From Armatimonadota bacterium (GTDB lineage Bacteria; Armatimonadota; Fimbriimonadia; Fimbriimonadales; Fimbriimonadaceae): DNA of 64,000 nt. The position numbers and the translations under genes were made by a program. Under the pieces are notes generated by a model. The model worked only from the letters and a program-made list of their open reading frames with translations. It was not told the DNA's origin and did not search any database. This document shows, piece by piece, positions 1 to 64,000 of this stretch (the first letter of the stretch is position 1; each line of letters opens with the position of its first letter). Location of the stretch: contig WGMG01000004.1 in assembly GCA_016125185.1 (NCBI GenBank), forward strand, positions 124,001 to 188,000, written 5' to 3'.

Positions 1-573
1 TTGGTCGATCAGCGAATCTGGATCGGCGGATGGGGAACGGCCAAGAACGGCGTCACCAACGCCCCGAACATCCCCACTGAGGAGATTTTCTCCATGCCCC
101 ACCGAGACCGCGTGCAAGGCACGGTTTCCAGCACGCTTCCGCTGAGCTTGCGGGGGCAGGTGGTCGATAAGATTCAGGTGGAGTTTAAGGACGGCGTGGT
201 GGTGCGCGCCTCGGCGGGCGAGGGCGAAAAGACGCTGATCGGCCTCCTGGACACCGACGAGGGCTCGCGCCGATTGGGTGAGGTCGCGCTGGTGCCGCCC
301 GGGTGCGCGGTGGCCCGCACCGGCCTGCTGTTCACCAACACACTGTACGATGAGAACGCGGCTTGCCACATTGCGCTCGGCTCATCGTTTGCCGAGAACA
401 TGATGGGCTACGACGACCTGTCGGCCGACGAGCGGCTGGCAGCGGGGTCTAACGACAGCCGCATCCACGTGGACTGGATGATCGGCTCACGCGAGGTCGA
501 GGTCGATGGCATTTTGCCTAGCGGCGAGCGCAAGCCTCTGATGCGCGGTTTGGACTGGGTCGAGGCGGTTTAG
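1..573 (+). CDS. M29-family (thermophilic) aminopeptidase, C-terminal part
   Basis: Only the last 190 residues are in the window; the reading frame is open at base 1 and the true start lies upstream. The sequence matches the C-terminal half of the M29 aminopeptidases (PepS/AmpS/aminopeptidase T), cytoplasmic dimetal exopeptidases that remove N-terminal residues from peptides. Diagnostic stretches are NIPTEEIFSMPHRD, the block LLDTDEGSRRLGEVALVP, and LFTNTLYDENAACHIALG, which carry metal-binding Glu, His and Asp residues in this family. The end is intact, with a stop at 571-573. Downstream lies a 500-base repeat-rich gap, so it is the last gene of its transcription unit. Family assignment is firm; substrate is not known. 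Confidence 0.9.
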   Translation: MVDQRIWIGGWGTAKNGVTNAPNIPTEEIFSMPHRDRVQGTVSSTLPLSLRGQVVDKIQVEFKDGVVVRASAGEGEKTLIGLLDTDEGSRRLGEVALVPPGCAVARTGLLFTNTLYDENAACHIALGSSFAENMMGYDDLSADERLAAGSNDSRIHVDWMIGSREVEVDGILPSGERKPLMRGLDWVEAV

Positions 574-1079
574 GAGGATTTGGTGCAAAGTGCGGAGTGC
601 GGAGCAAACTGCCGAAAGGACTTGGATCACCACGGTCCTTCAGACCTCGTGCCGTTTGTCGATCGATACCCAGCCTTCGCAGGCTGGGCTAACTTGGATC
701 GCTCCGTTGGAGCTCACGCAAGAGGAGCTGTTTGGGAGTTGCCCCGATCTCGGGACACAATGCGGCGCTAAGCGCCGGGTCGCTTTCGCTCCTTGGACGA
801 TTACAGTTACGAGGCTGTCCAGGGGTCTTTGCTTCGCTTCGACACCCTGGCTAACATCTGCGACCCCTCCGGGGTCGAGACCTCTTTGCGCGAAGATCCG
901 CTCCTGGGAGAGGAAACAAAGCCTCGGGTGGCCCGTATAGCCGAAGGCTATGCGGGAAATTGACCAGCCATTAGACGAGGTCAGCATCCCGGATGCTGGA
1001 ATTAGCCACGCTACGCCCCTTGAGGGGAGTCGGCAAGCGTAGCGAGCCGGTAGGAAGTCCGCACAAGCAGGCGCGCTAC
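574..1079. repeat. Intergenic gap made of dispersed repeat modules
   Basis: No convincing gene lies in these 506 bases. The gap contains a module at 629-713 that recurs at 6155-6236 (shared blocks ACCACGGTCCTTCAGACCT and CTAACTTGGATCGCTCCGTT, with a CCCAGCC/GGCTGGG inverted repeat between them). It also holds a CTCCTGGGAGAGGAAA box (901-916) with a near copy around 6079-6098, a TATAGCCGAAGGCTATGCGG box (about 935-955) with a near copy at about 6126-6146, and a module at 1003-1050 (TAGCCACGCTACGCCCCTTG) that belongs to a family also seen near 14767, 21793 and 27545. Confidence 0.7.
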
Positions 1080-1424
1080 CTACAATGCGTCCGCTTTCCC
1101 GTACAGCCGAGCGGGTGGCTCCGAGAAGTACTTGAACAGCGCCGGGCACAGCCACCCTTCCATTTCCAGTCCCGCGCAGTAGTACACGTTGCCGGACATC
1201 TCGGGACGCCGCCACTCGAACTCGTGTTGATACCCAGGGAACGGTTCGGCGGAAAACACCAGCCGGAAGCCCTTTTCGGCGTCAGGGATGTCCTTCGTCC
1301 AGGCGTCTAGAATCGTATCCGCTCCGCCCACGAATGGTTCTTGCGACAGACCCACTCGCTCGTCGTCGAAGACCCAAATACCGTACGCCTTGTACGGCGA
1401 AATCACAAACAGCGAGTTGCCCAT
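1080..1424 (-). CDS. Conserved hypothetical protein, DUF6717-like
   Basis: A 114-residue soluble protein with no signal peptide or membrane segment. The N-terminal pattern, an aromatic/hydrophobic strand followed by GIWVFDDERVGLSQEPFVGG, recalls the small DUF6717 family; this is from memory and moderate in strength. Function unknown. The ATG at 1422-1424 is supported by a TAAACT hexamer exactly six bases upstream on this strand, one of many such boxes in the window. It is divergent from the MOSC gene, with only 36 bases between the two starts. Confidence 0.7.
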   Translation of the reverse strand: MGNSLFVISPYKAYGIWVFDDERVGLSQEPFVGGADTILDAWTKDIPDAEKGFRLVFSAEPFPGYQHEFEWRRPEMSGNVYYCAGLEMEGWLCPALFKYFSEPPARLYGKADAL

Positions 1425-1430
1425 CGCTCA

Positions 1431-1436
1431 AGTTTA
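1431..1436 (-). promoter_or_regulatory. Candidate leaderless -10 box for the DUF6717-like gene
   Basis: TAAACT on the minus strand, six bases before the ATG at 1424. Fits the TAnnnT pattern shared by many starts here; there is no Shine-Dalgarno sequence between box and start. Confidence 0.5.
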
Positions 1437-1448
1437 CTGGGTGAGAGG

Positions 1449-1454
1449 TACGCT
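1449..1454 (+). promoter_or_regulatory. Candidate leaderless -10 box for the MOSC gene
   Basis: TACGCT, six bases before the GTG at 1461. Matches TAnnnT only at the three key positions, so it is weaker than most, but the spacing is exact and supports the GTG as the start. Confidence 0.35.
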
Positions 1455-1460
1455 CCAGAC

Positions 1461-2126
1461 GTGCTCGCGGGTGAGATTCTTTCGGTCCAGGTGGGCCTGC
1501 CCAAGGTCTACCAAAGCGCCTCAGACGATGGCGAGGATCGCACCTGGTCGTCCGGCATCTTCAAGCGCGCGGTCGAGGGTCCGGTCCGTCTCGGCGAGAC
1601 GAATTTGGACGGCGACGGGCAAGCCGATCTGGTCCATCACGGCGGTCCCGACCGGGCTCTGCTCCTCTATTCCGCCGCCCATTACCCCTTCTGGGAGGAT
1701 CGCTTCGGACACTCCCTCGAGTTCGGGAGCTTTGGCGAAAACCTCACAATCACAGACATGGACGAGCTTCAGGTTTGCCTCGGCGACCGCTTCACTATCG
1801 GTGAAGTGGAGATCGAGGTCAGCCAGCCGCGTCTGCCATGCTTCAAACTGGCGCGACGCCTGGACAAACCTGGTTTGAACCTGGAAGTGATGGAAAACCG
1901 ACGCGGCGGATGGTACACGCGCACGCTCAAGTCCGGCTCGATCCAGCGCGGCGATCGCTTGCAGCAGACGGCTCAGCCGAACCCGCAGTGGACCATCGAC
2001 CGGTGTTTTGCCACCTTCATCAGCGAGAAAAAGGACCGTGACGTGCTAGCCGAGCTCGCCGCCCTGCCGCAACTCAGCGAGCTATGGCGCACCAACCTCC
2101 AGCGCCGCCTCGCGCAACTCGGGTGA
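1461..2126 (+). CDS. MOSC domain protein, YiiM-like
   Basis: A 221-residue MOSC-domain protein. MOSC domains bind the molybdenum cofactor, and YiiM-type members reduce N-hydroxylated compounds such as 6-hydroxylaminopurine. The family hallmarks are visible: LVHHGGPDRALLLY, FGENLTITDMDE, and VSQPRLPCFKLARR, whose Cys is the expected cofactor ligand. A C-terminal extension ending in LWRTNLQRRLAQLG corresponds to the YiiM tail. The GTG at 1461 is chosen because the preceding frame overlaps the divergent gene and because a TACGCT box sits six bases upstream. Stop and the next start are three bases apart, so it is co-transcribed with the NTPase/membrane fusion. Confidence 0.85.
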   Translation: MLAGEILSVQVGLPKVYQSASDDGEDRTWSSGIFKRAVEGPVRLGETNLDGDGQADLVHHGGPDRALLLYSAAHYPFWEDRFGHSLEFGSFGENLTITDMDELQVCLGDRFTIGEVEIEVSQPRLPCFKLARRLDKPGLNLEVMENRRGGWYTRTLKSGSIQRGDRLQQTAQPNPQWTIDRCFATFISEKKDRDVLAELAALPQLSELWRTNLQRRLAQLG

Positions 2127-2129
2127 CCC

Positions 2130-3458
2130 ATGCTCCTCGTCGCGATCACCGGGCCGGTTGGAAGTGAGAAAACCACCACCCTGCGCGATTTCGCCGAGTG
2201 GACGACCGAGCAGGGTGCGCGAGTCGATGGCTTTGTTTCGTTGGCGGGCCGACGTCCGGTTGCCCACGAAGGGGCCGACGCCTACACGTGGCTGTGGGTA
2301 CGCACCAACGACCGCCAGCCTTTCGCCCATCGCACCCCCGACGGACCGTTTGAGGTCGATCCCGCCGCGCTTGCGAGCCTGGCCGAGTGGGCGGGCGCAT
2401 TGCCGCCCAAGCTGGATCTCGTGGTCATGGACGAGTTTGGCAAGTGGGAAGCGGCGGGCGAGGGCATCCTTTCGGCCTGGCCGGCGGTGGCGGCGGCCAA
2501 GCCGCGCATGGTGGTCGTCACCCTCCGCCAAGGCCTGCGGACCGAGATCGAAGCGAGGCTGGGGCGACGATTCGACCGCGTCCTCGATGCCGACGATGGC
2601 GACACGGCCGGCGAGCTTCGGAGCATGTACTCCGAGTTGAGGGATTGGGAGCGGGTCGGCGTGTTTGGCGCGACCTCGGGTGGGCTGGAGTGCTCGCTGG
2701 GTACTTATCTGCATGCCACCCGATTCCCGTTTACCGGCACCGTCATGGGCTCGCTTCAGGCGGCCACGCTGGCCCTCGCCTCGCGCGATTTGGGCCGCAA
2801 GGAGCTGGTCGTTTGGATATCGAGCATCGCTGCCGGGCTGAAGGCGTTCAGCCCCAGCAGTGCGCGGTTTACGCCTATGCTCGCCATCGCGGTGCAGGGC
2901 TTTTTGTTCATGACCGGAGCCGCGATTGGACGCTGGACCCGGCTCGGATTCGCCCTCGGCGCGTTCCTGGTCGGGCTGTGGGCGGCGCTGCAAGGACTGC
3001 TGATTCAGGGGCTGTTTTTCGGACGTCCGTTGGTGCGGGCCTACGGCTTTGCCGTGGCCTGGATTCGAACGCACCTGGGCCTCTCGCCGCCGAATATCTG
3101 GGTCGCGATGCTGATTCTGTGTCTGGTGAACGGCCTGCTGTCGGTGGGGCTGACGATGCTGATCGTGCGGCGCACGCCGCGCCTGCCGTCGCCGTCATCG
3201 CCGGGTTCGGCGGTCCGCCGCCAATGGCTGTTTTGGACTCCGCTCGTCGTAGTGTGTACGGTACTGTTCGCCGCGGGCGAGAACCCCACTAGCCTACTGT
3301 GGGTGGTGTTTCGGTACGCGGCGGTCTCGGCGATGCTGTTCGGATTGGCGCGAGCCCTGCGCGGGTTTGACCTCGAAGGGTTGCTGCATCGGCGCGGCCT
3401 CTGGGGTCCAGCGGTCGCTCTGCGGACGGCGAAGGACGAGCGTAAAGAAAGTGCTTAG
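2130..3458 (+). CDS. P-loop NTPase (THEP1/DUF2478-like) fused to an integral membrane domain
   Basis: A 442-residue two-part protein. Residues 1-170 look like a small P-loop nucleoside triphosphatase: a Walker A-like loop GPVGSEKTTT near residue 8, with Ser-Glu where Gly is usual before the Lys, and a Walker B-like VVMDEFGKWE near 98-107. Residues about 175-415 are a polytopic membrane domain. Its start (GATSGGLECSLGTYLH, then RFPFTGTVMG, then LKAFSPSSARFTPMLAIAVQG) resembles standalone membrane proteins that in Bacteroidetes sit beside THEP1-type NTPases. The fusion therefore joins two genes that are neighbours elsewhere. Substrate unknown; the MOSC partner hints at cofactor or metal handling, which is inference. 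Confidence 0.75.
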   Translation: MLLVAITGPVGSEKTTTLRDFAEWTTEQGARVDGFVSLAGRRPVAHEGADAYTWLWVRTNDRQPFAHRTPDGPFEVDPAALASLAEWAGALPPKLDLVVMDEFGKWEAAGEGILSAWPAVAAAKPRMVVVTLRQGLRTEIEARLGRRFDRVLDADDGDTAGELRSMYSELRDWERVGVFGATSGGLECSLGTYLHATRFPFTGTVMGSLQAATLALASRDLGRKELVVWISSIAAGLKAFSPSSARFTPMLAIAVQGFLFMTGAAIGRWTRLGFALGAFLVGLWAALQGLLIQGLFFGRPLVRAYGFAVAWIRTHLGLSPPNIWVAMLILCLVNGLLSVGLTMLIVRRTPRLPSPSSPGSAVRRQWLFWTPLVVVCTVLFAAGENPTSLLWVVFRYAAVSAMLFGLARALRGFDLEGLLHRRGLWGPAVALRTAKDERKESA

Positions 3459-3492
3459 TGCCAGGTGCCCTCGGCACTAAGCAATCAACCGG

Positions 3493-5970
3493 CTACCGAA
3501 CCTGCCACTCCAGAATCCCGCCCGAGAAGCCGGTTTGGAGTTGCACCTGCAAGCGCAGTCCGCTGACCGTCAGCGGCGCGAAGTTCACGCGGTTGAACAG
3601 GTCGCGGTCGCATCCCGGCTCGCCGTTGGGTTTGATCGGTACCCATTTGCCGTCCACCAGTCCCAAAATCGACCAGCTTTTCGGCACTCGGCACATGCCG
3701 TGACCCGAGTCGTCGAACCAATACACGTCCACACCCTTCACCGAGCGCGGCTTCTCGAAGTTGTACTGCACCCACTCGGTCGAGCCCTTGTGGTCCCACC
3801 ACGTGAAACGCGGGATGCCCTCGTCGCCGGACGATTTCGGCAGAATGCCATCGCACATGGCGATCACGTCGTCGCTCTCAAACACGTGCGAGGCGGTCGG
3901 GCCGTACGGAAGCGGCTTCGGCGGCTCGGCCCACGCCTTGCCATTTTTGGCCAGCCACGGGAACGCCGAGATGCGCAGTCGCGCCGCGCCCATCGGCACC
4001 AGCGTGATCTTCTGCACCGGGTCGGCGGAGACGGTCGGGCTCTGCTGAAGCTCGGACACCAAGCCGAAGCGATCGATGGTCCAAGAAGGCAGGATCGCGC
4101 CCTTGGCTTGAATCTGGATCGGCACCTCGTCGAGGGTAAATGGGAAGTTGGACGACGGCCACGGACGCTTGGCGACGGTCAACGACCGCTCGGGGTGCGC
4201 GGGGTCGATCGCCAGCGCATAGTTCCACGGAGTGGTGGGCGTGTAGGCGTAGGCGGGCCATGCCTCGGTATCCAGCGATTTCTGCCATTGCGAGTCGCCG
4301 AGGGCGGTCTTGGTGCTATCGAACCGCGTCACTTTCTCGCCGATCTTGAGCGAGAAGGTGAGGGGGCCATAGTCCACGCTCACGCTGTCGTGGTTGGCTT
4401 GCCACTGCTGGACGCTCAGCTTCATCGGCAGTTCCAGCGCGACCTTATCGCCGGTCTTCCAGGCTCGCTCGATGCGCATAAAGCCGGACTCCTTGCCCGC
4501 CAGCGACATTGCCTTGCCGTTCACGGTCAGCGTTGCGTTCTTGGTCCACGCGGGTAGGCGCAGGTACAACGGGAAGCGGTTCGATTTCTTGCCGGTGTCG
4601 ATGCTCAAGCGGATGCTCTGCTCGAACGGGTAGTGCGAGTCCTCCTTGATCGTGACCGAGCGGCCGTCGCCTGCCTTGGCCGTCACCGATGACGCGCTGT
4701 ACAGGGCGGCGGCGAGGCCGTTGTCGTTGGTGGCCATCCACAGATGCTCGCTGAAATAGGGCCAGCCCATGCCGTGGTTGTGCTGACAGCATCGGTGGCT
4801 CAGCGGGTTGTACATCGTCATCGGGCCGCCGTTTTGGTAGCCCGGCGCGTGGTTGAACTGGTCGGAGGTCGCCATGTTCGGGCTAGTGAGGTAGCGGAGC
4901 GATGTGCAGTCCGGCGTGAGGGCGGCGGGGTAGGTGTTGAAGGCGACGTTTTCGCAATGGTCGGCCCACATGGTGTCGCCCGAGATGCCGAGAAGCTCCT
5001 CGTCGGAGTACATCTGCTCGACCATGCCGCAGGTCTCGACCGCCTGGCGCGGGTCAGATTTGCCTGGTCGCGCGTTCTCGTCGGCGCCGTACATGCCGCC
5101 GGGAACGTTGCCGTACAGCCGCCGCAAGGTGGCGAAATTGTTGTAGGCGGCTTGGAGCGATTGGCTCTTCTTGCTCTGCTGGAAGAAGATTCCGGGCTCG
5201 TCGAAGCACTCGGCCACGTTGACGTTGTGCCAGTCCGGCAGACTGTCCTTCATCGACCAATCCATCGTTCGGCGGTGGTTCTTCTCGGCCAACTCCAGCA
5301 GTTTAGCGTCGCCGGTGAGGTCGTACAGCCAGTAGATGCTCGACAGGTTGTCGCCGCCGCGCGCGTGCTGCCAGTAGCCGGTTAGGAACTCCTTGTCGGG
5401 AATGGTGAGTTGGTAGTGGAAGTAGCTCGTCATCAGGTCGATCACGCGCTTGTCGTGGGTCGCCTCGTAGTAGGTGCGCAGGCACTCCAGCATGAGCATG
5501 TTGCCCCAGAAATCGCGCGAGCCGTCGTCCATGTGCTGGTTGGGGCCGAAGTCGCCGTCGGGTCGCTGACTGGCCAGCGCCGCCTCGATCCAGCCTTGCG
5601 CCTCCTTGATCATCGCTGGGTCCTTCAGTTGGTAAGCCAGACTGATGTAGCCCTTCAGCCAGTAGGGGACCTCTTCCCAGCCCGCGTGGCCCTTGCCGTC
5701 CTTGTCTAGCCAAGCGTTGCCATCGACCTTCAGCCAAGCGCTGATGTGGGGCAGATTGCCATTGAGCCCGGCGCGTTGGCGCTTTAGATACTCGCGAAGC
5801 CATCCGCTGGCCGTGACTGATCCGACCGGGAGCTTGATGAGCGGATTTCGGGCAAGAGGAGCGCGGTTGCCCACGTAATATGCGTTGGCCGATGCGACGG
5901 AAGGCGACTTGACGAAGGTCACCTGGTCACCGGCGGCAAGGACAATCGAGAGCGCGAGCTGACAAAGCAT
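3493..5970 (-). CDS. Secreted GH127-type glycoside hydrolase (beta-L-arabinofuranosidase-like)
   Basis: An 825-residue protein of the DUF1680/GH127 group, retaining hydrolases best known as beta-L-arabinofuranosidases. In the characterised enzyme a Zn-bound Cys is the nucleophile, held by Glu-x-Cys and a Cys-Cys pair. Here ETCGM supplies Glu312 and Cys314, HRCCQHNHG supplies Cys394 and Cys395, and Glu298 in GADENARPG sits where the acid/base is expected. An (alpha/alpha)6 barrel fills residues about 50-430, beta-sandwich regions follow, and the end (from about residue 690) looks like a discoidin-type module. The leader is short and lacks Arg/Lys (MLCQLALSIVLAAG), yet export is likely. It stands alone between repeat-rich gaps; sugar substrate not proven. 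Confidence 0.85.
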   Translation of the reverse strand: MLCQLALSIVLAAGDQVTFVKSPSVASANAYYVGNRAPLARNPLIKLPVGSVTASGWLREYLKRQRAGLNGNLPHISAWLKVDGNAWLDKDGKGHAGWEEVPYWLKGYISLAYQLKDPAMIKEAQGWIEAALASQRPDGDFGPNQHMDDGSRDFWGNMLMLECLRTYYEATHDKRVIDLMTSYFHYQLTIPDKEFLTGYWQHARGGDNLSSIYWLYDLTGDAKLLELAEKNHRRTMDWSMKDSLPDWHNVNVAECFDEPGIFFQQSKKSQSLQAAYNNFATLRRLYGNVPGGMYGADENARPGKSDPRQAVETCGMVEQMYSDEELLGISGDTMWADHCENVAFNTYPAALTPDCTSLRYLTSPNMATSDQFNHAPGYQNGGPMTMYNPLSHRCCQHNHGMGWPYFSEHLWMATNDNGLAAALYSASSVTAKAGDGRSVTIKEDSHYPFEQSIRLSIDTGKKSNRFPLYLRLPAWTKNATLTVNGKAMSLAGKESGFMRIERAWKTGDKVALELPMKLSVQQWQANHDSVSVDYGPLTFSLKIGEKVTRFDSTKTALGDSQWQKSLDTEAWPAYAYTPTTPWNYALAIDPAHPERSLTVAKRPWPSSNFPFTLDEVPIQIQAKGAILPSWTIDRFGLVSELQQSPTVSADPVQKITLVPMGAARLRISAFPWLAKNGKAWAEPPKPLPYGPTASHVFESDDVIAMCDGILPKSSGDEGIPRFTWWDHKGSTEWVQYNFEKPRSVKGVDVYWFDDSGHGMCRVPKSWSILGLVDGKWVPIKPNGEPGCDRDLFNRVNFAPLTVSGLRLQVQLQTGFSGGILEWQVR

Positions 5971-6554
5971 GGAGTAAGGTCAAGGTACCCGAAGTGGGGT
6001 AGAGTTGGAGGTCTGCTGAAGCCTGAAGCCTATTCTCTACCTCACCTCTTCGCGAGCTCCTACGTCGCGCGAAGGTCCTCTCCTGGTAGGAGAGGAAATG
6101 GGTCCTTCCGAAATTCCTGGTGGCATATAACCGAAGGCCATGCGGGATGGGAAAACCACGGTCCTTCAGACCTTCTTATATAGCATCGATACCCAGCCCG
6201 CAAGGGCTGGGCTAACTTGGATCGCTCCGTTGGAGCGCAAACGAGAGTAGCCGTTTAGCAGTTGTGAGCGTTTCGTGGGTGGGTTATTGAGCGGAAAAGC
6301 CCCGAATCGCTACCTCGGCGCCGAGACTCAGTGCAAACTCTCGAATCAGTGAGGAGAGGTTCTGAGGTTCAAAAGTCTTCAAAAGACTGGATGACGTCTG
6401 AGGAAAACGCCTTGACCTTCCGACGAGACGCTCACATCCCTTGGTCCTCGCTGGATAGGATTGGTGGGCGCTGGTAAAGACGTCTGCTCGCCCGCCGAAG
6501 AAGGGCGAAGCTGGGATTTACCAGTGGTTCCCATCTGGCCATCATTTGTAGGGG
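5971..6554. repeat. Intergenic gap with two dispersed repeat copies
   Basis: 584 bases with no supported gene. It contains the second copy of the 629-713 module (6155-6236), near copies of the two small boxes of that first gap (about 6079-6146), and at 6262-6394 a diverged element that recurs at 32350-32481; the best conserved core is AGAGGTTCTGAGGTTCAAAA at 6355, part of a 27-base identity. The remainder shows nothing recognisable. Confidence 0.7.
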
Positions 6555-6935
6555 TCAAGCCGTCTCGCGCCGAACCACTAGATCGATCGATTGAGCCAGC
6601 ACAATGGCTAAGGTCATGGCGGTGGCGTAAGCAAAGAAGGCTCTTGCAAAAGGACTTACCGCAAGACAGGCGAAGACGATCAGCACCGCCGCACCCACCG
6701 ATAACCAGGCGACGACCTTCACCGTCTTCCGAAGTTTTTCTGGGCCGTAGGGCTCCTTTGGCTTACCCTTGATCCATGCTTCGACCTGCTTATTGAGATA
6801 GATGCAGAGCCCAGCAAACAAGCCTAATGCAATGGCGGCGTTGAGGCGATCATTGAAGACTAGAAAGCCAATTAGGGCCAGGGCGCCCGGCATCATATCC
6901 AGGAGATAGGATAGGATTTTGGCCAAAGTCCTCAT
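6555..6935 (-). CDS. Small hypothetical membrane protein, four predicted TM segments
   Basis: 126 residues with hydrophobic segments at about 14-28, 33-48, 72-92 and 100-118, and a basic loop rich in Lys and Pro (KGKPKEPYGPEKLRK) between the second and third. No family recognised. The protein is highly hydrophobic and has a clean ATG, which supports a real inner-membrane protein. It stands alone, pointing the same way as der but 231 bases downstream of it. Confidence 0.65.
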   Translation of the reverse strand: MRTLAKILSYLLDMMPGALALIGFLVFNDRLNAAIALGLFAGLCIYLNKQVEAWIKGKPKEPYGPEKLRKTVKVVAWLSVGAAVLIVFACLAVSPFARAFFAYATAMTLAIVLAQSIDLVVRRETA

Positions 6936-7166
6936 CGATCACATTGAGATTACACGATTGGGGGGAGGGGCAAGGCTGTTGTCGGTTTGACATCGTTTCG
7001 AACGCTTTCGCCTTTCCACCGGCTCGCTACGCTTTCCCTTCACATAAATCCTGCCTTCGTGGCAGGATTCATTGCGGACCCTTCCCCCTTGGAGTAGCGT
7101 GGTCGACTCGCTTAATTGGAATGTTAACCGCACTTGTGGCTAGAAGCTGGAAGCTAAAGCCAACCC

Positions 7167-8519
7167 CTACTTCTCATCCCGATCGTGGCTACTTCGCGCG
7201 AACAGCCGAATCGGCGTGCCTTGAAGCGGGAAGAGTTGCCGGATGCGGTTCAGCAGGTACCGGTGGTAGCTAAAGTGCATGATGTCTGGGTCGTTGCAGA
7301 ACAGCACGAACGTCGGCGGCGCGGTCGAGACCTGCGTCGCGTAGTACACCTTGAACTGCCGCCCCTTCGTCACGTGCGGGCGGTCGAAGATCGCGTCTTG
7401 GATCAGGCGGTTGAGCTGACCCGTCGAGATGCGGAAGTTGTAGCTCTCCAAGGCGCTGAGCACCGAGTCCAGCGCAGGCTCGAGTCCGGCGTGCTCCTTG
7501 GCCGATGTGAACACGATCGGCGCGTACGAAAGCTCGGGCATCTGGTCGCGAAAGATCTTGATGAAGTCCTTTTTGAGTTGGGAATTCTTCTTGGGTTGGC
7601 CGTTCGGCGGCTCCTTGACGTCCCACTTGTTGACCACCACCACGCACGATTTGCCTGCGTCGTGGGCCAGCTTCATCACGCGTTTGTCGCCGTCGGTCAG
7701 GCCCTCTTCGCCGTCCACCACCGCCATGGCGCACTCGCACCGGTCGATAGCCTTCTGCGCGCGGTTGACCATGTAGTACTCGACCGAGCCCTGAATCTTG
7801 CCCCGGCGGCGGATACCCGCCGTATCGATCAGGCGGAAGGTCTCGCCTTCGTAGTCGAGTTCGGTGTCGATCGCGTCGCGCGTGGTGCCGGCAATGTTCG
7901 AGACGATCATGCGCTGTTCGCCGGTAAAGGCGTTGACCAGCGAGCTTTTGCCCACGTTCGGTCGTCCGACGATGGCGAGGCGAATCTCCTCTTTCTCGTC
8001 CGGGTTCTCGGTGACTGCGGGAAGCATAGCCACGATCTCGTCCAGCAGGTCGGCCACGCCGCGTCCGTGCAGGCTGGAGACCGGGTAAACCTGCCCCAGA
8101 CCGAGGCCATAGAACTCGCCCGCAAAGTCTTCTCGGTCGAAGTTGTCGGCCTTGTTGGGCACGACTAGGATCGGGGTTTTGATGCCGCGAAGCTGGTTGG
8201 CAAGCTCGCGGTCGTCGGGGTGGACGCCGGAAGTGATATCGGCGAGAAAGACGATAGCATCGGCCTCGGAGAGCGCAACATTGGCTTGAACGCGAATCTG
8301 CTCGGCGAGAGGGTCGGATTCCTGGAAAACGATACCGCCGGTATCGACGACGTTGAACCGTTTACCGTTCCAGGTGACTTCGGCGTACAGGCGGTCGCGG
8401 GTGATTCCGGGAGTGTCTTCGACGACGGCGACGCGTTTTCCGACCAGGCGATTAAAAAACGTCGATTTGCCGACGTTGGGTCGTCCGACAATGACGACGG
8501 TTGGAAGAGATTTTTTCAT
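7167..8519 (-). CDS. der: Ribosome biogenesis GTPase Der
   Basis: A 450-residue double GTPase that assists 50S subunit assembly. Two complete G domains are visible: GRPNVGKSTFF, DTPGIT and NKAD in the first (residues 9-165), GRPNVGKSSLV, DTAGIRRRGKI and NKWD in the second (about 182-350). A KH-like domain ends the protein (YYATQVSTAPPTFVLFCNDP). Length is typical for the family. It appears monocistronic. Confidence 0.97.
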   Translation of the reverse strand: MKKSLPTVVIVGRPNVGKSTFFNRLVGKRVAVVEDTPGITRDRLYAEVTWNGKRFNVVDTGGIVFQESDPLAEQIRVQANVALSEADAIVFLADITSGVHPDDRELANQLRGIKTPILVVPNKADNFDREDFAGEFYGLGLGQVYPVSSLHGRGVADLLDEIVAMLPAVTENPDEKEEIRLAIVGRPNVGKSSLVNAFTGEQRMIVSNIAGTTRDAIDTELDYEGETFRLIDTAGIRRRGKIQGSVEYYMVNRAQKAIDRCECAMAVVDGEEGLTDGDKRVMKLAHDAGKSCVVVVNKWDVKEPPNGQPKKNSQLKKDFIKIFRDQMPELSYAPIVFTSAKEHAGLEPALDSVLSALESYNFRISTGQLNRLIQDAIFDRPHVTKGRQFKVYYATQVSTAPPTFVLFCNDPDIMHFSYHRYLLNRIRQLFPLQGTPIRLFARSSHDRDEK

Positions 8520-8560
8520 CGCGGGTGCCTCGGGCGAAAAACATGCGGGCCGTAAAAGGG

Positions 8561-8566
8561 TACCTT
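8561..8566 (+). promoter_or_regulatory. Candidate leaderless -10 box for the PagL-like gene
   Basis: TACCTT, seven bases before the ATG at 8574, with no Shine-Dalgarno sequence between them. Confidence 0.4.
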
Positions 8567-8573
8567 AACTCTA

Positions 8574-9152
8574 ATGCGAGGGCTGATTTTCGGGGGTGCC
8601 GCCTGCCTCCTCGCGCCGAGCACGTTCGCCCAGGCGCTCGACGACCAGTTTCACTACTATACGTACGGCAACGTCGCCCACTCCCTGCTGATTTTGGGGA
8701 GCTCGGATTCGCGTACCGGCGGTGGATTGTCGATGGCGGTCGGACGCCTCGACCCCAAACTGAGGCTATTCCGCCATGTCGACGGCGAGCTGATCTGGGA
8801 AGGGTACTACCTGGTCACCAACGGTAAGAGCAACACCCAGTTTCCTGCCGAAACCACCGAAGCGTGGGGCGCGCTGGCGACGGCGCGATACCGCTGGACC
8901 GTGCGACGGGGCATCAGCTTCTATGGCGACCTCGGGTTCGGCGTGCAGTTTGTGGACCACGTGACGAAGGACCTGCGGCTGGCCAACAACACGACGCCGG
9001 TCTTCGGCATCGGGCTAGAGTTTTCGTACGCCAACAAGACGGCGCTCCTGCTGGGCGGGCGAGTCCTGCACGCCAGCAACGCGGGGCGGACGTCGCCTAA
9101 CCCGGGGCAGAATATGCTCCAGTGGTACATCGGCTTCCGGTACCAGCACTAG
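8574..9152 (+). CDS. PagL-like lipid A deacylase / acyloxyacyl hydrolase family protein
   Basis: A 192-residue outer-membrane beta-barrel with a signal peptide ending at AQA (about residue 21). The C-terminal signature RVLHASNAGRTSPNPGQN followed by a final aromatic strand (WYIGFRYQH) is that of PagL, which removes the 3-O-acyl chain of lipid A. The catalytic His and Ser are present as His166 and Ser168. The Glu expected at the end of the NxGxE motif is Asn180 here, so activity may be lost or changed; that reading depends on a remembered alignment. It fits with the lipid A genes at 30-32 kb. The start is backed by a TACCTT box seven bases upstream. Confidence 0.75.
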   Translation: MRGLIFGGAACLLAPSTFAQALDDQFHYYTYGNVAHSLLILGSSDSRTGGGLSMAVGRLDPKLRLFRHVDGELIWEGYYLVTNGKSNTQFPAETTEAWGALATARYRWTVRRGISFYGDLGFGVQFVDHVTKDLRLANNTTPVFGIGLEFSYANKTALLLGGRVLHASNAGRTSPNPGQNMLQWYIGFRYQH

Positions 9153-9171
9153 CCGCGCTTTTCGGGCGTGA

Positions 9172-9177
9172 TACAAT
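9172..9177 (+). promoter_or_regulatory. Candidate leaderless -10 box for the DUF1801-like gene
   Basis: TACAAT within TGATACAAT, an extended -10 form, five bases before the ATG at 9183. One of the stronger examples in the window. Confidence 0.5.
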
Positions 9178-9182
9178 GCCGC

Positions 9183-9629
9183 ATGCACCCCGAGCCACGG
9201 GAGTATCTGGAGTTCATTGCTTGCTATTCGCCGGAGCTCCAGGCGTTGCATCGGGCCGCGCGCCAGCGGCTGTTGGACCTCCTACCGTCGGTCATCGAAC
9301 TGATGTTCGACGCCACGCAGGCGGTGACGACCGGCTTTTCGTTCACCGAGAAGTCGCGGGACCACTTCATCCATTTACCGATGTACGGCAAGGGGATCAA
9401 CCTCGGCTTTAACCACGGCGCGAAGCTCCATGACCCTGAGGGGCGGCTGATCGGGACGGGTAGCCAGGTGCGACATCTGAAGCTTCGAGATCTGGCGGTG
9501 CTGGACGACCCTTACGTGCTCGATCTCATCGAGCAGTCGATGGCGCTCGCACCGAAGCCGGATGGCGAGGTGGAGCCGAAGACGGTTATTCGGGTGATGG
9601 AGGGCGCGAAACGCCGTCCGGGGAAATAG
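9183..9629 (+). CDS. DUF1801-like (YdhG-type) protein
   Basis: A 148-residue cytoplasmic protein of the DUF1801-type fold, small alpha/beta proteins of unknown role sometimes linked to metal binding. The visible pattern is a helical start (ALHRAARQRLLDLLP), an amphipathic strand (GFSFTEKSRDHFIHLPMYGKGIN) broken here for length, then LIGTGSQVRHLKLRDL, which matches the family's Gly-rich turn and final helix. ATG at 9183 is preferred over an upstream in-frame start because an extended -10 box, TGATACAAT, sits just before it. Confidence 0.65.
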   Translation: MHPEPREYLEFIACYSPELQALHRAARQRLLDLLPSVIELMFDATQAVTTGFSFTEKSRDHFIHLPMYGKGINLGFNHGAKLHDPEGRLIGTGSQVRHLKLRDLAVLDDPYVLDLIEQSMALAPKPDGEVEPKTVIRVMEGAKRRPGK

Positions 9630-9688
9630 ATAAAGAGTCCCACCCAAATGAAAATGTGATTTTATGCCGATAAAATATTAGAAAGGCC

Positions 9689-9718
9689 TTGACAACTAAG
9701 AACTTGAAATACTAGGAT
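9689..9718 (+). promoter_or_regulatory. Candidate sigma70-type promoter of the A+T-rich operon
   Basis: A perfect -35 hexamer TTGACA at 9689-9694, an 18-base spacer, and TAGGAT at 9713-9718, 40-53 bases before the first gene. Unlike most promoters inferred here it has a normal leader. Confidence 0.5.
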
Positions 9719-9758
9719 TTAACCTATTATTGTCACGCTTTTGTGGGGTTGTGATAGG

Positions 9759-10337
9759 ATGCTATCATCAATGAAAAAGATTGGAACTGAAGCAACCGAA
9801 AAGATTCTAGACCGTGTATTTGCGATCAAGCAAATTCGCTTCATCCAATCGACTGCATATACTACCATCATTTCGGTCACTGGAGTGGTCGCAATGGCAT
9901 CGTTCTTCTTTCTCGCTTTCACGGTACTTTCTCCTCGCTACGTAACAAATGGTCCAAGTCACGTCTTCCCTGAGGAACCCTTTATTCTGCCTACCTCAAT
10001 ACAACAGAAGCTATCCGAGAGACTGAAGGAAGTATTCAGGAAGCCATCGAAGATCATCATTCATCTAACTAACCGATGTACAACATGTACTCTTGGCCCT
10101 CAAATTGAAGAAGTAGGGCAGTATTCCGACCACATTCAAATGGTCTACATGCAAGATTATCCTCCCAAGGATTTTTCTAAAGGCAAGGCTCAATTCGTTA
10201 TTTCCGACCCTGATGGCAAGTATATTCCAAGGTCCCAAGCAGTTAACTTGCCGCGAACCTATGAAGTATTTCTCGACGGGTCGACAGCTAGATGGCAGCC
10301 GCTCACGGACATGCGTCAATGGAGGAAGCGAATTTGA
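9759..10337 (+). CDS. Membrane-anchored thioredoxin-fold protein with CxxC
   Basis: About 192 residues: a short cytoplasmic tail, one TM helix (TTIISVTGVVAMASFFFLAF), then an extracytoplasmic domain. That domain shows a strand leading into NRCTTCTLGP, a CxxC redox pair, and later LPRTYEVFLDGS, which matches the cis-Pro loop and following strand of TlpA-type thioredoxins. This suggests a disulfide oxidoreductase at the outer face of the membrane; no family was named with certainty. Starts at 9759 or 9771 are both possible. Its stop overlaps the next gene's start (TTGA). The whole operon is visibly A+T-richer than its surroundings, suggesting transfer or a fast-evolving accessory locus. Confidence 0.7.
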   Translation: MLSSMKKIGTEATEKILDRVFAIKQIRFIQSTAYTTIISVTGVVAMASFFFLAFTVLSPRYVTNGPSHVFPEEPFILPTSIQQKLSERLKEVFRKPSKIIIHLTNRCTTCTLGPQIEEVGQYSDHIQMVYMQDYPPKDFSKGKAQFVISDPDGKYIPRSQAVNLPRTYEVFLDGSTARWQPLTDMRQWRKRI

Positions 10338-10891
10338 CCCGCGCGAAGAGAGGATTAACCCTTGTTGAGATTTGCATGGTGAGCTTTATCCTTGCCTTTC
10401 TGGCCGCGATGACGTTCCCGATCATTGCCTCGGCAAAAATGTCTGCCAAGGAAGCCGCCGCCACATCAAATCTTCGACAGCTTGGCTTGGCTATCGAGCT
10501 CTATCGTCAGGACAATGACGCGCTTCCTAAGCCTGGTCTTCCAGACTACACCATCGTCGATTATTTTTCTGCTCCGCAGGTATTCGGAAGTCAGACGGCG
10601 CCACTTTGGATGAGTCCGTGCGGGACCCATCCTGATACGGCATTCCTGGTTGCCAAGGCAAAGACGAATTTAATGTATTTAGCGTCCACGCAAGAGGATG
10701 AGCTCTTTGTGCGGGCCTATCAGGAAAAAGGAGACTCGACAGCGTTCCTATTTGATTTGAATTGCAACCCTGCGGATACATCCGTGGTGGAAGGAATCTA
10801 TATCAAAAAGAAAGCGATTGCCCTCAGACTCGACGGCTCTGTGGAGAAAAAGTATAAATACGGGTCTCCCTATGACCCACTCGATTGGTAG
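10334..10891 (+). CDS. Prepilin-like protein with type IV pilin N-terminus
   Basis: 185 residues beginning LTRAKRGLTLVEICMVSFIL: a basic leader, the Gly|Leu-type processing site, Glu at mature position 5, and a hydrophobic helix, i.e. a prepilin peptidase substrate. The rest (EAAATSNLRQLGLAIELYRQ, then a small C-terminal domain) resembles the short pseudopilin/DUF1559-related proteins common in Planctomycetota and Armatimonadota. The TTG at 10334 is chosen because GGAGG lies eight bases upstream and because it overlaps the preceding stop as TTGA, giving translational coupling. An upstream ATG at 10319 would place the Shine-Dalgarno inside the gene. Confidence 0.8.
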   Translation: MTRAKRGLTLVEICMVSFILAFLAAMTFPIIASAKMSAKEAAATSNLRQLGLAIELYRQDNDALPKPGLPDYTIVDYFSAPQVFGSQTAPLWMSPCGTHPDTAFLVAKAKTNLMYLASTQEDELFVRAYQEKGDSTAFLFDLNCNPADTSVVEGIYIKKKAIALRLDGSVEKKYKYGSPYDPLDW

Positions 10892-10897
10892 AAATCC

Positions 10898-11260
10898 ATG
10901 AAAAAAGTACACTCTAAGCACTTGAAAATTACACCTATCAGGCACCTATTAATCTTAGGTTCAGTTCTTCTCGGTTTCATTGCCGGGGGAGTTCCAAAGG
11001 CATTTGCCTCAGGGACTTGCTTTGTGGACGACTGTTCCGGCACGCCCGACAACCCCTGGACGTTTAAGTGCTGCCTAAATACATTTGCCGAATGCCGAAT
11101 CTACAAACGACGATCTTGTTATCCCCTCTCGGGATTTCAGTACAGCATTTATGGCACTTACAACGGAGAATGCGTCAAAACGGCCACCGAATTCGGAGGC
11201 ATCAATGATCCGGACAGCGATTTCTGCGTGACAAATACGGGTGGCCAAGGCGGCGGCTAG
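10898..11260 (+). CDS. Cysteine-rich secreted small protein
   Basis: 120 residues: a signal peptide with hydrophobic core HLLILGSVLLGFIAGG and cleavage near AFA|SG, then a mature part of about 82 residues holding eight Cys (TCFVDDC, KCC, ECR, SCY, ECV, FCV) and a Gly-rich tail GGQGGG. Eight Cys in a short exported chain suggest four disulfides. It lies six bases after the pilin-like gene and two genes after a membrane CxxC protein, which could be its oxidant; that link is inference. No family recognised. Confidence 0.7.
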   Translation: MKKVHSKHLKITPIRHLLILGSVLLGFIAGGVPKAFASGTCFVDDCSGTPDNPWTFKCCLNTFAECRIYKRRSCYPLSGFQYSIYGTYNGECVKTATEFGGINDPDSDFCVTNTGGQGGG

Positions 11261-11297
11261 CGTCGCCACCTAAAACTAGGTTGGGGAGGTAATGATA

Positions 11298-11948
11298 ATG
11301 AAGAAACCTGTGAGAATAGGGCTCGTTTCTGCCTTTACAATTTGTATAGCTGTTGCCGGTATCAAATGGTACAAATCCATTTGGCTTCACAAGCCGCTGA
11401 CTGAACATGCTCATGTAGTGACCGGTGCATTCGACCAATCTGATGCAAATACTCTTCTTTCCTACTCGTTCCCGGAGGAACGGAGTCAGTTGAGTCTAGA
11501 CCGCGCAAAAGTCGAGTTCTTAATTGACTTATACAAGAAGTCGGAGCCCAACGGAACGGTTTGGAAAGCGTGGTCGTATCAGGCTAGCGACAAAGACCAG
11601 GCGTGCGTTATGGATCGGATTGGGACGAAACCTCAGTCAATCCAGACCTATGGTCTCACCTTTACCCTCAATCGGACAACTGACGGACTTGGCTCGTTTA
11701 TCGTTCCAACGCTCGTTTTTGGCGCGTGTCGCAATGCAAACCTTTCAGACCAAGACCAAGTACCCGAGAAGGTCCGAGCCATGTTGGCAACCGTAAGGGG
11801 ACTGACAAAACTGGCGCCAATTCTGAATGAGCATGGAATCAAAGGAACAATCGACGAAAAGTCGCTTGAAGGTGTTAGGACTTGGGACGATTGGATCAAG
11901 TTCTGGTCAGATCGTATTGCAAAAAACGGCGTTTCGATTCGAAGTTAA
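11298..11948 (+). CDS. Hypothetical membrane-anchored protein of the A+T-rich operon
   Basis: 216 residues with one N-terminal TM helix (IGLVSAFTICIAVAGI) and a soluble extracytoplasmic domain that has no recognised family. GGAGG at 11285-11289 lies eight bases before the ATG at 11298, which is preferred over the ATG at 11292. The 37-base gap and shared low G+C place it in the same operon as the three genes before it. It contains two Cys (ACVMDR and ACRNAN), which could form a disulfide. Confidence 0.6.
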   Translation: MKKPVRIGLVSAFTICIAVAGIKWYKSIWLHKPLTEHAHVVTGAFDQSDANTLLSYSFPEERSQLSLDRAKVEFLIDLYKKSEPNGTVWKAWSYQASDKDQACVMDRIGTKPQSIQTYGLTFTLNRTTDGLGSFIVPTLVFGACRNANLSDQDQVPEKVRAMLATVRGLTKLAPILNEHGIKGTIDEKSLEGVRTWDDWIKFWSDRIAKNGVSIRS

Positions 11949-11988
11949 GCGGCGCTATACACCGCTAGCCTCGAATCAAGCCGGTAAC

Positions 11989-12495
11989 ATGCAGTACATG
12001 AGTCCTCAATTGACCGCCGAATTTGAGTATCTCACCACCCGCCTCGAGGGCATGATCGAGAAGGTCTCGAACCTGCCCACCGACGCCCAAGAGTCCCCCG
12101 TCGGGAAGAGTTTTTCCCCCGTGCAGGCCATCGAGCACATGTACGTTACCGAGAAAAGCTATACGGACTACGCCAAAAAGACCGACCAGGCCAAGCTGAA
12201 GGGGCGCAAAGGCAAGCCCAATTTCATCTACAACTTCGTCCTGAAAGGCATGAACCGTCCGGTTGGCTCCAACCTGCCCACACCAGGCATGTTCCAGCCC
12301 AAAGACGGCCTTTCGCTGGAGGAATCCAGCCAGAAATGGCGCGACGAACGCGCAAGCCTGAAGGAGTATCTGAAGAAATTCAACGACAACGACGCCTGTC
12401 TGAAGAACCCGCTGATGGGCTGGTTCAGCCCGCGCGACCTGTATGTGCTGATGGAACGCCACCAGGACTATCACGACGCACGTCTGCCGAACTAA
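11989..12495 (+). CDS. DinB-like metal-binding four-helix protein
   Basis: 168 residues with the layout of the DinB_2 superfamily: helical throughout, FSPVQAIEHMYVTEKSY in the first part and LMERHQDYHDARL at the end, giving the His residues that bind a divalent metal in this fold. Members act as thiol-dependent transferases or have unknown roles. An ATG at 11998 is an alternative start. Base composition returns to the normal high G+C here, so this gene marks the right edge of the A+T-rich operon. Confidence 0.7.
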   Translation: MQYMSPQLTAEFEYLTTRLEGMIEKVSNLPTDAQESPVGKSFSPVQAIEHMYVTEKSYTDYAKKTDQAKLKGRKGKPNFIYNFVLKGMNRPVGSNLPTPGMFQPKDGLSLEESSQKWRDERASLKEYLKKFNDNDACLKNPLMGWFSPRDLYVLMERHQDYHDARLPN

Positions 12496-12498
12496 ACT
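12493..12498 (+). promoter_or_regulatory. Candidate leaderless -10 box for the beta-helix gene
   Basis: TAAACT, six bases before the ATG at 12505; the string CTAGGGACAT around the start also occurs at the start of the gene at 18260. Confidence 0.5.
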
Positions 12499-12504
12499 AG
12501 GGAC

Positions 12505-14700
12505 ATGCTATTTCCCCTGGTCCTCGCGGGCCACATGATGCAAGGAAGCTTCACGATAGTTCGAAAGGGCGACCAACTCAGGCCGACCAAAGAGGACCTC
12601 AGCCAACCGGCGCTGGAGATCAAGGGCGACAACCAGGTCCTCGACTACAAAAACCTGATACTCCGCGGGTCCAAAGCCGACACTGCGCCAGACGAGCGCA
12701 AGGGTCTGGGCGTGCGCGTTTCGGGAAACAACATCACTATCAAGAACCTGACTGTGCACGGCTACAAGGTCGGTCTCATCGCCGAAAACTGCAAGAACCT
12801 CAAGCTAATTGACTGCAATTTTAGCTACAACTGGAAGCAACACCTCAAGTCCACGTTGGAGAAAGAAGACCTCAGCGACTGGATGAGCTACCACCAAAAC
12901 GAAAAGGACGAATGGCTGCGCTACGGCGCGGGCGCGTACTTCAAAAATGTCGATGGGTTCGAGGTTCGCAACCTCACGGTCGTCGGCGGCCAGTGCGGCC
13001 TCATGCTGATGCGCTCCAACCACGGCCTGGTGTGGAACAGCAATCTCTCGTACCTCAGCGGCATCGGCCTGGGCCTGTACCGCAGCAGCGACAACCGCGT
13101 GATGCACAACAACATCGACTACTGCGTGCGCGGCTACTCGCATGGCGTGTATAACCGCGGGCAGGACTCAGCCGGCATTCTCATCTACGAGCAGAGCAAC
13201 AAAAACGTGTTCGCCTACAACTCGGTGACGCACGGCGGCGACGGATTCTTTTTGTGGGCCGGGCAAACCACGATGGACACCGGCGAAGGCGGCTGTAACG
13301 ACAACCTCGTGTACGGAAACGACTTTAGCCATGCGCCCACCAACGGCATCGAGGCGACCTTCAGCCGCAACAAATTTGTGAACAACAAGGTGGACGAGTG
13401 TTGGCACGGCTTTTGGACCGGCTATAGCTTCGATACGCTCATGGCGGGCAACACCATCTCGAACTGCGAAGAGGGCATCGCCCACGAGCACGGCCAGGAC
13501 AACAACGTCGAGTTCAACAGCTTTTCCGGCAACAAAACCGACATCCACATCTGGGCCAACCCGGGCGAGGACCCCAACTGGGGCTACCCCAAGCATCACG
13601 ACACCAAGAGCCGAGATTGGAAGATTCACGACAACACGTTCTATTCGGCGGGTAAGACGTTGCGCGTGAGCCAGACCGACGGCCTGAGCTTTGCCAACAA
13701 TACGCTTTTCGGGGCCAGTTTCGACATCGCCGCCGACGTGAAGAATGCTGCATTTGCAGACACGTGCATCCACGGCGACCAGACCAAGATCGCTTTGCCC
13801 ACGAACGTCGTGTACGAGACGACGAAGTGGGAACCTACGGCCAACCAGATCGCGATTCCTGCGTGGTCGCCGACGGACAAAGAAGACGCTTACGGCGCCG
13901 ACTCTCCCGCGCCGCTGAAGGGTGGCAAAATGCCGTTCATCCCGTCTGGTGGGCGTCGCGGCCGAAGCACGATTTTGGTGGACGATTGGGGCCCTTACGA
14001 CTACCAAAGCCCCAAGCTGTGGCCCGGTCCGCGAAGCGACAACGGATGGCAAAAGTATTCGATCTTCGGTCCGAAAGGAACCTGGAAGCTGAAGAGGGCC
14101 GAGGGGCTAGAGGTCTCGTGGACCAAGGGCCAAGTGCCCGGCATGGTCAACGTCAAAGTCGTCCCGGGTTCGACCGAGCAACGGCTGGAGCTGGTGTACA
14201 CCGGCAAGGCGTTTACGGACTTCAAGGGCGTGACCCACAAGGCGGGCGAGTCCTTCTCGTTCTCCATGCAGAAGTTCGATCTGCCCATCGCATGGACCAT
14301 CAAGTTTTTCACGTTCGATAAGGACACCGAGGACCCGCGAACCCAGTTCGAAGCGTATCAGGCCAAGTCGGCGACTGCCGGGCCGGAGTTCCACCACGAC
14401 AAGCTGGACTACTCCGGCTATGGCAAATACGAAAAAGGCGTCCCGAACAATTTCTTTGGCACCATCGCCGAAGGGACGTTCACGGTCAAACCGGGCGAGT
14501 ACTCGCTGGAGGTGACGGCGGACGACGGCGTGCGTGTCTGGCTGGACGACAAACTGGTCATCGACGCTTGGAAGTACCAGGGCCCGACGCTGTACACATA
14601 CAAGGCGAAGCTGAGCGGCAAGCATCGGCTGAAGGTGAACCACTTCCAGTTGGATGGCTACTCGGCGCTCCAATTCCGGGTGAAACCGGCAAAGGATTGA
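12505..14700 (+). CDS. Secreted right-handed beta-helix protein with C-terminal PA14 domain
   Basis: 731 residues. Residues about 40-470 form a parallel beta-helix of the NosD/pectate-lyase type, with repeated strands such as GNNITIKNLTVHGYKVGLIA, NLKLIDCNFSYN and SDNRVMHNNIDYC. The last 115 residues are a PA14-like carbohydrate-binding module, marked by FTVKPGEYSLEVTADDGVRV, then LDDKLVIDAW. Such proteins bind or cut polysaccharide. The leader is short and uncharged (MLFPLVLAGHMMQG), closely like that of the gene at 15133. A TAAACT box lies six bases before the ATG. Catalytic activity cannot be assigned. Confidence 0.8.
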   Translation: MLFPLVLAGHMMQGSFTIVRKGDQLRPTKEDLSQPALEIKGDNQVLDYKNLILRGSKADTAPDERKGLGVRVSGNNITIKNLTVHGYKVGLIAENCKNLKLIDCNFSYNWKQHLKSTLEKEDLSDWMSYHQNEKDEWLRYGAGAYFKNVDGFEVRNLTVVGGQCGLMLMRSNHGLVWNSNLSYLSGIGLGLYRSSDNRVMHNNIDYCVRGYSHGVYNRGQDSAGILIYEQSNKNVFAYNSVTHGGDGFFLWAGQTTMDTGEGGCNDNLVYGNDFSHAPTNGIEATFSRNKFVNNKVDECWHGFWTGYSFDTLMAGNTISNCEEGIAHEHGQDNNVEFNSFSGNKTDIHIWANPGEDPNWGYPKHHDTKSRDWKIHDNTFYSAGKTLRVSQTDGLSFANNTLFGASFDIAADVKNAAFADTCIHGDQTKIALPTNVVYETTKWEPTANQIAIPAWSPTDKEDAYGADSPAPLKGGKMPFIPSGGRRGRSTILVDDWGPYDYQSPKLWPGPRSDNGWQKYSIFGPKGTWKLKRAEGLEVSWTKGQVPGMVNVKVVPGSTEQRLELVYTGKAFTDFKGVTHKAGESFSFSMQKFDLPIAWTIKFFTFDKDTEDPRTQFEAYQAKSATAGPEFHHDKLDYSGYGKYEKGVPNNFFGTIAEGTFTVKPGEYSLEVTADDGVRVWLDDKLVIDAWKYQGPTLYTYKAKLSGKHRLKVNHFQLDGYSALQFRVKPAKD

Positions 14701-15132
14701 GGTTCGGGAGGAGAATTCGGCTGGCGACCTCTGATCAACTGAGGTGAGCAAATTTAAGAGATCGGTCAGCCACGCTACTCCCTGGTGTACTAGGACATGG
14801 GGGGAGTGGCTGAGCAGACCGTAGGCGAGGCCGGAATCCTCGAATCGCAGTCGTACGCCGTCGAAGCCGCCAAGCTGGAACCTTTTGCTCGCTAAGTTGA
14901 CTGGGAAGGGGGGCATCCTTCAGGGCAAGGGCTCGGCCCGCTAGAGCGTGGGCAGCGTGTCTTCCGCTCTCTGCCGACTACAAACTGCCAACTGAGTTGG
15001 GGATGGTGGCACGCAGACACCAAATACGAACGTGGGCGTGGCATGCTCAGCCGAGCTTGACGCCGCACGCAGAGACCCCGAGAACACAATCGTGCGAACT
15101 CACCGCCAGGCTCCGCACGTCCAATCACCATC
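14701..15132. repeat. Intergenic gap with a dispersed repeat copy
   Basis: 432 bases without a supported gene. At about 14767-14834 there is a diverged copy of the element also seen near 1003, 21793 and 27545: CAGCCACGCTACTCCCTGG, an insertion, then GAGCAGACCGTAGGCGAGG. The rest is not recognised. Confidence 0.55.
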
Positions 15133-16656
15133 ATGCTCGGCACGATCGTCTTGGCCGCCCATCTGATGCAGCAGGAAAAGCCCGTCGTGCCTATTTCGAC
15201 GAGCATCAAAACTATGCTGGCCAGGGCGAAATCACCCGATTTTTGGATCTCTCCGGGCTTGGCGGGCACCGTCAACTTCAAGCCGCAGGGCAAGTCGTTC
15301 TACGTCGACCTGGCAGATCTCCTGGCCCAAATCGATGCCACTTACCTCCGTGCGGGCGGGGCGTACAACTTTTCCCACCAGTGTGATAACGATTACCCTT
15401 CTGAGCCCTCAAGCGACAACGACGGCCAAGCGATCCGCGAAGCCGACTACGAAGGCGTCGATCTTCGAACGGCTCTCACATCCTTTTTCACGTCCATCCA
15501 CGCCAGCTATCGCATCGATGCCACGGTCTCGGGAACCGTCGATTTTCGCCTGCACCGAGCATCGGTGCCAAGAGTCCTTGCCTACATGGTTGCGGGCAAC
15601 TACGCCGAGTGGCGCAAGGAGGGCGATATCTACATCGTGACGTCGATCTTCGATCACCCAATGCCGAGGATCGATATGCACGATGTGGAGACCAAAGATG
15701 CGGTGCGGTATCTGCTGGAGCCGCTCCATACTCGCTTCCGATTCGAACCCGGAATCCATGGCCATGTCGAAATCCATATCGGGCCGGGCAAACTTGAACT
15801 TGCGTTACAAAACGTCATGGGGAGCACTGATCTGATCTACAGGTTCAACAAAGGCGATTTGACGATTCTAAGCCGTGGCGATCCGGGGCCCGGTGCGCAA
15901 GTGGTTCTCTTTGGTGCAAATCCAAATCCGAGCTACCATTTTGAACAAGTGGACCTCCGCGTGGCTCTCAAGGCGATCTTCCACGATGCGAACCAAAGCT
16001 ATTCGATTCCTCCCGAGATCCAAGGCAAAGTGACGCTCCAGCTCAGTGACACAACCTTCGGTGAAGCGCTGGGCCAAACGCTCAAGCAGCTAAACCTCAC
16101 GTTTTTGGTGGAAGGTGGTGTCTTTGTCATCCAGCGTCGCACGCACCCCGAACCCATCGATAATCCTACACTGGCGTTCGTGGGGCCAATCCATCTGCTT
16201 AAAGTCTCGATCCGCGAGGCCCTGAAAGCGCTATTCGCCGACAGTAGTTATGGATACATCCTCGATCCCAAAATCGAAGGCACGATCAGCCTCGACGCAG
16301 GCAAGAACCAAATGGTCGATACCCTTCAGATGATCCTTCGACAAGTCGATGCAGAATACTGGTTTGCCAATGGAACTTTCACCATCGTCCCCCGGCGCAA
16401 AATGCCCCTCGACATTCTCAATCACGTGATTCCTCTCACCCGATACGAGCGGTTCGACATCCGCGAAGTCATGCGCCAATTCTCTGCCTCTAATGACATT
16501 TGCTTTAACCTCTCAGATTTGGTACGCGGCGAGGTCACGATCCTCGTGAAGGATATGACCTTCCAATCGGTGTTGGAACTCGTTCTTCGCCAGGTCGATG
16601 CTGACTATGACTTCGAAGGACACATCCTCAAAATCACGCCGAAAAGGCACGGCTAA
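15133..16656 (+). CDS. Secreted tandem STN-domain protein (secretin/TonB short N-terminal repeats, no secretin core)
   Basis: 507 residues made of repeated units of about 75-80 residues with the STN pattern: a strand and helix (VDLRVALKAIFHDANQSY), a pivot (IPPEIQGKVTLQL), a second helix (TFGEALGQTLKQLNLTF) and a final hairpin (GGVFVIQRRT). At least five units can be traced, starting near residues 45, 115, 185, 260, 345 and 425, some imperfect. STN domains form the periplasmic end of secretins and TonB receptors, but here no outer-membrane barrel follows. The protein may be a periplasmic scaffold or binding partner. The leader is short and uncharged (MLGTIVLAAHLMQQ). Confidence 0.75.
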   Translation: MLGTIVLAAHLMQQEKPVVPISTSIKTMLARAKSPDFWISPGLAGTVNFKPQGKSFYVDLADLLAQIDATYLRAGGAYNFSHQCDNDYPSEPSSDNDGQAIREADYEGVDLRTALTSFFTSIHASYRIDATVSGTVDFRLHRASVPRVLAYMVAGNYAEWRKEGDIYIVTSIFDHPMPRIDMHDVETKDAVRYLLEPLHTRFRFEPGIHGHVEIHIGPGKLELALQNVMGSTDLIYRFNKGDLTILSRGDPGPGAQVVLFGANPNPSYHFEQVDLRVALKAIFHDANQSYSIPPEIQGKVTLQLSDTTFGEALGQTLKQLNLTFLVEGGVFVIQRRTHPEPIDNPTLAFVGPIHLLKVSIREALKALFADSSYGYILDPKIEGTISLDAGKNQMVDTLQMILRQVDAEYWFANGTFTIVPRRKMPLDILNHVIPLTRYERFDIREVMRQFSASNDICFNLSDLVRGEVTILVKDMTFQSVLELVLRQVDADYDFEGHILKITPKRHG

Positions 16657-16659
16657 AGT

Positions 16660-16665
16660 CATAAT
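16660..16665 (+). promoter_or_regulatory. Candidate leaderless -10 box for the APC permease gene
   Basis: CATAAT, five of six matches to TATAAT, seven bases before the GTG at 16673. Confidence 0.4.
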
Positions 16666-16672
16666 TTAACGC

Positions 16673-18007
16673 GTGAAATTCGCCTCGGCGAAAAAGCTGA
16701 AGATGGTGCCGTTGGCGTTGGCGACGTTCTGCCTCGTCAGCGGTGGACCCCACGGCCTCGAGCCGGTGCTGGGCGAATCCGGCATCACCCTCGGTCTCCT
16801 CATGATCGTCATCATCCCGATCATCTGGGCTTTGCCAGTAGCGCTCATGACCGCCGAACTGAGTGCCGCGATCCCCGAGGAAGGCGGATTCTACGTCTGG
16901 GTGCGCCGCGCTCTCGGGCCCTTTCCCGGGTTCATGTGCGCGTGGCTGTCATGGCTGTACAGCATCGTCGACGCCGCGATATACCCGCTCCTCTTCGCCA
17001 AGTACCTCAGCGAGTACATCTCAATGGTGCAGGGCCATCCGATTTCGAACCTGACCCAGGTCGTCGTGGTGCTGTTCGTGGTCTTTCTTGTCACCGGCGT
17101 TAACCTGCGCGGCATCCAGGCCGTGGGCAAAGCCGCCACCTACCTCACCGCCATCATCGTCATCCCGTTCCTGCTCATGGTGGTCAAGGCTGGCATCTCG
17201 GTGCCGCATCTGGAGCCGATCAAGCTGTCGTGGGGCGCGCTCTCCGTCGGTCTTGCCGCCGCGCTGTGGAACTACCTCGGCTGGGACAACCTCAGCACCG
17301 TCGCCGCCGAGGTCGAGAATCCGCAGAAGAGCTTCCCGCGCTCGCTAGCGATCTCCATCCCGATGGTGACGTTCGTGTACCTATTGCCGGTGCTGGCGGC
17401 ACTGCGTACTTCACCCAACGCCGATCAGTGGTTCGATGGTGGCTGGGCCGGAATCGCAACCCGAGCCTCCGCGCCGTGGATCGGGACACTGGTCCTGCTC
17501 GCCGCGCTTGCGGCCACGTCCGCGATGTTCGCTTCCCAGATGCTGGCCTCCTCACGCCTACCTGCGGTCTTGGCCGAGGACGGCTACCTGCCGCGCTCGC
17601 TGGCCGCCATCCACCCGAAGTGGCAGACGCCCGCCCGTTCCATCCTGCTGTGTGCGTTCTGCTATACGTGCCTGTCGTGGTTCAGCTTCACCGAACTCAT
17701 CACCGCCAACGTGATCCTGTACGGCCTCAGCATCCTGTTCGAGTTTGCCGCGCTGGTGGTTCTCCGAGTCCGCGAGCCAAATTTAGAGCGCCCCTACCGC
17801 GTGCCCGGCGGCCTCCCGGTTGCAGCTCTGCTGGGCGTCCTCCCCGCCCTCCTCATCCTAGTCGTGTCTTACAGTTCGGTGCAAGATGAGGGCTGGCTGA
17901 AGCAGATCCCTACCGCCATGGCGATCGGCCTCGGAGTCGGAGTGTATGCCTTCGCCCGCCGCCGCACGGTGGTCGCCTCCGTCGCCCAACGTGAAGGAAG
18001 CGCCTAG
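16673..18007 (+). CDS. APC-superfamily amino acid/polyamine permease
   Basis: 444 residues with about twelve TM helices. TM1 carries LALATFCLVSGGPHGLEP, equivalent to the substrate-binding unwound GSG region of APC transporters, and TM6 has LAAALWNYLGWDNLSTVAAE, the family's second hallmark, followed by EVENPQKSFPR. Length and topology suit the amino acid-polyamine-organocation family; substrate unknown. It begins with GTG and is preceded by CATAAT at the leaderless spacing. It is not obviously in an operon. Confidence 0.9.
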   Translation: MKFASAKKLKMVPLALATFCLVSGGPHGLEPVLGESGITLGLLMIVIIPIIWALPVALMTAELSAAIPEEGGFYVWVRRALGPFPGFMCAWLSWLYSIVDAAIYPLLFAKYLSEYISMVQGHPISNLTQVVVVLFVVFLVTGVNLRGIQAVGKAATYLTAIIVIPFLLMVVKAGISVPHLEPIKLSWGALSVGLAAALWNYLGWDNLSTVAAEVENPQKSFPRSLAISIPMVTFVYLLPVLAALRTSPNADQWFDGGWAGIATRASAPWIGTLVLLAALAATSAMFASQMLASSRLPAVLAEDGYLPRSLAAIHPKWQTPARSILLCAFCYTCLSWFSFTELITANVILYGLSILFEFAALVVLRVREPNLERPYRVPGGLPVAALLGVLPALLILVVSYSSVQDEGWLKQIPTAMAIGLGVGVYAFARRRTVVASVAQREGSA

Positions 18008-18046
18008 TAGTCGAAGCCATAGGGTGGAGGATCGCCCGTGTGGGAG

Positions 18047-18065
18047 GGTGGGCTTCTAGCCCACC
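18047..18065. repeat. Palindromic dispersed element, copy 1
   Basis: GGTGGGCTTCTAGCCCACC, a perfect 8-base inverted repeat with a 3-base loop, in the 252-base gap after the permease gene. An identical copy is at 21527-21545. Confidence 0.75.
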
Positions 18066-18245
18066 AGGAGCCGTCCAAAGTGGGTTGCCTTCCGTTCTTC
18101 GGCAGTCAGCGGTTGGCTGAAAGCCGAAAGCACAAAGCCCTCCACCCTAGCGAAGCGAGCCCTAGGCCCATAAAGGCGTCCCAACTTCCTCAGACCCCCC
18201 GTCTGAGTTTCCACCACACCGAATCCAAGCCGCTCCCCAACCAGA

Positions 18246-18251
18246 TACACT
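18246..18251 (+). promoter_or_regulatory. Candidate leaderless -10 box for the DUF6614-like operon
   Basis: TACACT, eight bases before the ATG at 18260. Confidence 0.4.
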
Positions 18252-18259
18252 AGGGACAT

Positions 18260-18595
18260 ATGAACGTCTATGCGATCTGGGTCGACCTGGTCGACGGGAA
18301 ACAAGATCTGGCCCTCGCCAATGCCGTTCACGAATACCTCGGACACTTCCAGAAGCAGGGGCTGGTGCACTCCTTCTCGATCGAGCGACGTAAGTTCGGC
18401 TTTGGGCCGGATAACCTCGGCGAGTTTCACATCCGCATCCTCACCCCCGACCTCGAAACCCTCGACCGCATTTTCATGCAAGCCGCCACCCGCGACGGCG
18501 AGGTCGAGCACCTACACAGCGCGGTCTTCAGCCGCGTCAAGAACTTCCGATCCGGGCTCTACCGCACCTTCCCGGACGAAGTGAGAAAATCATGA
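18260..18595 (+). CDS. DUF6614-like small protein
   Basis: 111 residues, soluble. The pattern MNVYAIWVDLVDGKQDLALA, FSIERRKFGFGPDNLGEFHI and a C-terminal LYRTFPDEVR fits the small DUF6614 family, a ferredoxin-like dimeric fold of unknown role. It overlaps the next gene by four bases (ATGA), so the two are translationally coupled. It heads a three-gene operon ending in an acyl-CoA synthetase, so a link to fatty acid handling is possible but unproven. Confidence 0.75.
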   Translation: MNVYAIWVDLVDGKQDLALANAVHEYLGHFQKQGLVHSFSIERRKFGFGPDNLGEFHIRILTPDLETLDRIFMQAATRDGEVEHLHSAVFSRVKNFRSGLYRTFPDEVRKS

Positions 18596-19077
18596 AGCAA
18601 ACTTCCGCCATTCTTCCGCTCGCTTTCATCCTCCTCGCCGCCGCCGGTTGCGGCGACAAAAAAATGATGCCGTTCTTGGGTCAATGGAACGGTGATTTCG
18701 TGGTCTCCAAAGTGAACCGCGGCCCCGACGCCGATATCGACCGAAAGCACCATTCGCTCCACGGCTACGTCTCGCTCCGCCTGGACAAAAAGAGCTACTT
18801 GCTCCACCTAGAAGGCGAGCAGCAGCAGGTGGACGTGAAAGGAAACTGGGCCTATCATGGCAACCAGGCCGTACTCTCGCCCTCCGACGTCAAGGTGAAC
18901 AACGACAACGGCGCTGGGCAATACAATCCCAACCGCAAGTACGTTCCCGACGAAGATTTATATAGCGCTTACAACAAAAAGCTGATCCTAACGCTCTCAC
19001 AAGATGGCAAGACCCTGCAAAGTCCGTCGATGTCCATCGCCTTCCTAGAAGGAGAGCATATCTTTACGAAAGACTGA
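18592..19077 (+). CDS. Lipoprotein of unknown function
   Basis: 161 residues with a clear lipoprotein signal: hydrophobic ILPLAFILLAAAGCGDKK, the lipobox LAAAGC giving Cys20 as the lipidated residue. The mature part is a small beta-rich domain (FLGQWNGDFVVSK, YVSLRLDKKSYLLHLEG, GNWAYHGNQAVLSP), suggesting a lipocalin- or calycin-like barrel; this is inference. The following gene starts inside its stop codon (TGATGA), so expression is coupled to the acyl-CoA synthetase. Confidence 0.8.
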   Translation: MKQTSAILPLAFILLAAAGCGDKKMMPFLGQWNGDFVVSKVNRGPDADIDRKHHSLHGYVSLRLDKKSYLLHLEGEQQQVDVKGNWAYHGNQAVLSPSDVKVNNDNGAGQYNPNRKYVPDEDLYSAYNKKLILTLSQDGKTLQSPSMSIAFLEGEHIFTKD

Positions 19078-20744
19078 TGAAAGCAACGTCGCTGTCCGCC
19101 ATGATCCGCGAGGTCGCCTCGCAATCCCCGTCCCGTCCCGCGCTGATGGTCCCCCAAGGCAAGGGCTTCCAAACCGTCACCTACCGCGAGTTTTGGTCCA
19201 CCATCCAGAGCTTCGCTGCCTTCTTGCAGTCGCTGGGCCTCCAACGCGGCGACCGAATGGTCATCGTCGGCGAGAACTGCGCCGAGTGGCTCTATGCGCA
19301 CTACGCTGCCCAATCGCTGGGCGTGGTGACGGTACCGATCTACCCGACCCTGCCCGCCGAACAGGCGCAGTACATCGCCAAGGATGCTGGCGCGAAAGTC
19401 GCGATGTGCGGGTCCGAGGAGCATGCCGCCAAACTGCGGCCGCTGTCGAATATGAAGGTCGAAATGCTTCGCGAGGAGCGCACCGGCACGCTGAACGAAG
19501 CCGAGTGGAATCGCGGCATCGACGCGATCCCCGCCGGCGACATCGCCCTGTTCATCTACACCAGCGGCACCACCGGCCAGCCCAAAGGCGCGATGCTCAC
19601 CCACGACGCCTTTCTGACGGTGTGCGAGTTCGCCGTCCCGTACCTTAGCATCACGAGCGAGGACACGTTCTTCAGCTTCCTGCCCCTCAGCCACGTGTTC
19701 GAGCAGATCGCCTCGTGCCTCTGCTTCTACGCGGGGGCTTGCCTCGGTATGAACAAGAGCGTGGCGTCGATGGCCAGCGACTTTCAGCACATCCGCCCAT
19801 CGGTCATGGCGGCGGTCCCGCGATTCTTGGAGTCGTTCATGGACCGCGTGCTAGATGGCGTCAAGAAGCAGAAACCGCTCAACCAGAAGCTTTTCAACCT
19901 GTACTTATCGCAAGGCATCAAGAAGGCCAAGGGTGGGTTCGGACCGCTGCATGGCCTGCTCGATAAGGTCGTGGGCGCGAAGATTCGCGAGAGGTTAGGC
20001 GGGCGCATGCGCATGGTCATCTCTGGCGGCGCTGCGTTGCCGCAGCACGTCGCCGAGTTCTACATGGCCCTCGGCCTGAACATCCTGCAGGGTTACGGCC
20101 TGACCGAAACGACCGGCGGATCGTGCGTTAACCACCCCAAGCGCAACAAATATTGGACCGTCGGCGAGCCGATCGGCGTGGAACTGAAGATCGCCGAGGA
20201 CGGCGAGATTTTGTTCCGGGGTCCGACCGTCATGGTGGGCTACCACAATCTGCCCGAAGAGACGGCCAAGGCGCTGGACGCCGACGGCTGGTTCCACACC
20301 GGCGACATCGGCGAGATGGAAGGCGCGGCCCTCAAGATCACCGACCGGAAAAAGGACCTGCTGGTGCTGGGTAACGGCAAAAACGTCGCTCCGCAACCGA
20401 TCGAAAACCGGATTCGCGAATCGAAATTCATCAGCGAGGCGGTGGTGTTCGGCGATGGCATGGACTACTGCGTCGCGCTGATTCTGCCCAACGCCGAGGC
20501 GGTTCGGGCCGAGCTCGGCTTGGCCGAGGACGCCCACCTGGCCGATAACCCCGACGTAAAAGCCCTGCTTAAGCGCGAAATCGACGGCACCAACAAGAAG
20601 CTGGCGAACTTCGAAATGGTGAAGAAATGGGCGCTGATCGACGAGCCGTTCACCATCGAAAACGGCCTCCTAACCCCGACGCTGAAGGTAAAGCGTAAAC
20701 AAGTCAGGGAAAAGTACTCAGATTTGATTAAGAGTCTCGGTTAA
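19077..20744 (+). CDS. Long-chain acyl-CoA synthetase (AMP-forming)
   Basis: 555 residues of the ANL superfamily; activates fatty acids to acyl-CoA through an acyl-AMP. Visible motifs: the P-loop YTSGTTGQPKGAM (near 160), LPLSHVFEQ, the A5 motif LQGYGLTETTGG, the ATP-ribose motif WFHTGDIGEM and the hinge ITDRKKDLLVLGNGKNVAPQ, with the Gly-Lys region typical of the LACS/FadD15 type. The C-terminal Lys-rich segment (TPTLKVKRKQVREKY) carries the expected catalytic Lys. Its start overlaps the lipoprotein stop by one base. Confidence 0.92.
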   Translation: MKATSLSAMIREVASQSPSRPALMVPQGKGFQTVTYREFWSTIQSFAAFLQSLGLQRGDRMVIVGENCAEWLYAHYAAQSLGVVTVPIYPTLPAEQAQYIAKDAGAKVAMCGSEEHAAKLRPLSNMKVEMLREERTGTLNEAEWNRGIDAIPAGDIALFIYTSGTTGQPKGAMLTHDAFLTVCEFAVPYLSITSEDTFFSFLPLSHVFEQIASCLCFYAGACLGMNKSVASMASDFQHIRPSVMAAVPRFLESFMDRVLDGVKKQKPLNQKLFNLYLSQGIKKAKGGFGPLHGLLDKVVGAKIRERLGGRMRMVISGGAALPQHVAEFYMALGLNILQGYGLTETTGGSCVNHPKRNKYWTVGEPIGVELKIAEDGEILFRGPTVMVGYHNLPEETAKALDADGWFHTGDIGEMEGAALKITDRKKDLLVLGNGKNVAPQPIENRIRESKFISEAVVFGDGMDYCVALILPNAEAVRAELGLAEDAHLADNPDVKALLKREIDGTNKKLANFEMVKKWALIDEPFTIENGLLTPTLKVKRKQVREKYSDLIKSLG

Positions 20745-20807
20745 GGCACTCTTTTTGATGGGTTGATCCCGGGCCCCTCCGCGAGTGGGGCTCTGCGAGA
20801 AATCCAA

Positions 20808-21440
20808 ATGAAAAAACTGACTCTCATTGCCTTGGCCATGAGCGCCCTTGGGGCTGCCTCCGCCAATGCGCAATCGCTCAAGTTCACCGGAACCCAGCTC
20901 AACCCTGTGGATTCGGGAACCATTAACGTGAACGGCAACTCTTCCACTGTGGAAATGGGCGCCCTCGTGTTCAGCACCGGAACCAAAAGCATCGTCACCT
21001 ACTGTGCCGACGCCACGTCTCCTCTCAACAACTCGAACAACCCTTACTCGGTTTCGGGTGTCAACATGAACGATGGCTCGGGCCTCGCCCTCGCGGCGAA
21101 GATTCTGGCGACGAACTTCGATGTGGCCACCAACAAGGATCAGCAGGCCGCTCTGCAGGTCGCCATTTGGGACGCGCTGTACGACAACGGCTCTTCGTTC
21201 AACTACTCCAGCGGCAAGTTCAAGGTCACCAACGGGCTTAGCTCGTCGGTCCTGAGCCTTGCTTCGACCTACTACACCAACGGTAAGAACAGCAACCCGA
21301 CCACCGCGGTCGAACTGTTTACGTCGCAGGGAGCCGGCGGTCAGAGCCAGCTTCACGTGGTGCCGGAACCGGCTTCGCTGGCCGTTCTCGGCCTGGGTGT
21401 GTTCGGCCTCGTCCGACGCCGCAAGTCGTCCTCGCGCTAA
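20808..21440 (+). CDS. PEP-CTERM sorted surface protein
   Basis: 210 residues: signal peptide MKKLTLIALAMSALGAASANAQ, a Ser/Thr/Asn-rich extracellular body with few charged residues, and a C-terminal sorting signal VPEPASLAVLGLGVFGLVRR, with PEP motif, TM helix and basic tail. Such proteins are processed by exosortase/archaeosortase systems; none is in this window. The central region (ATNKDQQAALQVAIWDALY) recalls the Cys-poor thioester-like or TQXA-type motif of some adhesins, but this is weak. The ATG at 20808 is chosen because it begins the signal peptide. A strong terminator follows. Confidence 0.85.
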   Translation: MKKLTLIALAMSALGAASANAQSLKFTGTQLNPVDSGTINVNGNSSTVEMGALVFSTGTKSIVTYCADATSPLNNSNNPYSVSGVNMNDGSGLALAAKILATNFDVATNKDQQAALQVAIWDALYDNGSSFNYSSGKFKVTNGLSSSVLSLASTYYTNGKNSNPTTAVELFTSQGAGGQSQLHVVPEPASLAVLGLGVFGLVRRRKSSSR

Positions 21441-21451
21441 GCGCATTCTGT

Positions 21452-21487
21452 TCCCCTCGGGCCGTCTCGGCTCGGGGGGATTTTTTG
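21452..21487 (+). terminator. Rho-independent terminator after the PEP-CTERM gene
   Basis: Imperfect G+C-rich stem (CCCCTCGGGCC / GGCTCGGGGG) followed by a run of six T, twelve bases after the stop codon. Confidence 0.8.
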
Positions 21488-21539
21488 TTTGCTAGCCGCA
21501 AGCTTCTAGGAACTGACCCTGGGGAAGGTGGGCTTCTAG

Positions 21540-21745
21540 CCCACCAAAAGTGTTCAAAGGAGTCCAGCCCCTTGGGAGTTGTGAGCGTCTCGCTCACAGA
21601 AATGCCTTCGTGGCCAGCAAAGCGAATCGGGACAGCCCACCAAAAGTGTTCAAAGGAGTCCAGCCCTCTGGGAGTTGTGAGCGTCTCGCTCACAGAGATG
21701 CCTTCGTGTCCGCCAAAGGGACATATACAAAGCGAATCGGGACAG
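21540..21745. repeat. Tandem direct repeat, unit about 96 bases, two copies
   Basis: Copy 1 is 21540-21635 and copy 2 is 21636-21745. They are nearly identical except for a few substitutions and a 14-base insertion late in copy 2. Both end in CAAAGCGAATCGGGACAG; a third copy starts (CCCACTAAA) and stops at 21746. Each unit includes GTGAGCGTCTCGCTCACA, an inverted repeat. Confidence 0.85.
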
Positions 21746-21914
21746 CCCACTAAACGCGAAATGGGGAGGTCAGCCGTCCTGAAAGCAGTAACTAGCCACG
21801 CTGCCCCACTTGAGGGGGGCCGGTGAGCAGGCCGTAGGCGAACCGGAGGGGGGAAGGAACAGCTCAAGAAGGTTCAATCCCACGTGTCGTGTTGAACCCC
21901 AAACCCGACGAACG

Positions 21915-22301
21915 CTAGGCTTCTCTCAACCTTTCCCTTTCGATCAACCCACGCACGACCCCGTAAAGTGCGACGAAACACGCCGGAGCCGCCAACAGAG
22001 TCATTGCCGAAGCCACGGCGAACGCCTTCCAAGGTGGGCCATGCCTCTCGATCAGTTCCGACACCGTGGACGAGAACCGAATGACTCCAACGACTGGGGC
22101 CAAGATCAGACTAAAAGAAATTTCGCTCGGACGCGTTCTCCCGCTCGTCTCCGACCGATACGCCACAAAGCACACCAGCGCGAACATCAGCCATTCTGCC
22201 ATCGCCGCCACCATCGACTGAGGCGGCACCATCCAGAACGCCGCGAGCCAGCCGATCAACGGCAAAACGTACATCGCAAACCGCCGCAGACTAACCTTCA
22301 C
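21915..22301 (-). CDS. Hypothetical membrane protein
   Basis: 128 residues with hydrophobic segments at about 9-24, 28-48, 63-77 and 92-115, so three to four TM helices, and a basic N-terminus (MKVSLRRF). No family recognised. Begins with GTG; an internal ATG at residue 10 is an alternative. A hairpin with flanking A and T tracts just upstream (22327-22357) separates it from the small gene at 22382. Confidence 0.6.
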   Translation of the reverse strand: MKVSLRRFAMYVLPLIGWLAAFWMVPPQSMVAAMAEWLMFALVCFVAYRSETSGRTRPSEISFSLILAPVVGVIRFSSTVSELIERHGPPWKAFAVASAMTLLAAPACFVALYGVVRGLIERERLREA

Positions 22302-22326
22302 GCTCCACCATCGTCATTGTAACAAA

Positions 22327-22357
22327 CAAAAAAGGCAGCCGCCTAGGGCTGCCCTTT
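22327..22357. terminator. Bidirectional-looking terminator hairpin
   Basis: AAAAAGGCAGCC and GGGCTGCCCTTTT form a perfect 7-base core stem with a five-base loop, A tract on one side and T tract on the other. On the minus strand it would end the transcript of the small gene at 22382-22561. Confidence 0.75.
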
Positions 22358-22381
22358 TCGCAGGTGTGTCGAGACTCGTTT

Positions 22382-22561
22382 TTAGGCTGCGTTGCGCTGT
22401 TCTCGAGTCGGGAACAGCTCAATAATCTCGGCCGCCTCTAACCGGTCGTGGTCTCCATAAGCAAACGCACGGTCTTCTGCAACCGTCGGCGCAAACTTAT
22501 ACAGGAGGGTGTAGATTCCCACCGCCCCCACTACGTATCCGAGAAGCATCGGTAAGAGCAT
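22382..22561 (-). CDS. Small membrane protein, unknown
   Basis: 59 residues: MLLPMLLGYVVGAVGIYTLL forms one TM helix, followed by an acidic soluble tail (HDRLEAAEIIELFPTREQ). Unknown family. Support comes from its coherent one-TM layout and from the terminator hairpin 25-55 bases after its stop; no clear Shine-Dalgarno was found. Confidence 0.5.
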   Translation of the reverse strand: MLLPMLLGYVVGAVGIYTLLYKFAPTVAEDRAFAYGDHDRLEAAEIIELFPTREQRNAA

Positions 22562-22630
22562 CACTAGGCTTATTGGCCATTTCGCCTAAAAACTGGAAGG
22601 GATATTTGCGAGGTTTCGCGTTTTTCCCGA

Positions 22631-23014
22631 CTATTTCATCTTGACCGAGTGCTTGGTCATGTCCATTTTGCACTTGGTGCACTTGCCCGCCATCGCCGAC
22701 GTCGTCTTGCAGTGGTCGCACTCGTAGTAAACGGCCATCTTTGTCGTGTCGCCGTGGCAAACCGGGCACTTGCCGCCCTTGGCCATGTCCTTGTTACAGT
22801 GGTCGCAGTGGTACATGACGGTCGCCTTGACCTTCATCTTTTCCATCTTGCACATGTCGCACTTGCCGGACTTCTTATCGGCCATGTTGCAGTGCTCGCA
22901 CACGTACACGGTCTGGGTTTTGGGCTTCATCGTCGTACCCTTCTGTGCAAATGCCGCGGTGGCAAAGGCCAGAAGCATAATGACGAAGAGACTGAATCTT
23001 CTTGCGGTTAGCAT
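22631..23014 (-). CDS. Exported Cys-rich protein with three zinc-ribbon-like repeats
   Basis: 127 residues: a signal peptide ending near AFAQ (about residue 24), then three repeats of about 27 residues, each CxxC-x(9-10)-CxxC: YVCEHCNMADKKSGKCDMCK, YHCDHCNKDMAKGGKCPVC and YECDHCKTTSAMAGKCTKCK. Six CxxC pairs and many Lys/Met suggest three bound zinc or other soft-metal ions outside the cytoplasm. It resembles heavy-metal-binding repeats (for example YHS or HMA-associated ribbons) without a certain match. It is divergent from priA. A TAGGAA box lies six bases upstream, slightly off the TAnnnT pattern. Confidence 0.7.
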   Translation of the reverse strand: MLTARRFSLFVIMLLAFATAAFAQKGTTMKPKTQTVYVCEHCNMADKKSGKCDMCKMEKMKVKATVMYHCDHCNKDMAKGGKCPVCHGDTTKMAVYYECDHCKTTSAMAGKCTKCKMDMTKHSVKMK

Positions 23015-23116
23015 GGTTGTTTCCTAAGGGGGCAAACACCATGGGCGGCGTTGCCTCTGGATCAGAATGCGAATGCGACGCATTTCGTTCCACCCATCCT
23101 CTGCCAAACTATTGCT

Positions 23117-25534
23117 ATGAGTTCCTTCCGAGTCGTGGATGTCGCCATCGACCCACGCTCGGGCGGAGCCGATGCTATCTATTCCTATCTCCCCGCCGGA
23201 AACGTGCAGGTCGGCGACGCCGTCCTCGCCCCCCTCGGCCACCGGCAGATTCTCGGCTACGCGATCGGCTTTCGCGACGTCGACGAGCAGTCGCTCGGCT
23301 TCGATCCTGCCCATCTGCGCCCCGTCGCCGGAGTCGTGGCCGGCCTCCAGATTCCGACCGCCATCATGGAGACCGTGCGCTTCGTGGCTCAGGAATACCT
23401 TTGCCCCCTGCCCGCCGCCCTCACCGCCGCCGTCCCGCCCGGCGTGCGCGACCGCCTCGTCAAGGTGTGGATGCGCACCGCCAGAGGCTACGAAAGCGAT
23501 CTCAAGCCGCTCGAAGTCGAGGTCCTGCGCGTGCTGGACGAGGAAAGCGAGATTGAAGAGAAGGAGAGCATGCAGGCCGGAACCGAGAAGGCGCTGAAGG
23601 CCCTTGTCGCCGCCGGTTACGCCGACCAGTACCTGCGCCTCAAGCCGATCCAGAAGAAGAAGGCGGCCGAAGGCGTCTACCGCCTCACCTCCGACACCGA
23701 AAAGGTCGAGCGATTCCTGCAGGTCGAAGGCAAAAAGAAGCCCGCCCAGGCCGTCGCCATCATGCAGATTCAGGAGGCCGACGGCTCCGCCCTCTCCAGC
23801 GCCGAGATCCGCGCCATGGCGAGCGTCACCGAGACCACCGTCAAGGCGCTCATCAAGGCCGAACTGCTGGAAGAAGTGGACGAAAGCGACCCGCGACCCA
23901 CCCGCCAGCCGCCGACTCCCAACCCCCACCAGCAGATTGCCATCGACGCCATCTGCCACGCCATCGACGGCCATCAACCCAAGCCGTTCCTGCTTTTCGG
24001 CATCACCGGGAGCGGCAAAACCGAAGTCTTCCTCCGCTCCGCCGGAAAGGCGCTGGCCAGCGGACGCCAGGTGCTGTACCTCGTGCCCGAAATCGCCCTC
24101 GCTACCCAGGCCATCGCCCAGCTTCGCGAGCGGTTCGGCGCCCGCATCGCCATCCTCCACTCCGAACAAACCCCGCTTGAACGCCTGCAGAACTGGCAGT
24201 TGGTGCGCAACGGCGAAGCCAGCATCGTCCTCGGGCCGCGTAGCGCGCTCTTCGCCCCGCTCACCAATATCGGCCTCATCGTCCTCGACGAGGAGCACGA
24301 AACCGGCTACAAGCAGGAACAGTCGCCCCGCTACCACGCTCGCACCGTCGCCCGCTTCCTGGCGCGCCAGCACAACTGCCCGCTCGTCCTCGGCTCTGCC
24401 ACGCCCAGCATCGAGACGTTCGCGGAGGCCGAAGCCAACGAGGAAGCCGCCGATCCCGACCGCCTCACCCTCCTCACTCTGCCCAACCGCACCGCCTCTG
24501 CGGTCCTTCCTCAGGTGTACATCGAGGACCTCAGCGCCGGTTACCGGGGCGGAAAACCGTCGCTCTTTGGCCCACTCCTCACCGATCACCTGCACCACAC
24601 CCTCGAAAGCGGCAACCAGGCCATCCTCTTCCTCAACCGCCGGGCCTATTCGCCGTTTCTGATGTGCCGCGACTGCGGCTACCAATGGATGTGCCCGAGC
24701 TGTGCCGTCACCCTCAGCTACCACCGCCGCGACCACCGCCTCAAGTGCCACCACTGCGGCTACCACGAGAGCGCGCCCGCCACCTGCCCGCAGTGCGAAG
24801 GCACCAAGATCAAACCGTTTGGGGTCGGCACCGAGAAGGTCGAAGAGCTAGTGGCCGAAGAGTTTCCCGCCGCCCGCGTCACGCGTCTGGATCGCGATGT
24901 CGCTCAGAAAAAAGGCGCGTTGGAAGAGGTCATCGCTTCGTTCCGAAGCGGCGAAAAGAACGTGCTGGTGGGCACCCAACTGGTGGCCAAGGGCCTCGAT
25001 TTTCCCAACGTCACGCTCGTTGGCGTCATCGCCGCCGACGTCTCGCTGAACCTGCCCGACTTCCGCTCCAGCGAGCGGACGTTTCAGCTCCTCAGCCAGG
25101 TCGCGGGCCGCGCCGGACGCGGCGCAAAGCGCGGCGAGGTCGTCATCCAAACCTTCAATCCCGATACCCCCGCCATCGTCTACGCCCAGCGCCACGAGTA
25201 CCTCGAATTCTTCCATTTCTGCCTCAACGAGCGCCGCGAGGCCCACTATCCGCCCTATGAAAAGCTAGTCAACATCCTGATGTCTGGCGAATCTCGCAAC
25301 TCTGTCATCGGTCTTGGCGCCAAGATCCTCGCCCGCCTGCAAACGTTCGAAAGCCTGGTCGTCCTCGGCCCCACCGACTGTGTGCTGGAGCGCATCAACA
25401 ACCGCTGGCGGCGGCATATCCTCGTCAAAGCTCCGCTCGACTTCGACTTCGACCGCATCGGCCAAGCGTTGGAGGACGTGGAGGAGAAAGGCGTGCAGAT
25501 GGTGATCGACGTGGACCCCTTCAGCCTGATGTAA
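23117..25534 (+). CDS. priA: Primosomal protein N' (replication restart helicase PriA)
   Basis: 805 residues. The N-terminal DNA-binding domain starts SSFRVVDVAIDPRSGGADAI; a helicase core follows with Walker A GITGSGKTEVFLR, DEEH box (LIVLDEEHETGYK), and motif VI QVAGRAGRGAKRGEV. The zinc-binding region inserted between the helicase lobes shows CRDCGYQWMCPSC and CHHCGYHESAPATCPQC, eight Cys for two zincs. PriA reloads the replisome at stalled forks. The ATG at 23117 is chosen because homologous sequence begins there; a CAAACT box lies six bases upstream. Confidence 0.95.
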   Translation: MSSFRVVDVAIDPRSGGADAIYSYLPAGNVQVGDAVLAPLGHRQILGYAIGFRDVDEQSLGFDPAHLRPVAGVVAGLQIPTAIMETVRFVAQEYLCPLPAALTAAVPPGVRDRLVKVWMRTARGYESDLKPLEVEVLRVLDEESEIEEKESMQAGTEKALKALVAAGYADQYLRLKPIQKKKAAEGVYRLTSDTEKVERFLQVEGKKKPAQAVAIMQIQEADGSALSSAEIRAMASVTETTVKALIKAELLEEVDESDPRPTRQPPTPNPHQQIAIDAICHAIDGHQPKPFLLFGITGSGKTEVFLRSAGKALASGRQVLYLVPEIALATQAIAQLRERFGARIAILHSEQTPLERLQNWQLVRNGEASIVLGPRSALFAPLTNIGLIVLDEEHETGYKQEQSPRYHARTVARFLARQHNCPLVLGSATPSIETFAEAEANEEAADPDRLTLLTLPNRTASAVLPQVYIEDLSAGYRGGKPSLFGPLLTDHLHHTLESGNQAILFLNRRAYSPFLMCRDCGYQWMCPSCAVTLSYHRRDHRLKCHHCGYHESAPATCPQCEGTKIKPFGVGTEKVEELVAEEFPAARVTRLDRDVAQKKGALEEVIASFRSGEKNVLVGTQLVAKGLDFPNVTLVGVIAADVSLNLPDFRSSERTFQLLSQVAGRAGRGAKRGEVVIQTFNPDTPAIVYAQRHEYLEFFHFCLNERREAHYPPYEKLVNILMSGESRNSVIGLGAKILARLQTFESLVVLGPTDCVLERINNRWRRHILVKAPLDFDFDRIGQALEDVEEKGVQMVIDVDPFSLM

Positions 25535-25579
25535 GGGTGGCATAATATCTCCAAGCTCCAACGGAGGGGCTTGGCATTC

Positions 25580-27532
25580 GTGAACCCACAAGCAACCCGC
25601 GAAGAATATCTCACCTTTTCGCTTCCCGAGAAGCTCGCTTTCTACCTGCTCGCGATTCTCTGCCTCGGCTACATGGCCAAGCAGATTTGGGATCGCGTTC
25701 GGCTTTGGCAAAGTGGCCGGCCGATCGGACCCGTGCGCGAAGGACGCCAGTACTGGATGCCCACCAAGGACGGTCTCCGGCAGTGGTGGGGCAAGGTCCT
25801 GCCCTACATTCTTCTCCAAAAGAAGGTCAAATCCAGCCGCCCCAAAACCGGCGGACCGATGCACCTGATGATCTTTTACGGGTTCATGGCCCTCGTGCTC
25901 GCCACCACCCTGCTTGGCATCAACACGTACTCGCCCATCAAGTTCCACCGCGGCGCGTACTACCTGCTGTACGAAGCCACCTTTGACACGCTCGGCCTAT
26001 TCCTGCTGTTCGGCCTTGCCTGGGCGATGGTGCGAAGACTCAAAACCAAGGAGCCGATCTCCCAGGACAAATGGGACGTCGGCATCCTTGCGCTCCTGCT
26101 CCTCATCACCATCAACGGCTACTTCCTCGAGGCCGCGCGCATCGCGCTGACGCCCAAAGAGTGGGACACCTGGTCGTGGGTCGGCTACCTGCTCTCCCGG
26201 CCCCTGGGCCGCTTCGGCGTGGCCGCCTATCAGGCCGCCTGGTGGTTCCATGTAGCGTTGGTTTTGGCGTTTTTCTGCATCATCCCCAAGCTCCGCATTC
26301 GTCATATCGTGCTCGCCATTTTCAGTGCCGCCGGCGCGCCGGATACGCCGATGGGCAAGCTCCGCACGATCCCAATGGAAGAGGTCGAACAGACCGAGCA
26401 GATCGGCGTCAAACTCGCCAAGGATTACTCGCGCTGGCATCTGATGTCGCTTGACGCGTGCATGGAATGCGGGCGATGCACCGAAGTCTGCCCCGCCTAC
26501 AACGTCGGCAAGATTCTGAACCCCAAGCGCATCGTGCAGGACCTCAAAGGCGCGATGGAGACCGGTGCCGAGGTCGCGCCGTCCCTCAATCCTGAAGCCT
26601 TGTGGCAATGCACGACGTGTAACGCGTGCGTCGAGGCGTGCCCGGTGCTGATCCGCCACGTCGATATCATCGTCGATACCCGCCGCAACATCGTGTCCGA
26701 AGGTGGCCTCAGCGGCTCGGCTGCGCTGGTCCTGCGCCAAACCGCCTCGACCTCCAACGCCTGGGGCACTAGTGGTAACCGTGAAGACTGGATGGCGGGG
26801 CTGGATATTCCGCTCGCCCGCGACGGAGGGTCGTTCGAGTATTTGTTCTGGGTCGGGTGCGCGGGTGCGACTGATCCCGGCTCGGTGAAAACCACCAAAG
26901 CCGTGGCCGCCCTCCTCAAGAAGGCGGGCGTCTCGTTTGCTTGTCTCGGCAACGAAGAAGCCTGTACCGGCGACCCGGCTCGCCGACTCGGCGAAGAGTT
27001 CCTTTTCCAAGAGAAGGCGATGGAAAACGCGTCGGTGTTCGAGCGGTACGGGGTCAAAAAGATCGTCACCGCCTGCCCGCACTGCTTTAACTCGCTGAAA
27101 AACGAATACGGCGACTTTGGCGCGACGATGGAAGTGTTTCACCACACCCAACTGCTTCAGCAGTTGGTCTCCAAGGGCTCCTTGCTGACGGCCAAGCCCG
27201 AGCGCGGCTCCGTCGTCCTCCACGATCCCTGCTACCTGGGCCGCGTGAACGATGAGTCTGCCGCGCCGAGATCGCTGGTCGAAGGCGTCCTCAGCCCGGA
27301 ATTTTCGGGTGCCAAAACGCGGTGCTGTGGCGCGGGCGGCGGACGAATGTGGATGGAAGAACCGCCGACCGAACGCCCCGCCAACGCCCGCGTCGATCAG
27401 CTTCTGGCCACCGGCGCGAAAACCATCGCCCTCGGCTGCCCATTCTGCAAAATCATGCTCGACGCGGCCAAGCCCTCGGACGAGATCAAGCTGGTGGATT
27501 TGGCGGAAATGCTTCAAGAAGCGAATGTTTAA
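25580..27532 (+). CDS. NarI-like membrane / 4Fe-4S / CCG-domain fusion oxidoreductase
   Basis: 650 residues. Residues about 15-250 form a NarI-like cytochrome b-type membrane domain with five to six helices and several His. Residues about 290-370 hold two ferredoxin clusters, CMECGRCTEVCP and CTTCNACVEACP. Residues about 415-645 are two CCG domains as in heterodisulfide reductase HdrD/B and glycolate oxidase GlcF, with HDPCYLGR, CCGAGGGRMWMEE and GCPFCK. Such fusions pass electrons between cytoplasmic donors (often electron-transferring flavoprotein) and the quinone pool. Start: GGAGG at 25563-25567 suits the GTG at 25580; a TTG at 25571 is too close to it. Confidence 0.87.
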   Translation: MNPQATREEYLTFSLPEKLAFYLLAILCLGYMAKQIWDRVRLWQSGRPIGPVREGRQYWMPTKDGLRQWWGKVLPYILLQKKVKSSRPKTGGPMHLMIFYGFMALVLATTLLGINTYSPIKFHRGAYYLLYEATFDTLGLFLLFGLAWAMVRRLKTKEPISQDKWDVGILALLLLITINGYFLEAARIALTPKEWDTWSWVGYLLSRPLGRFGVAAYQAAWWFHVALVLAFFCIIPKLRIRHIVLAIFSAAGAPDTPMGKLRTIPMEEVEQTEQIGVKLAKDYSRWHLMSLDACMECGRCTEVCPAYNVGKILNPKRIVQDLKGAMETGAEVAPSLNPEALWQCTTCNACVEACPVLIRHVDIIVDTRRNIVSEGGLSGSAALVLRQTASTSNAWGTSGNREDWMAGLDIPLARDGGSFEYLFWVGCAGATDPGSVKTTKAVAALLKKAGVSFACLGNEEACTGDPARRLGEEFLFQEKAMENASVFERYGVKKIVTACPHCFNSLKNEYGDFGATMEVFHHTQLLQQLVSKGSLLTAKPERGSVVLHDPCYLGRVNDESAAPRSLVEGVLSPEFSGAKTRCCGAGGGRMWMEEPPTERPANARVDQLLATGAKTIALGCPFCKIMLDAAKPSDEIKLVDLAEMLQEANV

Positions 27533-27544
27533 AGCCCCTTGGGC

Positions 27545-27570
27545 GGTGAGCAGACCATAGGCGAACCGGA
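27545..27570. repeat. Short dispersed-element copy
   Basis: GGTGAGCAGACCATAGGCGA followed by ACCGGA, the 3' half of the element at 21793-21847, in the 58-base gap between two converging genes. Confidence 0.55.
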
Positions 27571-27590
27571 AGGACTGGAAAGGGCCCTAA

Positions 27591-28394
27591 CTAGAGATCG
27601 ATGCCTGACTGCAGCCGCTCCGCCACAATCTTCGCCGAATCATAATCGATCGGCATACGATCCATCTTCTTCGCCGGATTAAACGTAAACAGCGCCTCGG
27701 GCCGAGTCAGCCGTGTAAACACGATCCCCGCCATCGACGACAACGGCCGCGTCTGGTCGCCCATCCCGTTCGAGCCCTTCTGGCTCGACCAAAATCGCAT
27801 CGCGATCTCACCTTCCGGTGTCGTATCCCATCCCAAAAACACCACCGAATGCCCCGGTCCATGCAGCCAGTTGATGTTGCAAAAGTCGCCCGGCTCGGCC
27901 AAAAACGGACTCACCCGCTCGCCCATGCCGCTAAAAAGAGCCAAAGCGTACAAGGAACCTGGCCCATCCGCGTTCCACCAGCCCCAAAGCTTCACCATGT
28001 CCTCGCGCCGACCGCCGTCCGGCTCCTGCATCCGCACCGCCTCGAACCGATCCGCCGAAAGCTCGCTGCTCCGGCTTCGCAACAGCGTGTTCAATCCGCC
28101 GATGAATGCTGAGTACGACGCTCCTGAACAGTAGCTTGAAGTCCTAGGTGGCGCAAGCAAAGGCTTGCCGAACAAGGCAATCGGAACCCCGATAGGCGAC
28201 TCGGGCGGGTCCGCCTTCACACCGATGAAATAGCCGCCGCCTTCCGGTGCGGTTGCTTGCATTTCGTCCACTGCCGCTAGAACGGCCTGGTTATACGGCG
28301 TCGCCTCCCAACCAAAGACCTGTCGGTGTTGCAGGTTGTACGTGGGCAAATGGACCCAAACGTAGGACATCGCGGGCAAAAGAAAATGGATCAT
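27591..28394 (-). CDS. Papain-like/NlpC-type cysteine peptidase-fold protein, putative
   Basis: 267 residues. A Cys in SSYCSGASYSAFIGG (Cys89), a His in GPGHSVVFLGWD (His182) and a polar residue in FWSSQKGSNGMG (Asn209) are spaced like the catalytic Cys-His-Asn of papain-fold amidases, where the Cys starts a helix and the His starts a strand. Substrate unknown; cell-wall peptide cleavage is typical for the fold. The N-terminus (MIHFLLPAMSYVWVHLP) could be a weak leader. The ATG at 28394 overlaps the stop of the upstream regulator gene as ATGA, which supports this start and a joint transcript. Confidence 0.6.
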   Translation of the reverse strand: MIHFLLPAMSYVWVHLPTYNLQHRQVFGWEATPYNQAVLAAVDEMQATAPEGGGYFIGVKADPPESPIGVPIALFGKPLLAPPRTSSYCSGASYSAFIGGLNTLLRSRSSELSADRFEAVRMQEPDGGRREDMVKLWGWWNADGPGSLYALALFSGMGERVSPFLAEPGDFCNINWLHGPGHSVVFLGWDTTPEGEIAMRFWSSQKGSNGMGDQTRPLSSMAGIVFTRLTRPEALFTFNPAKKMDRMPIDYDSAKIVAERLQSGIDL

Positions 28395-29089
28395 GCGGGT
28401 GGGGGAAGCGTTGGTTGACTTAACGTCGTTATCCACATCATACGCTTTCCCGCCGGAGTATCATAGACCACCGCGTCCCCGTAGATTGTCACAATCGACC
28501 CGTCTCGATGCCGCGTATAGGCCGTTCGATTAGCTCCGAGGGTCGGATGGTCGGGGTTGGCGAAGAGCTCTTCCATCCAGGGCATGAGGATTTCATGCCG
28601 ACCCTCTGGGTAAAAGTCCAAAATCGAGTTGCCGACCATTTCGTCCGGTGAGTAGCCCATCCACTTGCAAGTCGCTTCGTTTACGTAAACAACCGTCGTA
28701 TCTGGCGCCAAAATGATAATCGATCGCGGCATCTTGTTGAGGGCGATCAAAAGGCCTGTGTCCTCGCGGCCAGAATTCTCCAGTTGATTGCGCAGAACCT
28801 CGACCTCGTTCTGGAGAGTTTCGATCTCGTCTTTGGCTTTGTAATCCAGGTATTTCGCCACTAACTCGGTTCGGTTCAACGGCCCGAGCTTGATGCGGAT
28901 TCGGCCCCAGTAAGTGGCGATTGTAGCTAGGCTGATGCCTAGTTCGATAGCGATCGCCTGGTCCGTCAGACCCCGCGAAGCGTGTACCAGCAACTGAAGT
29001 TCGCGCTGGCTAAGCTCGCTTTCGATATCAGGCGAAAGACGCCTTGTCACATCATGCAGTATAGACCATGTCGTTAAATCTGATGACAT
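28391..29089 (-). CDS. LuxR-type HTH regulator with C-terminal PAS domain
   Basis: 232 residues. The N-terminal part (about 24-85) is a GerE/LuxR helix-turn-helix: ELSQRELQLLVHASRGLTDQ, then AIELGISLATIATYWGRIRI and KLGPLNRTELVAKYL. A short coiled coil (KDEIETLQNEVEVLRNQLEN) joins it to a PAS domain (about 115-225: IIILAPDTTVVYVNEATCKW, then MGYSPDEMVGNSILDFYPEG). The HTH usually ends such proteins, so this order is inverted. The PAS domain may bind a ligand or haem; none can be named. Its stop overlaps the start of the papain-like gene by four bases, so the regulator probably acts with, or on, that gene. Confidence 0.85.
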   Translation of the reverse strand: MSSDLTTWSILHDVTRRLSPDIESELSQRELQLLVHASRGLTDQAIAIELGISLATIATYWGRIRIKLGPLNRTELVAKYLDYKAKDEIETLQNEVEVLRNQLENSGREDTGLLIALNKMPRSIIILAPDTTVVYVNEATCKWMGYSPDEMVGNSILDFYPEGRHEILMPWMEELFANPDHPTLGANRTAYTRHRDGSIVTIYGDAVVYDTPAGKRMMWITTLSQPTLPPPA

Positions 29090-29275
29090 GAATCTGATGA
29101 CTCAGTGGCAATGGCAGGAATCTCATGACTCTCAAATAGCTACGTGCGATCCAAGGTATTTAACGGTACATTGTTTAATGTTGAATTGAGGAACCCACTG
29201 AAGCATTCCTCTGTTCTGAAACCTCGCCCTTTCCGCCAAAAAGATAAATCGGTGCGGGCAAGAGAAGTCAGAAAG

Positions 29276-29857
29276 ATGGAATTAGTGGTCGATATCGCAG
29301 AAAGCTTGAACCTAGAGCAGGTGGGAGCATTCCTGAAGGGGTTGAGAATTTCGTGTTTGTGCGAGGACTGGGTCCCAGTACCTGCAAATCCGAAGCCGAT
29401 CCATGGTATCAATACACCAAGCTTCAACATCGACGTGAGACCGGGCGGAAAACTCTTCGAAGAGGACGAGACCCAAGAGCACCTTGACAATAAGCCATCG
29501 ACCCTTCTGCTCTTCAATCCCGAAGTGGCAGAGTTGGAAGAACCCAAAGTCATCTACATGACCGATCATTCTCACCGAGCCAGCGCAAACCTCGACGCAT
29601 TCAAACAGTTGAAGCCCCGAGGCTTCTATGGGGCCACAGTAATTTCCGAATGTGAAACAATTCGTGAAAATTCAACGTGGAATGATTTAAGTACGCAAAT
29701 TCTAGAGAAAATCAGGTCCGCAGTCCAAACCACCCGTGCTAACCTGATCATTGCGAACTACGATCTAGGACGTCCGGGCCAAAAGTTCGACCGCATGGCA
29801 TGCCTGTCGAAACTGGTCAACCAAAACGCCTGCCATGTCCTAATCCTCAAGTCTTAA
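29276..29857 (+). CDS. Orphan hypothetical protein
   Basis: 193 residues, no signal peptide or TM helix, no family recognised. Alternating strand/helix patterns with Asp/Asn-rich loops suggest an alpha/beta fold (STLLLFNPEVAEL, KVIYMTDHSH, ANLIIANYDLG, HVLILKS). The gene is A+T-richer than its neighbours. ATG at 29276 is chosen as the first start before a well-organised helix; an upstream in-frame start at 29144 would add 44 basic, disordered residues. It is followed by a strong terminator. Confidence 0.55.
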   Translation: MELVVDIAESLNLEQVGAFLKGLRISCLCEDWVPVPANPKPIHGINTPSFNIDVRPGGKLFEEDETQEHLDNKPSTLLLFNPEVAELEEPKVIYMTDHSHRASANLDAFKQLKPRGFYGATVISECETIRENSTWNDLSTQILEKIRSAVQTTRANLIIANYDLGRPGQKFDRMACLSKLVNQNACHVLILKS

Positions 29858-29885
29858 TGACCGCTCCAATAAACCCCACATGCAT

Positions 29886-29922
29886 TCCCCCGGAGTCGCG
29901 ATGACCCGGGGATTTTTTTTCG
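29886..29922 (+). terminator. Rho-independent terminator
   Basis: CCCCGG stem and CCGGGG arm around a loop of about twelve bases, then a run of eight T. Ends the orphan gene and insulates the fabZ operon. Confidence 0.8.
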
Positions 29923-29965
29923 CAACGGGTACCCTATGGGGAGATTTTTCGAGCTTGGAGTACGT

Positions 29966-30403
29966 GTGATCGATATTCAAGAACTTCTGTCGGTATTGCC
30001 CCATCGGTATCCTATCCTTCTCGTCGACCGAATCCTGGAGATTTCGGATGACAACATGCGGTGCAAAGGACTCAAAAACGTCTCCATCAATGAGCCGTTT
30101 TTCCAGGGCCATTACCCCGGCATCCCCATCATGCCCGGCGTCCTCATCATGGAGTCCATGGCCCAGGTCGGCGCCGCTCTCCTCATGACGACCCCCAAGC
30201 TCGTCGGCAAGATTCCACTCATCGGATCCATTGAAAACGCCAAATTTCGCCGCATTGTTCGGCCCGGAGACCAACTCATCCACGATGTTGAGATACTTTG
30301 GGTTCGTGGAGACGTCGGAAAAATGAAGGGCGTCGCCACCGTCGACGGGGAAACTGTCGCCGAAATGGAAATGGTATTCAAGATGAGCGCAAGGGAAAGC
30401 TAG
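29966..30403 (+). CDS. fabZ: 3-hydroxyacyl-ACP dehydratase FabZ
   Basis: 145 residues of the hot-dog fold. LPHRYPILLVDR carries the catalytic His, and GVLIMESMAQVGA the catalytic Glu; FFQGHYPGIPIMPGV lies between. It dehydrates 3-hydroxyacyl-ACP in fatty acid synthesis and competes with LpxA for the same substrate. GTG at 29966 is preferred over the ATG at 29936 because TTGGAG lies six bases upstream and the family starts just before DIQELLSVLPHR. Its stop codon abuts the lpxA start, so the two are translated together. Confidence 0.95.
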   Translation: MIDIQELLSVLPHRYPILLVDRILEISDDNMRCKGLKNVSINEPFFQGHYPGIPIMPGVLIMESMAQVGAALLMTTPKLVGKIPLIGSIENAKFRRIVRPGDQLIHDVEILWVRGDVGKMKGVATVDGETVAEMEMVFKMSARES

Positions 30404-31192
30404 TTGGCCTCGATTCACCCCCTCGCATATGTCGATCCCAAGGCAGAACTTGCCGAGGACGTCGTCGTCGGTCCGTTTTCCTATATCGAAGCCGGCGCGG
30501 TGATCGGCAAGGGTACGCGAATCGACTCCCATGCGACCGTCAAACACTTCACGACCATTGGGGAGAATAACTACATCGGACAAGGGAGCGTCATTGGCGG
30601 CGACCCTCAAGACCGAAAATACAGCGGCGAGCCGACCTACCTCACCATCGGCAACAACAACGTTTTTCGCGAGTACGTCACCCTCCACCGCGCCACCGGA
30701 GAAGGGAAGTCCACCATCATCGGTAACGACTGCTTCATCATGGCCTACTGCCACATCGGCCATAACTGCCACGTCCACGACCGCGTCACCATCGCCAACT
30801 CGGTCGGTGTCGCCGGCCACGTCACTATCGAAGACCTGGTCAACATCGGCGGCATGTCCGGCATCCACCAATTCTGCCGAATCGGAAAGGTCGCCATGGT
30901 TGGTGGCTTTACCAAAATCACCCGGGACGTGCCCCCGTTCTGCCTCGTCGATGGAGCCGAAGAAGAGGTTCGCGACATCAACGCCGTCGGACTTCGACGC
31001 CTGGGAGTCACCCAAGACGAACGTCTGGCCCTCCACAAGGCCTGCAAACTGCTGTTCAAATCCAAAATCGGCCTCAGCAACGCCCTCGAAATCGTGCGTG
31101 AAGAAGTCATGCCGACCGAAGAAGTCAAGTACCTCATCGCCTTCGAAGAGCGCCGGTTCAGCGGCCGCAACGGTCGCGGCGACCAACACTGA
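30404..31192 (+). CDS. lpxA: UDP-N-acetylglucosamine acyltransferase LpxA
   Basis: 262 residues: a left-handed beta-helix of hexapeptide repeats (IHPLAYVDPKAELAEDVVVG and on) and an alpha-helical C-terminus. It adds the first 3-hydroxyacyl chain to UDP-GlcNAc in lipid A synthesis. The catalytic His lies in AYCHIGHNCHV (His117/His120 region). Start is TTG directly after the fabZ stop. The next gene begins inside its stop codon (TGATG). The operon lacks lpxD and lpxC, which must lie elsewhere. Confidence 0.95.
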   Translation: MASIHPLAYVDPKAELAEDVVVGPFSYIEAGAVIGKGTRIDSHATVKHFTTIGENNYIGQGSVIGGDPQDRKYSGEPTYLTIGNNNVFREYVTLHRATGEGKSTIIGNDCFIMAYCHIGHNCHVHDRVTIANSVGVAGHVTIEDLVNIGGMSGIHQFCRIGKVAMVGGFTKITRDVPPFCLVDGAEEEVRDINAVGLRRLGVTQDERLALHKACKLLFKSKIGLSNALEIVREEVMPTEEVKYLIAFEERRFSGRNGRGDQH

Positions 31193-32277
31193 TGCGCCTG
31201 CTGTTCTGTGCTGGTGAAGCCTCGGGCGATCTCTACGCCGCTTCGCTGGCGCGAGAGGTTCTGCGCGTCCGCCCCGACGCCGTCATCGGTGGCATCGGCG
31301 GAGCGCGGTTCGAGCAAGTCGCCACCGAGCCGCTCGTCGCCAATTCGTCCAAGTGGGGCGCGATCTCCTTCGTGCAGTCCTTCCGCGAGGGCTGGGGCAT
31401 CCTCCGCCACTATCTCAAATTCAAAGAGGTCCTGCGCAAGGGCCCACCTGGCATCTTCGTCCCCATCGATTTCGGCTTCATGAACCTCAAGATGTGCAGG
31501 TTCGCCCGCGAAGCCGGTTGGAAGGTGGCCTACTTCAGCCCGCCCGGCTCCTGGCGGCGCGATCGCCAAGGCGAGGACATCCCCAAGTTGTCCGATTTGG
31601 TGGTGACGCCCTTCCCGTGGAGCGCAGAAATCCTGCAGAAAATGGGCGCGAATGCCCACTTCTTCGGCCACCCGCTCAAGCAGATTCACAAAGAGCTGAT
31701 CGAAACCGACTTCGACCGAAAAGGGCTGGCCGTCCTGCCTGGCTCCCGCCGAAGCGAGCTCGAACAGCTCATCCCTCTCTTCAACCAGGCGCTGGCCGAC
31801 TACCCCGGAACCGCTCAACTGCCGGTGCCTAAATCGTTCGTGCCGCTCGTCCAGGATCAGTGGGCACGCAAGGGCGACGCCGTCGTGAACGGAGCCGAAA
31901 CCGGCGCGGTCATGCGCGTCCTGCGCACATCTGAATGCGGCGTGATCTGTAGCGGAACCGCTACCCTCGAAGCCGCCCTCGCTCAAATCCCGATGGTGGT
32001 TGTGTACAAGGTTTCGCAATTAGTCTTGCTCGAAACAAAGATCATCGGCTTCAAGCGACCCCGCTTCTATAGCCAGCCAAACATCCTGCTCCAACGAGAA
32101 GTCGTCCCCGAACTGATCCAAGAAACTCTCTCGGTCGACGCTCTCCGTCGTACCCTCGACGAAATCCAAAAGCCGGAAACCATCGCTCACCAACAAGCCG
32201 GCTTCCAAGAAATCTCTGACCTCTTGGGTAGCGACGACTGCATCACCCGCACCGTCGAACTGATCCTCGAACTTTAG
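31192..32277 (+). CDS. lpxB: Lipid-A-disaccharide synthase LpxB
   Basis: 361 residues of the GT19 family, which joins UDP-diacylglucosamine and lipid X. Hallmarks: FCAGEASGDLYAASLAREV at the start, FVPIDFGFMNLKMCRFA, YFSPPGSWRRDR, LPGSRRSELEQLIP and the donor-binding CGVICSGTATLEAALAQIPM with the Glu needed for UDP binding. Together with lpxA this shows a lipid A outer membrane. Confidence 0.95.
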   Translation: MRLLFCAGEASGDLYAASLAREVLRVRPDAVIGGIGGARFEQVATEPLVANSSKWGAISFVQSFREGWGILRHYLKFKEVLRKGPPGIFVPIDFGFMNLKMCRFAREAGWKVAYFSPPGSWRRDRQGEDIPKLSDLVVTPFPWSAEILQKMGANAHFFGHPLKQIHKELIETDFDRKGLAVLPGSRRSELEQLIPLFNQALADYPGTAQLPVPKSFVPLVQDQWARKGDAVVNGAETGAVMRVLRTSECGVICSGTATLEAALAQIPMVVVYKVSQLVLLETKIIGFKRPRFYSQPNILLQREVVPELIQETLSVDALRRTLDEIQKPETIAHQQAGFQEISDLLGSDDCITRTVELILEL

Positions 32278-32613
32278 AACGATGGGCCCCCTGCCCGCCA
32301 AGAAGCGATGTAAGAGGATAGCCCCCTTGGGAGTTCGGCTCTCTGGGATGGTGAGCATCCTGTGGGTAGGTCATTGGGCAAGATAACCCGCGAGTGCTAC
32401 CTCAGCGCTGAGGCTTACGGCAAACGTATGAATCTGACATCAGAGGTTCTGAGGTTCAAAAGTCTTCAGTAGACAGGATGGCTTCGCAACAAAGACACAT
32501 TGACCCACCCACGTCTCGCTCACAAAGAGAATAGAGGGACACTGCGGTCACGAAATTCCCGCCGCAAGAGACATGAAAGAAGTGAGTCGGGACCGCCTGC
32601 GAAGACAGCAAGC
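32278..32613. repeat. Intergenic gap with dispersed repeat copies
   Basis: 336 bases with no supported gene. 32350-32481 aligns with 6262-6394 (core AGAGGTTCTGAGGTTCAAAA at 32442, within 27 identical bases). Phrases CTTGGGAGTT and GTCTCGCTCACA also occur in the 21.5 kb tandem repeat. Confidence 0.65.
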
Positions 32614-33846
32614 TTATCGAGTTGGCATTCGGATCACCCAGTCACCATGCCCATCCACGACCGGCTTCCCGCCGTCGTCGTGCCCATCCTGCCAAATCGA
32701 ATACACCCGATCTGCCAAAACTCGAATCGGTTTGTCGTCGATGTCGAGCACATGACGCGTGTCCGACGCCCCATCAAGCTTGGCGATGGCCATAAACACG
32801 GCGTTGCGCATCGCTGCCTCCTTTTCCAGTGCCGCGAGGAACTGACCAAACTCCTCGTCGTACGTCTTCAGGCCCGCGTAGCTGATGCCCTCGCGGGTCA
32901 AATAGTCGTCACCCGCCGAGCATGCCTTGCGCGCTCCCGCCAAATCGTTCGGATCGCTCGGCAACGCCCGATACGTCGTCAGGTATCGAGCGTGGATGCG
33001 AGAAAGTGCGGCTTTGTAGAACTTTGGAAGGTAATTACTGTACCGAACTGGCCAAGGGTACTCGCGCGAAAGATACGCTTGTCGAAGCGTAAAGGGGTCT
33101 GCTTCCAGTTCGCGGATGAACTCCACATTGGCGTAATGCTCCAGGTTGATAGCCGACCGAAAGTCGTACGGACGGTCCAGTGATTGCGCTAAATCGCGCG
33201 CCAGCGCCGTCCATTCTCGTGCCATTCCGTGCCGTTCGATGATCAGCCGAATCTGGTTTTCCATCTGCTGCGACACCTCGGCGCGGGTCATCAGAGCTAA
33301 GCGAGTCTTGTCTTCGTCCGAATGCGCCACCAACCCCGCCGCGATCATCAGCAGGCGGCGAGTCACCGCCAAGTCCCCTTGCTCGATGGCCGGTGCGGCC
33401 GTCTCCGTGAGGTACTTGATCCAGCTTCGCAGGTTCGATCCGCTGGACCCGACGAATAGCGCATCGTCGGTATCGTGATCAAAGAGAATGTGCTTCTTCC
33501 GCACTGCCTGTTCCAGCGATTGAAGCTGGGGCTCGATGGCGCGAACCTTGTCGGCCAAGGTCGTCACTGCCACCACTGTCGGACCCGATCCCGACGGAAT
33601 CTTTGCGGCAAGCACCAGGCTCGCCCCATTCTCATCGGCAGGCACTTGGTACAGTTGACGAACCTGATCGTGGGTGAACAGCAGACCCAAATTGGCCGCA
33701 TCGAGGCGGTTTTGCTCGTATTGACCCGCCGCCGAAGGCAGATCGGTGGACTGGTAGGCGATCACCACCGAACCCAAAAGCAGAACCAGCACAACCAGCG
33801 ACACACGTCCCGCGCTCGCCCATCTGCGCCGCCACTTGGTCGTCAT
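32614..33846 (-). CDS. Paralog 1 of a four-gene family of anchored hypothetical proteins
   Basis: 410 residues: a basic start (MTTKWRRRW), one TM helix (VSLVVLVLLLGSVVIAY), then a large extracytoplasmic, mostly helical domain. Right after the helix it shares with its three neighbours the block TDLPSAAGQYEQNRLDAANL, then GLLFTHDQV and ENGASLV. The last 50 residues hold HVLDIDDKPIRVLADRVYSI, also present in the paralogs, ending in a short beta region (DWVIRMP). No known family was recognised. A TAAAGT box lies six bases before the ATG, although it is the fourth gene of its cluster, so it may also have its own promoter. Confidence 0.7.
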   Translation of the reverse strand: MTTKWRRRWASAGRVSLVVLVLLLGSVVIAYQSTDLPSAAGQYEQNRLDAANLGLLFTHDQVRQLYQVPADENGASLVLAAKIPSGSGPTVVAVTTLADKVRAIEPQLQSLEQAVRKKHILFDHDTDDALFVGSSGSNLRSWIKYLTETAAPAIEQGDLAVTRRLLMIAAGLVAHSDEDKTRLALMTRAEVSQQMENQIRLIIERHGMAREWTALARDLAQSLDRPYDFRSAINLEHYANVEFIRELEADPFTLRQAYLSREYPWPVRYSNYLPKFYKAALSRIHARYLTTYRALPSDPNDLAGARKACSAGDDYLTREGISYAGLKTYDEEFGQFLAALEKEAAMRNAVFMAIAKLDGASDTRHVLDIDDKPIRVLADRVYSIWQDGHDDGGKPVVDGHGDWVIRMPTR

Positions 33847-33852
33847 GTTGTT

Positions 33853-33858
33853 ACTTTA
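33853..33858 (-). promoter_or_regulatory. Candidate leaderless -10 box for paralog 1
   Basis: TAAAGT on the minus strand, six bases before the ATG at 33846; it overlaps the stop region of paralog 2. Confidence 0.4.
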
Positions 33859-35166
33859 CATCTTTGGAAGGTGAATCACCCAATCATAATTTCGCCCGAC
33901 GCTGCTTGACGACTTCTTCGGCTGGTCGAGCCCGCCCTCGTCGGTCTCATTTGGCCCAATCGAATAGATAATCCACTCCGCGCCCTTCTTCTTGACGCGT
34001 ATCTCGTTGCCGTCCAGGTCGATCCGATGATCCTTCAGAGGTAGCCCTTTGCTGAGGTCGGCGTGAGTATCCAACGCCGCGCATGCTTGATAGAGGGCGT
34101 CGCGGGTGGCAATCTCCTTGCCAACCGCCCGAGGAATCTGGGTGAAGATCGGTGCAACGAGGTTGAGGATCGTGTAACTCAAGCCCGACTTTGAAGTCGC
34201 GCTCTCGAATGAATCGAACGCCTTCTCGGCCGCCATGAAGTCGTTGGCGTCCTTGGGTAGCCTGGCGGCGAGTTTGCTGTAGTATTCCTCGATTCTCGAA
34301 AGGTTGGCGGTCTTGAACATCGGCAAAAATCGGCCATATTTCAACTCCGACGGAGCCGAGCCGCCGCCCATTCCATCATAAAAAGCCTCGGGACTCTTGA
34401 TCACGAGGTCGACGCTGGAGACCGCGAACCAATGCTCCATCGCCATCGCCGTGTGCCAATCGTATGGTTGATCCAGCACCTTCAATGTCGATTCAATCGC
34501 ATCTCGCCATCGTGGGTCGGCCCCACGTTCTTGAACATCTTCTCTCAGCTCCCTTTCCACAATCGATTGGCAGGCGATGCGTACGAGCATGGCGATCAGC
34601 ACACCCTCGTCGTCGGCGGTCGTGGCAACGAACGCGGCGGCATGCAGGTATCGCTTGGCCTTTTCGGGCTGGTTGTCGGCCCGGGCGAACTCTGTCATCT
34701 TGCATAGTAACTTCGTCCAAGCCTTTAGGCTGGCGTACTCTGGAAAGAGAGTGTCAATAGGATTGGTCCAGTTGCGTGTATAGACCACTCGCTTCTTCGT
34801 GCTTGCCAATTCGATCTTGGCGAGCGCCGCGTCGAATTCGGCTTGATGGGCCGTCACCATCGCGGGGGTCAGCTTTTCGTAGTCGTCCCATTTGTACTTC
34901 TTCGGTAGCTCGAGGAGCGGCTGTAAGAGGCTTGCGCCATTGTCAGCATCGTCCACCGTCAGGTACTTTTGCACATCGTCGTTGGACATGAAAAGCCCCT
35001 GCTTCACGGCGGCCTCGCGGTTTTTGTCGAGGCTTCGAGCGGCTTCGGGAAGGTCGGTCCTATTCAAGCCAACCGCCACGATGGTCGCGAGGATGGTGAC
35101 GACGATCACGAAGACCATCACAACCTTCGTCCAACGCTTCTTTCCGGTAACTTCCTGGTGCTCCAT
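33856..35166 (-). CDS. Paralog 2 of the four-gene family
   Basis: 436 residues, same plan: KKRWTKVVMVFVIVVTILAT TM start, then RTDLPEAARSLDKNREAAVK, GLFMSNDDV and DADNGASLLQPLLELP. The C-terminal section carries LPLKDHRIDLDGNEIRVKKK and ends with YDWVIHLPKM. The internal helical part (TKLLCKMTEFARADNQPEKA, RYLHAAAFVATTADDEGVLI) looks like helical-repeat/TPR-like packing. Nine bases separate it from paralog 1 and three from paralog 3, so it is mid-operon. Confidence 0.7.
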   Translation of the reverse strand: MEHQEVTGKKRWTKVVMVFVIVVTILATIVAVGLNRTDLPEAARSLDKNREAAVKQGLFMSNDDVQKYLTVDDADNGASLLQPLLELPKKYKWDDYEKLTPAMVTAHQAEFDAALAKIELASTKKRVVYTRNWTNPIDTLFPEYASLKAWTKLLCKMTEFARADNQPEKAKRYLHAAAFVATTADDEGVLIAMLVRIACQSIVERELREDVQERGADPRWRDAIESTLKVLDQPYDWHTAMAMEHWFAVSSVDLVIKSPEAFYDGMGGGSAPSELKYGRFLPMFKTANLSRIEEYYSKLAARLPKDANDFMAAEKAFDSFESATSKSGLSYTILNLVAPIFTQIPRAVGKEIATRDALYQACAALDTHADLSKGLPLKDHRIDLDGNEIRVKKKGAEWIIYSIGPNETDEGGLDQPKKSSSSVGRNYDWVIHLPKM

Positions 35167-35169
35167 GGG

Positions 35170-36456
35170 TTATTTCGGGGTTTGCGGGAGACGAATCTCC
35201 CAGTCATGATAGGCAGTGCCGGTGCCCGAAACGGGCGTGGCAGACGAGTAGATTGTCCAATATCCGCCGGAATACTTCAAGAGCAGGTCTTTACCATCGA
35301 AGCCTTGCCGGTGGTCGGGCAGCGGCAGACCCTTGGTGAGGTCCGCATGCTTTTCGATGGCTGCCATCGCTTGCGACAAGACATTTCGCTCGGCGATGTC
35401 GCGTGCATACATCGTCACGGCTTCCGTCAAAGCCGTAGCGGAGGCACCCACGATCGTATAGCTGAGCCCATCGTTCGCGGCAAACTTCACCAACTTGTCG
35501 AGGGCGTCTCCTACGCCAGCGATGTCGTTAGGGTCCTGCGGCAAGTGGCTCGCCGCCAGTGAGTAACCTTCATACAGGCGCGAGAGGTTGGCGGTTTGAA
35601 ACATGGGCAGGAACCGTCCGTACTTGATCTCGTTAGGTGGGTTCCAACCTTCTGGCAGGGGAGGATGCGGACCGGGGCCCATGTACGTCCTACAAAAATC
35701 GATCGCCATCCACTGCTCGATCGCCAGCATGGTGCGACTGTCATAGGGCTTTTCGAGCTGGGCGAGCGTCTCTTTGGCCACCCGCTGCCACCGCGGATCG
35801 AGGCCGTGACGTTCGATGATCTCTCGAACCAGTTCATTGATCGGAGTCGTCATATTCACCCTTCGCATTTGGGTGAGAAGGGTCGGACAGTCGTCTAAGC
35901 TGGTCGCGAGGTAGGCGGCGACATGAAGATAGCGGCCCGCAGTCTCTGGCCGGTTGGCTAGGAATTCGCTCTTGGCCATCTTGAGGAAGACTCTCAGCCA
36001 ATGCTGGACGGGCACGCTTGAACTGGCTGAATAAGCGTTGCTGGTGTTGGGGTTTCGCCAGTCTTTGGGAAAGATCATGCGAGGACGGCGGCTCGCTTCT
36101 TCAATGACCGTCAGGGCACGGTCGAACTCGGCGCGATGCTCGTCGATCCGGCCGGGATTCAAGTTCGAAAGGTCGTCCCAGCCGAACTTTTCGGGAAGAC
36201 CGAGAATGGGTTCGACGACCATCGCTGCGTTGTCGGCATCAGGCACCGCCATCGACTTTTCGACGTCTTCGACGGTCACAAACAGCCCTTGCTTCTGGGC
36301 AGCCGCGCGGTTCCTGTCGTAGTCTCGGGCCGCGGCGGGCAGGTCGGTTTGCAAGAGACCGATGGCCAGAATGCCCGCCAGCACCGTGAACACGACGATG
36401 ACGATCGTCACGGGCTTTTTCCACCTCTGCCAGCCGTCTACTTTTTGGCGTTCCAC
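35170..36456 (-). CDS. Paralog 3 of the four-gene family
   Basis: 428 residues: GWQRWKKPVTIVIVVFTVLA start, one TM helix, QTDLPAAARDYDRNRAAAQK, GLFVTVEDV, DADNAAMVVEPILGLPEKF. The end LPLPDHRQGFDGKDLLLKYS and YHDWEIRLPQTP matches paralog 2 closely; these two are the most alike of the four. It starts with GTG, preceded by AAGGAAGTAGAAGG, and its start overlaps the end of paralog 4 by 19 bases. Confidence 0.7.
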   Translation of the reverse strand: MERQKVDGWQRWKKPVTIVIVVFTVLAGILAIGLLQTDLPAAARDYDRNRAAAQKQGLFVTVEDVEKSMAVPDADNAAMVVEPILGLPEKFGWDDLSNLNPGRIDEHRAEFDRALTVIEEASRRPRMIFPKDWRNPNTSNAYSASSSVPVQHWLRVFLKMAKSEFLANRPETAGRYLHVAAYLATSLDDCPTLLTQMRRVNMTTPINELVREIIERHGLDPRWQRVAKETLAQLEKPYDSRTMLAIEQWMAIDFCRTYMGPGPHPPLPEGWNPPNEIKYGRFLPMFQTANLSRLYEGYSLAASHLPQDPNDIAGVGDALDKLVKFAANDGLSYTIVGASATALTEAVTMYARDIAERNVLSQAMAAIEKHADLTKGLPLPDHRQGFDGKDLLLKYSGGYWTIYSSATPVSGTGTAYHDWEIRLPQTPK

Positions 36457-37556
36457 CCTTCTACTTCCTTTTCGAACCGGGCTTTGGTGCTCGCAAGGGA
36501 CTGGTACAGGGTTCCCGCGCCCTTGGCGAAGTCGAGCGGTGCAAGCTCTCTCATGATCGCCATGGTCAGCGAATTCCCCTTCGCAATCTCGCTCTGCACC
36601 TTCGTGATGGAGTCGGTGTAAGCGGTCCCCGACGCCGGGTCCTTCTCCACAATCTTATACCCCTCTAGGTAGGCGCGTAATAGGTCGGACTGCGTAGCAC
36701 GTGTGACGTACGGCAAGTGGAAAGCCAACTCAGCCCGGCCGTAGTCCGTCTTGACCATGCTCAATTGCAGAGGGCCCGAGTCTTGGTCGAGGGGGGTAAC
36801 AAACATCACAAGCTGGTTCCAGTAAACGCGGCGAAAGTCCACGGGGTCCGCAGTCGCAATTTTGCAAACATCGACCACCGCAAGTGGGAGCTCCCGGCTA
36901 TCCTTCTTCAAGGTTGCAAGGGCCGAAAGGCGATCGACCAGCTTGACGTCCTCTCGGAGCGCCAGGACTCGAAAGCTGACCGCACCCGACTCCTTCCACT
37001 TGTTCAGCAAAGCCAATAGGCGGTAGAGCTTGCGAGCCTCCAACTCTTCTCCGTGTAGCGCCAGGGATGACGCGTAGCACTCAAGCGCGGCCATCGTGCG
37101 GTCATGAATCGGTTGCTCGGGAATTCTCGACGGTCCAACGGGGCGACGGAAAGCGTTCTGAACCGAGAGCTTTTCCAGTTCGGCGATGGCGGCCTTTGAC
37201 CTCTCATAGGCGGCTTTGGCCCTTGCGTCCCACGGCTTTGTCGGGTCGTCCTTAACTGGATCGAATGGGTAGAAGCGGTCGTTGCCAATGGCGAGATCGA
37301 CGACTTTTAGTTGCTGGGAAACGATTGGAAACGCATCGGGGCCAGGAGGTTGAATCCTTGCGTCCAGTTCTTGCGCCGTAGTCGGAATCCCAAACGCTTT
37401 CGCCTCCTCAACCAGGCTGTTGTATCGCTTGGCAGCGGGCAAAACCCCAGTTACCTGCATCCCGATGATGCCAAGGCAAACGATGATGCCAACCGAACTC
37501 GTTCCGACAATAAGCGGCCTACGCCACCGCTTCCAACCGCTGGTTCGCTCCCCCAC
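36438..37556 (-). CDS. Paralog 4 (divergent) of the four-gene family
   Basis: 372 residues: GWKRWRRPLIVGTSSVGIIV start, TM helix, then VLPAAKRYNSLVEEAKAFGI, which corresponds to the TDLPxAAxxYxxNRxxA block in the other three. The central part (YASSLALHGEELEARKLYRL) again looks like helical repeats. The C-terminal beta end seen in the others is missing. It begins with GTG and lies 48 bases after the cytochrome gene, suggesting one operon of five genes. Confidence 0.65.
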   Translation of the reverse strand: MGERTSGWKRWRRPLIVGTSSVGIIVCLGIIGMQVTGVLPAAKRYNSLVEEAKAFGIPTTAQELDARIQPPGPDAFPIVSQQLKVVDLAIGNDRFYPFDPVKDDPTKPWDARAKAAYERSKAAIAELEKLSVQNAFRRPVGPSRIPEQPIHDRTMAALECYASSLALHGEELEARKLYRLLALLNKWKESGAVSFRVLALREDVKLVDRLSALATLKKDSRELPLAVVDVCKIATADPVDFRRVYWNQLVMFVTPLDQDSGPLQLSMVKTDYGRAELAFHLPYVTRATQSDLLRAYLEGYKIVEKDPASGTAYTDSITKVQSEIAKGNSLTMAIMRELAPLDFAKGAGTLYQSLASTKARFEKEVEGWNAKK

Positions 37557-37604
37557 GATAGCTAAGACGTTCGCGGGGGACCAATGCGTTCTGGCGAGGG
37601 TCGC

Positions 37605-38630
37605 CTATTTCGGCGGGATTGAGAAGAACTTATCTGCTAGTTTCGGGTTCGCAGTGGCCTTTACAAACTTCATAACGATGGGAGCTTTGCCACCCGGTCG
37701 CGTGATCATGAAAGGTACCATCGCGCCGCCCACCTTTCGGTAGTCGCCGAATTCGACCGACTCTGGGATGCTGCCCAGCGGAGTGGTTGTGTAAGTGGCC
37801 AATCGAGTCAACAATCCGGTCGACGAGTCGAAGTACAGATCGGCTGAAGTCTTGGCTGTCCGTGAGGCTGTGCGAAGGACGATCACTTCCTTACCGTCGA
37901 TTTTGTCTCGACCGGCGAAGCGCAGCTCTCCGAAGCTGTCGAACGCGTGCTCGCCACGGAAGAATTGGCCAAACTTTTGGACCTCAGTGGCTTGTTCGGC
38001 TGGGAGTGCCTGGGCCGCTCCGCTGCCAACCTGAACCCAGGTTGCTGTGCCGTCATAGCCAAACTTTCGGCCACCCATCTCCATCACAAATTCACCCGCA
38101 CCGCCCTGTGTGACTTTAACCGGTCCATCAGGTCCAAATCCGGTCGCCGTGCCGTCAAACTCGACCGATTTGAGGCCGTCGCCGACCGCCGTCTGATACT
38201 TCTTCAGCACGTCGGCGGGAGTTGCGGTTGCCGCTTGCCGGTCGATGGTGCGCCGCGATACACCCGGCAAAGACGGGACGCTGTTCGGGTGCGTGCTGCC
38301 GTTGTGGCACGAATTGCAGGTCACTTGGGTGCGGCCACGGAAGTTTTTGGCATTGATGTCGTTCTGCATCTCGATCATGTGCCGCGCAGCTTCTTTACCC
38401 TCGACGGCGTCGCTGGCGAAGTCGTCCTCCTTGTGGCAGTATTCGCAGTCCACCTTGAGGGACGCGCACATGAATTTCATTGAAGGGATGACCTGGCTGG
38501 CCGGCATGCCCTTAAGGACTTTGATGTTTTTATAGACGTCTTCGGCTTTCTTGTCGCCGTCGTCCTGATAAAGGCCAGCGGTGGCGGTAATTGTGAGACA
38601 CGTGGCGAGGATAATTGGCTGAATCTTCAT
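37605..38630 (-). CDS. Dihaem c-type cytochrome of the photosynthetic reaction-centre cytochrome family, with C-terminal LolA-like region
   Basis: 341 residues: signal peptide (ILATCLTITATAG), then a domain with two haem sites, CEYCH at 62-66 and CNSCH at 105-109, and the family phrases KGMPASQVIPSMKFMCASL and NDINAKNFRGRTQVTC. This domain is found in non-photosynthetic Acidobacteria and Planctomycetota as a periplasmic electron carrier. Residues about 140-340 resemble LolA/LolB-type sheet proteins (FDGTATGFGPDGPVKV, VIVLRTASRTAKTSADLYFD, YRKVGGAMVPFMI). It is the first gene before the paralog array. Electron donor and acceptor are unknown. Confidence 0.8.
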   Translation of the reverse strand: MKIQPIILATCLTITATAGLYQDDGDKKAEDVYKNIKVLKGMPASQVIPSMKFMCASLKVDCEYCHKEDDFASDAVEGKEAARHMIEMQNDINAKNFRGRTQVTCNSCHNGSTHPNSVPSLPGVSRRTIDRQAATATPADVLKKYQTAVGDGLKSVEFDGTATGFGPDGPVKVTQGGAGEFVMEMGGRKFGYDGTATWVQVGSGAAQALPAEQATEVQKFGQFFRGEHAFDSFGELRFAGRDKIDGKEVIVLRTASRTAKTSADLYFDSSTGLLTRLATYTTTPLGSIPESVEFGDYRKVGGAMVPFMITRPGGKAPIVMKFVKATANPKLADKFFSIPPK

Positions 38631-38757
38631 GGTCGGACTCTGTATGGGGACACGTTACCTCTGGCACGCGACTCGGCGCGACGTTTGTTAACGAAACCGT
38701 AGGCAGCAGGACTCAGAGAGCGGTGAACCGTAAACCGAGAACACTGTTTACTGCCGA

Positions 38758-39243
38758 CTAATGATAGTGATGCATCGTTTCGAGGTGACCGTGATCCTCG
38801 ATGATCGAAAGCAGGACTCGCCGTAGTTGGTCTTGAGTTTCGCCGTGAAGTTCAGGGTCCCAAAGGGTGTCCTCGTGGTACCGAATCTCCTCGGGATACG
38901 AGAGCGGTGGGATGGTTGCGTACTCGGGCACTTCCCACTCGTAGCGTGGCCACACGTGGGCGTGTAGGAACGGATCGACGTTGCCGTAAAGCGCATAGTT
39001 GACGCGCCTACACTCGGTGACGCGCTGAACGGCCTCGCCGAGGAGGGCCATGTCTTCCAGGAACAGGAACCGACGCTTGGCGTCGAGTTCGTTCAACTGC
39101 TCAATTTCGGGATAGGCCAACAAGAGCGCATACCCAGGCAGGAACTGATTGTCGGCGAGAACGGCGAACCCGCTTCGCATTCGGAGAATCATTTTGGGGT
39201 TCTTCCCGTCGATCAGTTCTTGTAGTCGCTCAGCTGGCGTCAT
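38758..39243 (-). CDS. HIT-family hydrolase-like protein
   Basis: 161 residues with the histidine-triad-type motif FLHAHVWPRYEW, where the HxHxx pattern ends in Pro as in several HIT-like proteins, and the preceding NYALYGNVDP and the early strand SGFAVLADNQFLPGYALLL typical of the fold. HIT proteins hydrolyse nucleotide phosphoanhydrides. The third His of the triad is not obvious, so activity is uncertain. GATAAT lies six bases before the ATG. Confidence 0.75.
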   Translation of the reverse strand: MTPAERLQELIDGKNPKMILRMRSGFAVLADNQFLPGYALLLAYPEIEQLNELDAKRRFLFLEDMALLGEAVQRVTECRRVNYALYGNVDPFLHAHVWPRYEWEVPEYATIPPLSYPEEIRYHEDTLWDPELHGETQDQLRRVLLSIIEDHGHLETMHHYH

Positions 39244-39249
39244 GTCGCT

Positions 39250-39255
39250 ATTATC
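39250..39255 (-). promoter_or_regulatory. Candidate leaderless -10 box for the HIT gene
   Basis: GATAAT on the minus strand, five of six matches to TATAAT, six bases before the ATG at 39243. Confidence 0.4.
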
Positions 39256-39331
39256 CTACCGTGTACGGTGATTACGGAAGGTACCCCGGAAAAGTTCGTC
39301 GGACCCATGAAGATGAGGTTAATATTGGGGT

Positions 39332-39907
39332 CTATGACAGATCGACCGACTTTGGACAGCCCTGGGCGACCCATCGGTCATAGTGCTTGAACGTGGAAAG
39401 TTCGGTTCGAATGTTTCGAAATTGGACGAGGCAGAAATAAAAGCAAAGGGCAAACATGGAGGAGTACGTGTCGTTAGGGATGGCTCGTTTCGCGCCCTGT
39501 GAAATCAGATGGATTAACCAATAGCCAAGAAGTGGCGTCACGGTGAAAAATACGATGACGGACAGCCAAAATTTCGACTGTAGAAGTTTCCGGTACCGAG
39601 CATCGTTGGGATCGTCAGATTTGGGTCGAAGCAACGCTGGCAAGCATCCCGCAAGGTATGGCATCGCAAAGACACGGGGGCGGTTAGCCTCAATCCAAAG
39701 ATCTTCCGCTTGTTGGGCGTTCTCCGGCTCCATGAAGGTTTGCCGAAGTTTTGCGGTTTGCCAAATCGCATAGACGAGTACGACGGGCAAAAGAACTCCC
39801 AAGTGACTTCGGATGCCGACAAAGAGAAGAACGATAATTCCCAAAATCGACAACACTGCAATAGCTTCAAATCCCCGCGAATAAGCTGACTGCCACGACT
39901 TCGACAC
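39332..39907 (-). CDS. Membrane protein, tandem paralog a
   Basis: 191 residues with about four TM helices (AVLSILGIIVLLFVGI, LGVLLPVVLVYAIW, WLSVIVFFTVTPLLGYWLI and one near 150-165). It begins SKSWQSAYSRGFEAI, almost the same as the upstream neighbour (SGSWQSAYRWGFVAF), and the two share a middle region (FW..., RPRVFAMPYLAG against SPRFFLSAYFMGP). Unknown family. GTG start shares its G with the TAG stop of the neighbour, and a perfect TATAAT sits eight bases upstream. Confidence 0.65.
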   Translation of the reverse strand: MSKSWQSAYSRGFEAIAVLSILGIIVLLFVGIRSHLGVLLPVVLVYAIWQTAKLRQTFMEPENAQQAEDLWIEANRPRVFAMPYLAGCLPALLRPKSDDPNDARYRKLLQSKFWLSVIVFFTVTPLLGYWLIHLISQGAKRAIPNDTYSSMFALCFYFCLVQFRNIRTELSTFKHYDRWVAQGCPKSVDLS

Positions 39908-40530
39908 TACCTACCATTATAGGGCATTAAGGATTTACTTGGGTTCGAAGGAGCGTGGGCAACCCATTGAAACCCATTTGTCAAAATACGCCATCCTTGA
40001 AAGCTCTCGTTTTGTTCGGAAGTATTTCGAAATCCACATGTACGCAGCAACCACAAAAAAATGGAAAGTGAGTCCCAATGGTACGGGCGATGGATGGCAG
40101 AATTCAGTAACACGTACATGGCCGTGACGCCGAAAGGGAACAAGGCGGACACGATGCTTGTCACCGTCATGTTGGCAAGAAGAGCTGCACGATACTTTTC
40201 GTGGGAGGAGTCACTGAACGAGGGAGTCACTAATTGGGGCTTTGCGGCCACCGAGATCAATCGTGGCCCCATGAAGTAAGCCGATAGAAAGAACCGAGGG
40301 CTGCCGTGATCGGCCCAGAACTTCTCAAGTCTCTCGTCGAACTCGCAGTCCTGTCCGATCCGTTTTCGGAGCAGATACGCCCTGGGTACCGAGACCAACA
40401 TGAATATCCCAATCAGGATGGAAAGGAGCGACCCGTGTGCGAGGATGACAAAGAACGAAACGGCCCCCAGGATCATGGTTGCGAACGCGACAAAACCCCA
40501 TCGATAAGCCGATTGCCAAGACCCGGACAC
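39907..40530 (-). CDS. Membrane protein, tandem paralog b
   Basis: 207 residues, four TM helices, N-terminus SGSWQSAYRWGFVAFATMIL, tandem duplicate of the downstream gene. The C-terminal 40 residues (SFQGWRILTNGFQWVAHAPS) differ from the paralog. GTG start with a perfect TATAAT seven bases upstream. It follows folE2 on the same strand by 23 bases but seems to have its own promoter. Confidence 0.65.
   Translation of the reverse strand: MSGSWQSAYRWGFVAFATMILGAVSFFVILAHGSLLSILIGIFMLVSVPRAYLLRKRIGQDCEFDERLEKFWADHGSPRFFLSAYFMGPRLISVAAKPQLVTPSFSDSSHEKYRAALLANMTVTSIVSALFPFGVTAMYVLLNSAIHRPYHWDSLSIFLWLLRTCGFRNTSEQNESFQGWRILTNGFQWVAHAPSNPSKSLMPYNGR
39916..39921 (-). promoter_or_regulatory. TATAAT -10 box, leaderless spacing, paralog a
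   Basis: Perfect TATAAT on the minus strand, eight bases before the GTG at 39907 and inside the 3' end of paralog b. Confidence 0.55.
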
Positions 40531-40537
40531 GTCCTCT

Positions 40538-40543
40538 ATTATA
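40538..40543 (-). promoter_or_regulatory. TATAAT -10 box, leaderless spacing, paralog b
   Basis: Perfect TATAAT on the minus strand, seven bases before the GTG at 40530. The surrounding GCCCTATAAT is the same as upstream of paralog a, so the promoter was duplicated with the gene. Confidence 0.6.
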
Positions 40544-40553
40544 GGGCAATTCG

Positions 40554-41348
40554 TTATTTGCTACGGGCCAGGAATGCGTACGCGTTATGGTCGTGGATCG
40601 ACTCGTGGTTTTCGACCTCGATTTCGTATGCCACGATGCGGTCGTCGGCGTCGAACGCAAGCGCCACCTCGCGCACCATATCTTCCACAAAGCGCGGATT
40701 CTGGTACGCCTGCTCAGTCACGAATTTCTCGTCCGGGCGCTTGAGCACCGGGTACAGCGGGGCGGAGCCCGCCTTCTCGATCATGTCGATCACGTCCTCC
40801 AGCCACAGCATGCCGTCGGGCTTGACCTTGACGGTGACGTAGCCGCGCTGGTTGTGGGCGCCAAACTCGGAAATCTCCTTACTGCACGGGCACAGGGTGG
40901 TGACGGGCACGACCAGATGGAGCCAAAAGTCCTCGGTTTTTCCGCCCGCGGCGACGAATCCGCACTCGTAGCCCATCATGCCTTCCTTGCCAGTCACCGG
41001 CGCGGCTTTGGCACGGAAGAGGGTGAATTTGACCTCCAGATGGGCGGTTTCGGCCTTGAGTCGGTCTCGGAGCTTCGTCAGGATTTCGGGAATCGTCTCG
41101 CCGCTGACGAGTCGGCTGTGCTCGCCGAGGATTTCCAGGAACCGGCTCATGTGGGTTCCCTTGAAGTCGTGGGGCAGGTCAACGGTGAGGGTGAATTCTC
41201 CAACGGTGCGCTGAGTTCCGTTGTCTCGTTCGCGAACCGACATCGGATATTTGACCTTGCGCACGCCGACCTTGTCGATCGAAATGTTACGGTTGTCTTT
41301 GGTGCTTTGGATGTCCACCAATGTCGTCGGAGCGTCGAGATTTGCCAT
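40554..41348 (-). CDS. folE2: GTP cyclohydrolase FolE2 (GCYH-IB)
   Basis: 264 residues. Converts GTP to dihydroneopterin triphosphate, the first step of folate (and queuosine) synthesis, as the metal-flexible alternative to FolE. The catalytic and metal-binding Cys is in TLCPCSKEISEFGAHNQRG; the opening DIQSTKDNRNISIDKVGVR and the Glu in GYECGFVAAG region fit the family. In many bacteria FolE2 is used under zinc shortage; no Zur-like site was seen upstream. It lies 67 bases behind pstCA on the same strand. Confidence 0.93.
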   Translation of the reverse strand: MANLDAPTTLVDIQSTKDNRNISIDKVGVRKVKYPMSVRERDNGTQRTVGEFTLTVDLPHDFKGTHMSRFLEILGEHSRLVSGETIPEILTKLRDRLKAETAHLEVKFTLFRAKAAPVTGKEGMMGYECGFVAAGGKTEDFWLHLVVPVTTLCPCSKEISEFGAHNQRGYVTVKVKPDGMLWLEDVIDMIEKAGSAPLYPVLKRPDEKFVTEQAYQNPRFVEDMVREVALAFDADDRIVAYEIEVENHESIHDHNAYAFLARSK

Positions 41349-41415
41349 ATCTAAATCCAGGACCTGTTTGCTACAGGCATTCTACGTTCCTCTTTCCAGA
41401 ATCGTTCTCCGCTCC

Positions 41416-43437
41416 CTATTTCGCGGCGAAGCGGTTACGGCTGGCCACGCGGGCGGTGACATTGAAGAGGAGAGTCATGATCAGTAGGACCAAGGCTGCC
41501 GCCCACGCCTGATCGACCCAGCTATCGTACGGCGAAATGGCGTACAGGTAGATCTTCATCGTCAGCGACGAGATCGGCTGGGACGGATTGGTGACCAACT
41601 GGTCGCTTCCAAACGCGGTAAAGAGCAGCGGTGCGGTTTCGCCCGCGATTCGAGCGATGGCCAGCATGATGCCGGTCACAATGCCGCTACGAGCGGCGGG
41701 AAGCACCACCGAGCGGATGGCTTGCGAGCGCCGAGCGCCGAGGGCGAGCGCTCCTTCAAGGTACGCCTTGGGCACCAAGCGGAGCATTTCGTCCGTTGTT
41801 CGCAAGATGATCGGGATCATCATGATCGCCAACGCAAGGCCACCGGCCCAGGCCGAAAAGTGGCGAGCCGGAAGCACGAACGCGGCGTAGGCGAATAGGC
41901 CGATGACCACCGAGGGGATGCCGTTCAGAACGTCGGCGGCAAAGCGGATGCCACCCGAAATGCGTCCTTTGCCGAAGAGCGCGACGTAAACCCCGCCGAA
42001 CAGACCAACCGGGATGCCAACCGCCGAGGCGATGGCGATTAGGATTAGAGTTCCAACGATGGCGTTCTTCATGCCGCCGCCCTCCATTCCGGGCGGTCGA
42101 GGAAGCTCGGTGAACAGCGGAATGTTCAGCCCCTTGAGGCCGTGCGAGCAGACGTACAGTAACAGTGCGCCCAGTACGAAGCACGCGGTGAGCGCGCTCA
42201 GCGACAGGAGTCCCTGCCAGGTTACGTTGACGAACTTGCGCCAAGGACCGTTGTTGAAGAAGTTCTTGATTCGGCCAAATCCGAAATACGCCGCAATCGA
42301 CGCCAGCGTCAGCAGTTCAAAGGGTCGGAACAGACCCTTGATGCCATTAGCCGAGAGGTCCGAGCCGAACTGGAGAAGCACGATGCCAACGATGAACAGC
42401 CCAAACAGGATCGGGCCGCCGCGCTCGCCGGCGAACCGAAGCGCCGCCGCCATCTTGGATTCCTTCGTGGCTGCGCCCTTCACCTGTTTGGTGGTGACGA
42501 GGACGAGGAGGCGGGCGAAGCCGTTGACGATGACGGTGATGACGAACAGGATCAGGGCGATCTCCAGCAATGCAGAGCGCTGAAGGTCGTCGTTGTAGGC
42601 TTCGTTAAACTGGTTGGCCAGCAAGGCGGGCATCGTGTAGCCCGGCTGGAGGATAGACGCGGCGATCTTTGGCGTGTTGCCGATGACCATCACGACGGCC
42701 ATCGTCTCGCCAAGAGCGCGGCCCAAGCCGAGGATGACGGCACCGGTGATGCCGACCTTGGCTTCGGGCAGGACGACTCGCCAGATGGTTTCCCATTTGG
42801 TAGCGCCAAGGGCAAGCGAGGCCTCGCGTTGACCGGCGGGAACGGCGCGAAGGACTTCGCGGGAAATCGTGGTGATGACCGGCAGGATCATGATCGCGAG
42901 GATCACGCCGGCGGCAAGCATGTTGGTGAGGACCGGCGCCCCGCCAAACAGCGGATTCGAACCGAAGGTGTCTTTCAACCAAGGGCTGACGTGTGTGTTG
43001 AGGAATGGACACAGCACGAGGAAGCCCCACAGACCGAAGATGATGCTGGGAATGGCGGCCAGGAGTTCGATGACGAAGGAAATTGGGGTGGCGAACTTAC
43101 GCTTGGCGACTTCGCTGAGGAAGAGGGCCGAGCCGACGCCGAGCGGCAGGGCGATGAGGATCGCTAGCGCGGAGGAAACCAGCGTGCCGTAGATGAACGG
43201 CAGAGCGCCGTAGGTTTGGTGGGGCACGTCCCAAACCGAGTGGGTGAGGAACGAGAGTCCGAATCGGCCACGCGTCAGACTGCTGTTGAGGAACAGGCGG
43301 ATGCCGATCCAGCCGATCAGGATGACCACGAGAACGCCGAACAGAAGGGAAGCGCGCTCGAAGGCCAGGTCCTTAATAAGGGCGAAACCCGCCCGGCTCT
43401 TGAACCGGTCAGGACTAGACGAGGCCGTGTTAACCAC
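41416..43437 (-). CDS. Fused phosphate ABC transporter permease PstC-PstA
   Basis: 673 residues, twice the size of a Pst permease. Residues about 20-325 are PstC-like (YGALPFIYGTLVSSALAILI, LLAAIPSIIFGLWGFLVL, EASLALGATKWETIWRVVLP); about 380-673 are PstA-like (NAIVGTLILIAIASAVGIPV, LNGIPSVVIGLFAYA, EGALALGARRSQAIRSVVLP, then AGETAPLLFTA). Each half has its own EAA loop for the ATPase. The linker (330-400) carries two extra TM helices. It imports phosphate with PstS, encoded 38 bases upstream. No pstB or phoU is nearby. The GTG start lies inside a strong hairpin. Confidence 0.93.
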   Translation of the reverse strand: MVNTASSSPDRFKSRAGFALIKDLAFERASLLFGVLVVILIGWIGIRLFLNSSLTRGRFGLSFLTHSVWDVPHQTYGALPFIYGTLVSSALAILIALPLGVGSALFLSEVAKRKFATPISFVIELLAAIPSIIFGLWGFLVLCPFLNTHVSPWLKDTFGSNPLFGGAPVLTNMLAAGVILAIMILPVITTISREVLRAVPAGQREASLALGATKWETIWRVVLPEAKVGITGAVILGLGRALGETMAVVMVIGNTPKIAASILQPGYTMPALLANQFNEAYNDDLQRSALLEIALILFVITVIVNGFARLLVLVTTKQVKGAATKESKMAAALRFAGERGGPILFGLFIVGIVLLQFGSDLSANGIKGLFRPFELLTLASIAAYFGFGRIKNFFNNGPWRKFVNVTWQGLLSLSALTACFVLGALLLYVCSHGLKGLNIPLFTELPRPPGMEGGGMKNAIVGTLILIAIASAVGIPVGLFGGVYVALFGKGRISGGIRFAADVLNGIPSVVIGLFAYAAFVLPARHFSAWAGGLALAIMMIPIILRTTDEMLRLVPKAYLEGALALGARRSQAIRSVVLPAARSGIVTGIMLAIARIAGETAPLLFTAFGSDQLVTNPSQPISSLTMKIYLYAISPYDSWVDQAWAAALVLLIMTLLFNVTARVASRNRFAAK

Positions 43438-43443
43438 GGCCTC
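43421..43443 (-). promoter_or_regulatory. Intercistronic hairpin covering the pstCA start codon
   Basis: GAGGCCGTG and CACGGCCTC form a perfect 9-base stem with a five-base loop. On the minus strand the GTG start (43437-43435) lies in the 5' arm. Could limit translation of the permease relative to PstS, or stabilise the pstS message. Confidence 0.6.
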
Positions 43444-43475
43444 GGATATTTTCTTTACCTCTGGGTCTTTGCGAT

Positions 43476-44633
43476 CTATTTGGATGCTACGTCAACCTCG
43501 GAGAGAGCGGTTTTGTTCAGCTCGACGACCGAATCCGGAAGCGCGCCGTACTGCAAACCAGCCGACATCTTCTGACCCGGGCCGAGAGCCCACTCGATGA
43601 AGTCGAGGGTGGCTTTGGCCTTCGCCTTGTCCTTCGATGCCTTCGACATCAGAACATAAGTCATACCGCAAATCGGGTAGGCATCTTTGCTCGCGCCGTC
43701 CACGATTGAGACTCGGATGTCCTTTTTCAGGGCGTCGGCTGCGGCGTTCGCGGAAGCAGAGGTGCTTTCGACCGACGGCATCACGTACTCGCCGCTCTTG
43801 TTCTTCAGCGGTCCATAGGTGAGCTTGGCCTGCACGGCGTAAGCGAGTTCCACGTAGCCGATACAGCCCGGAGTCTGCTTGATGAGGCCAGCGACGCCGT
43901 CGTTGCCCTTACCGCCGATTCCGACCGGCCAGTTAACCGTCTTGCCCATACCCGGGCCGCTCTTCCACTCGGGCGAGACGGCGCTGAGGTAGTCGGTGAA
44001 GACGTAGGTGGTGCCGGAGCCATCCGATCGGTGGGCGATGGTGATCGCGGTGTCGGGAAGCTTCAGCTCAGGGTTCTGGCTGGCGATCTTCGGATCGTTC
44101 CACTTCGTGATCTTACCGAGGTACATGTCGGCGAGAACGTCGGACGAGAGCTTGAGCCCTTCCTTCACATCGGGAAGGTTGTAGGCGAGGACTTCGCAGC
44201 CAGAGACGACCGGGATTTGGACCGTCGGAGACGGCATGTCAGCAAGTTCCTTGTCTGAGAGCGGAGCGTCGCTCGCGCCGAAGTCGACCGTGCCCGCCTT
44301 ATACTGGGCAATACCCGCGCCGGAACCGACCGACTGGTAGTTGATCGTGATTCCTGGATTGTCCTTCTGATATTGGAAAATCCAAGCGCTCATGGCCGGG
44401 TAAACGAAGGATGATCCTGCGCCGTTGAGGGCGACGGATTCGCCGGTGCCCTTGGCCGTCGTTCCTCCGGTGGTCGAGGTCGCGTTCGATCCGCTGTCCG
44501 AAGGGCCGCAACCCGTCATGGCCACGGCGGCAAAGGCGATGGCGGCCAGAGCGGCGGAGCCAGCAAAAATCGTTCGCTTACTGCTCTTGCGCGTAGCGAT
44601 GTTCGTCTCGTTTGTCATTGGCAGAAGACCCAT
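43476..44633 (-). CDS. pstS: Phosphate ABC transporter substrate-binding lipoprotein PstS
   Basis: 385 residues. A lipoprotein signal (AALAAIAFAAVAMTGCGPSD, lipidated Cys after MTG) precedes the binding domain, with the phosphate-binding phrases LNGAGSSFVYPAMSAW, VDFGASDAPLSDKELA, and HRSDGSGTTYVFTDYL. It captures phosphate outside the inner membrane and hands it to PstCA. The ATG at 44633 has AAGGA about nine bases upstream; an internal ATG at 44618 is the alternative. Tandem 11-base CTTAAC repeats 41-58 bases upstream look like a Pho box. Confidence 0.95.
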   Translation of the reverse strand: MGLLPMTNETNIATRKSSKRTIFAGSAALAAIAFAAVAMTGCGPSDSGSNATSTTGGTTAKGTGESVALNGAGSSFVYPAMSAWIFQYQKDNPGITINYQSVGSGAGIAQYKAGTVDFGASDAPLSDKELADMPSPTVQIPVVSGCEVLAYNLPDVKEGLKLSSDVLADMYLGKITKWNDPKIASQNPELKLPDTAITIAHRSDGSGTTYVFTDYLSAVSPEWKSGPGMGKTVNWPVGIGGKGNDGVAGLIKQTPGCIGYVELAYAVQAKLTYGPLKNKSGEYVMPSVESTSASANAAADALKKDIRVSIVDGASKDAYPICGMTYVLMSKASKDKAKAKATLDFIEWALGPGQKMSAGLQYGALPDSVVELNKTALSEVDVASK

Positions 44634-44673
44634 TATTAATTGTCCTTGACGCCCATGAACGTACTGAATATTC

Positions 44674-44691
44674 GTTAAGAGAATGTTAAGA
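44674..44691 (-). promoter_or_regulatory. Putative Pho box upstream of pstS
   Basis: On the minus strand CTTAACATTCTCTTAACG: two CTTAAC hexamers with an exact 11-base period, and a weaker third unit (TTCAGT) about 10-11 bases further. This matches the direct-repeat architecture bound by PhoB/PhoP/SphR regulators, closest to the cyanobacterial CTTAACCT type. Confidence 0.6.
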
Positions 44692-44768
44692 AAACCCCGA
44701 AATTATCCTCGTTTGAACTAGAGAAAGCTCCTCGGCCTCCTAGCCTCCTTAACATTTGCGAGGGCGGG

Positions 44769-44774
44769 TAATCT
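44769..44774 (+). promoter_or_regulatory. Candidate leaderless -10 box for the M42 peptidase
   Basis: TAATCT, six bases before the ATG at 44781. Confidence 0.45.
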
Positions 44775-44780
44775 CGCCGG

Positions 44781-45857
44781 ATGCGTTCTGAGTCACTTGA
44801 GTTTCTAAAGGCAATCGTTAACGTTCCGAGCCCCTCTGGCTTCGAGGAGTACGCCGCCGAAGTCTATCGCCAATACACCAAGGCTTTTGCCGACGACATC
44901 AAGACCGACGTCCACGGCAACGTGGCCGCGATTCTGAATCCCGACGCCGAGATGAAGATCATGCTCGCCGGCCATATGGACGAGATCGGCTTCCTCATTC
45001 ACTATATAGGCGACGATGGTTTGCTCTACTTCAGCACCATCGGCGGGCACGATAGCGCCATCCCGGTCGGGCAACGAGTTTGGGTTCACGGCAAAGAACG
45101 CATCCCGGGCATCATTGGCCGCAAGGCGATCCACCTCTTAAAGGATGAAGAGCGCAAGAAGAAACCGGAGATCGACGACCTTTGGATCGACATCGGCTGT
45201 ACCTCGAAAGAAGAAGCGGAGAAATTGGTGTCGCTCGGCGACCCGGTGACGTATCAGTACGAATTCCAAATGCTCCAAGGCGACCGAGCATCCGCCCGTG
45301 GATTTGACAACAAAATGGGTAGTTTTATCGTCGCCGAGGCGTTGCGGATGCTGAAGGAAGAAGGCGGGCTGCACCCGGGCGTCGGCGTGTACGCGGTAGC
45401 GACGGTGCAAGAAGAGATCGGTCTGCGCGGTGCGCGCACGAGCAGCTATTGGATCAACGCGCAATCTGGATTGGCGGTGGACGTCAACCACGCGATCGAC
45501 TATCCGTCGGTGAGCAAAACCAAATACGGCCAACTCGATGTGGGCAAGGGCCCGTCGGTGATGCGTGGGGCGAATGCGAACCCAATTGTGTTCCGAATGA
45601 TTCTCGACGCCTGCGACAACGCGGATATCCCTTATCAGGTAGACGTGACCGGTGGTGGGACGGGTACGGATGGTAATGCCATGCAGCTAAATCGGGCGGG
45701 AATGGCGGTTGGAATCGTGGGAGTTCCGCTGCGGTATATGCATACACCGGTCGAATTACTAAGTCTGACCGATGTGGAGAATTGCGCCAAATTGATGGCC
45801 GCCTATTGCCGGTCGGTAACACCGGAGACAGATTTCACACCGAGAATCGTACGATAA
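44781..45857 (+). CDS. M42-family metallo-aminopeptidase (FrvX/TET-like)
   Basis: 358 residues. The two-metal site is readable: MLAGHMDEIGFLIHYIGDDG (His and first ligands), ARGFDNKMGSF (bridging Asp), TVQEEIGLRGA (catalytic Glu and ligand Glu), and AVDVNHAIDYP (Asp), with a final MHTPVELLSLTDV His. M42 enzymes form large tetrahedral particles that trim peptides, or deblock sugars or peptides in the FrvX type. It is divergent from pstS. The start has TAATCT six bases upstream and no Shine-Dalgarno. Confidence 0.93.
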   Translation: MRSESLEFLKAIVNVPSPSGFEEYAAEVYRQYTKAFADDIKTDVHGNVAAILNPDAEMKIMLAGHMDEIGFLIHYIGDDGLLYFSTIGGHDSAIPVGQRVWVHGKERIPGIIGRKAIHLLKDEERKKKPEIDDLWIDIGCTSKEEAEKLVSLGDPVTYQYEFQMLQGDRASARGFDNKMGSFIVAEALRMLKEEGGLHPGVGVYAVATVQEEIGLRGARTSSYWINAQSGLAVDVNHAIDYPSVSKTKYGQLDVGKGPSVMRGANANPIVFRMILDACDNADIPYQVDVTGGGTGTDGNAMQLNRAGMAVGIVGVPLRYMHTPVELLSLTDVENCAKLMAAYCRSVTPETDFTPRIVR

Positions 45858-45984
45858 ACGACAGAATTGGATAAGAATCGGTTATACCAAGTACATTTAC
45901 CAGTGGATTTGGGCCCAAAACGTCCATGCCATGGCATATACTCAATCTTGTTCGTTGCGGCGTGGCGGCGGACAAGGTTTATTG

Positions 45985-46653
45985 ATGAAAGGGTTATTTT
46001 TAGCTGGTTTCGTTGTGCTGGGTGCAACCGCTTTTGCGGGTACCGTGGATGACTTTATGACGGGTTCGTATAACAGCGGCTCGTTCACAAGCGGATCTGT
46101 TTCCGCTTGGACTTCGGCATCGAGCGCGCTGGGTGGCATTCGCTACGACGTGCTCACGATTACTGACAATCCGTTTGTCGGCGACGCGAAGACTCGAGTC
46201 ATCACGACTCCGGGAATTCTCGAAGTCAGCACGGACACCGACGTGGACACGACGTTTACCTTGGGCTATGGGTATGCGCTGAGCTCTACCTCTCCGGCGT
46301 CTAACGAACTGAACGTCAACTGGACTTCGACTCCGCTTTTGAGCATGACGTTCCGATCGAACGACATTGCGCAGAACGTGACGGCGACGATCTACACCAA
46401 TGGCGGCGCTTCGAGCTACACACGCACGCTCGGCATCGCTGGTGGCATCGTCCCGGCTTCTCCGCAGACCTACATGTTCGACTTCACGTCCGATGCCGCA
46501 AGCCTCGGCGACGTTGATGCAGTCAAGTTCGACTTCGATCCGGCCCCTGGCGCAGACTTCTCGCTCACGGGTATCAACAGCGTTCCTGAGCCGGCAAGCA
46601 TCGCCGCCCTCGCAATCGGCGCGGCTGCTCTGCTTCGACGCAAGAAGAAGTAA
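45985..46653 (+). CDS. PEP-CTERM sorted surface protein 2
   Basis: 222 residues: signal peptide MKGLFLAGFVVLGATAFAG, a Ser/Thr-rich beta-sandwich-like body with no Cys, and the sorting end SVPEPASIAALAIGAAALLR followed by RKKK. ATG at 45985 is chosen because AAGG lies eight bases upstream and it starts the signal peptide. No exosortase gene is near. A terminator follows directly. Confidence 0.85.
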   Translation: MKGLFLAGFVVLGATAFAGTVDDFMTGSYNSGSFTSGSVSAWTSASSALGGIRYDVLTITDNPFVGDAKTRVITTPGILEVSTDTDVDTTFTLGYGYALSSTSPASNELNVNWTSTPLLSMTFRSNDIAQNVTATIYTNGGASSYTRTLGIAGGIVPASPQTYMFDFTSDAASLGDVDAVKFDFDPAPGADFSLTGINSVPEPASIAALAIGAAALLRRKKK

Positions 46654-46674
46654 GGTTCGTCGAATAACCTCATC

Positions 46675-46708
46675 GAAGCCCCTGCGAGTCATCGGAGGGG
46701 CTTTTTTG
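46675..46708 (+). terminator. Rho-independent terminator after PEP-CTERM gene 2
   Basis: AAGCCCCT and AGGGGCTT arms with a loop of about twelve bases, then TTTTTT. Confidence 0.8.
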
Positions 46709-46769
46709 ATGCCGACCTGGTCCTAATGTGCCGGTCATAGTGCTAGGGCCCGGCACGGGGCCGATCTTC

Positions 46770-46775
46770 CATAAT
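46770..46775 (+). promoter_or_regulatory. Candidate leaderless -10 box for rimO
   Basis: CATAAT, six bases before the ATG at 46782. An AAAGG overlaps the spacer and could act as a weak ribosome site if transcription starts earlier. Confidence 0.35.
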
Positions 46776-46781
46776 AAAGGT

Positions 46782-48170
46782 ATGTCCGAAGGAAAAGTCC
46801 GCATCGTTACGCTCGGCTGCGCGAAGAATGACGTCGATAGCGAAGAGATTGCGGGTGTCCTGCAGAAGTCGGGCTACAGCGTCGACGGTGTCTCCAAACG
46901 AACAGATGTGACCGTTATCAACACCTGTGGGTTCCTGGAGGCTTCCAAGCGGGAGTCCATCGACGCAATCAAACAGGCGATTAAGGACAAGCAAAAGGGC
47001 CTGACCGGTAAGGTCATCGTGGCCGGATGTCTGGCCCAGCGTATGGGTGCCGACCTGATTCGGCTCGCGCCGGGAGCCGATGCTTACGTGGGCGTCGGTC
47101 AAATGGGGCGGTTCGATGAGATCGTCAAGACGACCTTGACTTCGCAGGAGCGATTTGTGGATGTGGCTCCACCTCACCACCGATGGGCCGACGTCGAGAC
47201 ACGAGCGAGGAGCGGAAAGCCGTGGAGCGCCTACCTGAAGGTGAGCGAAGGGTGCGACCACAAATGCACGTTCTGCACCATCCCCAGCTTCCGCGGCAAG
47301 CACGATAGCAAACCGATTGAGCGAGTGGTGGCCGAAGCCCGGCACTTGGCGCGAATCGGCGTTCGGGAAATCAACCTGATCGCCCAGGACGTCACGCAGT
47401 ACGGCTACGATCTGTACAAGGAGTTCACCCTGCCAAAGCTACTGCGCGAGCTCAACGCCATCGAGGGTATCGACTGGGTGCGCATCCTCTATTTCTATCC
47501 CAATCGCCTGACCGACGAGGTCATCGAGGCGATGGCGACCCTGCCCAAGGTGGCGAAATACATCGACATCCCGCTCCAGCACGCCCACCCGGAGACACTG
47601 AGACGAATGAAGCGGCCATGGGAAGGCGAGCGGTACCTGAAGTTGCTGGAGAAGGTGCGGGCGGCGATGCCGGACGTGGCGATCCGAACAACGTTCATCG
47701 TAGGATTCCCGGGCGAGACTGACGAAGAGTTCGATTACCTGTGCGACTTCGTCAAGGACGCGCACCTGGACCGCGTAGGAGCCTTCTTGTATTCGCGCGA
47801 GCCGGGCACGCCCAGCCACGACATGCCCGACCAGGTTTCACCACGCGTGAAGCAACAGCGGTTCGACCGACTGATGACGCTTCAGCAAGGCATTTCGCAA
47901 GCGGTCAACGACTCGTGGCTGAACCGCGATTTGCGGGTTTTGGTCGAAGACGAACAGCAGGGCTGGCTCGTGGGTCGGTCGCACCGCGACGCGCCGGATA
48001 TTGATGGTCTGGTGTTCTTCAAGGGCACGGCCAAGCCGGGCGAAATGGTGGACGTGACCGTCAACGAAGCCGAACCATACGACCTGTTCGGGGTCGAAAA
48101 GGGCTCGGGCATCTCGGCCAAGAAGCGGCTGGAGCCGCTCCGCATGGCGGGTCCGAAGGCTCCGCAGTGA
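46782..48170 (+). CDS. rimO: Ribosomal protein S12 methylthiotransferase RimO
   Basis: 462 residues. N-terminal MTTase domain with three cluster Cys (Cys13 in TLGCAKNDVDSE, Cys49 in NTCGFLE, Cys83 in AGCLAQRMG), radical-SAM domain with Cys158, Cys162 and Cys165 (EGCDHKCTFCTIP), and a C-terminal TRAM domain (LRVLVEDEQQGWLVGRSHRD). RimO thiomethylates the conserved Asp of ribosomal protein S12. The start at 46782 gives the standard family N-terminus (KVRIVTLGCAKN). The A+T-rich methyltransferase gene follows after 36 bases. Confidence 0.95.
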   Translation: MSEGKVRIVTLGCAKNDVDSEEIAGVLQKSGYSVDGVSKRTDVTVINTCGFLEASKRESIDAIKQAIKDKQKGLTGKVIVAGCLAQRMGADLIRLAPGADAYVGVGQMGRFDEIVKTTLTSQERFVDVAPPHHRWADVETRARSGKPWSAYLKVSEGCDHKCTFCTIPSFRGKHDSKPIERVVAEARHLARIGVREINLIAQDVTQYGYDLYKEFTLPKLLRELNAIEGIDWVRILYFYPNRLTDEVIEAMATLPKVAKYIDIPLQHAHPETLRRMKRPWEGERYLKLLEKVRAAMPDVAIRTTFIVGFPGETDEEFDYLCDFVKDAHLDRVGAFLYSREPGTPSHDMPDQVSPRVKQQRFDRLMTLQQGISQAVNDSWLNRDLRVLVEDEQQGWLVGRSHRDAPDIDGLVFFKGTAKPGEMVDVTVNEAEPYDLFGVEKGSGISAKKRLEPLRMAGPKAPQ

Positions 48171-48206
48171 GCGACCTAACTCTGCTACATTACTAGAGAA
48201 TGATTA

Positions 48207-49466
48207 ATGCCAAATAGCAAGCCATCCCTATCTTTGTTTACTGGTGCCGGAGGACTGGACCTCGGCTTAGAGTCTGCAGGCTTTGCCGTTTCGTTGTGTA
48301 TCGAACTAGATACTGATGCGCGAGCAACAATCTCGAAGAACATAAGTGACTGGAAACTTAGTGAGCCGGGAGATATATTAGTTCTTGAACCTCAAGAGCT
48401 TGCTTTGCAATCAGGACTGGGCCCTGGTGATATTGCGCTTATTTCCGCTGGTCCCCCTTGTCAACCCTTCTCCAAGTCATCGTATTGGGCTCATGAGCCT
48501 CGAAAAATGAAGGACGAAAGGGCGTCAACAATACGTCGAACGCTTGAAGTTATCGACTATTTTCAACCGGATGCAATCCTTATCGAGAACGTTCGAGGCT
48601 TAACTTATACAAATAAGAATGAAGGCTACTTAGAGATTCAGCGAGGCCTACGGCTAATTAATGAAAAGCATAAGACGGCCTATGAACTTCAATGTCTCAC
48701 TTTGGATGCTGCAAAATTTGGCGTTCCTCAGCACCGCGAACGAAGCATTCTCGTGGCGCATAGACTTGGGAAGCTGCTCTCGGTGCCTGAAACTCACCAA
48801 ACAAATAGAATAGATCCAGTAAATGATTTGCCGTTCTGCCCTAACACATGGGATGCGATAGGGCACATCGCTCCTACAAATTTGGCTGAATTGGAACTGA
48901 CTGGGAAATGGGCAGACTTAATCCCCAGTATCCCGGAAGGTTCAAATTATCTTTATCACACGGAAAGAGGCGATGGCGTCGAATTGTTTGGACATAGGAC
49001 AAAGTTCTGGTCATTTCTACTAAAGCTTGCAAAGGCTCGTCAATCATGGACAATTCAAGCTTCACCTGGTCCGGCAACCGGCCCATTTCATTGGGATAAT
49101 CGGAGGCTGTCAGTTGGCGAAGCAGCCGCACTACAGACTTTCCCAGATGGTTTCCTTTTTGAAGGCAATTATAGAAGTCAACTGAAGCAAATCGGCAATG
49201 CTGTTCCTCCAGGTTTGGGATTCGTCCTGGGATGTGCGCTCCTCGATCAATGGTTCGATTCCCCAAAAGTACAGGCCAATAAATTCATACCCCCGTTAAA
49301 GAGTTCGATACCTGAGCCTGAGGTTGTAAGAGCTGTGCCTGGTAAGTACTTACAGAATGTTGGCCCAAAGGCGGCTCATCCAGGACATGGCTTGGGCCCA
49401 GGCGCAACAAGAAGAATTGTCAATTCTCAGAAAACTAGAAAGACGTCAAATAATCCCGCTGCTTGA
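48207..49466 (+). CDS. DNA (cytosine-5-)-methyltransferase
   Basis: 419 residues. Motif I SLFTGAGGLDLGLE, motif IV AGPPCQPFS with catalytic Cys85, motif VI ENVRG, motif VIII QHRER and motif X QIGNAVPP are all present in order, so it should be active. The target-recognition region between VIII and IX is about 130 residues; the sequence it reads cannot be told. The gene is clearly A+T-richer than rimO before it, and it converges on the nuclease-like gene with a 32-base tail overlap. Together with that gene and the ParB-like gene it looks like a restriction-modification or defence locus. Confidence 0.93.
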   Translation: MPNSKPSLSLFTGAGGLDLGLESAGFAVSLCIELDTDARATISKNISDWKLSEPGDILVLEPQELALQSGLGPGDIALISAGPPCQPFSKSSYWAHEPRKMKDERASTIRRTLEVIDYFQPDAILIENVRGLTYTNKNEGYLEIQRGLRLINEKHKTAYELQCLTLDAAKFGVPQHRERSILVAHRLGKLLSVPETHQTNRIDPVNDLPFCPNTWDAIGHIAPTNLAELELTGKWADLIPSIPEGSNYLYHTERGDGVELFGHRTKFWSFLLKLAKARQSWTIQASPGPATGPFHWDNRRLSVGEAAALQTFPDGFLFEGNYRSQLKQIGNAVPPGLGFVLGCALLDQWFDSPKVQANKFIPPLKSSIPEPEVVRAVPGKYLQNVGPKAAHPGHGLGPGATRRIVNSQKTRKTSNNPAA

Positions 49467-50370
49467 GTCTGACTTCAGAGACCCTACTTGCGTTCCAGTT
49501 CTTTAAGGATGAATTCAGCTCGTTTGGCAGTTTTATGTCTTTAAGAAGGAATTCTAATCGTAAACGATCCAGAATCATGCCGGCTCGCTTAGAGTCTGTA
49601 TGCCAGCTAGTACGATCGCTGTCGTAGATTCCGGGAATCGCCATGGCGCGGGTTGGCTTTGTTAATAATGCGAGACGTGTCTGCCACGCACCTTCTTCGA
49701 AAGCAAGGTCACCTAATTTGTCCTTCCAATTTCTACCAATTGCACACTGAGTCAGAGTCACTAATTGTCCAGGCATATTATCTGGGAAGGGCTTCCAAGC
49801 TATAACATCGAGCCCATCATCCTTTTCATGTCCATCCACAAAGTCCTCAACATTCCCCAGCATCTCGGCAGTCTCAGAAGAGACATATTCAACAGCTGCT
49901 CTAAAGGGGACTGGAACTGGAGCACGTCTCGGCGCGCCAAATCGAAACGAGCGCCCCCCAATATAGCTCGCCATTGCGTGTGCAACAAGCTCCTCAAATA
50001 GCTCCGATGGCGTGCTTGCGGCTCCATTTTTATAGGAGAGGTCGTCGTATGTCCAAGCTAGGGAAAGGAGTACTAGGAAGTCATGGACATGATGTGTACT
50101 TTCTTGGGTGCTGTTGGTAGAAATTCCAGTTTTGCCTATCCTGAGCGGGTACACGTCTCCAACAATGGATTGACGTCTTACCAGAGTTCGTTTAAGATCA
50201 CTTAGAAGTGTTTCGCTTTCTAAATCTGCAGATGATAGATTCTGGCTATCAATTTCCTCAAGGAAAATTGAATACGGAAGGAAACCTTCAAGTCCTTGAT
50301 CAATGATTAAGCTGGCTTCAACCCAAGTCGCCATCGCGTTTGAACGGGTATCGCTTGGAGCCTGTAACAT
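49435..50370 (-). CDS. Putative restriction endonuclease-like protein (PD-(D/E)XK-type signature)
   Basis: 311 residues, no signal peptide. A Glu on a helix (SELFEELVAHAMAS, Glu126/127), then DDGLDVIAWKPFPDN (Asp188) and LVTLTQCAIGRNWKDK resemble the E...(G)xD...Q/ExK core of PD-(D/E)XK nucleases, in a variant where Gln208 stands at the first position of the final pair. Similar GxDxxxW...QCxxGxxW proteins occur in defence neighbourhoods (recalled, not searched). The ATG at 50370 shares its A with the stop of the ParB-like gene (TAATG), so translation is coupled. It would supply the cutting activity opposite the methyltransferase; untested. Confidence 0.6.
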   Translation of the reverse strand: MLQAPSDTRSNAMATWVEASLIIDQGLEGFLPYSIFLEEIDSQNLSSADLESETLLSDLKRTLVRRQSIVGDVYPLRIGKTGISTNSTQESTHHVHDFLVLLSLAWTYDDLSYKNGAASTPSELFEELVAHAMASYIGGRSFRFGAPRRAPVPVPFRAAVEYVSSETAEMLGNVEDFVDGHEKDDGLDVIAWKPFPDNMPGQLVTLTQCAIGRNWKDKLGDLAFEEGAWQTRLALLTKPTRAMAIPGIYDSDRTSWHTDSKRAGMILDRLRLEFLLKDIKLPNELNSSLKNWNASRVSEVRLKQRDYLTSF

Positions 50371-51455
50371 TAGAATAAGTCTTTTTCTGGAAATGCCCCG
50401 ATGATACGCTTTATTGTGTCATTGCAGTCTTTAACGAGCTTCCTTATTTCTAGCGAGTCTACATGTCGGTGAATTTTTCCATTGGCTTGCTCCAAAAGTA
50501 CGCTTGCTTTTCTGAGGTTCTCCTGAACTTCACTCTCTTCGCCACCAGCATATAAGTAGGCTTCGTCAATATCACCTCGTGTTCGTAGGCGTTCAAGCGA
50601 GATCGGATTGCGAAGAATCTCCGAGAGCTTATGCAGGTCGCGTGATTCTCGAAGAACGGGTAAAGATCCTTCGGTACCAAACATCATGTCAAGCAATTCC
50701 CTAGTTTGCTCAGATCGCTCCGGCGGAATCGGTTCTTGTTGTTCCTGGACTGGCTTGTTTGGGTCGACCCCGAAATGCTCCCTTATCCCTGTTTCGCTCA
50801 GAGCCCGAAAAAGGACGCTGAAGTCCTCCTCAACCTTTTCCGTATCTATTCCAAAAGTATTCTTTGCCTGTTCAACCATTCTGTAGGCAATGTAATTGTC
50901 TCTAACTTGCGGAGTTTTGCTGTTAATCAGTTTTGCAACTGTCTTCCAGTCTTTTTGCTGTTCAACATGCTGACTTATGAACCGTGCCTTGGCCAGCGGA
51001 TCCCACTTCTTGACTCCAGTAATGTGTCGAAAGCCAAGAAATGGTACGACTTCCTCCCGAGTTTGGTAAGTAATTACGGGTACTTGGGTGAGGTTCTGCT
51101 TGTTCTCCGCAGCTAGTTCTTCCCACTTTCGTGCTTGGGGAACCTTGAGTTCCACAGCCTTTTGAGGATGAAGAAGTAGCTTCAGTGCGGCAAGCCTTCG
51201 GTTGCCTTCAAGAACCACACATTCATTGTCTTGCGGGATTACGACCAAAGGCTCCTCTGAAAAATAGCCGTGGGCTACAAAGGACTCGCCTAGCTCTAGT
51301 AAGTCAAAGCCCCTTGCCAGTTCTTTTAGCAAGATGTCTTGGGAGGGATTGGGTCCAATATCGAGCCTGGGATTCTTTGGATCAAGTAGCAGTTCATCAA
51401 CAGTTTTGGCTTCTGGAAATTTGAACTCGAGCTGCGGCTGATGATGAGCGCTCAT
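50370..51455 (-). CDS. ParB/Srx-fold N-terminal domain protein
   Basis: 361 residues. Residues about 18-110 have the ParB-like fold: LLLDPKNPRLD, then a helix, EEPLVVIPQDNECVVLEGN and the signature EGNRRLAALKLL at 83-94. In ParB this fold binds and hydrolyses CTP; in other proteins it is a nuclease or regulator. The remainder is helical (QRKDW-type HTH region near 175-195, DWKTVAKLINSKTPQVRDN) and may bind DNA. The ATG at 51455 has TATGTT six bases upstream; a TTG start 90 bases earlier would lie against the flagellin stop and adds an unstructured Ser/Thr/Asn tract. It is coupled to the nuclease-like gene. Confidence 0.75.
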   Translation of the reverse strand: MSAHHQPQLEFKFPEAKTVDELLLDPKNPRLDIGPNPSQDILLKELARGFDLLELGESFVAHGYFSEEPLVVIPQDNECVVLEGNRRLAALKLLLHPQKAVELKVPQARKWEELAAENKQNLTQVPVITYQTREEVVPFLGFRHITGVKKWDPLAKARFISQHVEQQKDWKTVAKLINSKTPQVRDNYIAYRMVEQAKNTFGIDTEKVEEDFSVLFRALSETGIREHFGVDPNKPVQEQQEPIPPERSEQTRELLDMMFGTEGSLPVLRESRDLHKLSEILRNPISLERLRTRGDIDEAYLYAGGEESEVQENLRKASVLLEQANGKIHRHVDSLEIRKLVKDCNDTIKRIIGAFPEKDLF

Positions 51456-51461
51456 ATCACT

Positions 51462-51467
51462 AACATA
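51462..51467 (-). promoter_or_regulatory. Candidate leaderless -10 box for the ParB-like gene
   Basis: TATGTT on the minus strand, six bases before the ATG at 51455. Supports that start and a promoter separate from flagellin. Confidence 0.45.
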
Positions 51468-51550
51468 ATTTTGCTCAAGATTTGTTGAGTTTTGCGGCTT
51501 TTGAGTTTCTTTTGTGGTGCGAGAGTAACACTTCCTCGACTTCAAGCCAA

Positions 51551-52981
51551 CTACCCCTTCAACAGGTTCAGAACTGTCTGCGGCATCTGGTTCGCTTGCG
51601 CGAGGATGGCCACACCGGCCTGCTGGAGCACTTGGAACGTGGTGTACGTCGTCATTTCCGAAGCCATGTCCACATCGCGGATGGTGCTCTCCGACGCCGT
51701 CATGTTCTCCTTCGCCGCCGCCAAAGTGCGGTTATTCGAATCCAAAATGTACGAGCTGAACTGACCGATCTGGGCGCGAACCGCCGAAACCTGGTTGATG
51801 GCTCGGTCGATGACCTGCATCGAATTATTCAGGCTGGATGCGTTCGTCACGTCGATCGAATCGACGCTCATATTCGTCACCACGTCGGCGCCAAGTTGGT
51901 TGGCGGCCATGTTTGGCAACGCCAACTGAGAAGTTTGGCCAGACCCGGCTCCGAGCTGGAAGGTGGCGCTTCCCGGCGTCACCTGGCCGATGGTCATCGG
52001 GTAGCCCGCCGAAAGATTGCCGGCCGCCGTTAGGCGAACCATGTTGCCGTCGGAGTCGAAAAGGCTGAGGCCGTCGGTTCCGGCTCGTCCGCCGGTGAAC
52101 AGGGCCGAACCCATCGCCCCCATTGAGATCGAAGCGACCGGATTGGTGCCCGTAACCGTGGTGGGAGGTCCCGAACTAACGACGCCACCGGCGTCGGCAA
52201 AGCTGAGCGAGGCGTTTTGGCCGTAGGCGAGGGTCGAAAAAGTCAGTTGGTTGGTCGTGTTATTCCAGCTAGCGGTCACGCCGGTCGATGCGGACGCAGA
52301 GTTGACCGAGTTGGCGACCGAGGCACCAGTGGTTCCGGCCACAAACGTAAACGTGGTGCCGTTGATGCTGAACGAGCCGGGATTGAGGACGACGCCACCG
52401 GTGAGAGCAGACGAAGTCAGCGACCCCTGGGTGCCCGGCGTGACCGAATTGATGGTCATCAGAGCCTGAGCGGTGACCGGCGAACCCTTGAAGGTGCCAG
52501 CAAGCGAGATGCCGCCGACCTCGTTGGCCGCGCTGACCTGCGCCTGAATACCGGACGAGCCGTCGAGTAGGCGCTTGGAAGCAAACTGCGAGGTCTGGGC
52601 GATGCGGGTGATGCTCGCCGCGATACTGGAAAGCTGGTCTTGGTTGGCGCGAAGCTGGGTAGCGGAGAGGGTGGCGGTGTTGCCGGACGCGACCACAAGG
52701 GCCTTGGCGTCCGAAAGTAGCTGGTTGATTTCGGCGAGCGACGACTCGGCGGTCTTGGCAAAGTTGATGGCGTTCTGGTTGTTCTGAACCGCCGCGTCGA
52801 TGCCGTTGATCTGCGAGCGCAGGTTCTCGGAGGAGATGAGGCCCGAAGGATCGTCGGCCGCATGTGTGATGCGGAGGCCCGTGCTCAGCCGGTTGATGGA
52901 CGCGTTCAACGAATTCGAATTTACGTTGAGATTCGACTGTGCGACCAAAGCGGCGATGTTGGTATTGATTCGAAAAGACAT
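51551..52981 (-). CDS. fliC: Flagellin
   Basis: 476 residues. The conserved D0/D1 ends are complete: FRINTNIAALVAQSNLNVNS and LSTGLRITHAADDPSGLISS at the start, and ENMTASESTIRDVDMASEMT with QQAGVAILAQANQMPQTVLN at the end. The middle (about 150-370) is a variable Thr/Ser/Gly-rich D2/D3 region. It forms the flagellar filament after export by the flagellar secretion system. No other flagellar gene is in the window. It is divergent from the ABC permease. A good Shine-Dalgarno (AAGGG) precedes the ATG; no convincing sigma28 promoter was found. Confidence 0.96.
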   Translation of the reverse strand: MSFRINTNIAALVAQSNLNVNSNSLNASINRLSTGLRITHAADDPSGLISSENLRSQINGIDAAVQNNQNAINFAKTAESSLAEINQLLSDAKALVVASGNTATLSATQLRANQDQLSSIAASITRIAQTSQFASKRLLDGSSGIQAQVSAANEVGGISLAGTFKGSPVTAQALMTINSVTPGTQGSLTSSALTGGVVLNPGSFSINGTTFTFVAGTTGASVANSVNSASASTGVTASWNNTTNQLTFSTLAYGQNASLSFADAGGVVSSGPPTTVTGTNPVASISMGAMGSALFTGGRAGTDGLSLFDSDGNMVRLTAAGNLSAGYPMTIGQVTPGSATFQLGAGSGQTSQLALPNMAANQLGADVVTNMSVDSIDVTNASSLNNSMQVIDRAINQVSAVRAQIGQFSSYILDSNNRTLAAAKENMTASESTIRDVDMASEMTTYTTFQVLQQAGVAILAQANQMPQTVLNLLKG

Positions 52982-53101
52982 GTCACCCTTGCTTTGCGTG
53001 CCGTCGCTTCCATGTTTCGGCCGGTTTTTAACCTAGCAAAGCTACCAAAATTCATTGTCGGGCGAAACCCGATTTTATGAAGCCCGATTCGCGAAGAACG
53101 G

Positions 53102-53107
53102 TAAATT
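53102..53107 (+). promoter_or_regulatory. Candidate leaderless -10 box for the envelope operon
   Basis: TAAATT, six bases before the ATG at 53114, which heads a likely seven-gene operon. Confidence 0.45.
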
Positions 53108-53113
53108 ACCTCT

Positions 53114-54667
53114 ATGAGTTTGGTCAGCAAGGTCGGGAGGAAGCGTCCGCGAGCGCGAATCGCCCTGGCCGTGCTGTACGCCATCCTAACTTTTGGTGCG
53201 CTGACCACGCTGTACCCTTTCCTTTTGATGGTCAGCACCGGGCTGAAGGGGCCGACCGACCAAAGCGACAATGCGATCGTGCCGAAATACTTCGGCGACG
53301 ACAACGAACTGCTGGCCAAATACCTGGATGACAAGTACGCCGGCAACGACGGCGTGATCGCCAGTACGCGCTCCGGTCCAGATTCCAACGAGGTCGCGAA
53401 GTTCGACCAATTCTTGATGACTTTGCCCTTGGATATGTGGACGTCGGGCTTTCGGCTGGCGTCGAACCAGGTGACTAGCCGTCTGACCATGCGGTACCAG
53501 GAGTGGCTCCGAACCCGGTTCAAGACCGTCGATGACCTGAACAAGGCGTACATCGAAGAAAACATCGCCTTTCAAACCGTGATGCCACCCTCCGAACTGT
53601 TGGAGCGAGCCAGTTGGAAGCCGACGCCGGGGCAGAAGTACACCGACTGGCTGGAGTTCAAAGCGACGCTACCGGCGGAGTACCGAATTCCGATTCGGCG
53701 CACCCGGCTGTGGCAAGAGTTCCTGCGGGTCAAATTCCGCAACCGCATTGACGACGTGCCGGACTTCTTCAAGGTCCATAACGAAAAGAAGTTCGAGGAA
53801 CTGACCCTCGATTATCCGGAAGCAACCACGGTCGGAAACATCCAAGAAAACCTGATGCTTGAGTTCGAGCGCACCATGCCTGACCGTTATAAGCACGGAA
53901 CAGCCGAGGCGCTATGGGCCAAGGAGTCGCGGGAGGCGATGCCGATCGAGGCAAGCGAGCGGGCGTACGTCCGCGCCCACGAAGGCGAGATCAAGCGCAA
54001 TTTTGCCACCCGCAACTTCCGCTACGTGCTGGACTACGTGCTCCTGCATGGTACGGCCGTCCTCAACACCGCCATCTTCTGCGGGCTGGCGGTGCTCACT
54101 CAGCTTTTGGTCAACCCGTTAGCGGCCTATGCCCTATCGCGCTATCCAATCCGTTCGTCGGGCCGAATCCTGCTGTTCCTGCTCGCGACCATGGCGTTCC
54201 CTGCCGAGGTGGCCATGATCCCCGCGTTTCTGCTCCTCAAGAGCCTGCATCTGCTGAACACCTTCGCCGCGCTTATCCTGCCTTCGGCGGCCAGCGGGTA
54301 CATGATCTTTCTGCTCAAGGGCTTCTTCGATTCGCTTCCACAAGAGCTTTTCGAAGCCGGACAACTCGACGGCGCGCCGGAAACGACCCTCTTGACGCGC
54401 ATTGCCCTACCCCTCACGCGTCCGGTGCTGGGCTACCTGGCCCTCATGGCGTTCATGGCGTCGTACTCCACGTTCATGTTCGCGTTTCTGGTGGTGCAGG
54501 ATCAGAAGATGTGGACCCTGATGGTGTGGGTGTATCAGCTTCAAACCACCGCGCCGAAGGCGGTTGTGATGGCGGCCCTAGCGCTCGCGGCGCTGCCAAC
54601 ACTAGTGGTGTTCTTGTTCGCTCAGCGGGTGATTATGCGCGGCATCGTCCTTCCTGGGGAACGTTAG
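53114..54667 (+). CDS. MalG-type ABC transporter permease with a large extracytoplasmic insertion
   Basis: 517 residues against about 280 for a usual MalG-type sugar permease. TM1 is at about 17-40 (ALAVLYAILTFGALTTLYPF), followed by roughly 260 hydrophilic residues, then the normal five-helix core (about 305-510). The ATPase-coupling loop FEAGQLDGAPETTLLTRIAL and PLTRPVLGYLALMAFMASYS identify the family. The insertion, rich in Arg, Glu and Trp, has no recognised domain; it could contact a substrate-binding protein, as the MalF P2 loop does. No partner permease, ATPase or binding protein is adjacent. It heads the envelope operon. Confidence 0.85.
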   Translation: MSLVSKVGRKRPRARIALAVLYAILTFGALTTLYPFLLMVSTGLKGPTDQSDNAIVPKYFGDDNELLAKYLDDKYAGNDGVIASTRSGPDSNEVAKFDQFLMTLPLDMWTSGFRLASNQVTSRLTMRYQEWLRTRFKTVDDLNKAYIEENIAFQTVMPPSELLERASWKPTPGQKYTDWLEFKATLPAEYRIPIRRTRLWQEFLRVKFRNRIDDVPDFFKVHNEKKFEELTLDYPEATTVGNIQENLMLEFERTMPDRYKHGTAEALWAKESREAMPIEASERAYVRAHEGEIKRNFATRNFRYVLDYVLLHGTAVLNTAIFCGLAVLTQLLVNPLAAYALSRYPIRSSGRILLFLLATMAFPAEVAMIPAFLLLKSLHLLNTFAALILPSAASGYMIFLLKGFFDSLPQELFEAGQLDGAPETTLLTRIALPLTRPVLGYLALMAFMASYSTFMFAFLVVQDQKMWTLMVWVYQLQTTAPKAVVMAALALAALPTLVVFLFAQRVIMRGIVLPGER

Positions 54668-54705
54668 CCGCCGGTGAACCTGTTAGTACCAAAGGAGTAG
54701 ACTCC

Positions 54706-55389
54706 ATAACAGCAGTGAAGGACGGAATCGAGGAGAAGACAAAGGAGCCTATTCCCGTCCTTACGTGGACGCTGATTCTGCTCAACGTGGTCATCTACCT
54801 GTGGGATCGCCACTTCGGCTTTTTTGGCCCCGGATTCGTGTTTAGCGACCTCGCCATGCGTCCGCCCGAAGTCGTTCAGGCCATCAAAGGCACCACCGAT
54901 CCTTTCCCGCTGGTCACGCTCTTCACATCGATGTTTCTGCACGGAGGATTCCTCCATCTTTTTGCGAACATGATGTTCCTCGCCGTATTCGGTCCGCCGG
55001 TCGAGCAAGCGGTCGGACCATGGCGGTTCATGCTCTACTACCTGGCGTGGGGCGTGTTCGCGGCATTCTGCCAAATCTATGCCTCGCCGTACCGAAATGT
55101 GCCCACTCTCGGCGCATCGGGAGCCATCGGCGGCGTGCTGGGTTGCTACTTTCTTCTGTTCCCATCCAACCGGCTGCATGTACTCATCGCCGGTATCTGG
55201 GAGTTCGAAACCAAGGCCTGGATTCTCCTCGGCCTATGGTTCCTGTACCAAATTTTTGCCCGTCAGGAAGGTGTGGCCAACTGGGCGCATGTCGGCGGCT
55301 TTCTAGCGGGTATGGTTACGGTGCTCGTCATAGGGGGCCGGGAAGCGATCCTGCGCAATCACCCAGAACTGATCGAGGCAGACGACTAA
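54706..55389 (+). CDS. Rhomboid-family intramembrane serine protease
   Basis: 227 residues with six TM helices. SMFLHGGFLHLFANMMFLAV is the oxyanion/loop region, GASGAIGGVLG carries the nucleophile Ser138, and ANWAHVGGFLAG the catalytic His195. Rhomboids cut TM helices of other proteins. The start is unclear: AAAGGAG at 54691-54697 lies eight bases before an ATA codon (54706), while the first standard start, GTG at 54715, is seventeen bases away. Either leaves the domain complete. The next gene begins three bases after its stop. Confidence 0.9.
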   Translation: MTAVKDGIEEKTKEPIPVLTWTLILLNVVIYLWDRHFGFFGPGFVFSDLAMRPPEVVQAIKGTTDPFPLVTLFTSMFLHGGFLHLFANMMFLAVFGPPVEQAVGPWRFMLYYLAWGVFAAFCQIYASPYRNVPTLGASGAIGGVLGCYFLLFPSNRLHVLIAGIWEFETKAWILLGLWFLYQIFARQEGVANWAHVGGFLAGMVTVLVIGGREAILRNHPELIEADD

Positions 55390-55392
55390 GCA

Positions 55393-57261
55393 ATGGCGTT
55401 CTTCAAATCCTCAAAGGTATTCCTTCTCCTCGCAATTTTGACCTTGCTGCCCGCTCTGTACTCGGTCAAGAAGCGAATCAACGTCGAGAATGCCAACCAC
55501 AGCGTGCTGTTAGTGGCAGAAAGTGAAACGATTCAGTCACTGGCTGCGGCCCAGTCGATGACGCTCGACGACGCACTTACCAAGCTTCAAAAGATGGGCC
55601 TGAACGGCATCGTCCTGCCCGAAGAAACCATTGACGACATCCTCACCGACGGCAAAGTTCAACTGAACGGGATGACGGTGCAAAAGGACTCGCCCATTGC
55701 GTCGATGACGTTTGACGACCCCGCTACGGTCGACCGCGTGGTGAAGGGCTTGTCGATCCGCTTTGGCGCGCTCGTCCAATCGACGACTCTTCGCGAGGGT
55801 CGGCTGGCGTTGCCGCCCATCGACACGCAGACGCTCCGCGCCACCTCCATCGGCATCAATCCTCAGCTTTCGGCCCTGGCACAAAAGCACCACCTCACCA
55901 TCGTTGGTCGGTATTCCAACCCCACCGGCATCACGTCGCAAGCGGTGACGGAGACGATCAAATGGGCGAAGGACTCGGGAGTTAGCGTTTTCCTCCCTCA
56001 GGGTGACCAAGTCCTCGGTCGACGCGACGCGCTCGACACCATGAAGGACGCGTTGGTCGCTAACCAAATTTCGTATGCGTCGCCAGAATTTGCCAAGATC
56101 GGCGGCGACGAAGAGATGCTCCGCAAGATTCCCGAGCACGTGGTTCGCCTCCACTCTGCGCAGGCTGTCGAGCTCGACAAACTGAGCACCGATGCCGCTC
56201 TCGACCGATACTTGAAAGCGGCCAAGGAGCGGGACATGCGAGTGTTGCTCCTGCGTCCGTTGTCGCAAGCGTCTGACGCCCCGCTCGATTCCTTCGGCGA
56301 CTTCATCGGCTCGCTCAGCGACGGACTCTCGAAGAAGGGCCTGACCCTGGGAGACCCCGCGCCATTTACGGACCCGAACGTGCCGAAGCCGGTCAAGGTG
56401 CTGATCGGCATTTTCGGTGGCCTTGCCGCGCTTTGGGTTGCCATTCAGATGTTCGGCGAGCAGAAGGGCCTGGTGCTGGGCGGGCTCGCCTTCCTCGGTG
56501 TAGCGGCCGGATCGGCCCTCAAGGGAACTGGGCTTGAGGCTTCGGCCCTCATGCTCTCGATGGCGTTTCCGATTGGTGCCTACTATTGGCTGAAGGAGAC
56601 CAAGCCACATGCGCTGGTTGCTCTCGTCGGGCTGGCTTTCCTCTCGGTCATCGGTGGGTTCTGTGTGGCCGGTCTGATGAACTCGGTGCCGTACTATATC
56701 CGCGCCGAAACCTTCTCTGGCGTCAAAATTTCGGTCTTCCTTCCGATCTTCGTGATCGGTTTGGTGGCGTTCGCCGACTTTAACGACCTCAAGCAGGCGA
56801 TGAAGGACCCGATTACTTGGGGTGCGGCTGCGCTCGGGCTTGTAGTCCTCACGGTTCTTGGCATCATCATGATGCGCACCGGTAACGACAGCCCCAACAC
56901 CGTGAGCGGCGGCGAACTGGCGTTCCGTGGCATCTTGGAGGAGGTTCTGCCCGTCCGTCCGCGGTCGAAAGAATTCCTGCTGGGCTTCCCGGCGCTGACC
57001 TTCGGACTGTTCGTTTTGGACGCCGCAAAGTACCAATCCAGTCGACTTGGTAAGTTTTCGGGTTGGGTTTCTTTGTGTATCATGCTAGGATTTGTTGGGT
57101 TAACCGATTCGGTCAACACTTTGTGCCACCTCCACACTCCCGTGATGGTGAGCGTTTGGCGAGATGTGATCGGTCTATTGTTTGGGGCAGTGATAGGAGT
57201 CGGAGCATGGGTGTTGTTTAAGAAGAAAGTAATTGCCACGCTAGGGACCGAGAATGGCTAG
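55393..57261 (+). CDS. DUF5693 family membrane protein
   Basis: 622 residues. One TM helix near the N-terminus (VFLLLAILTLLPALYSV), an extracytoplasmic domain of about 290 residues (residues 30-320, with strands and helices like ALTKLQKMGLNGIVLPEETI), and seven to eight TM helices at about 335-615. DUF5693 proteins stand next to csaB in many bacteria and are thought to take part in making or exporting the polymer that CsaB pyruvylates; the exact role is unknown. It overlaps csaB by eight bases here, the same arrangement. Confidence 0.85.
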   Translation: MAFFKSSKVFLLLAILTLLPALYSVKKRINVENANHSVLLVAESETIQSLAAAQSMTLDDALTKLQKMGLNGIVLPEETIDDILTDGKVQLNGMTVQKDSPIASMTFDDPATVDRVVKGLSIRFGALVQSTTLREGRLALPPIDTQTLRATSIGINPQLSALAQKHHLTIVGRYSNPTGITSQAVTETIKWAKDSGVSVFLPQGDQVLGRRDALDTMKDALVANQISYASPEFAKIGGDEEMLRKIPEHVVRLHSAQAVELDKLSTDAALDRYLKAAKERDMRVLLLRPLSQASDAPLDSFGDFIGSLSDGLSKKGLTLGDPAPFTDPNVPKPVKVLIGIFGGLAALWVAIQMFGEQKGLVLGGLAFLGVAAGSALKGTGLEASALMLSMAFPIGAYYWLKETKPHALVALVGLAFLSVIGGFCVAGLMNSVPYYIRAETFSGVKISVFLPIFVIGLVAFADFNDLKQAMKDPITWGAAALGLVVLTVLGIIMMRTGNDSPNTVSGGELAFRGILEEVLPVRPRSKEFLLGFPALTFGLFVLDAAKYQSSRLGKFSGWVSLCIMLGFVGLTDSVNTLCHLHTPVMVSVWRDVIGLLFGAVIGVGAWVLFKKKVIATLGTENG

Positions 57262-58318
57262 GATAGTTCTGGCCGGCTACATCGGCTGCGGAAATCTTGG
57301 CGACGATTCGGTCATGATCGGCGTCGTCGATGGCCTCGGTGTGGGCCACGAATACCTCGTGTTGAGCGGCGACCCGGACGACACGTTCCGCTACTACGCC
57401 ATGCACGGCGTCCCGCGAAAGAACCTGAAGGAAGTCGAAGCGGCTATCAAAGCGAGTGATGCGCTGGTCTTCCCCGGCGGTTCGATCTTCCAGGACGTCA
57501 CCAGCGCCAAAAGCACGGTCTATTACACCGGCCTGATCAAGATGGCGAAGAAGCACAACAAGCGCGTTCTTCTCCTCAACCAGGGCGTCGGTCCGTTGAA
57601 CACCTGGATCGGTAAGAACCAGACGCGAACTGCGATGAGCTTGGCCGACCTGATCGTCGTGCGCGATCCGGGTTCGCTCAAGACTCTGACCGACCTTGGT
57701 GTCAACAAGAAGATTCACGTCGGCGCAGACAGCGCGCTCATCCTGCGCGAGCCGGTGCGCGAAGATGACGGCTCGTCGTACGGCATCGGCGCCATGAAAG
57801 CCGTGGCCTTGGCCCCGCGGCCTTGGAAGCGCAAGGGCGTCGATATCATCGAGCTCTTTGGCGAAACGTCGCGACTATTGTTTAACGCCGGATTCGTACC
57901 CACCCTCGTGGAAATGGATCCTTTCGAGGACGGAAAGATTCTGGAGGCGATCACCAAACAACAAGGTGGACGCATCCCGTTCCTCCGCAACTTGGGCTCT
58001 TCACGCATGGTTCAATTTCGTCTCGCGAGGATGGAAGGCGTGATCGGAATGCGCCTGCATGCGGGAATTTTGGCGACGACGGTCGGCGTGCCTCCGCTGA
58101 TGCTCAACTACGACCCCAAGGTAGCAGCGTTCGCCCGCCAAATCGACATCGGCCCGGCGCTCACCATCGAAGGATTGACCGCACCGAGATTATTTGAAGC
58201 ATTTATGGAGCATCACAAGGCAAAAGATGCCCATAAGGTTGTTATCCTAAAGAAGCGCGAGGAATTGAGAGAACAAGCCATGAAGGCGATTGAGCTCGCG
58301 AATCACTTCCTTAAATAA
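57254..58318 (+). CDS. csaB: Polysaccharide pyruvyl transferase CsaB
   Basis: 354 residues of the polysaccharide pyruvyl transferase family. Typical features are the start VLAGYIGCGNLGDDSVMIGV, FPGGSIFQDVTSAKSTVYYT, LLNQGVGPLNTW, and the C-terminal GVIGMRLHAGILATTVGVPP region that binds the donor. CsaB adds pyruvate ketals from phosphoenolpyruvate to a cell-wall polymer, creating the anchor for SLH domains of S-layer and outer-membrane proteins. SLH proteins are not in the window. The eight-base overlap couples it to the DUF5693 gene. Confidence 0.93.
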   Translation: MARIVLAGYIGCGNLGDDSVMIGVVDGLGVGHEYLVLSGDPDDTFRYYAMHGVPRKNLKEVEAAIKASDALVFPGGSIFQDVTSAKSTVYYTGLIKMAKKHNKRVLLLNQGVGPLNTWIGKNQTRTAMSLADLIVVRDPGSLKTLTDLGVNKKIHVGADSALILREPVREDDGSSYGIGAMKAVALAPRPWKRKGVDIIELFGETSRLLFNAGFVPTLVEMDPFEDGKILEAITKQQGGRIPFLRNLGSSRMVQFRLARMEGVIGMRLHAGILATTVGVPPLMLNYDPKVAAFARQIDIGPALTIEGLTAPRLFEAFMEHHKAKDAHKVVILKKREELREQAMKAIELANHFLK

Positions 58319-58326
58319 CCGTAAAG

Positions 58327-60882
58327 ATGATCAAATGTTTTCTCGTAATTGGGATGCTAACGCTCCCAGGGATCGGGTTTTGTCAGGCTTCAAAACCCCA
58401 CGGCGGAGACTGGTGGGACAGGGAACTCTGGTCGCGGCTGTCCTATAGTGGGAGCCGCACCTTCGGCTACCAGTCCTATACGTTTCGCGGCGATGCCGAT
58501 GCGTTCGATTCGCTGACCAACTATGGCACCGGTCTGAAGCACTTCACCGACATCGGGAACTTATCGCTCCAAGGGCAAAAGGTTTTCGGTCTGCTGGATT
58601 TTCGCGCGACGTTCACCGACAACCGCTTTAGCGACCCGGAACAGCAGCAGTACACGCTCAACTACAAAAAAGGATTCTGGGATCTCAGCTACGGAACGGT
58701 TCAGGCTTCACTGATCAACGGCAACCGGTTTGCGAACTTTAGCCGATCACTGAACGGATTCGTTGGCGACTTTAAGAAGGGCAAACTCGAAACCAAGGTT
58801 TTGGCCAGCGAGGCGCGGGGTGCGGCGCGAACGGTCACCGTCGAGGGCAACAACACCCCCGGTCCCTATTACCTTCAGGGCGGCCGCATCATCGGCGGGA
58901 CTATCCGCGTGCTTGTGGATGGTATCGAACTCCAGCAGGGCGTGGACTACCTCGCCGATACCAATGTCGGGTCGATCACATTCATAAATCGCGTCATCGC
59001 GCCGACCAGTACCATCGTCGCCTCGTACGAGTCGTACGATGTCACTCACTCGGGCGGTAGCATCCGGGGCGCGGGTCTGTCCTACAACCTTGGTCAGGCG
59101 GGTCGAATTGGCCTCACTACTGTCGAACAACGGGTCGGCGACGCAAACGCGACCGGCGAACGCATCGAATCGTTCCAGGGGTTTGGACTCCCTGGCGATC
59201 AGTATCCGCTTTTATTCGAGCCGATCCCGACCTCGATTTCGGTCACCGTCGATGGCGTCATCCGCACGTTTTCGATTACCGATGACGGCGTCAGCGAGTT
59301 CTATCTCAGCGCGAATGTATCCAACGTCGTGATCTCTCGCGTTGCGGTGACAAATTCCCAAACGCTCCAGATCCGCTACATCCCCAAGAATGTGCAGACG
59401 GTTGATGGCAACCGCAAGGTCACCGGTTTCGACTGGCGGCTGCCCATTGGCGACAATGGAAGCGGGAGTTACCTAGCCTACTCCAATGCAAGCGGTCGCC
59501 TCAGCGGGGCCAATTCGTCGAGCGGAAACGCCGAAGGAATTGACATGAAGCTGAACACCGGCAAGGGGTCGCTAAAAGTCGGTTTCCGTAAGATCGACCC
59601 GGGCTTTAAGACTATCGAGCAAACCGGCTTTGGTCGAAACGAAGACGTCTCCGAGTACGCGTTCGACTATGCAACCAAAGGCTTTTCCTCAACGCTGAGT
59701 ACGGGCAACAGCCTCATCTCTATTGACAACGGCGGAACGGAGACAGCGACCCGCTACATGACGAGCAATCTTGCGTTCCGGTACACCGACCCCAAGCGGG
59801 AATCGACCGAGAACATCCGTAGCCAGTCCCTCACTTTTGGCCGCTCACGGGCGACCTCGACCGATGATAATACGCTCAGTTCGGTTTCGCTGAAAGACGA
59901 CTTCCGATCCCGAAAGTTTTCGTTTGGCTACGGAGTCGAAAAACTCACCGGGCACGGACGAATCGATGGCGAACTGAGCGGAGTCGCGGTGGACTCGTAC
60001 CGAACGAACGCCAGTTACGGAATTGGTCGCAACTGGAATCTCGTCGCTTCGGCGTCGAAGAGCTTTATCCGGACCGACGCCGCCAGCTCGCAGGGATACG
60101 ATTATTCGTTGCGCGCCAATATGGCTCAGACCGGGCCCTGGTCAGGTGGGGTCGGCTACACGCTCAGTGATTCCGGCGTCCTCGCTTCCTTGGGCGGATT
60201 CCTCAACGGAAGCTCCCTCGGCTATGGCAGCGGCGGCTTCAGCGGTGGCGGAACCGGCGTCATCAGCACCGGGCGACAACAGGCGCGCCAGTTCAACATC
60301 AATGCGACGCACCAAGCGGGCGAAAACCTCTCAGTTGGCCTCAGCTATGCGGCGACGACGACGCAGGGCGCTTCGACCAGCAATGCCACCATTGACACGC
60401 TTTCGTTGGATACCAGTTGGCGAGTCAATAGTGCCCATACGTTGGTCCTAAGCCTTGTTAAGGTCAAGTCTGATTTTCTCACCTCGTCGGTCGGTACGAG
60501 CGACTCGGACATCCTGTCCGCCCTCTTCATTGGTACCCCCGGACGCCAGTGGAGCTACACGTTCGGCTACAATTCGCTGAAATCCGGCGGGACTACCCTA
60601 GGCCAGAACAACTTAGGTGCGAATGCCGACATCAGCTACCACATCAACCGCAAACAGCGCGTCTTCATCAGCTCGTCCATCAGCCGAACTCGCGGTCTCT
60701 ATCCGCAGAACGACACGAGTTTCCAGACGGGTTATGCTTACTCCATCGTGGACGGTATCTCCCTCGTGGGTCGCTACAACTTCCGCAATCTGCAGAACCT
60801 CGATCCCGGTGCGGTCGGCGGTGCCTTTAGGGCTAATGGCGTCAGCCTTGAACTCACGTTCGACCTCTCCAACCGACGTTGA
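58327..60882 (+). CDS. Outer-membrane beta-barrel protein
   Basis: 851 residues with a signal peptide (MIKCFLVIGMLTLPGIGFCQ). An N-terminal set of strands leads to a small domain near 190-245 (GPYYLQGGRIIGGTIRVLVD, then GVDYLADTNVGSITFINRVI and VASYESYDV), which resembles modules in outer-membrane proteins of Armatimonadota and Deltaproteobacteria. From about 350 on, alternating aromatic/polar strands of 10-14 residues continue to the terminal strand VSLELTFDLSNRR, as in a large barrel. No plug or TonB box is seen. Its ligand is unknown; position directly after csaB suggests a cell-envelope role. Confidence 0.7.
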   Translation: MIKCFLVIGMLTLPGIGFCQASKPHGGDWWDRELWSRLSYSGSRTFGYQSYTFRGDADAFDSLTNYGTGLKHFTDIGNLSLQGQKVFGLLDFRATFTDNRFSDPEQQQYTLNYKKGFWDLSYGTVQASLINGNRFANFSRSLNGFVGDFKKGKLETKVLASEARGAARTVTVEGNNTPGPYYLQGGRIIGGTIRVLVDGIELQQGVDYLADTNVGSITFINRVIAPTSTIVASYESYDVTHSGGSIRGAGLSYNLGQAGRIGLTTVEQRVGDANATGERIESFQGFGLPGDQYPLLFEPIPTSISVTVDGVIRTFSITDDGVSEFYLSANVSNVVISRVAVTNSQTLQIRYIPKNVQTVDGNRKVTGFDWRLPIGDNGSGSYLAYSNASGRLSGANSSSGNAEGIDMKLNTGKGSLKVGFRKIDPGFKTIEQTGFGRNEDVSEYAFDYATKGFSSTLSTGNSLISIDNGGTETATRYMTSNLAFRYTDPKRESTENIRSQSLTFGRSRATSTDDNTLSSVSLKDDFRSRKFSFGYGVEKLTGHGRIDGELSGVAVDSYRTNASYGIGRNWNLVASASKSFIRTDAASSQGYDYSLRANMAQTGPWSGGVGYTLSDSGVLASLGGFLNGSSLGYGSGGFSGGGTGVISTGRQQARQFNINATHQAGENLSVGLSYAATTTQGASTSNATIDTLSLDTSWRVNSAHTLVLSLVKVKSDFLTSSVGTSDSDILSALFIGTPGRQWSYTFGYNSLKSGGTTLGQNNLGANADISYHINRKQRVFISSSISRTRGLYPQNDTSFQTGYAYSIVDGISLVGRYNFRNLQNLDPGAVGGAFRANGVSLELTFDLSNRR

Positions 60883-60914
60883 AATAATCCGGCGGCTCAA
60901 TCGTTACTAGTGGT

Positions 60915-62231
60915 ATGAAGCGTAACTGGATACCACTTGCGTTATTGGTTGCCACTATTTTGGGTTGCGGAGGTTCGAGCGTCGGGGTTGGCAGTATCGC
61001 CGGCTTGGTGCTCGACATGAACGGAAACCCCGTGCGCGGCGCACGCGTGTTTGTGGACAGCGGCACTCCGCGCGAGACCTACAGCAACACCTCGGGTTCC
61101 TACCGATTGACCGGCGTCAACGCCGAAGACCTGCTTGTGAAGGCCGAGTATGACGATGGCGGCACCGTCTACGTGGGCCAGAATCTGGCGCGCGTCTTCG
61201 ATCAATCGCAATCGGCCAACATGACCATCGTCTTGATCCCGTCCAACCAGGTCGCTTCGATTTCCGGCGTCGTCACCGGCACTGGCGGTATCCGCATCCA
61301 AGGTGCGCGCATCTCGGCCAAGCCGACCAACGGCACGATCCTTTCCTCGGTGCAAACCATCGCCGATGGCAATGGCAACTACACGCTTGGCGGCCTCGCC
61401 GGCGGGGTCACGTACCAAATCCAGGCCACCTTCCCGGGCTGGGAGTCTGGGGAAGTCCAGAAGACGCCTTCGGCCGGCATCGTCCAGACGGTTAACTTCC
61501 AACTGGGCGCGAACGGCGACCCGATCTTGCCTGCCCCGAGTGGCATGAGCCTGACAGCGTGGACCTCGCCCGCCGAAGTCACCCGCGACGTCGAAAAGGT
61601 GAAGGTTTACGACGGCATCAAGAAGCTGATCGACAAGCGCTACAACCGCACAGCGTCAAGCCGACTGACGAGCCAGGGCAATCCCGTTGAAGTCCAACTC
61701 TACTGGGATAAGTTCGACAGCCTCCAGATTCTTGGCTACGAAATCTGGCGACAGCGAAGCACCGATTCATGGAACGCGGTGGACTTTCTGCGCGACCCGC
61801 TGGCGGAAACCTACCTGGATAGCGACATCAACCTACGCGACGGAGTGAACTACAGCTATTCCATCGCGCCATCGAACACGAACTATCCCAACACCGACAA
61901 TTCGTACGGCGATTTCAGCTCGACGGTCTCGGTAACCCCCCTCTCCGACATGAATGTCTACGTGCCGACGGTCGCGGCCGGTCAGGTGACGTTCCACTGG
62001 CAAGCGGTGACGAACGCGGCGACCTACACGATCTACGTGTTCGATGAATATCCTGGTCTGGGTGTGAGTTCGTACGACAACAACTACAACAATCCGGCGA
62101 CGGGTACCGATTGGACCTACAATTTGACGCCATTGGCAGCAGGACACCGGTATTACTACCTTATAATGGGTAGTAACTCTGACGATTCGGCTCGAACGCT
62201 TAGCGCGATCGGCTCCTTTATTGCGCCGTAA
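60915..62231 (+). CDS. Lipoprotein with carboxypeptidase-regulatory-like and Fn3-like domains
   Basis: 438 residues. Lipobox LLVATILGCGGSSVG gives a lipidated Cys at about 18. Two Ig-like carboxypeptidase-regulatory repeats follow: SIAGLVLDMNGNPVRGARVF with TSGSYRLTGV, and SISGVVTGTGGIRIQGARIS with GNGNYTLGGLAGG. The C-terminal half (about 250-435) looks like fibronectin-type III modules (VEVQLYWDKFDSLQILGYEI, then VTFHWQAVTNAATYTIYVFD). Such proteins sit at the cell surface and bind polymers or partners. It is linked to the barrel gene and to the next secreted protein by short gaps. Confidence 0.8.
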   Translation: MKRNWIPLALLVATILGCGGSSVGVGSIAGLVLDMNGNPVRGARVFVDSGTPRETYSNTSGSYRLTGVNAEDLLVKAEYDDGGTVYVGQNLARVFDQSQSANMTIVLIPSNQVASISGVVTGTGGIRIQGARISAKPTNGTILSSVQTIADGNGNYTLGGLAGGVTYQIQATFPGWESGEVQKTPSAGIVQTVNFQLGANGDPILPAPSGMSLTAWTSPAEVTRDVEKVKVYDGIKKLIDKRYNRTASSRLTSQGNPVEVQLYWDKFDSLQILGYEIWRQRSTDSWNAVDFLRDPLAETYLDSDINLRDGVNYSYSIAPSNTNYPNTDNSYGDFSSTVSVTPLSDMNVYVPTVAAGQVTFHWQAVTNAATYTIYVFDEYPGLGVSSYDNNYNNPATGTDWTYNLTPLAAGHRYYYLIMGSNSDDSARTLSAIGSFIAP

Positions 62232-62256
62232 TCTCAGACCCAATAGCGAACAAAAT

Positions 62257-64000
62257 ATGACACGCCGCCTTCTTATGATGGTCGTCGCCCTAACTGGGGC
62301 GACGACTTCTTTTGGACAGTCGAGTCTGTTCAAGATTGATTTAAGCACCCGATCCAACTCCGCTCCAACCGATCTCTCGGACGCTTCTTACAAGCAATTC
62401 GAGCAGAACATGTTGAACCTGACGTCGGCCAATCGCAAGGAGAGAATCGCGATGGGTCTGCAGAAGGCGGACATCCCGTACATCGTGCCGGGCATCGTCC
62501 GGTTCTTCAAGAACGGGTACATGATGCCGACCGGCGGAAGGACCCGAGGCAACGGAATCACGTTGGTGATCGACTCGAACTTCAACTCGTCGAACGACCC
62601 GACCCGGGCGACGTTCATGCAAAGCGTCTACGACACCGCGCAGAACCTCGGCTTGTTCGATCTGTACTTTGGTGGTGCCGCGATTTCCGGCACCGTCAAT
62701 GTCATCAATGCTGACGCGACGGTCGGCGGCATCGGCGACCGACAAGCGATCACCGGCGGCTACTACTTGCCCAACAACGGCACCGGCGGCCGCGAGATTC
62801 GCATGCCACTGAACTTCAGCCGGGAAGTCGCCGCTGTAGCGCTGATCCACTGCGTGCTATTGGCCTACCTGCCGGACCCGGCGTACGGCTTCGATGGCTA
62901 CTTGGAGGGCTTGGTCCGTGCGGCCACTGCCAAGATCGTTCGCAACGGAAGCTTCCAAACCACGCTCGGACTCGATTCGGAAGTCGTCGAAAGCGTGCTG
63001 GAACAGACTTATGAGATTGGTCCGTTTTACGATTGGACCAACCAACGGTCGCTTGGCGGCCCCCAGTTCATCGCACCCAACCTCCTCAGCGGCTCGATCG
63101 CCCAAGGTACGCGCGGTGGACTCTTCTTCCAGCGGTACCAAATGGCCGGATCGGTGTGGGAAAAGATGCTCACCGAGCATCCGACGTTCATCAAGGATTT
63201 GAACGCGCTTTACGCCAGCAACACTTCGGCCTCGAACAACGCGGCGATGCTGGAATCCTTGGCGTCAACCGTCCTAGGTGCAGGCACCGTTGAGGGCGAC
63301 TCGTTCTCGGTGTGGGTTCGCAAGCAGCACATCCTCGACACCCGGCTCACCGTCGGCACCAAGCTCCACTCACTCATCACGCCGATCACGGCGGGCCTGA
63401 GCGGCACCGACTTCGGCGTCTTCAACATCGAAACGACGCTCTTTTCGACCGACTCTTCCGGTAACGAGACCCTGCTTTCCGGCACCTCGTACCCGGTGGC
63501 GTGGGATAAGGACTACAACCGCTTGTTCCTGTCAAGCCAGGCGGAGCGAATCGACATTGCCGCCTCGTACGGCTCGTCGGTTCCCAACTTCCCGTCGAAC
63601 TCGACCAACACCGATCCGTATCGGGTTGCGCTCGACGTTCCCGCCCTTGACCACATCGTGCGGCAGTATCTGCCGGTCGGGTGCATCGCCACTCCGGCCT
63701 CCTCGATGCCGAGCAACTTCTACGGCACGGTCGTCGGCTTTCCGGTCCCAACCGGCGGAAGCCTGAAGATTCGCGTTCAGTACGGCTCGCAAACGTTCGA
63801 TGTGCCCGTCGTGGACTACGCCTTCGGCTCCGTCGTTGCTGACACCGGATTCCAAAACGCCCTTTCGACCACCATCAAGGTCATCGGCGTCGACGCCTCC
63901 AACGTCGAATCCGTTCTGCTAACGCGGATCGTGGATAAGGGGCCTGGCGACCTCGCCGTCCAGTTGGGTAACGACCCGGTGAAGACCACCGGCTTCCCCA
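62257..64000 (+). CDS. Secreted protein, partial, with a degenerate metallopeptidase-like motif
   Basis: Open at the right edge: 581 codons are visible without a stop. Signal peptide MTRRLLMMVVALTGATTSFG. Residues 25-330 look like the catalytic region of a gluzincin-type metallopeptidase: VAAVALIHCVLLAY (195-204 region) stands where HExxH would be, but Glu is Cys199 and the second His is Leu202; Glu217 in GFDGYLEGLVRA sits at the usual third ligand. It is therefore likely an inactive relative, if this reading is right. Later parts (WDKDYNRLFLSSQAERIDIA) look like Ig-like beta-sandwich modules. It ends the envelope operon within the window. Confidence 0.6.
   Translation, partial: MTRRLLMMVVALTGATTSFGQSSLFKIDLSTRSNSAPTDLSDASYKQFEQNMLNLTSANRKERIAMGLQKADIPYIVPGIVRFFKNGYMMPTGGRTRGNGITLVIDSNFNSSNDPTRATFMQSVYDTAQNLGLFDLYFGGAAISGTVNVINADATVGGIGDRQAITGGYYLPNNGTGGREIRMPLNFSREVAAVALIHCVLLAYLPDPAYGFDGYLEGLVRAATAKIVRNGSFQTTLGLDSEVVESVLEQTYEIGPFYDWTNQRSLGGPQFIAPNLLSGSIAQGTRGGLFFQRYQMAGSVWEKMLTEHPTFIKDLNALYASNTSASNNAAMLESLASTVLGAGTVEGDSFSVWVRKQHILDTRLTVGTKLHSLITPITAGLSGTDFGVFNIETTLFSTDSSGNETLLSGTSYPVAWDKDYNRLFLSSQAERIDIAASYGSSVPNFPSNSTNTDPYRVALDVPALDHIVRQYLPVGCIATPASSMPSNFYGTVVGFPVPTGGSLKIRVQYGSQTFDVPVVDYAFGSVVADTGFQNALSTTIKVIGVDASNVESVLLTRIVDKGPGDLAVQLGNDPVKTTGFP

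Follow-up and report, generated by a model that had tools for sequence, protein, structure and literature searches.

Boxes ahead of start codons in the window

Many genes in a 64,000-nt stretch of an Armatimonadota genome (family Fimbriimonadaceae; contig WGMG01000004.1, positions 124,001 to 188,000; hereafter the window) carry a TAnnnT hexamer only a few bases before the start codon. This raises the question whether the hexamers are -10 boxes of promoters from which transcription starts at the start codon itself, giving leaderless mRNAs, or whether they have another origin. In a preliminary description of the window twelve such boxes and four near matches were reported. On re-inspection, all twelve were present at the claimed places and spacings (bases between box and start codon), as were the four near matches. 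They are listed below together with P, the probability of the TA class, where available.

1431..1436, minus strand: TAAACT, 6 bases before ATG 1424 of a DUF6717 protein; P(TA) = 1.00
1449..1454, plus strand: TACGCT, 6 bases before GTG 1461 of a MOSC domain protein; P = 0.97
8561..8566, plus strand: TACCTT, 7 bases before ATG 8574 of a PagL-like lipid A deacylase; P = 0.86
9172..9177, plus strand: TACAAT, 5 bases before ATG 9183 of a protein with a weak DUF1801 match; P = 0.77
12493..12498, plus strand: TAAACT, 6 bases before ATG 12505 of a beta-helix/PA14 protein; P = 0.99
16660..16665, plus strand: near match CATAAT, 7 bases before GTG 16673 of an amino acid permease; P = 0.93
18246..18251, plus strand: TACACT, 8 bases before ATG 18260 of a DUF6614 protein; P = 0.96
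23105..23110, plus strand: near match CAAACT, 6 bases before ATG 23117 of the PriA helicase; P = 0.96
33853..33858, minus strand: TAAAGT, 6 bases before ATG 33846; P = 0.51
39250..39255, minus strand: near match GATAAT, 6 bases before ATG 39243; P = 0.89
39916..39921, minus strand: TATAAT, 8 bases before GTG 39907, GGTAGG in between; gene missed by the codon-usage finder
40538..40543, minus strand: TATAAT, 7 bases before GTG 40530, AGAGGA in between; gene missed by the codon-usage finder
44769..44774, plus strand: TAATCT, 6 bases before ATG 44781 of an M42 aminopeptidase; P = 0.98
46770..46775, plus strand: near match CATAAT, 6 bases before ATG 46782 of RimO; P = 0.77
51462..51467, minus strand: TATGTT, 6 bases before ATG 51455 of a protein matching PADLOC PD-Lambda-5_A models
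53102..53107, plus strand: TAAATT, 6 bases before ATG 53114 of an ABC transporter permease; P = 0.98

Twelve TAnnnT boxes at about 45 starts, compared with a background of 4%, correspond to a binomial p of ~1e-7 for starts that had been hand-picked in the preliminary description. The boxes at 39907 and 40530 exist as described but are weaker examples, with the SD-like sequences given above between box and GTG. The two genes behind them (39332-40530, in tandem) are without Pfam matches, are distant paralogs of each other (27% identity, E = 2e-12) and both carry CCCTATAAT 7-8 bases ahead of the GTG start. In the divergent pair 1424 (minus) and 1461 (plus), which has one box for each gene, the start codons are 36 bp apart (1425-1460), so that any -35 element would fall in or beside the start of the opposite gene.

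The part of the window between 48 and 52 kb is AT-richer (0.49 GC). A C5 cytosine methylase is encoded there (48207-49466), beside which lie a 311-aa ORF without assignment (49435-50370) and the PD-Lambda-5_A-matching protein (50370-51455). The segment 48207-51455 resembles a restriction-modification or defence island, adjoining a flagellin gene (51551-52981). An Acido-Lenti-1 RNA (RF01687) was found at 669-714 (39.5 bits, above the gathering score).

Spacing of the box across the genome

The genome comprises 4.52 Mb in 13 contigs, and a sample of 1.23 Mb (the window and 59 further stretches) was analyzed. In order to avoid hand-picked starts, 945 genes were called from codon usage alone, without any upstream information. 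TAnnnT occurred at a spacing of 6 bases in 69 of them (7.3%), at 7 in 36 and at 8 in 28; the counts then tailed off up to about 12 bases, beyond which the frequency was ~1% per upstream position. For comparison, only 0.4% was obtained ahead of 14,819 internal in-frame start codons (0.1-0.6% per position). The genome-wide count which the preliminary description had called for thus yielded a sharp peak at 6 bases, and not a profile lacking a peak at 5-8. Its statement that the boxes lie 5-8 bases before the start holds insofar as they cluster there; the mode, however, is exactly 6, and 5-8 is the neighbourhood of this mode. With respect to the two background rates, the rough estimate of one or two chance boxes per 40 starts was about right.

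For the codon-usage starts, the model-free excess at spacings 5-8 amounted to ~11% of the genes, which is a lower bound. The plain pattern TANNNT-N6-RTG, counted in this genome without gene calls, was lost in the background and the sharper GTANAMT was required: GTANAMT-N6-ATG was found 72 times in the whole genome versus 17 expected occurrences, again without gene calls.

Motif, Shine-Dalgarno class and -35 region

The upstream regions of the 945 genes were fitted with a two-class mixture model started from random initial matrices, the best solution being reported here. The model separated a GGTAnAnT class, with the box at spacing 6 in 36% of its members, at 7 in 18% and at 8 in 11%, from an AGGAG class. 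With the matrices fixed, the TA class comprised 36% of the genes at any spacing and ~24% at 5-8, fractions which are estimates, as the model picks the start as well. Its weight dropped to 0.6% with shuffled upstream sequence and to 0% with the regions upstream of internal starts. About a quarter of the genes appear to have a putative promoter -10 box directly ahead of the start codon.

Alignment of 264 boxes revealed G at -14 and -13 (56-57%). No -35 element was detected in these boxes, the information content being at most 0.05 bits at every position upstream of -14 and no TTGAC peak being visible. A canonical sigma70 promoter with its -35 hexamer 16-18 bp upstream of the -10 was rejected on the same 264 boxes. 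The 16S tail GGATCACCTCCTT retains the anti-SD CCTCC, so that Shine-Dalgarno-led and leaderless modes can coexist.

Gene context

Divergent starts had a TA-class probability (spacings 5-8) of 0.32; the values were 0.28-0.33 for starts behind short gaps, 0.20-0.21 behind longer co-directional gaps and as low as 0.04 at overlapping co-directional genes. Judged from gene order, the box follows the starts of transcription units as a promoter would, with enrichment at operon-leading and divergent starts. The probability of a Shine-Dalgarno sequence took the opposite course, with 0.34 for divergent starts and 0.69 for overlapping co-directional genes, which bears out the earlier remark that genes inside operons have one more often.

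These data bear on the possibility that TAnnnT is a translation-initiation signal, namely AT-rich, unstructured mRNA by the start codon, while transcription starts further upstream. Positions -4 to -12 are indeed A-rich in this genome and box genes do occur at some short co-directional gaps. A signal for the ribosome would, however, be expected equally inside operons, where the probability at overlaps is just 0.04. Furthermore, two G at -14/-13 combined with a rigid TA...T are unlike generic AT-richness, and the spacing peaks sharply at 6, which is also the case in Thermus. We consequently regard a translation signal as very improbable.

Start codons and conservation in orthologs

At spacing 6 the start codons were 77 ATG and 35 GTG, and none of the 112 was TTG (p = 7e-6 versus the share in the SD class), which fits the leaderless RTG rule. 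GTG was enriched at this spacing (p = 0.005) and more frequent than at spacings 7-10; position -1 favoured C (p = 2e-4). The usual bacterial initiator is a purine at +1 after a pyrimidine.

Although the upstream sequences have diverged among the counted orthologs of the M42 aminopeptidase (44781), 12 of 17 have a box 6-9 bases ahead of the start (11 TAnnnT and one CATAAT). These carriers include nearly the whole genus. The five orthologs without a box all lie outside the genus and at least two of them show AGGAG. A RimO search assigned the window to the Armatimonadota, class Fimbriimonadia and family Fimbriimonadaceae, with Fimbriimonas and Armatimonadetes MAGs as the best named matches (up to 88% protein identity). 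Of 29 RimO orthologs taken from across the class, 19 have TAnnnT or [CG]ATAAT next to the start, and TAnnnT was kept in 9 of 14 orthologs of the permease at 53114. At control spacings the counts for M42, RimO and the permease were 0, 1 and 4 (20-24 bases) and 1, 1 and 1 (30-34 bases). Beyond the genus, orthologs are often without the box, and some carry AGGAG upstream instead.

The same observations concern a second alternative, according to which the boxes belong to ordinary promoters with leaders and the starts were called too far upstream, the true start lying downstream behind a Shine-Dalgarno sequence. Gene starts are called with some noise in a draft genome, and a further start may lie downstream in some of the box genes; yet in orthologs whose alignment begins at residue 1 the box stands at the start, and miscalled starts would yield neither a peak at exactly 6 nor the absence of TTG nor the C at -1. 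We rate this alternative as improbable as the translation signal.

Taxonomic range within the Armatimonadota

Using the same finder, the spacing peak was seen in 100 kb samples of four genomes of the same order (G005, G071, G017 and G020). With the same pipeline, the spacing-6 peak was present in Thermus pTT27, and no peak was obtained for E. coli or for most other Armatimonadota samples. The relative G007 gave no clear peak in its 100 kb sample and an enriched whole-genome count (53 versus 9.4). For the range counts, GTANAMT-N6-ATG was compared with the N15-24 average in the whole genomes of 151 Armatimonadota without gene calls. The family of the present genome (33 genomes) gave 1338 occurrences versus 325 expected (4.1-fold). 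Among the other families the enrichment was 5.4-fold in f16, 3.4-fold in f23 and 2.9-fold in f3, the remaining ones ranging between 0.5- and 2.1-fold.

Chance or base composition, by which AT-rich promoters and intergenic DNA would make TAnnnT common upstream of genes, as the rise of its background to ~1% per upstream position might suggest, is already refuted at this sample size by the spacing-specific peak, the weight of 0.6% on shuffled upstream sequence, the lack of a signal, under the same pipeline, in E. coli and in several further Armatimonadota and the 4.1-fold enrichment in the family.

The RimO tree unites f16 and f23 (99/97) in a group separate from Fimbriimonadia; this single-gene tree fits two gains or several losses. 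It is conceivable, with slightly less than even odds, that two separate clades (Fimbriimonadia; f16 and f23) express many of their genes in leaderless form, as a major mode, from a GG-extended and -35-independent -10, the majority of the families placed between them in the tree relying on Shine-Dalgarno sequences. The evidence for the GG extension comes from Fimbriimonadia, f16 being represented by eight box genes only. If this were true, leaderless expression would have been gained or lost repeatedly within one phylum.

The share of SD-like starts was 22-30% in the Fimbriimonadia samples and 37-59% in most other Armatimonadota samples, with G031 (f16) as an exception at 20%. Loss of bS21 was considered as a correlate and ruled out, the gene being found in this genome and in every family member searched. 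No bS21 (PF01165) match was obtained in 34 of the 151 genomes (f9, f21, f22, f28, f30 and others), which belong mostly to families without the leaderless signal.

Proposed mode of expression

As the best explanation, held with a probability of about 0.9, we propose that the boxes serve as -10 elements in promoters of the housekeeping type and that RNA polymerase starts on or near the start codon, giving leaderless mRNA. The preliminary description had arrived at the same reading, which is supported by the peak at 6 and by gene context, start-codon bias, kept boxes and the contrast between Thermus and E. coli. The latter four, which are not expected from an artefact of translation or base composition, point to a transcription start at the start codon.

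The promoter consensus would be GGTAnAnT with no detectable -35. The -10 hexamer would occupy -12 to -7 and be followed by six bases, so that at the commonest spacing +1 would fall on the A of ATG or the G of GTG; polymerase would start on this base or a few bases from it, and with spacings of 7-12 the mRNA would be leaderless or have a leader of 1-6 nt. The resulting mRNA would be devoid of a Shine-Dalgarno sequence, and ribosomes would recognise the 5'-terminal AUG or GUG with initiator tRNA. Operon-internal genes use Shine-Dalgarno sequences instead. For the box genes, motif, spacing, gene context, conservation, start-codon bias and taxonomic range are shown by the sequence data; the transcription start at the start codon and the translation of the leaderless mRNA we infer.

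This mode would add a phylum to the few in which leaderless expression is apparently a main mode. Close relatives with and without the signal would provide material for asking what lets a ribosome tolerate leaderless mRNA. For calling gene starts in these genomes, which are mostly MAGs, a leaderless model seems advisable, and promoters may be readable straight from the sequence.

Comparison with known systems

According to Table 1 of PMC10783764, SD genes make up 25% in Fimbriimonadia and 70% in Chthonomonadetes. The samples analyzed here follow the same trend, and leaderless promoters would explain part of the low SD content, a link to this lineage that the accessible part of that paper does not draw. 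The preliminary description knew of no account of leaderless expression in this lineage, and a necessarily non-exhaustive literature search agrees: no description for Armatimonadota was found in the literature searched, with the proviso that a domain-wide motif survey (PMC12340547) may list the phylum in its supplements, and no paper naming both Fimbriimonas and Shine-Dalgarno came up. The best reading is that a known leaderless mechanism extends to a little-studied lineage for which no prior report was found.

In Deinococcus-Thermus, TA-led leaderless genes account for ~30-46% of the genes (Zheng et al. 2011, PMC3160421; Zhong et al. 2025, PMC12340547). As there, TANNNT stands here directly ahead of the ORF with strict spacing, separate from an RBS class. 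The present case differs in the phylum, in the GG ahead of the box with A favoured at its fourth and A/C at its fifth position, and in being predicted from sequence.

In mycobacteria and other Actinobacteria about a quarter of the transcripts are leaderless (Shell et al. 2015, PMC4633059; PMC3898074), and in mycobacteria a start codon at the 5' end has to be ATG or GTG to function (PMC4633059). Those results come from mapped 5' ends and reporters, ours from DNA sequence. Here, too, about a quarter of the genes appear to be concerned, TTG is absent at spacing 6, and orthologs tend to stay leaderless.
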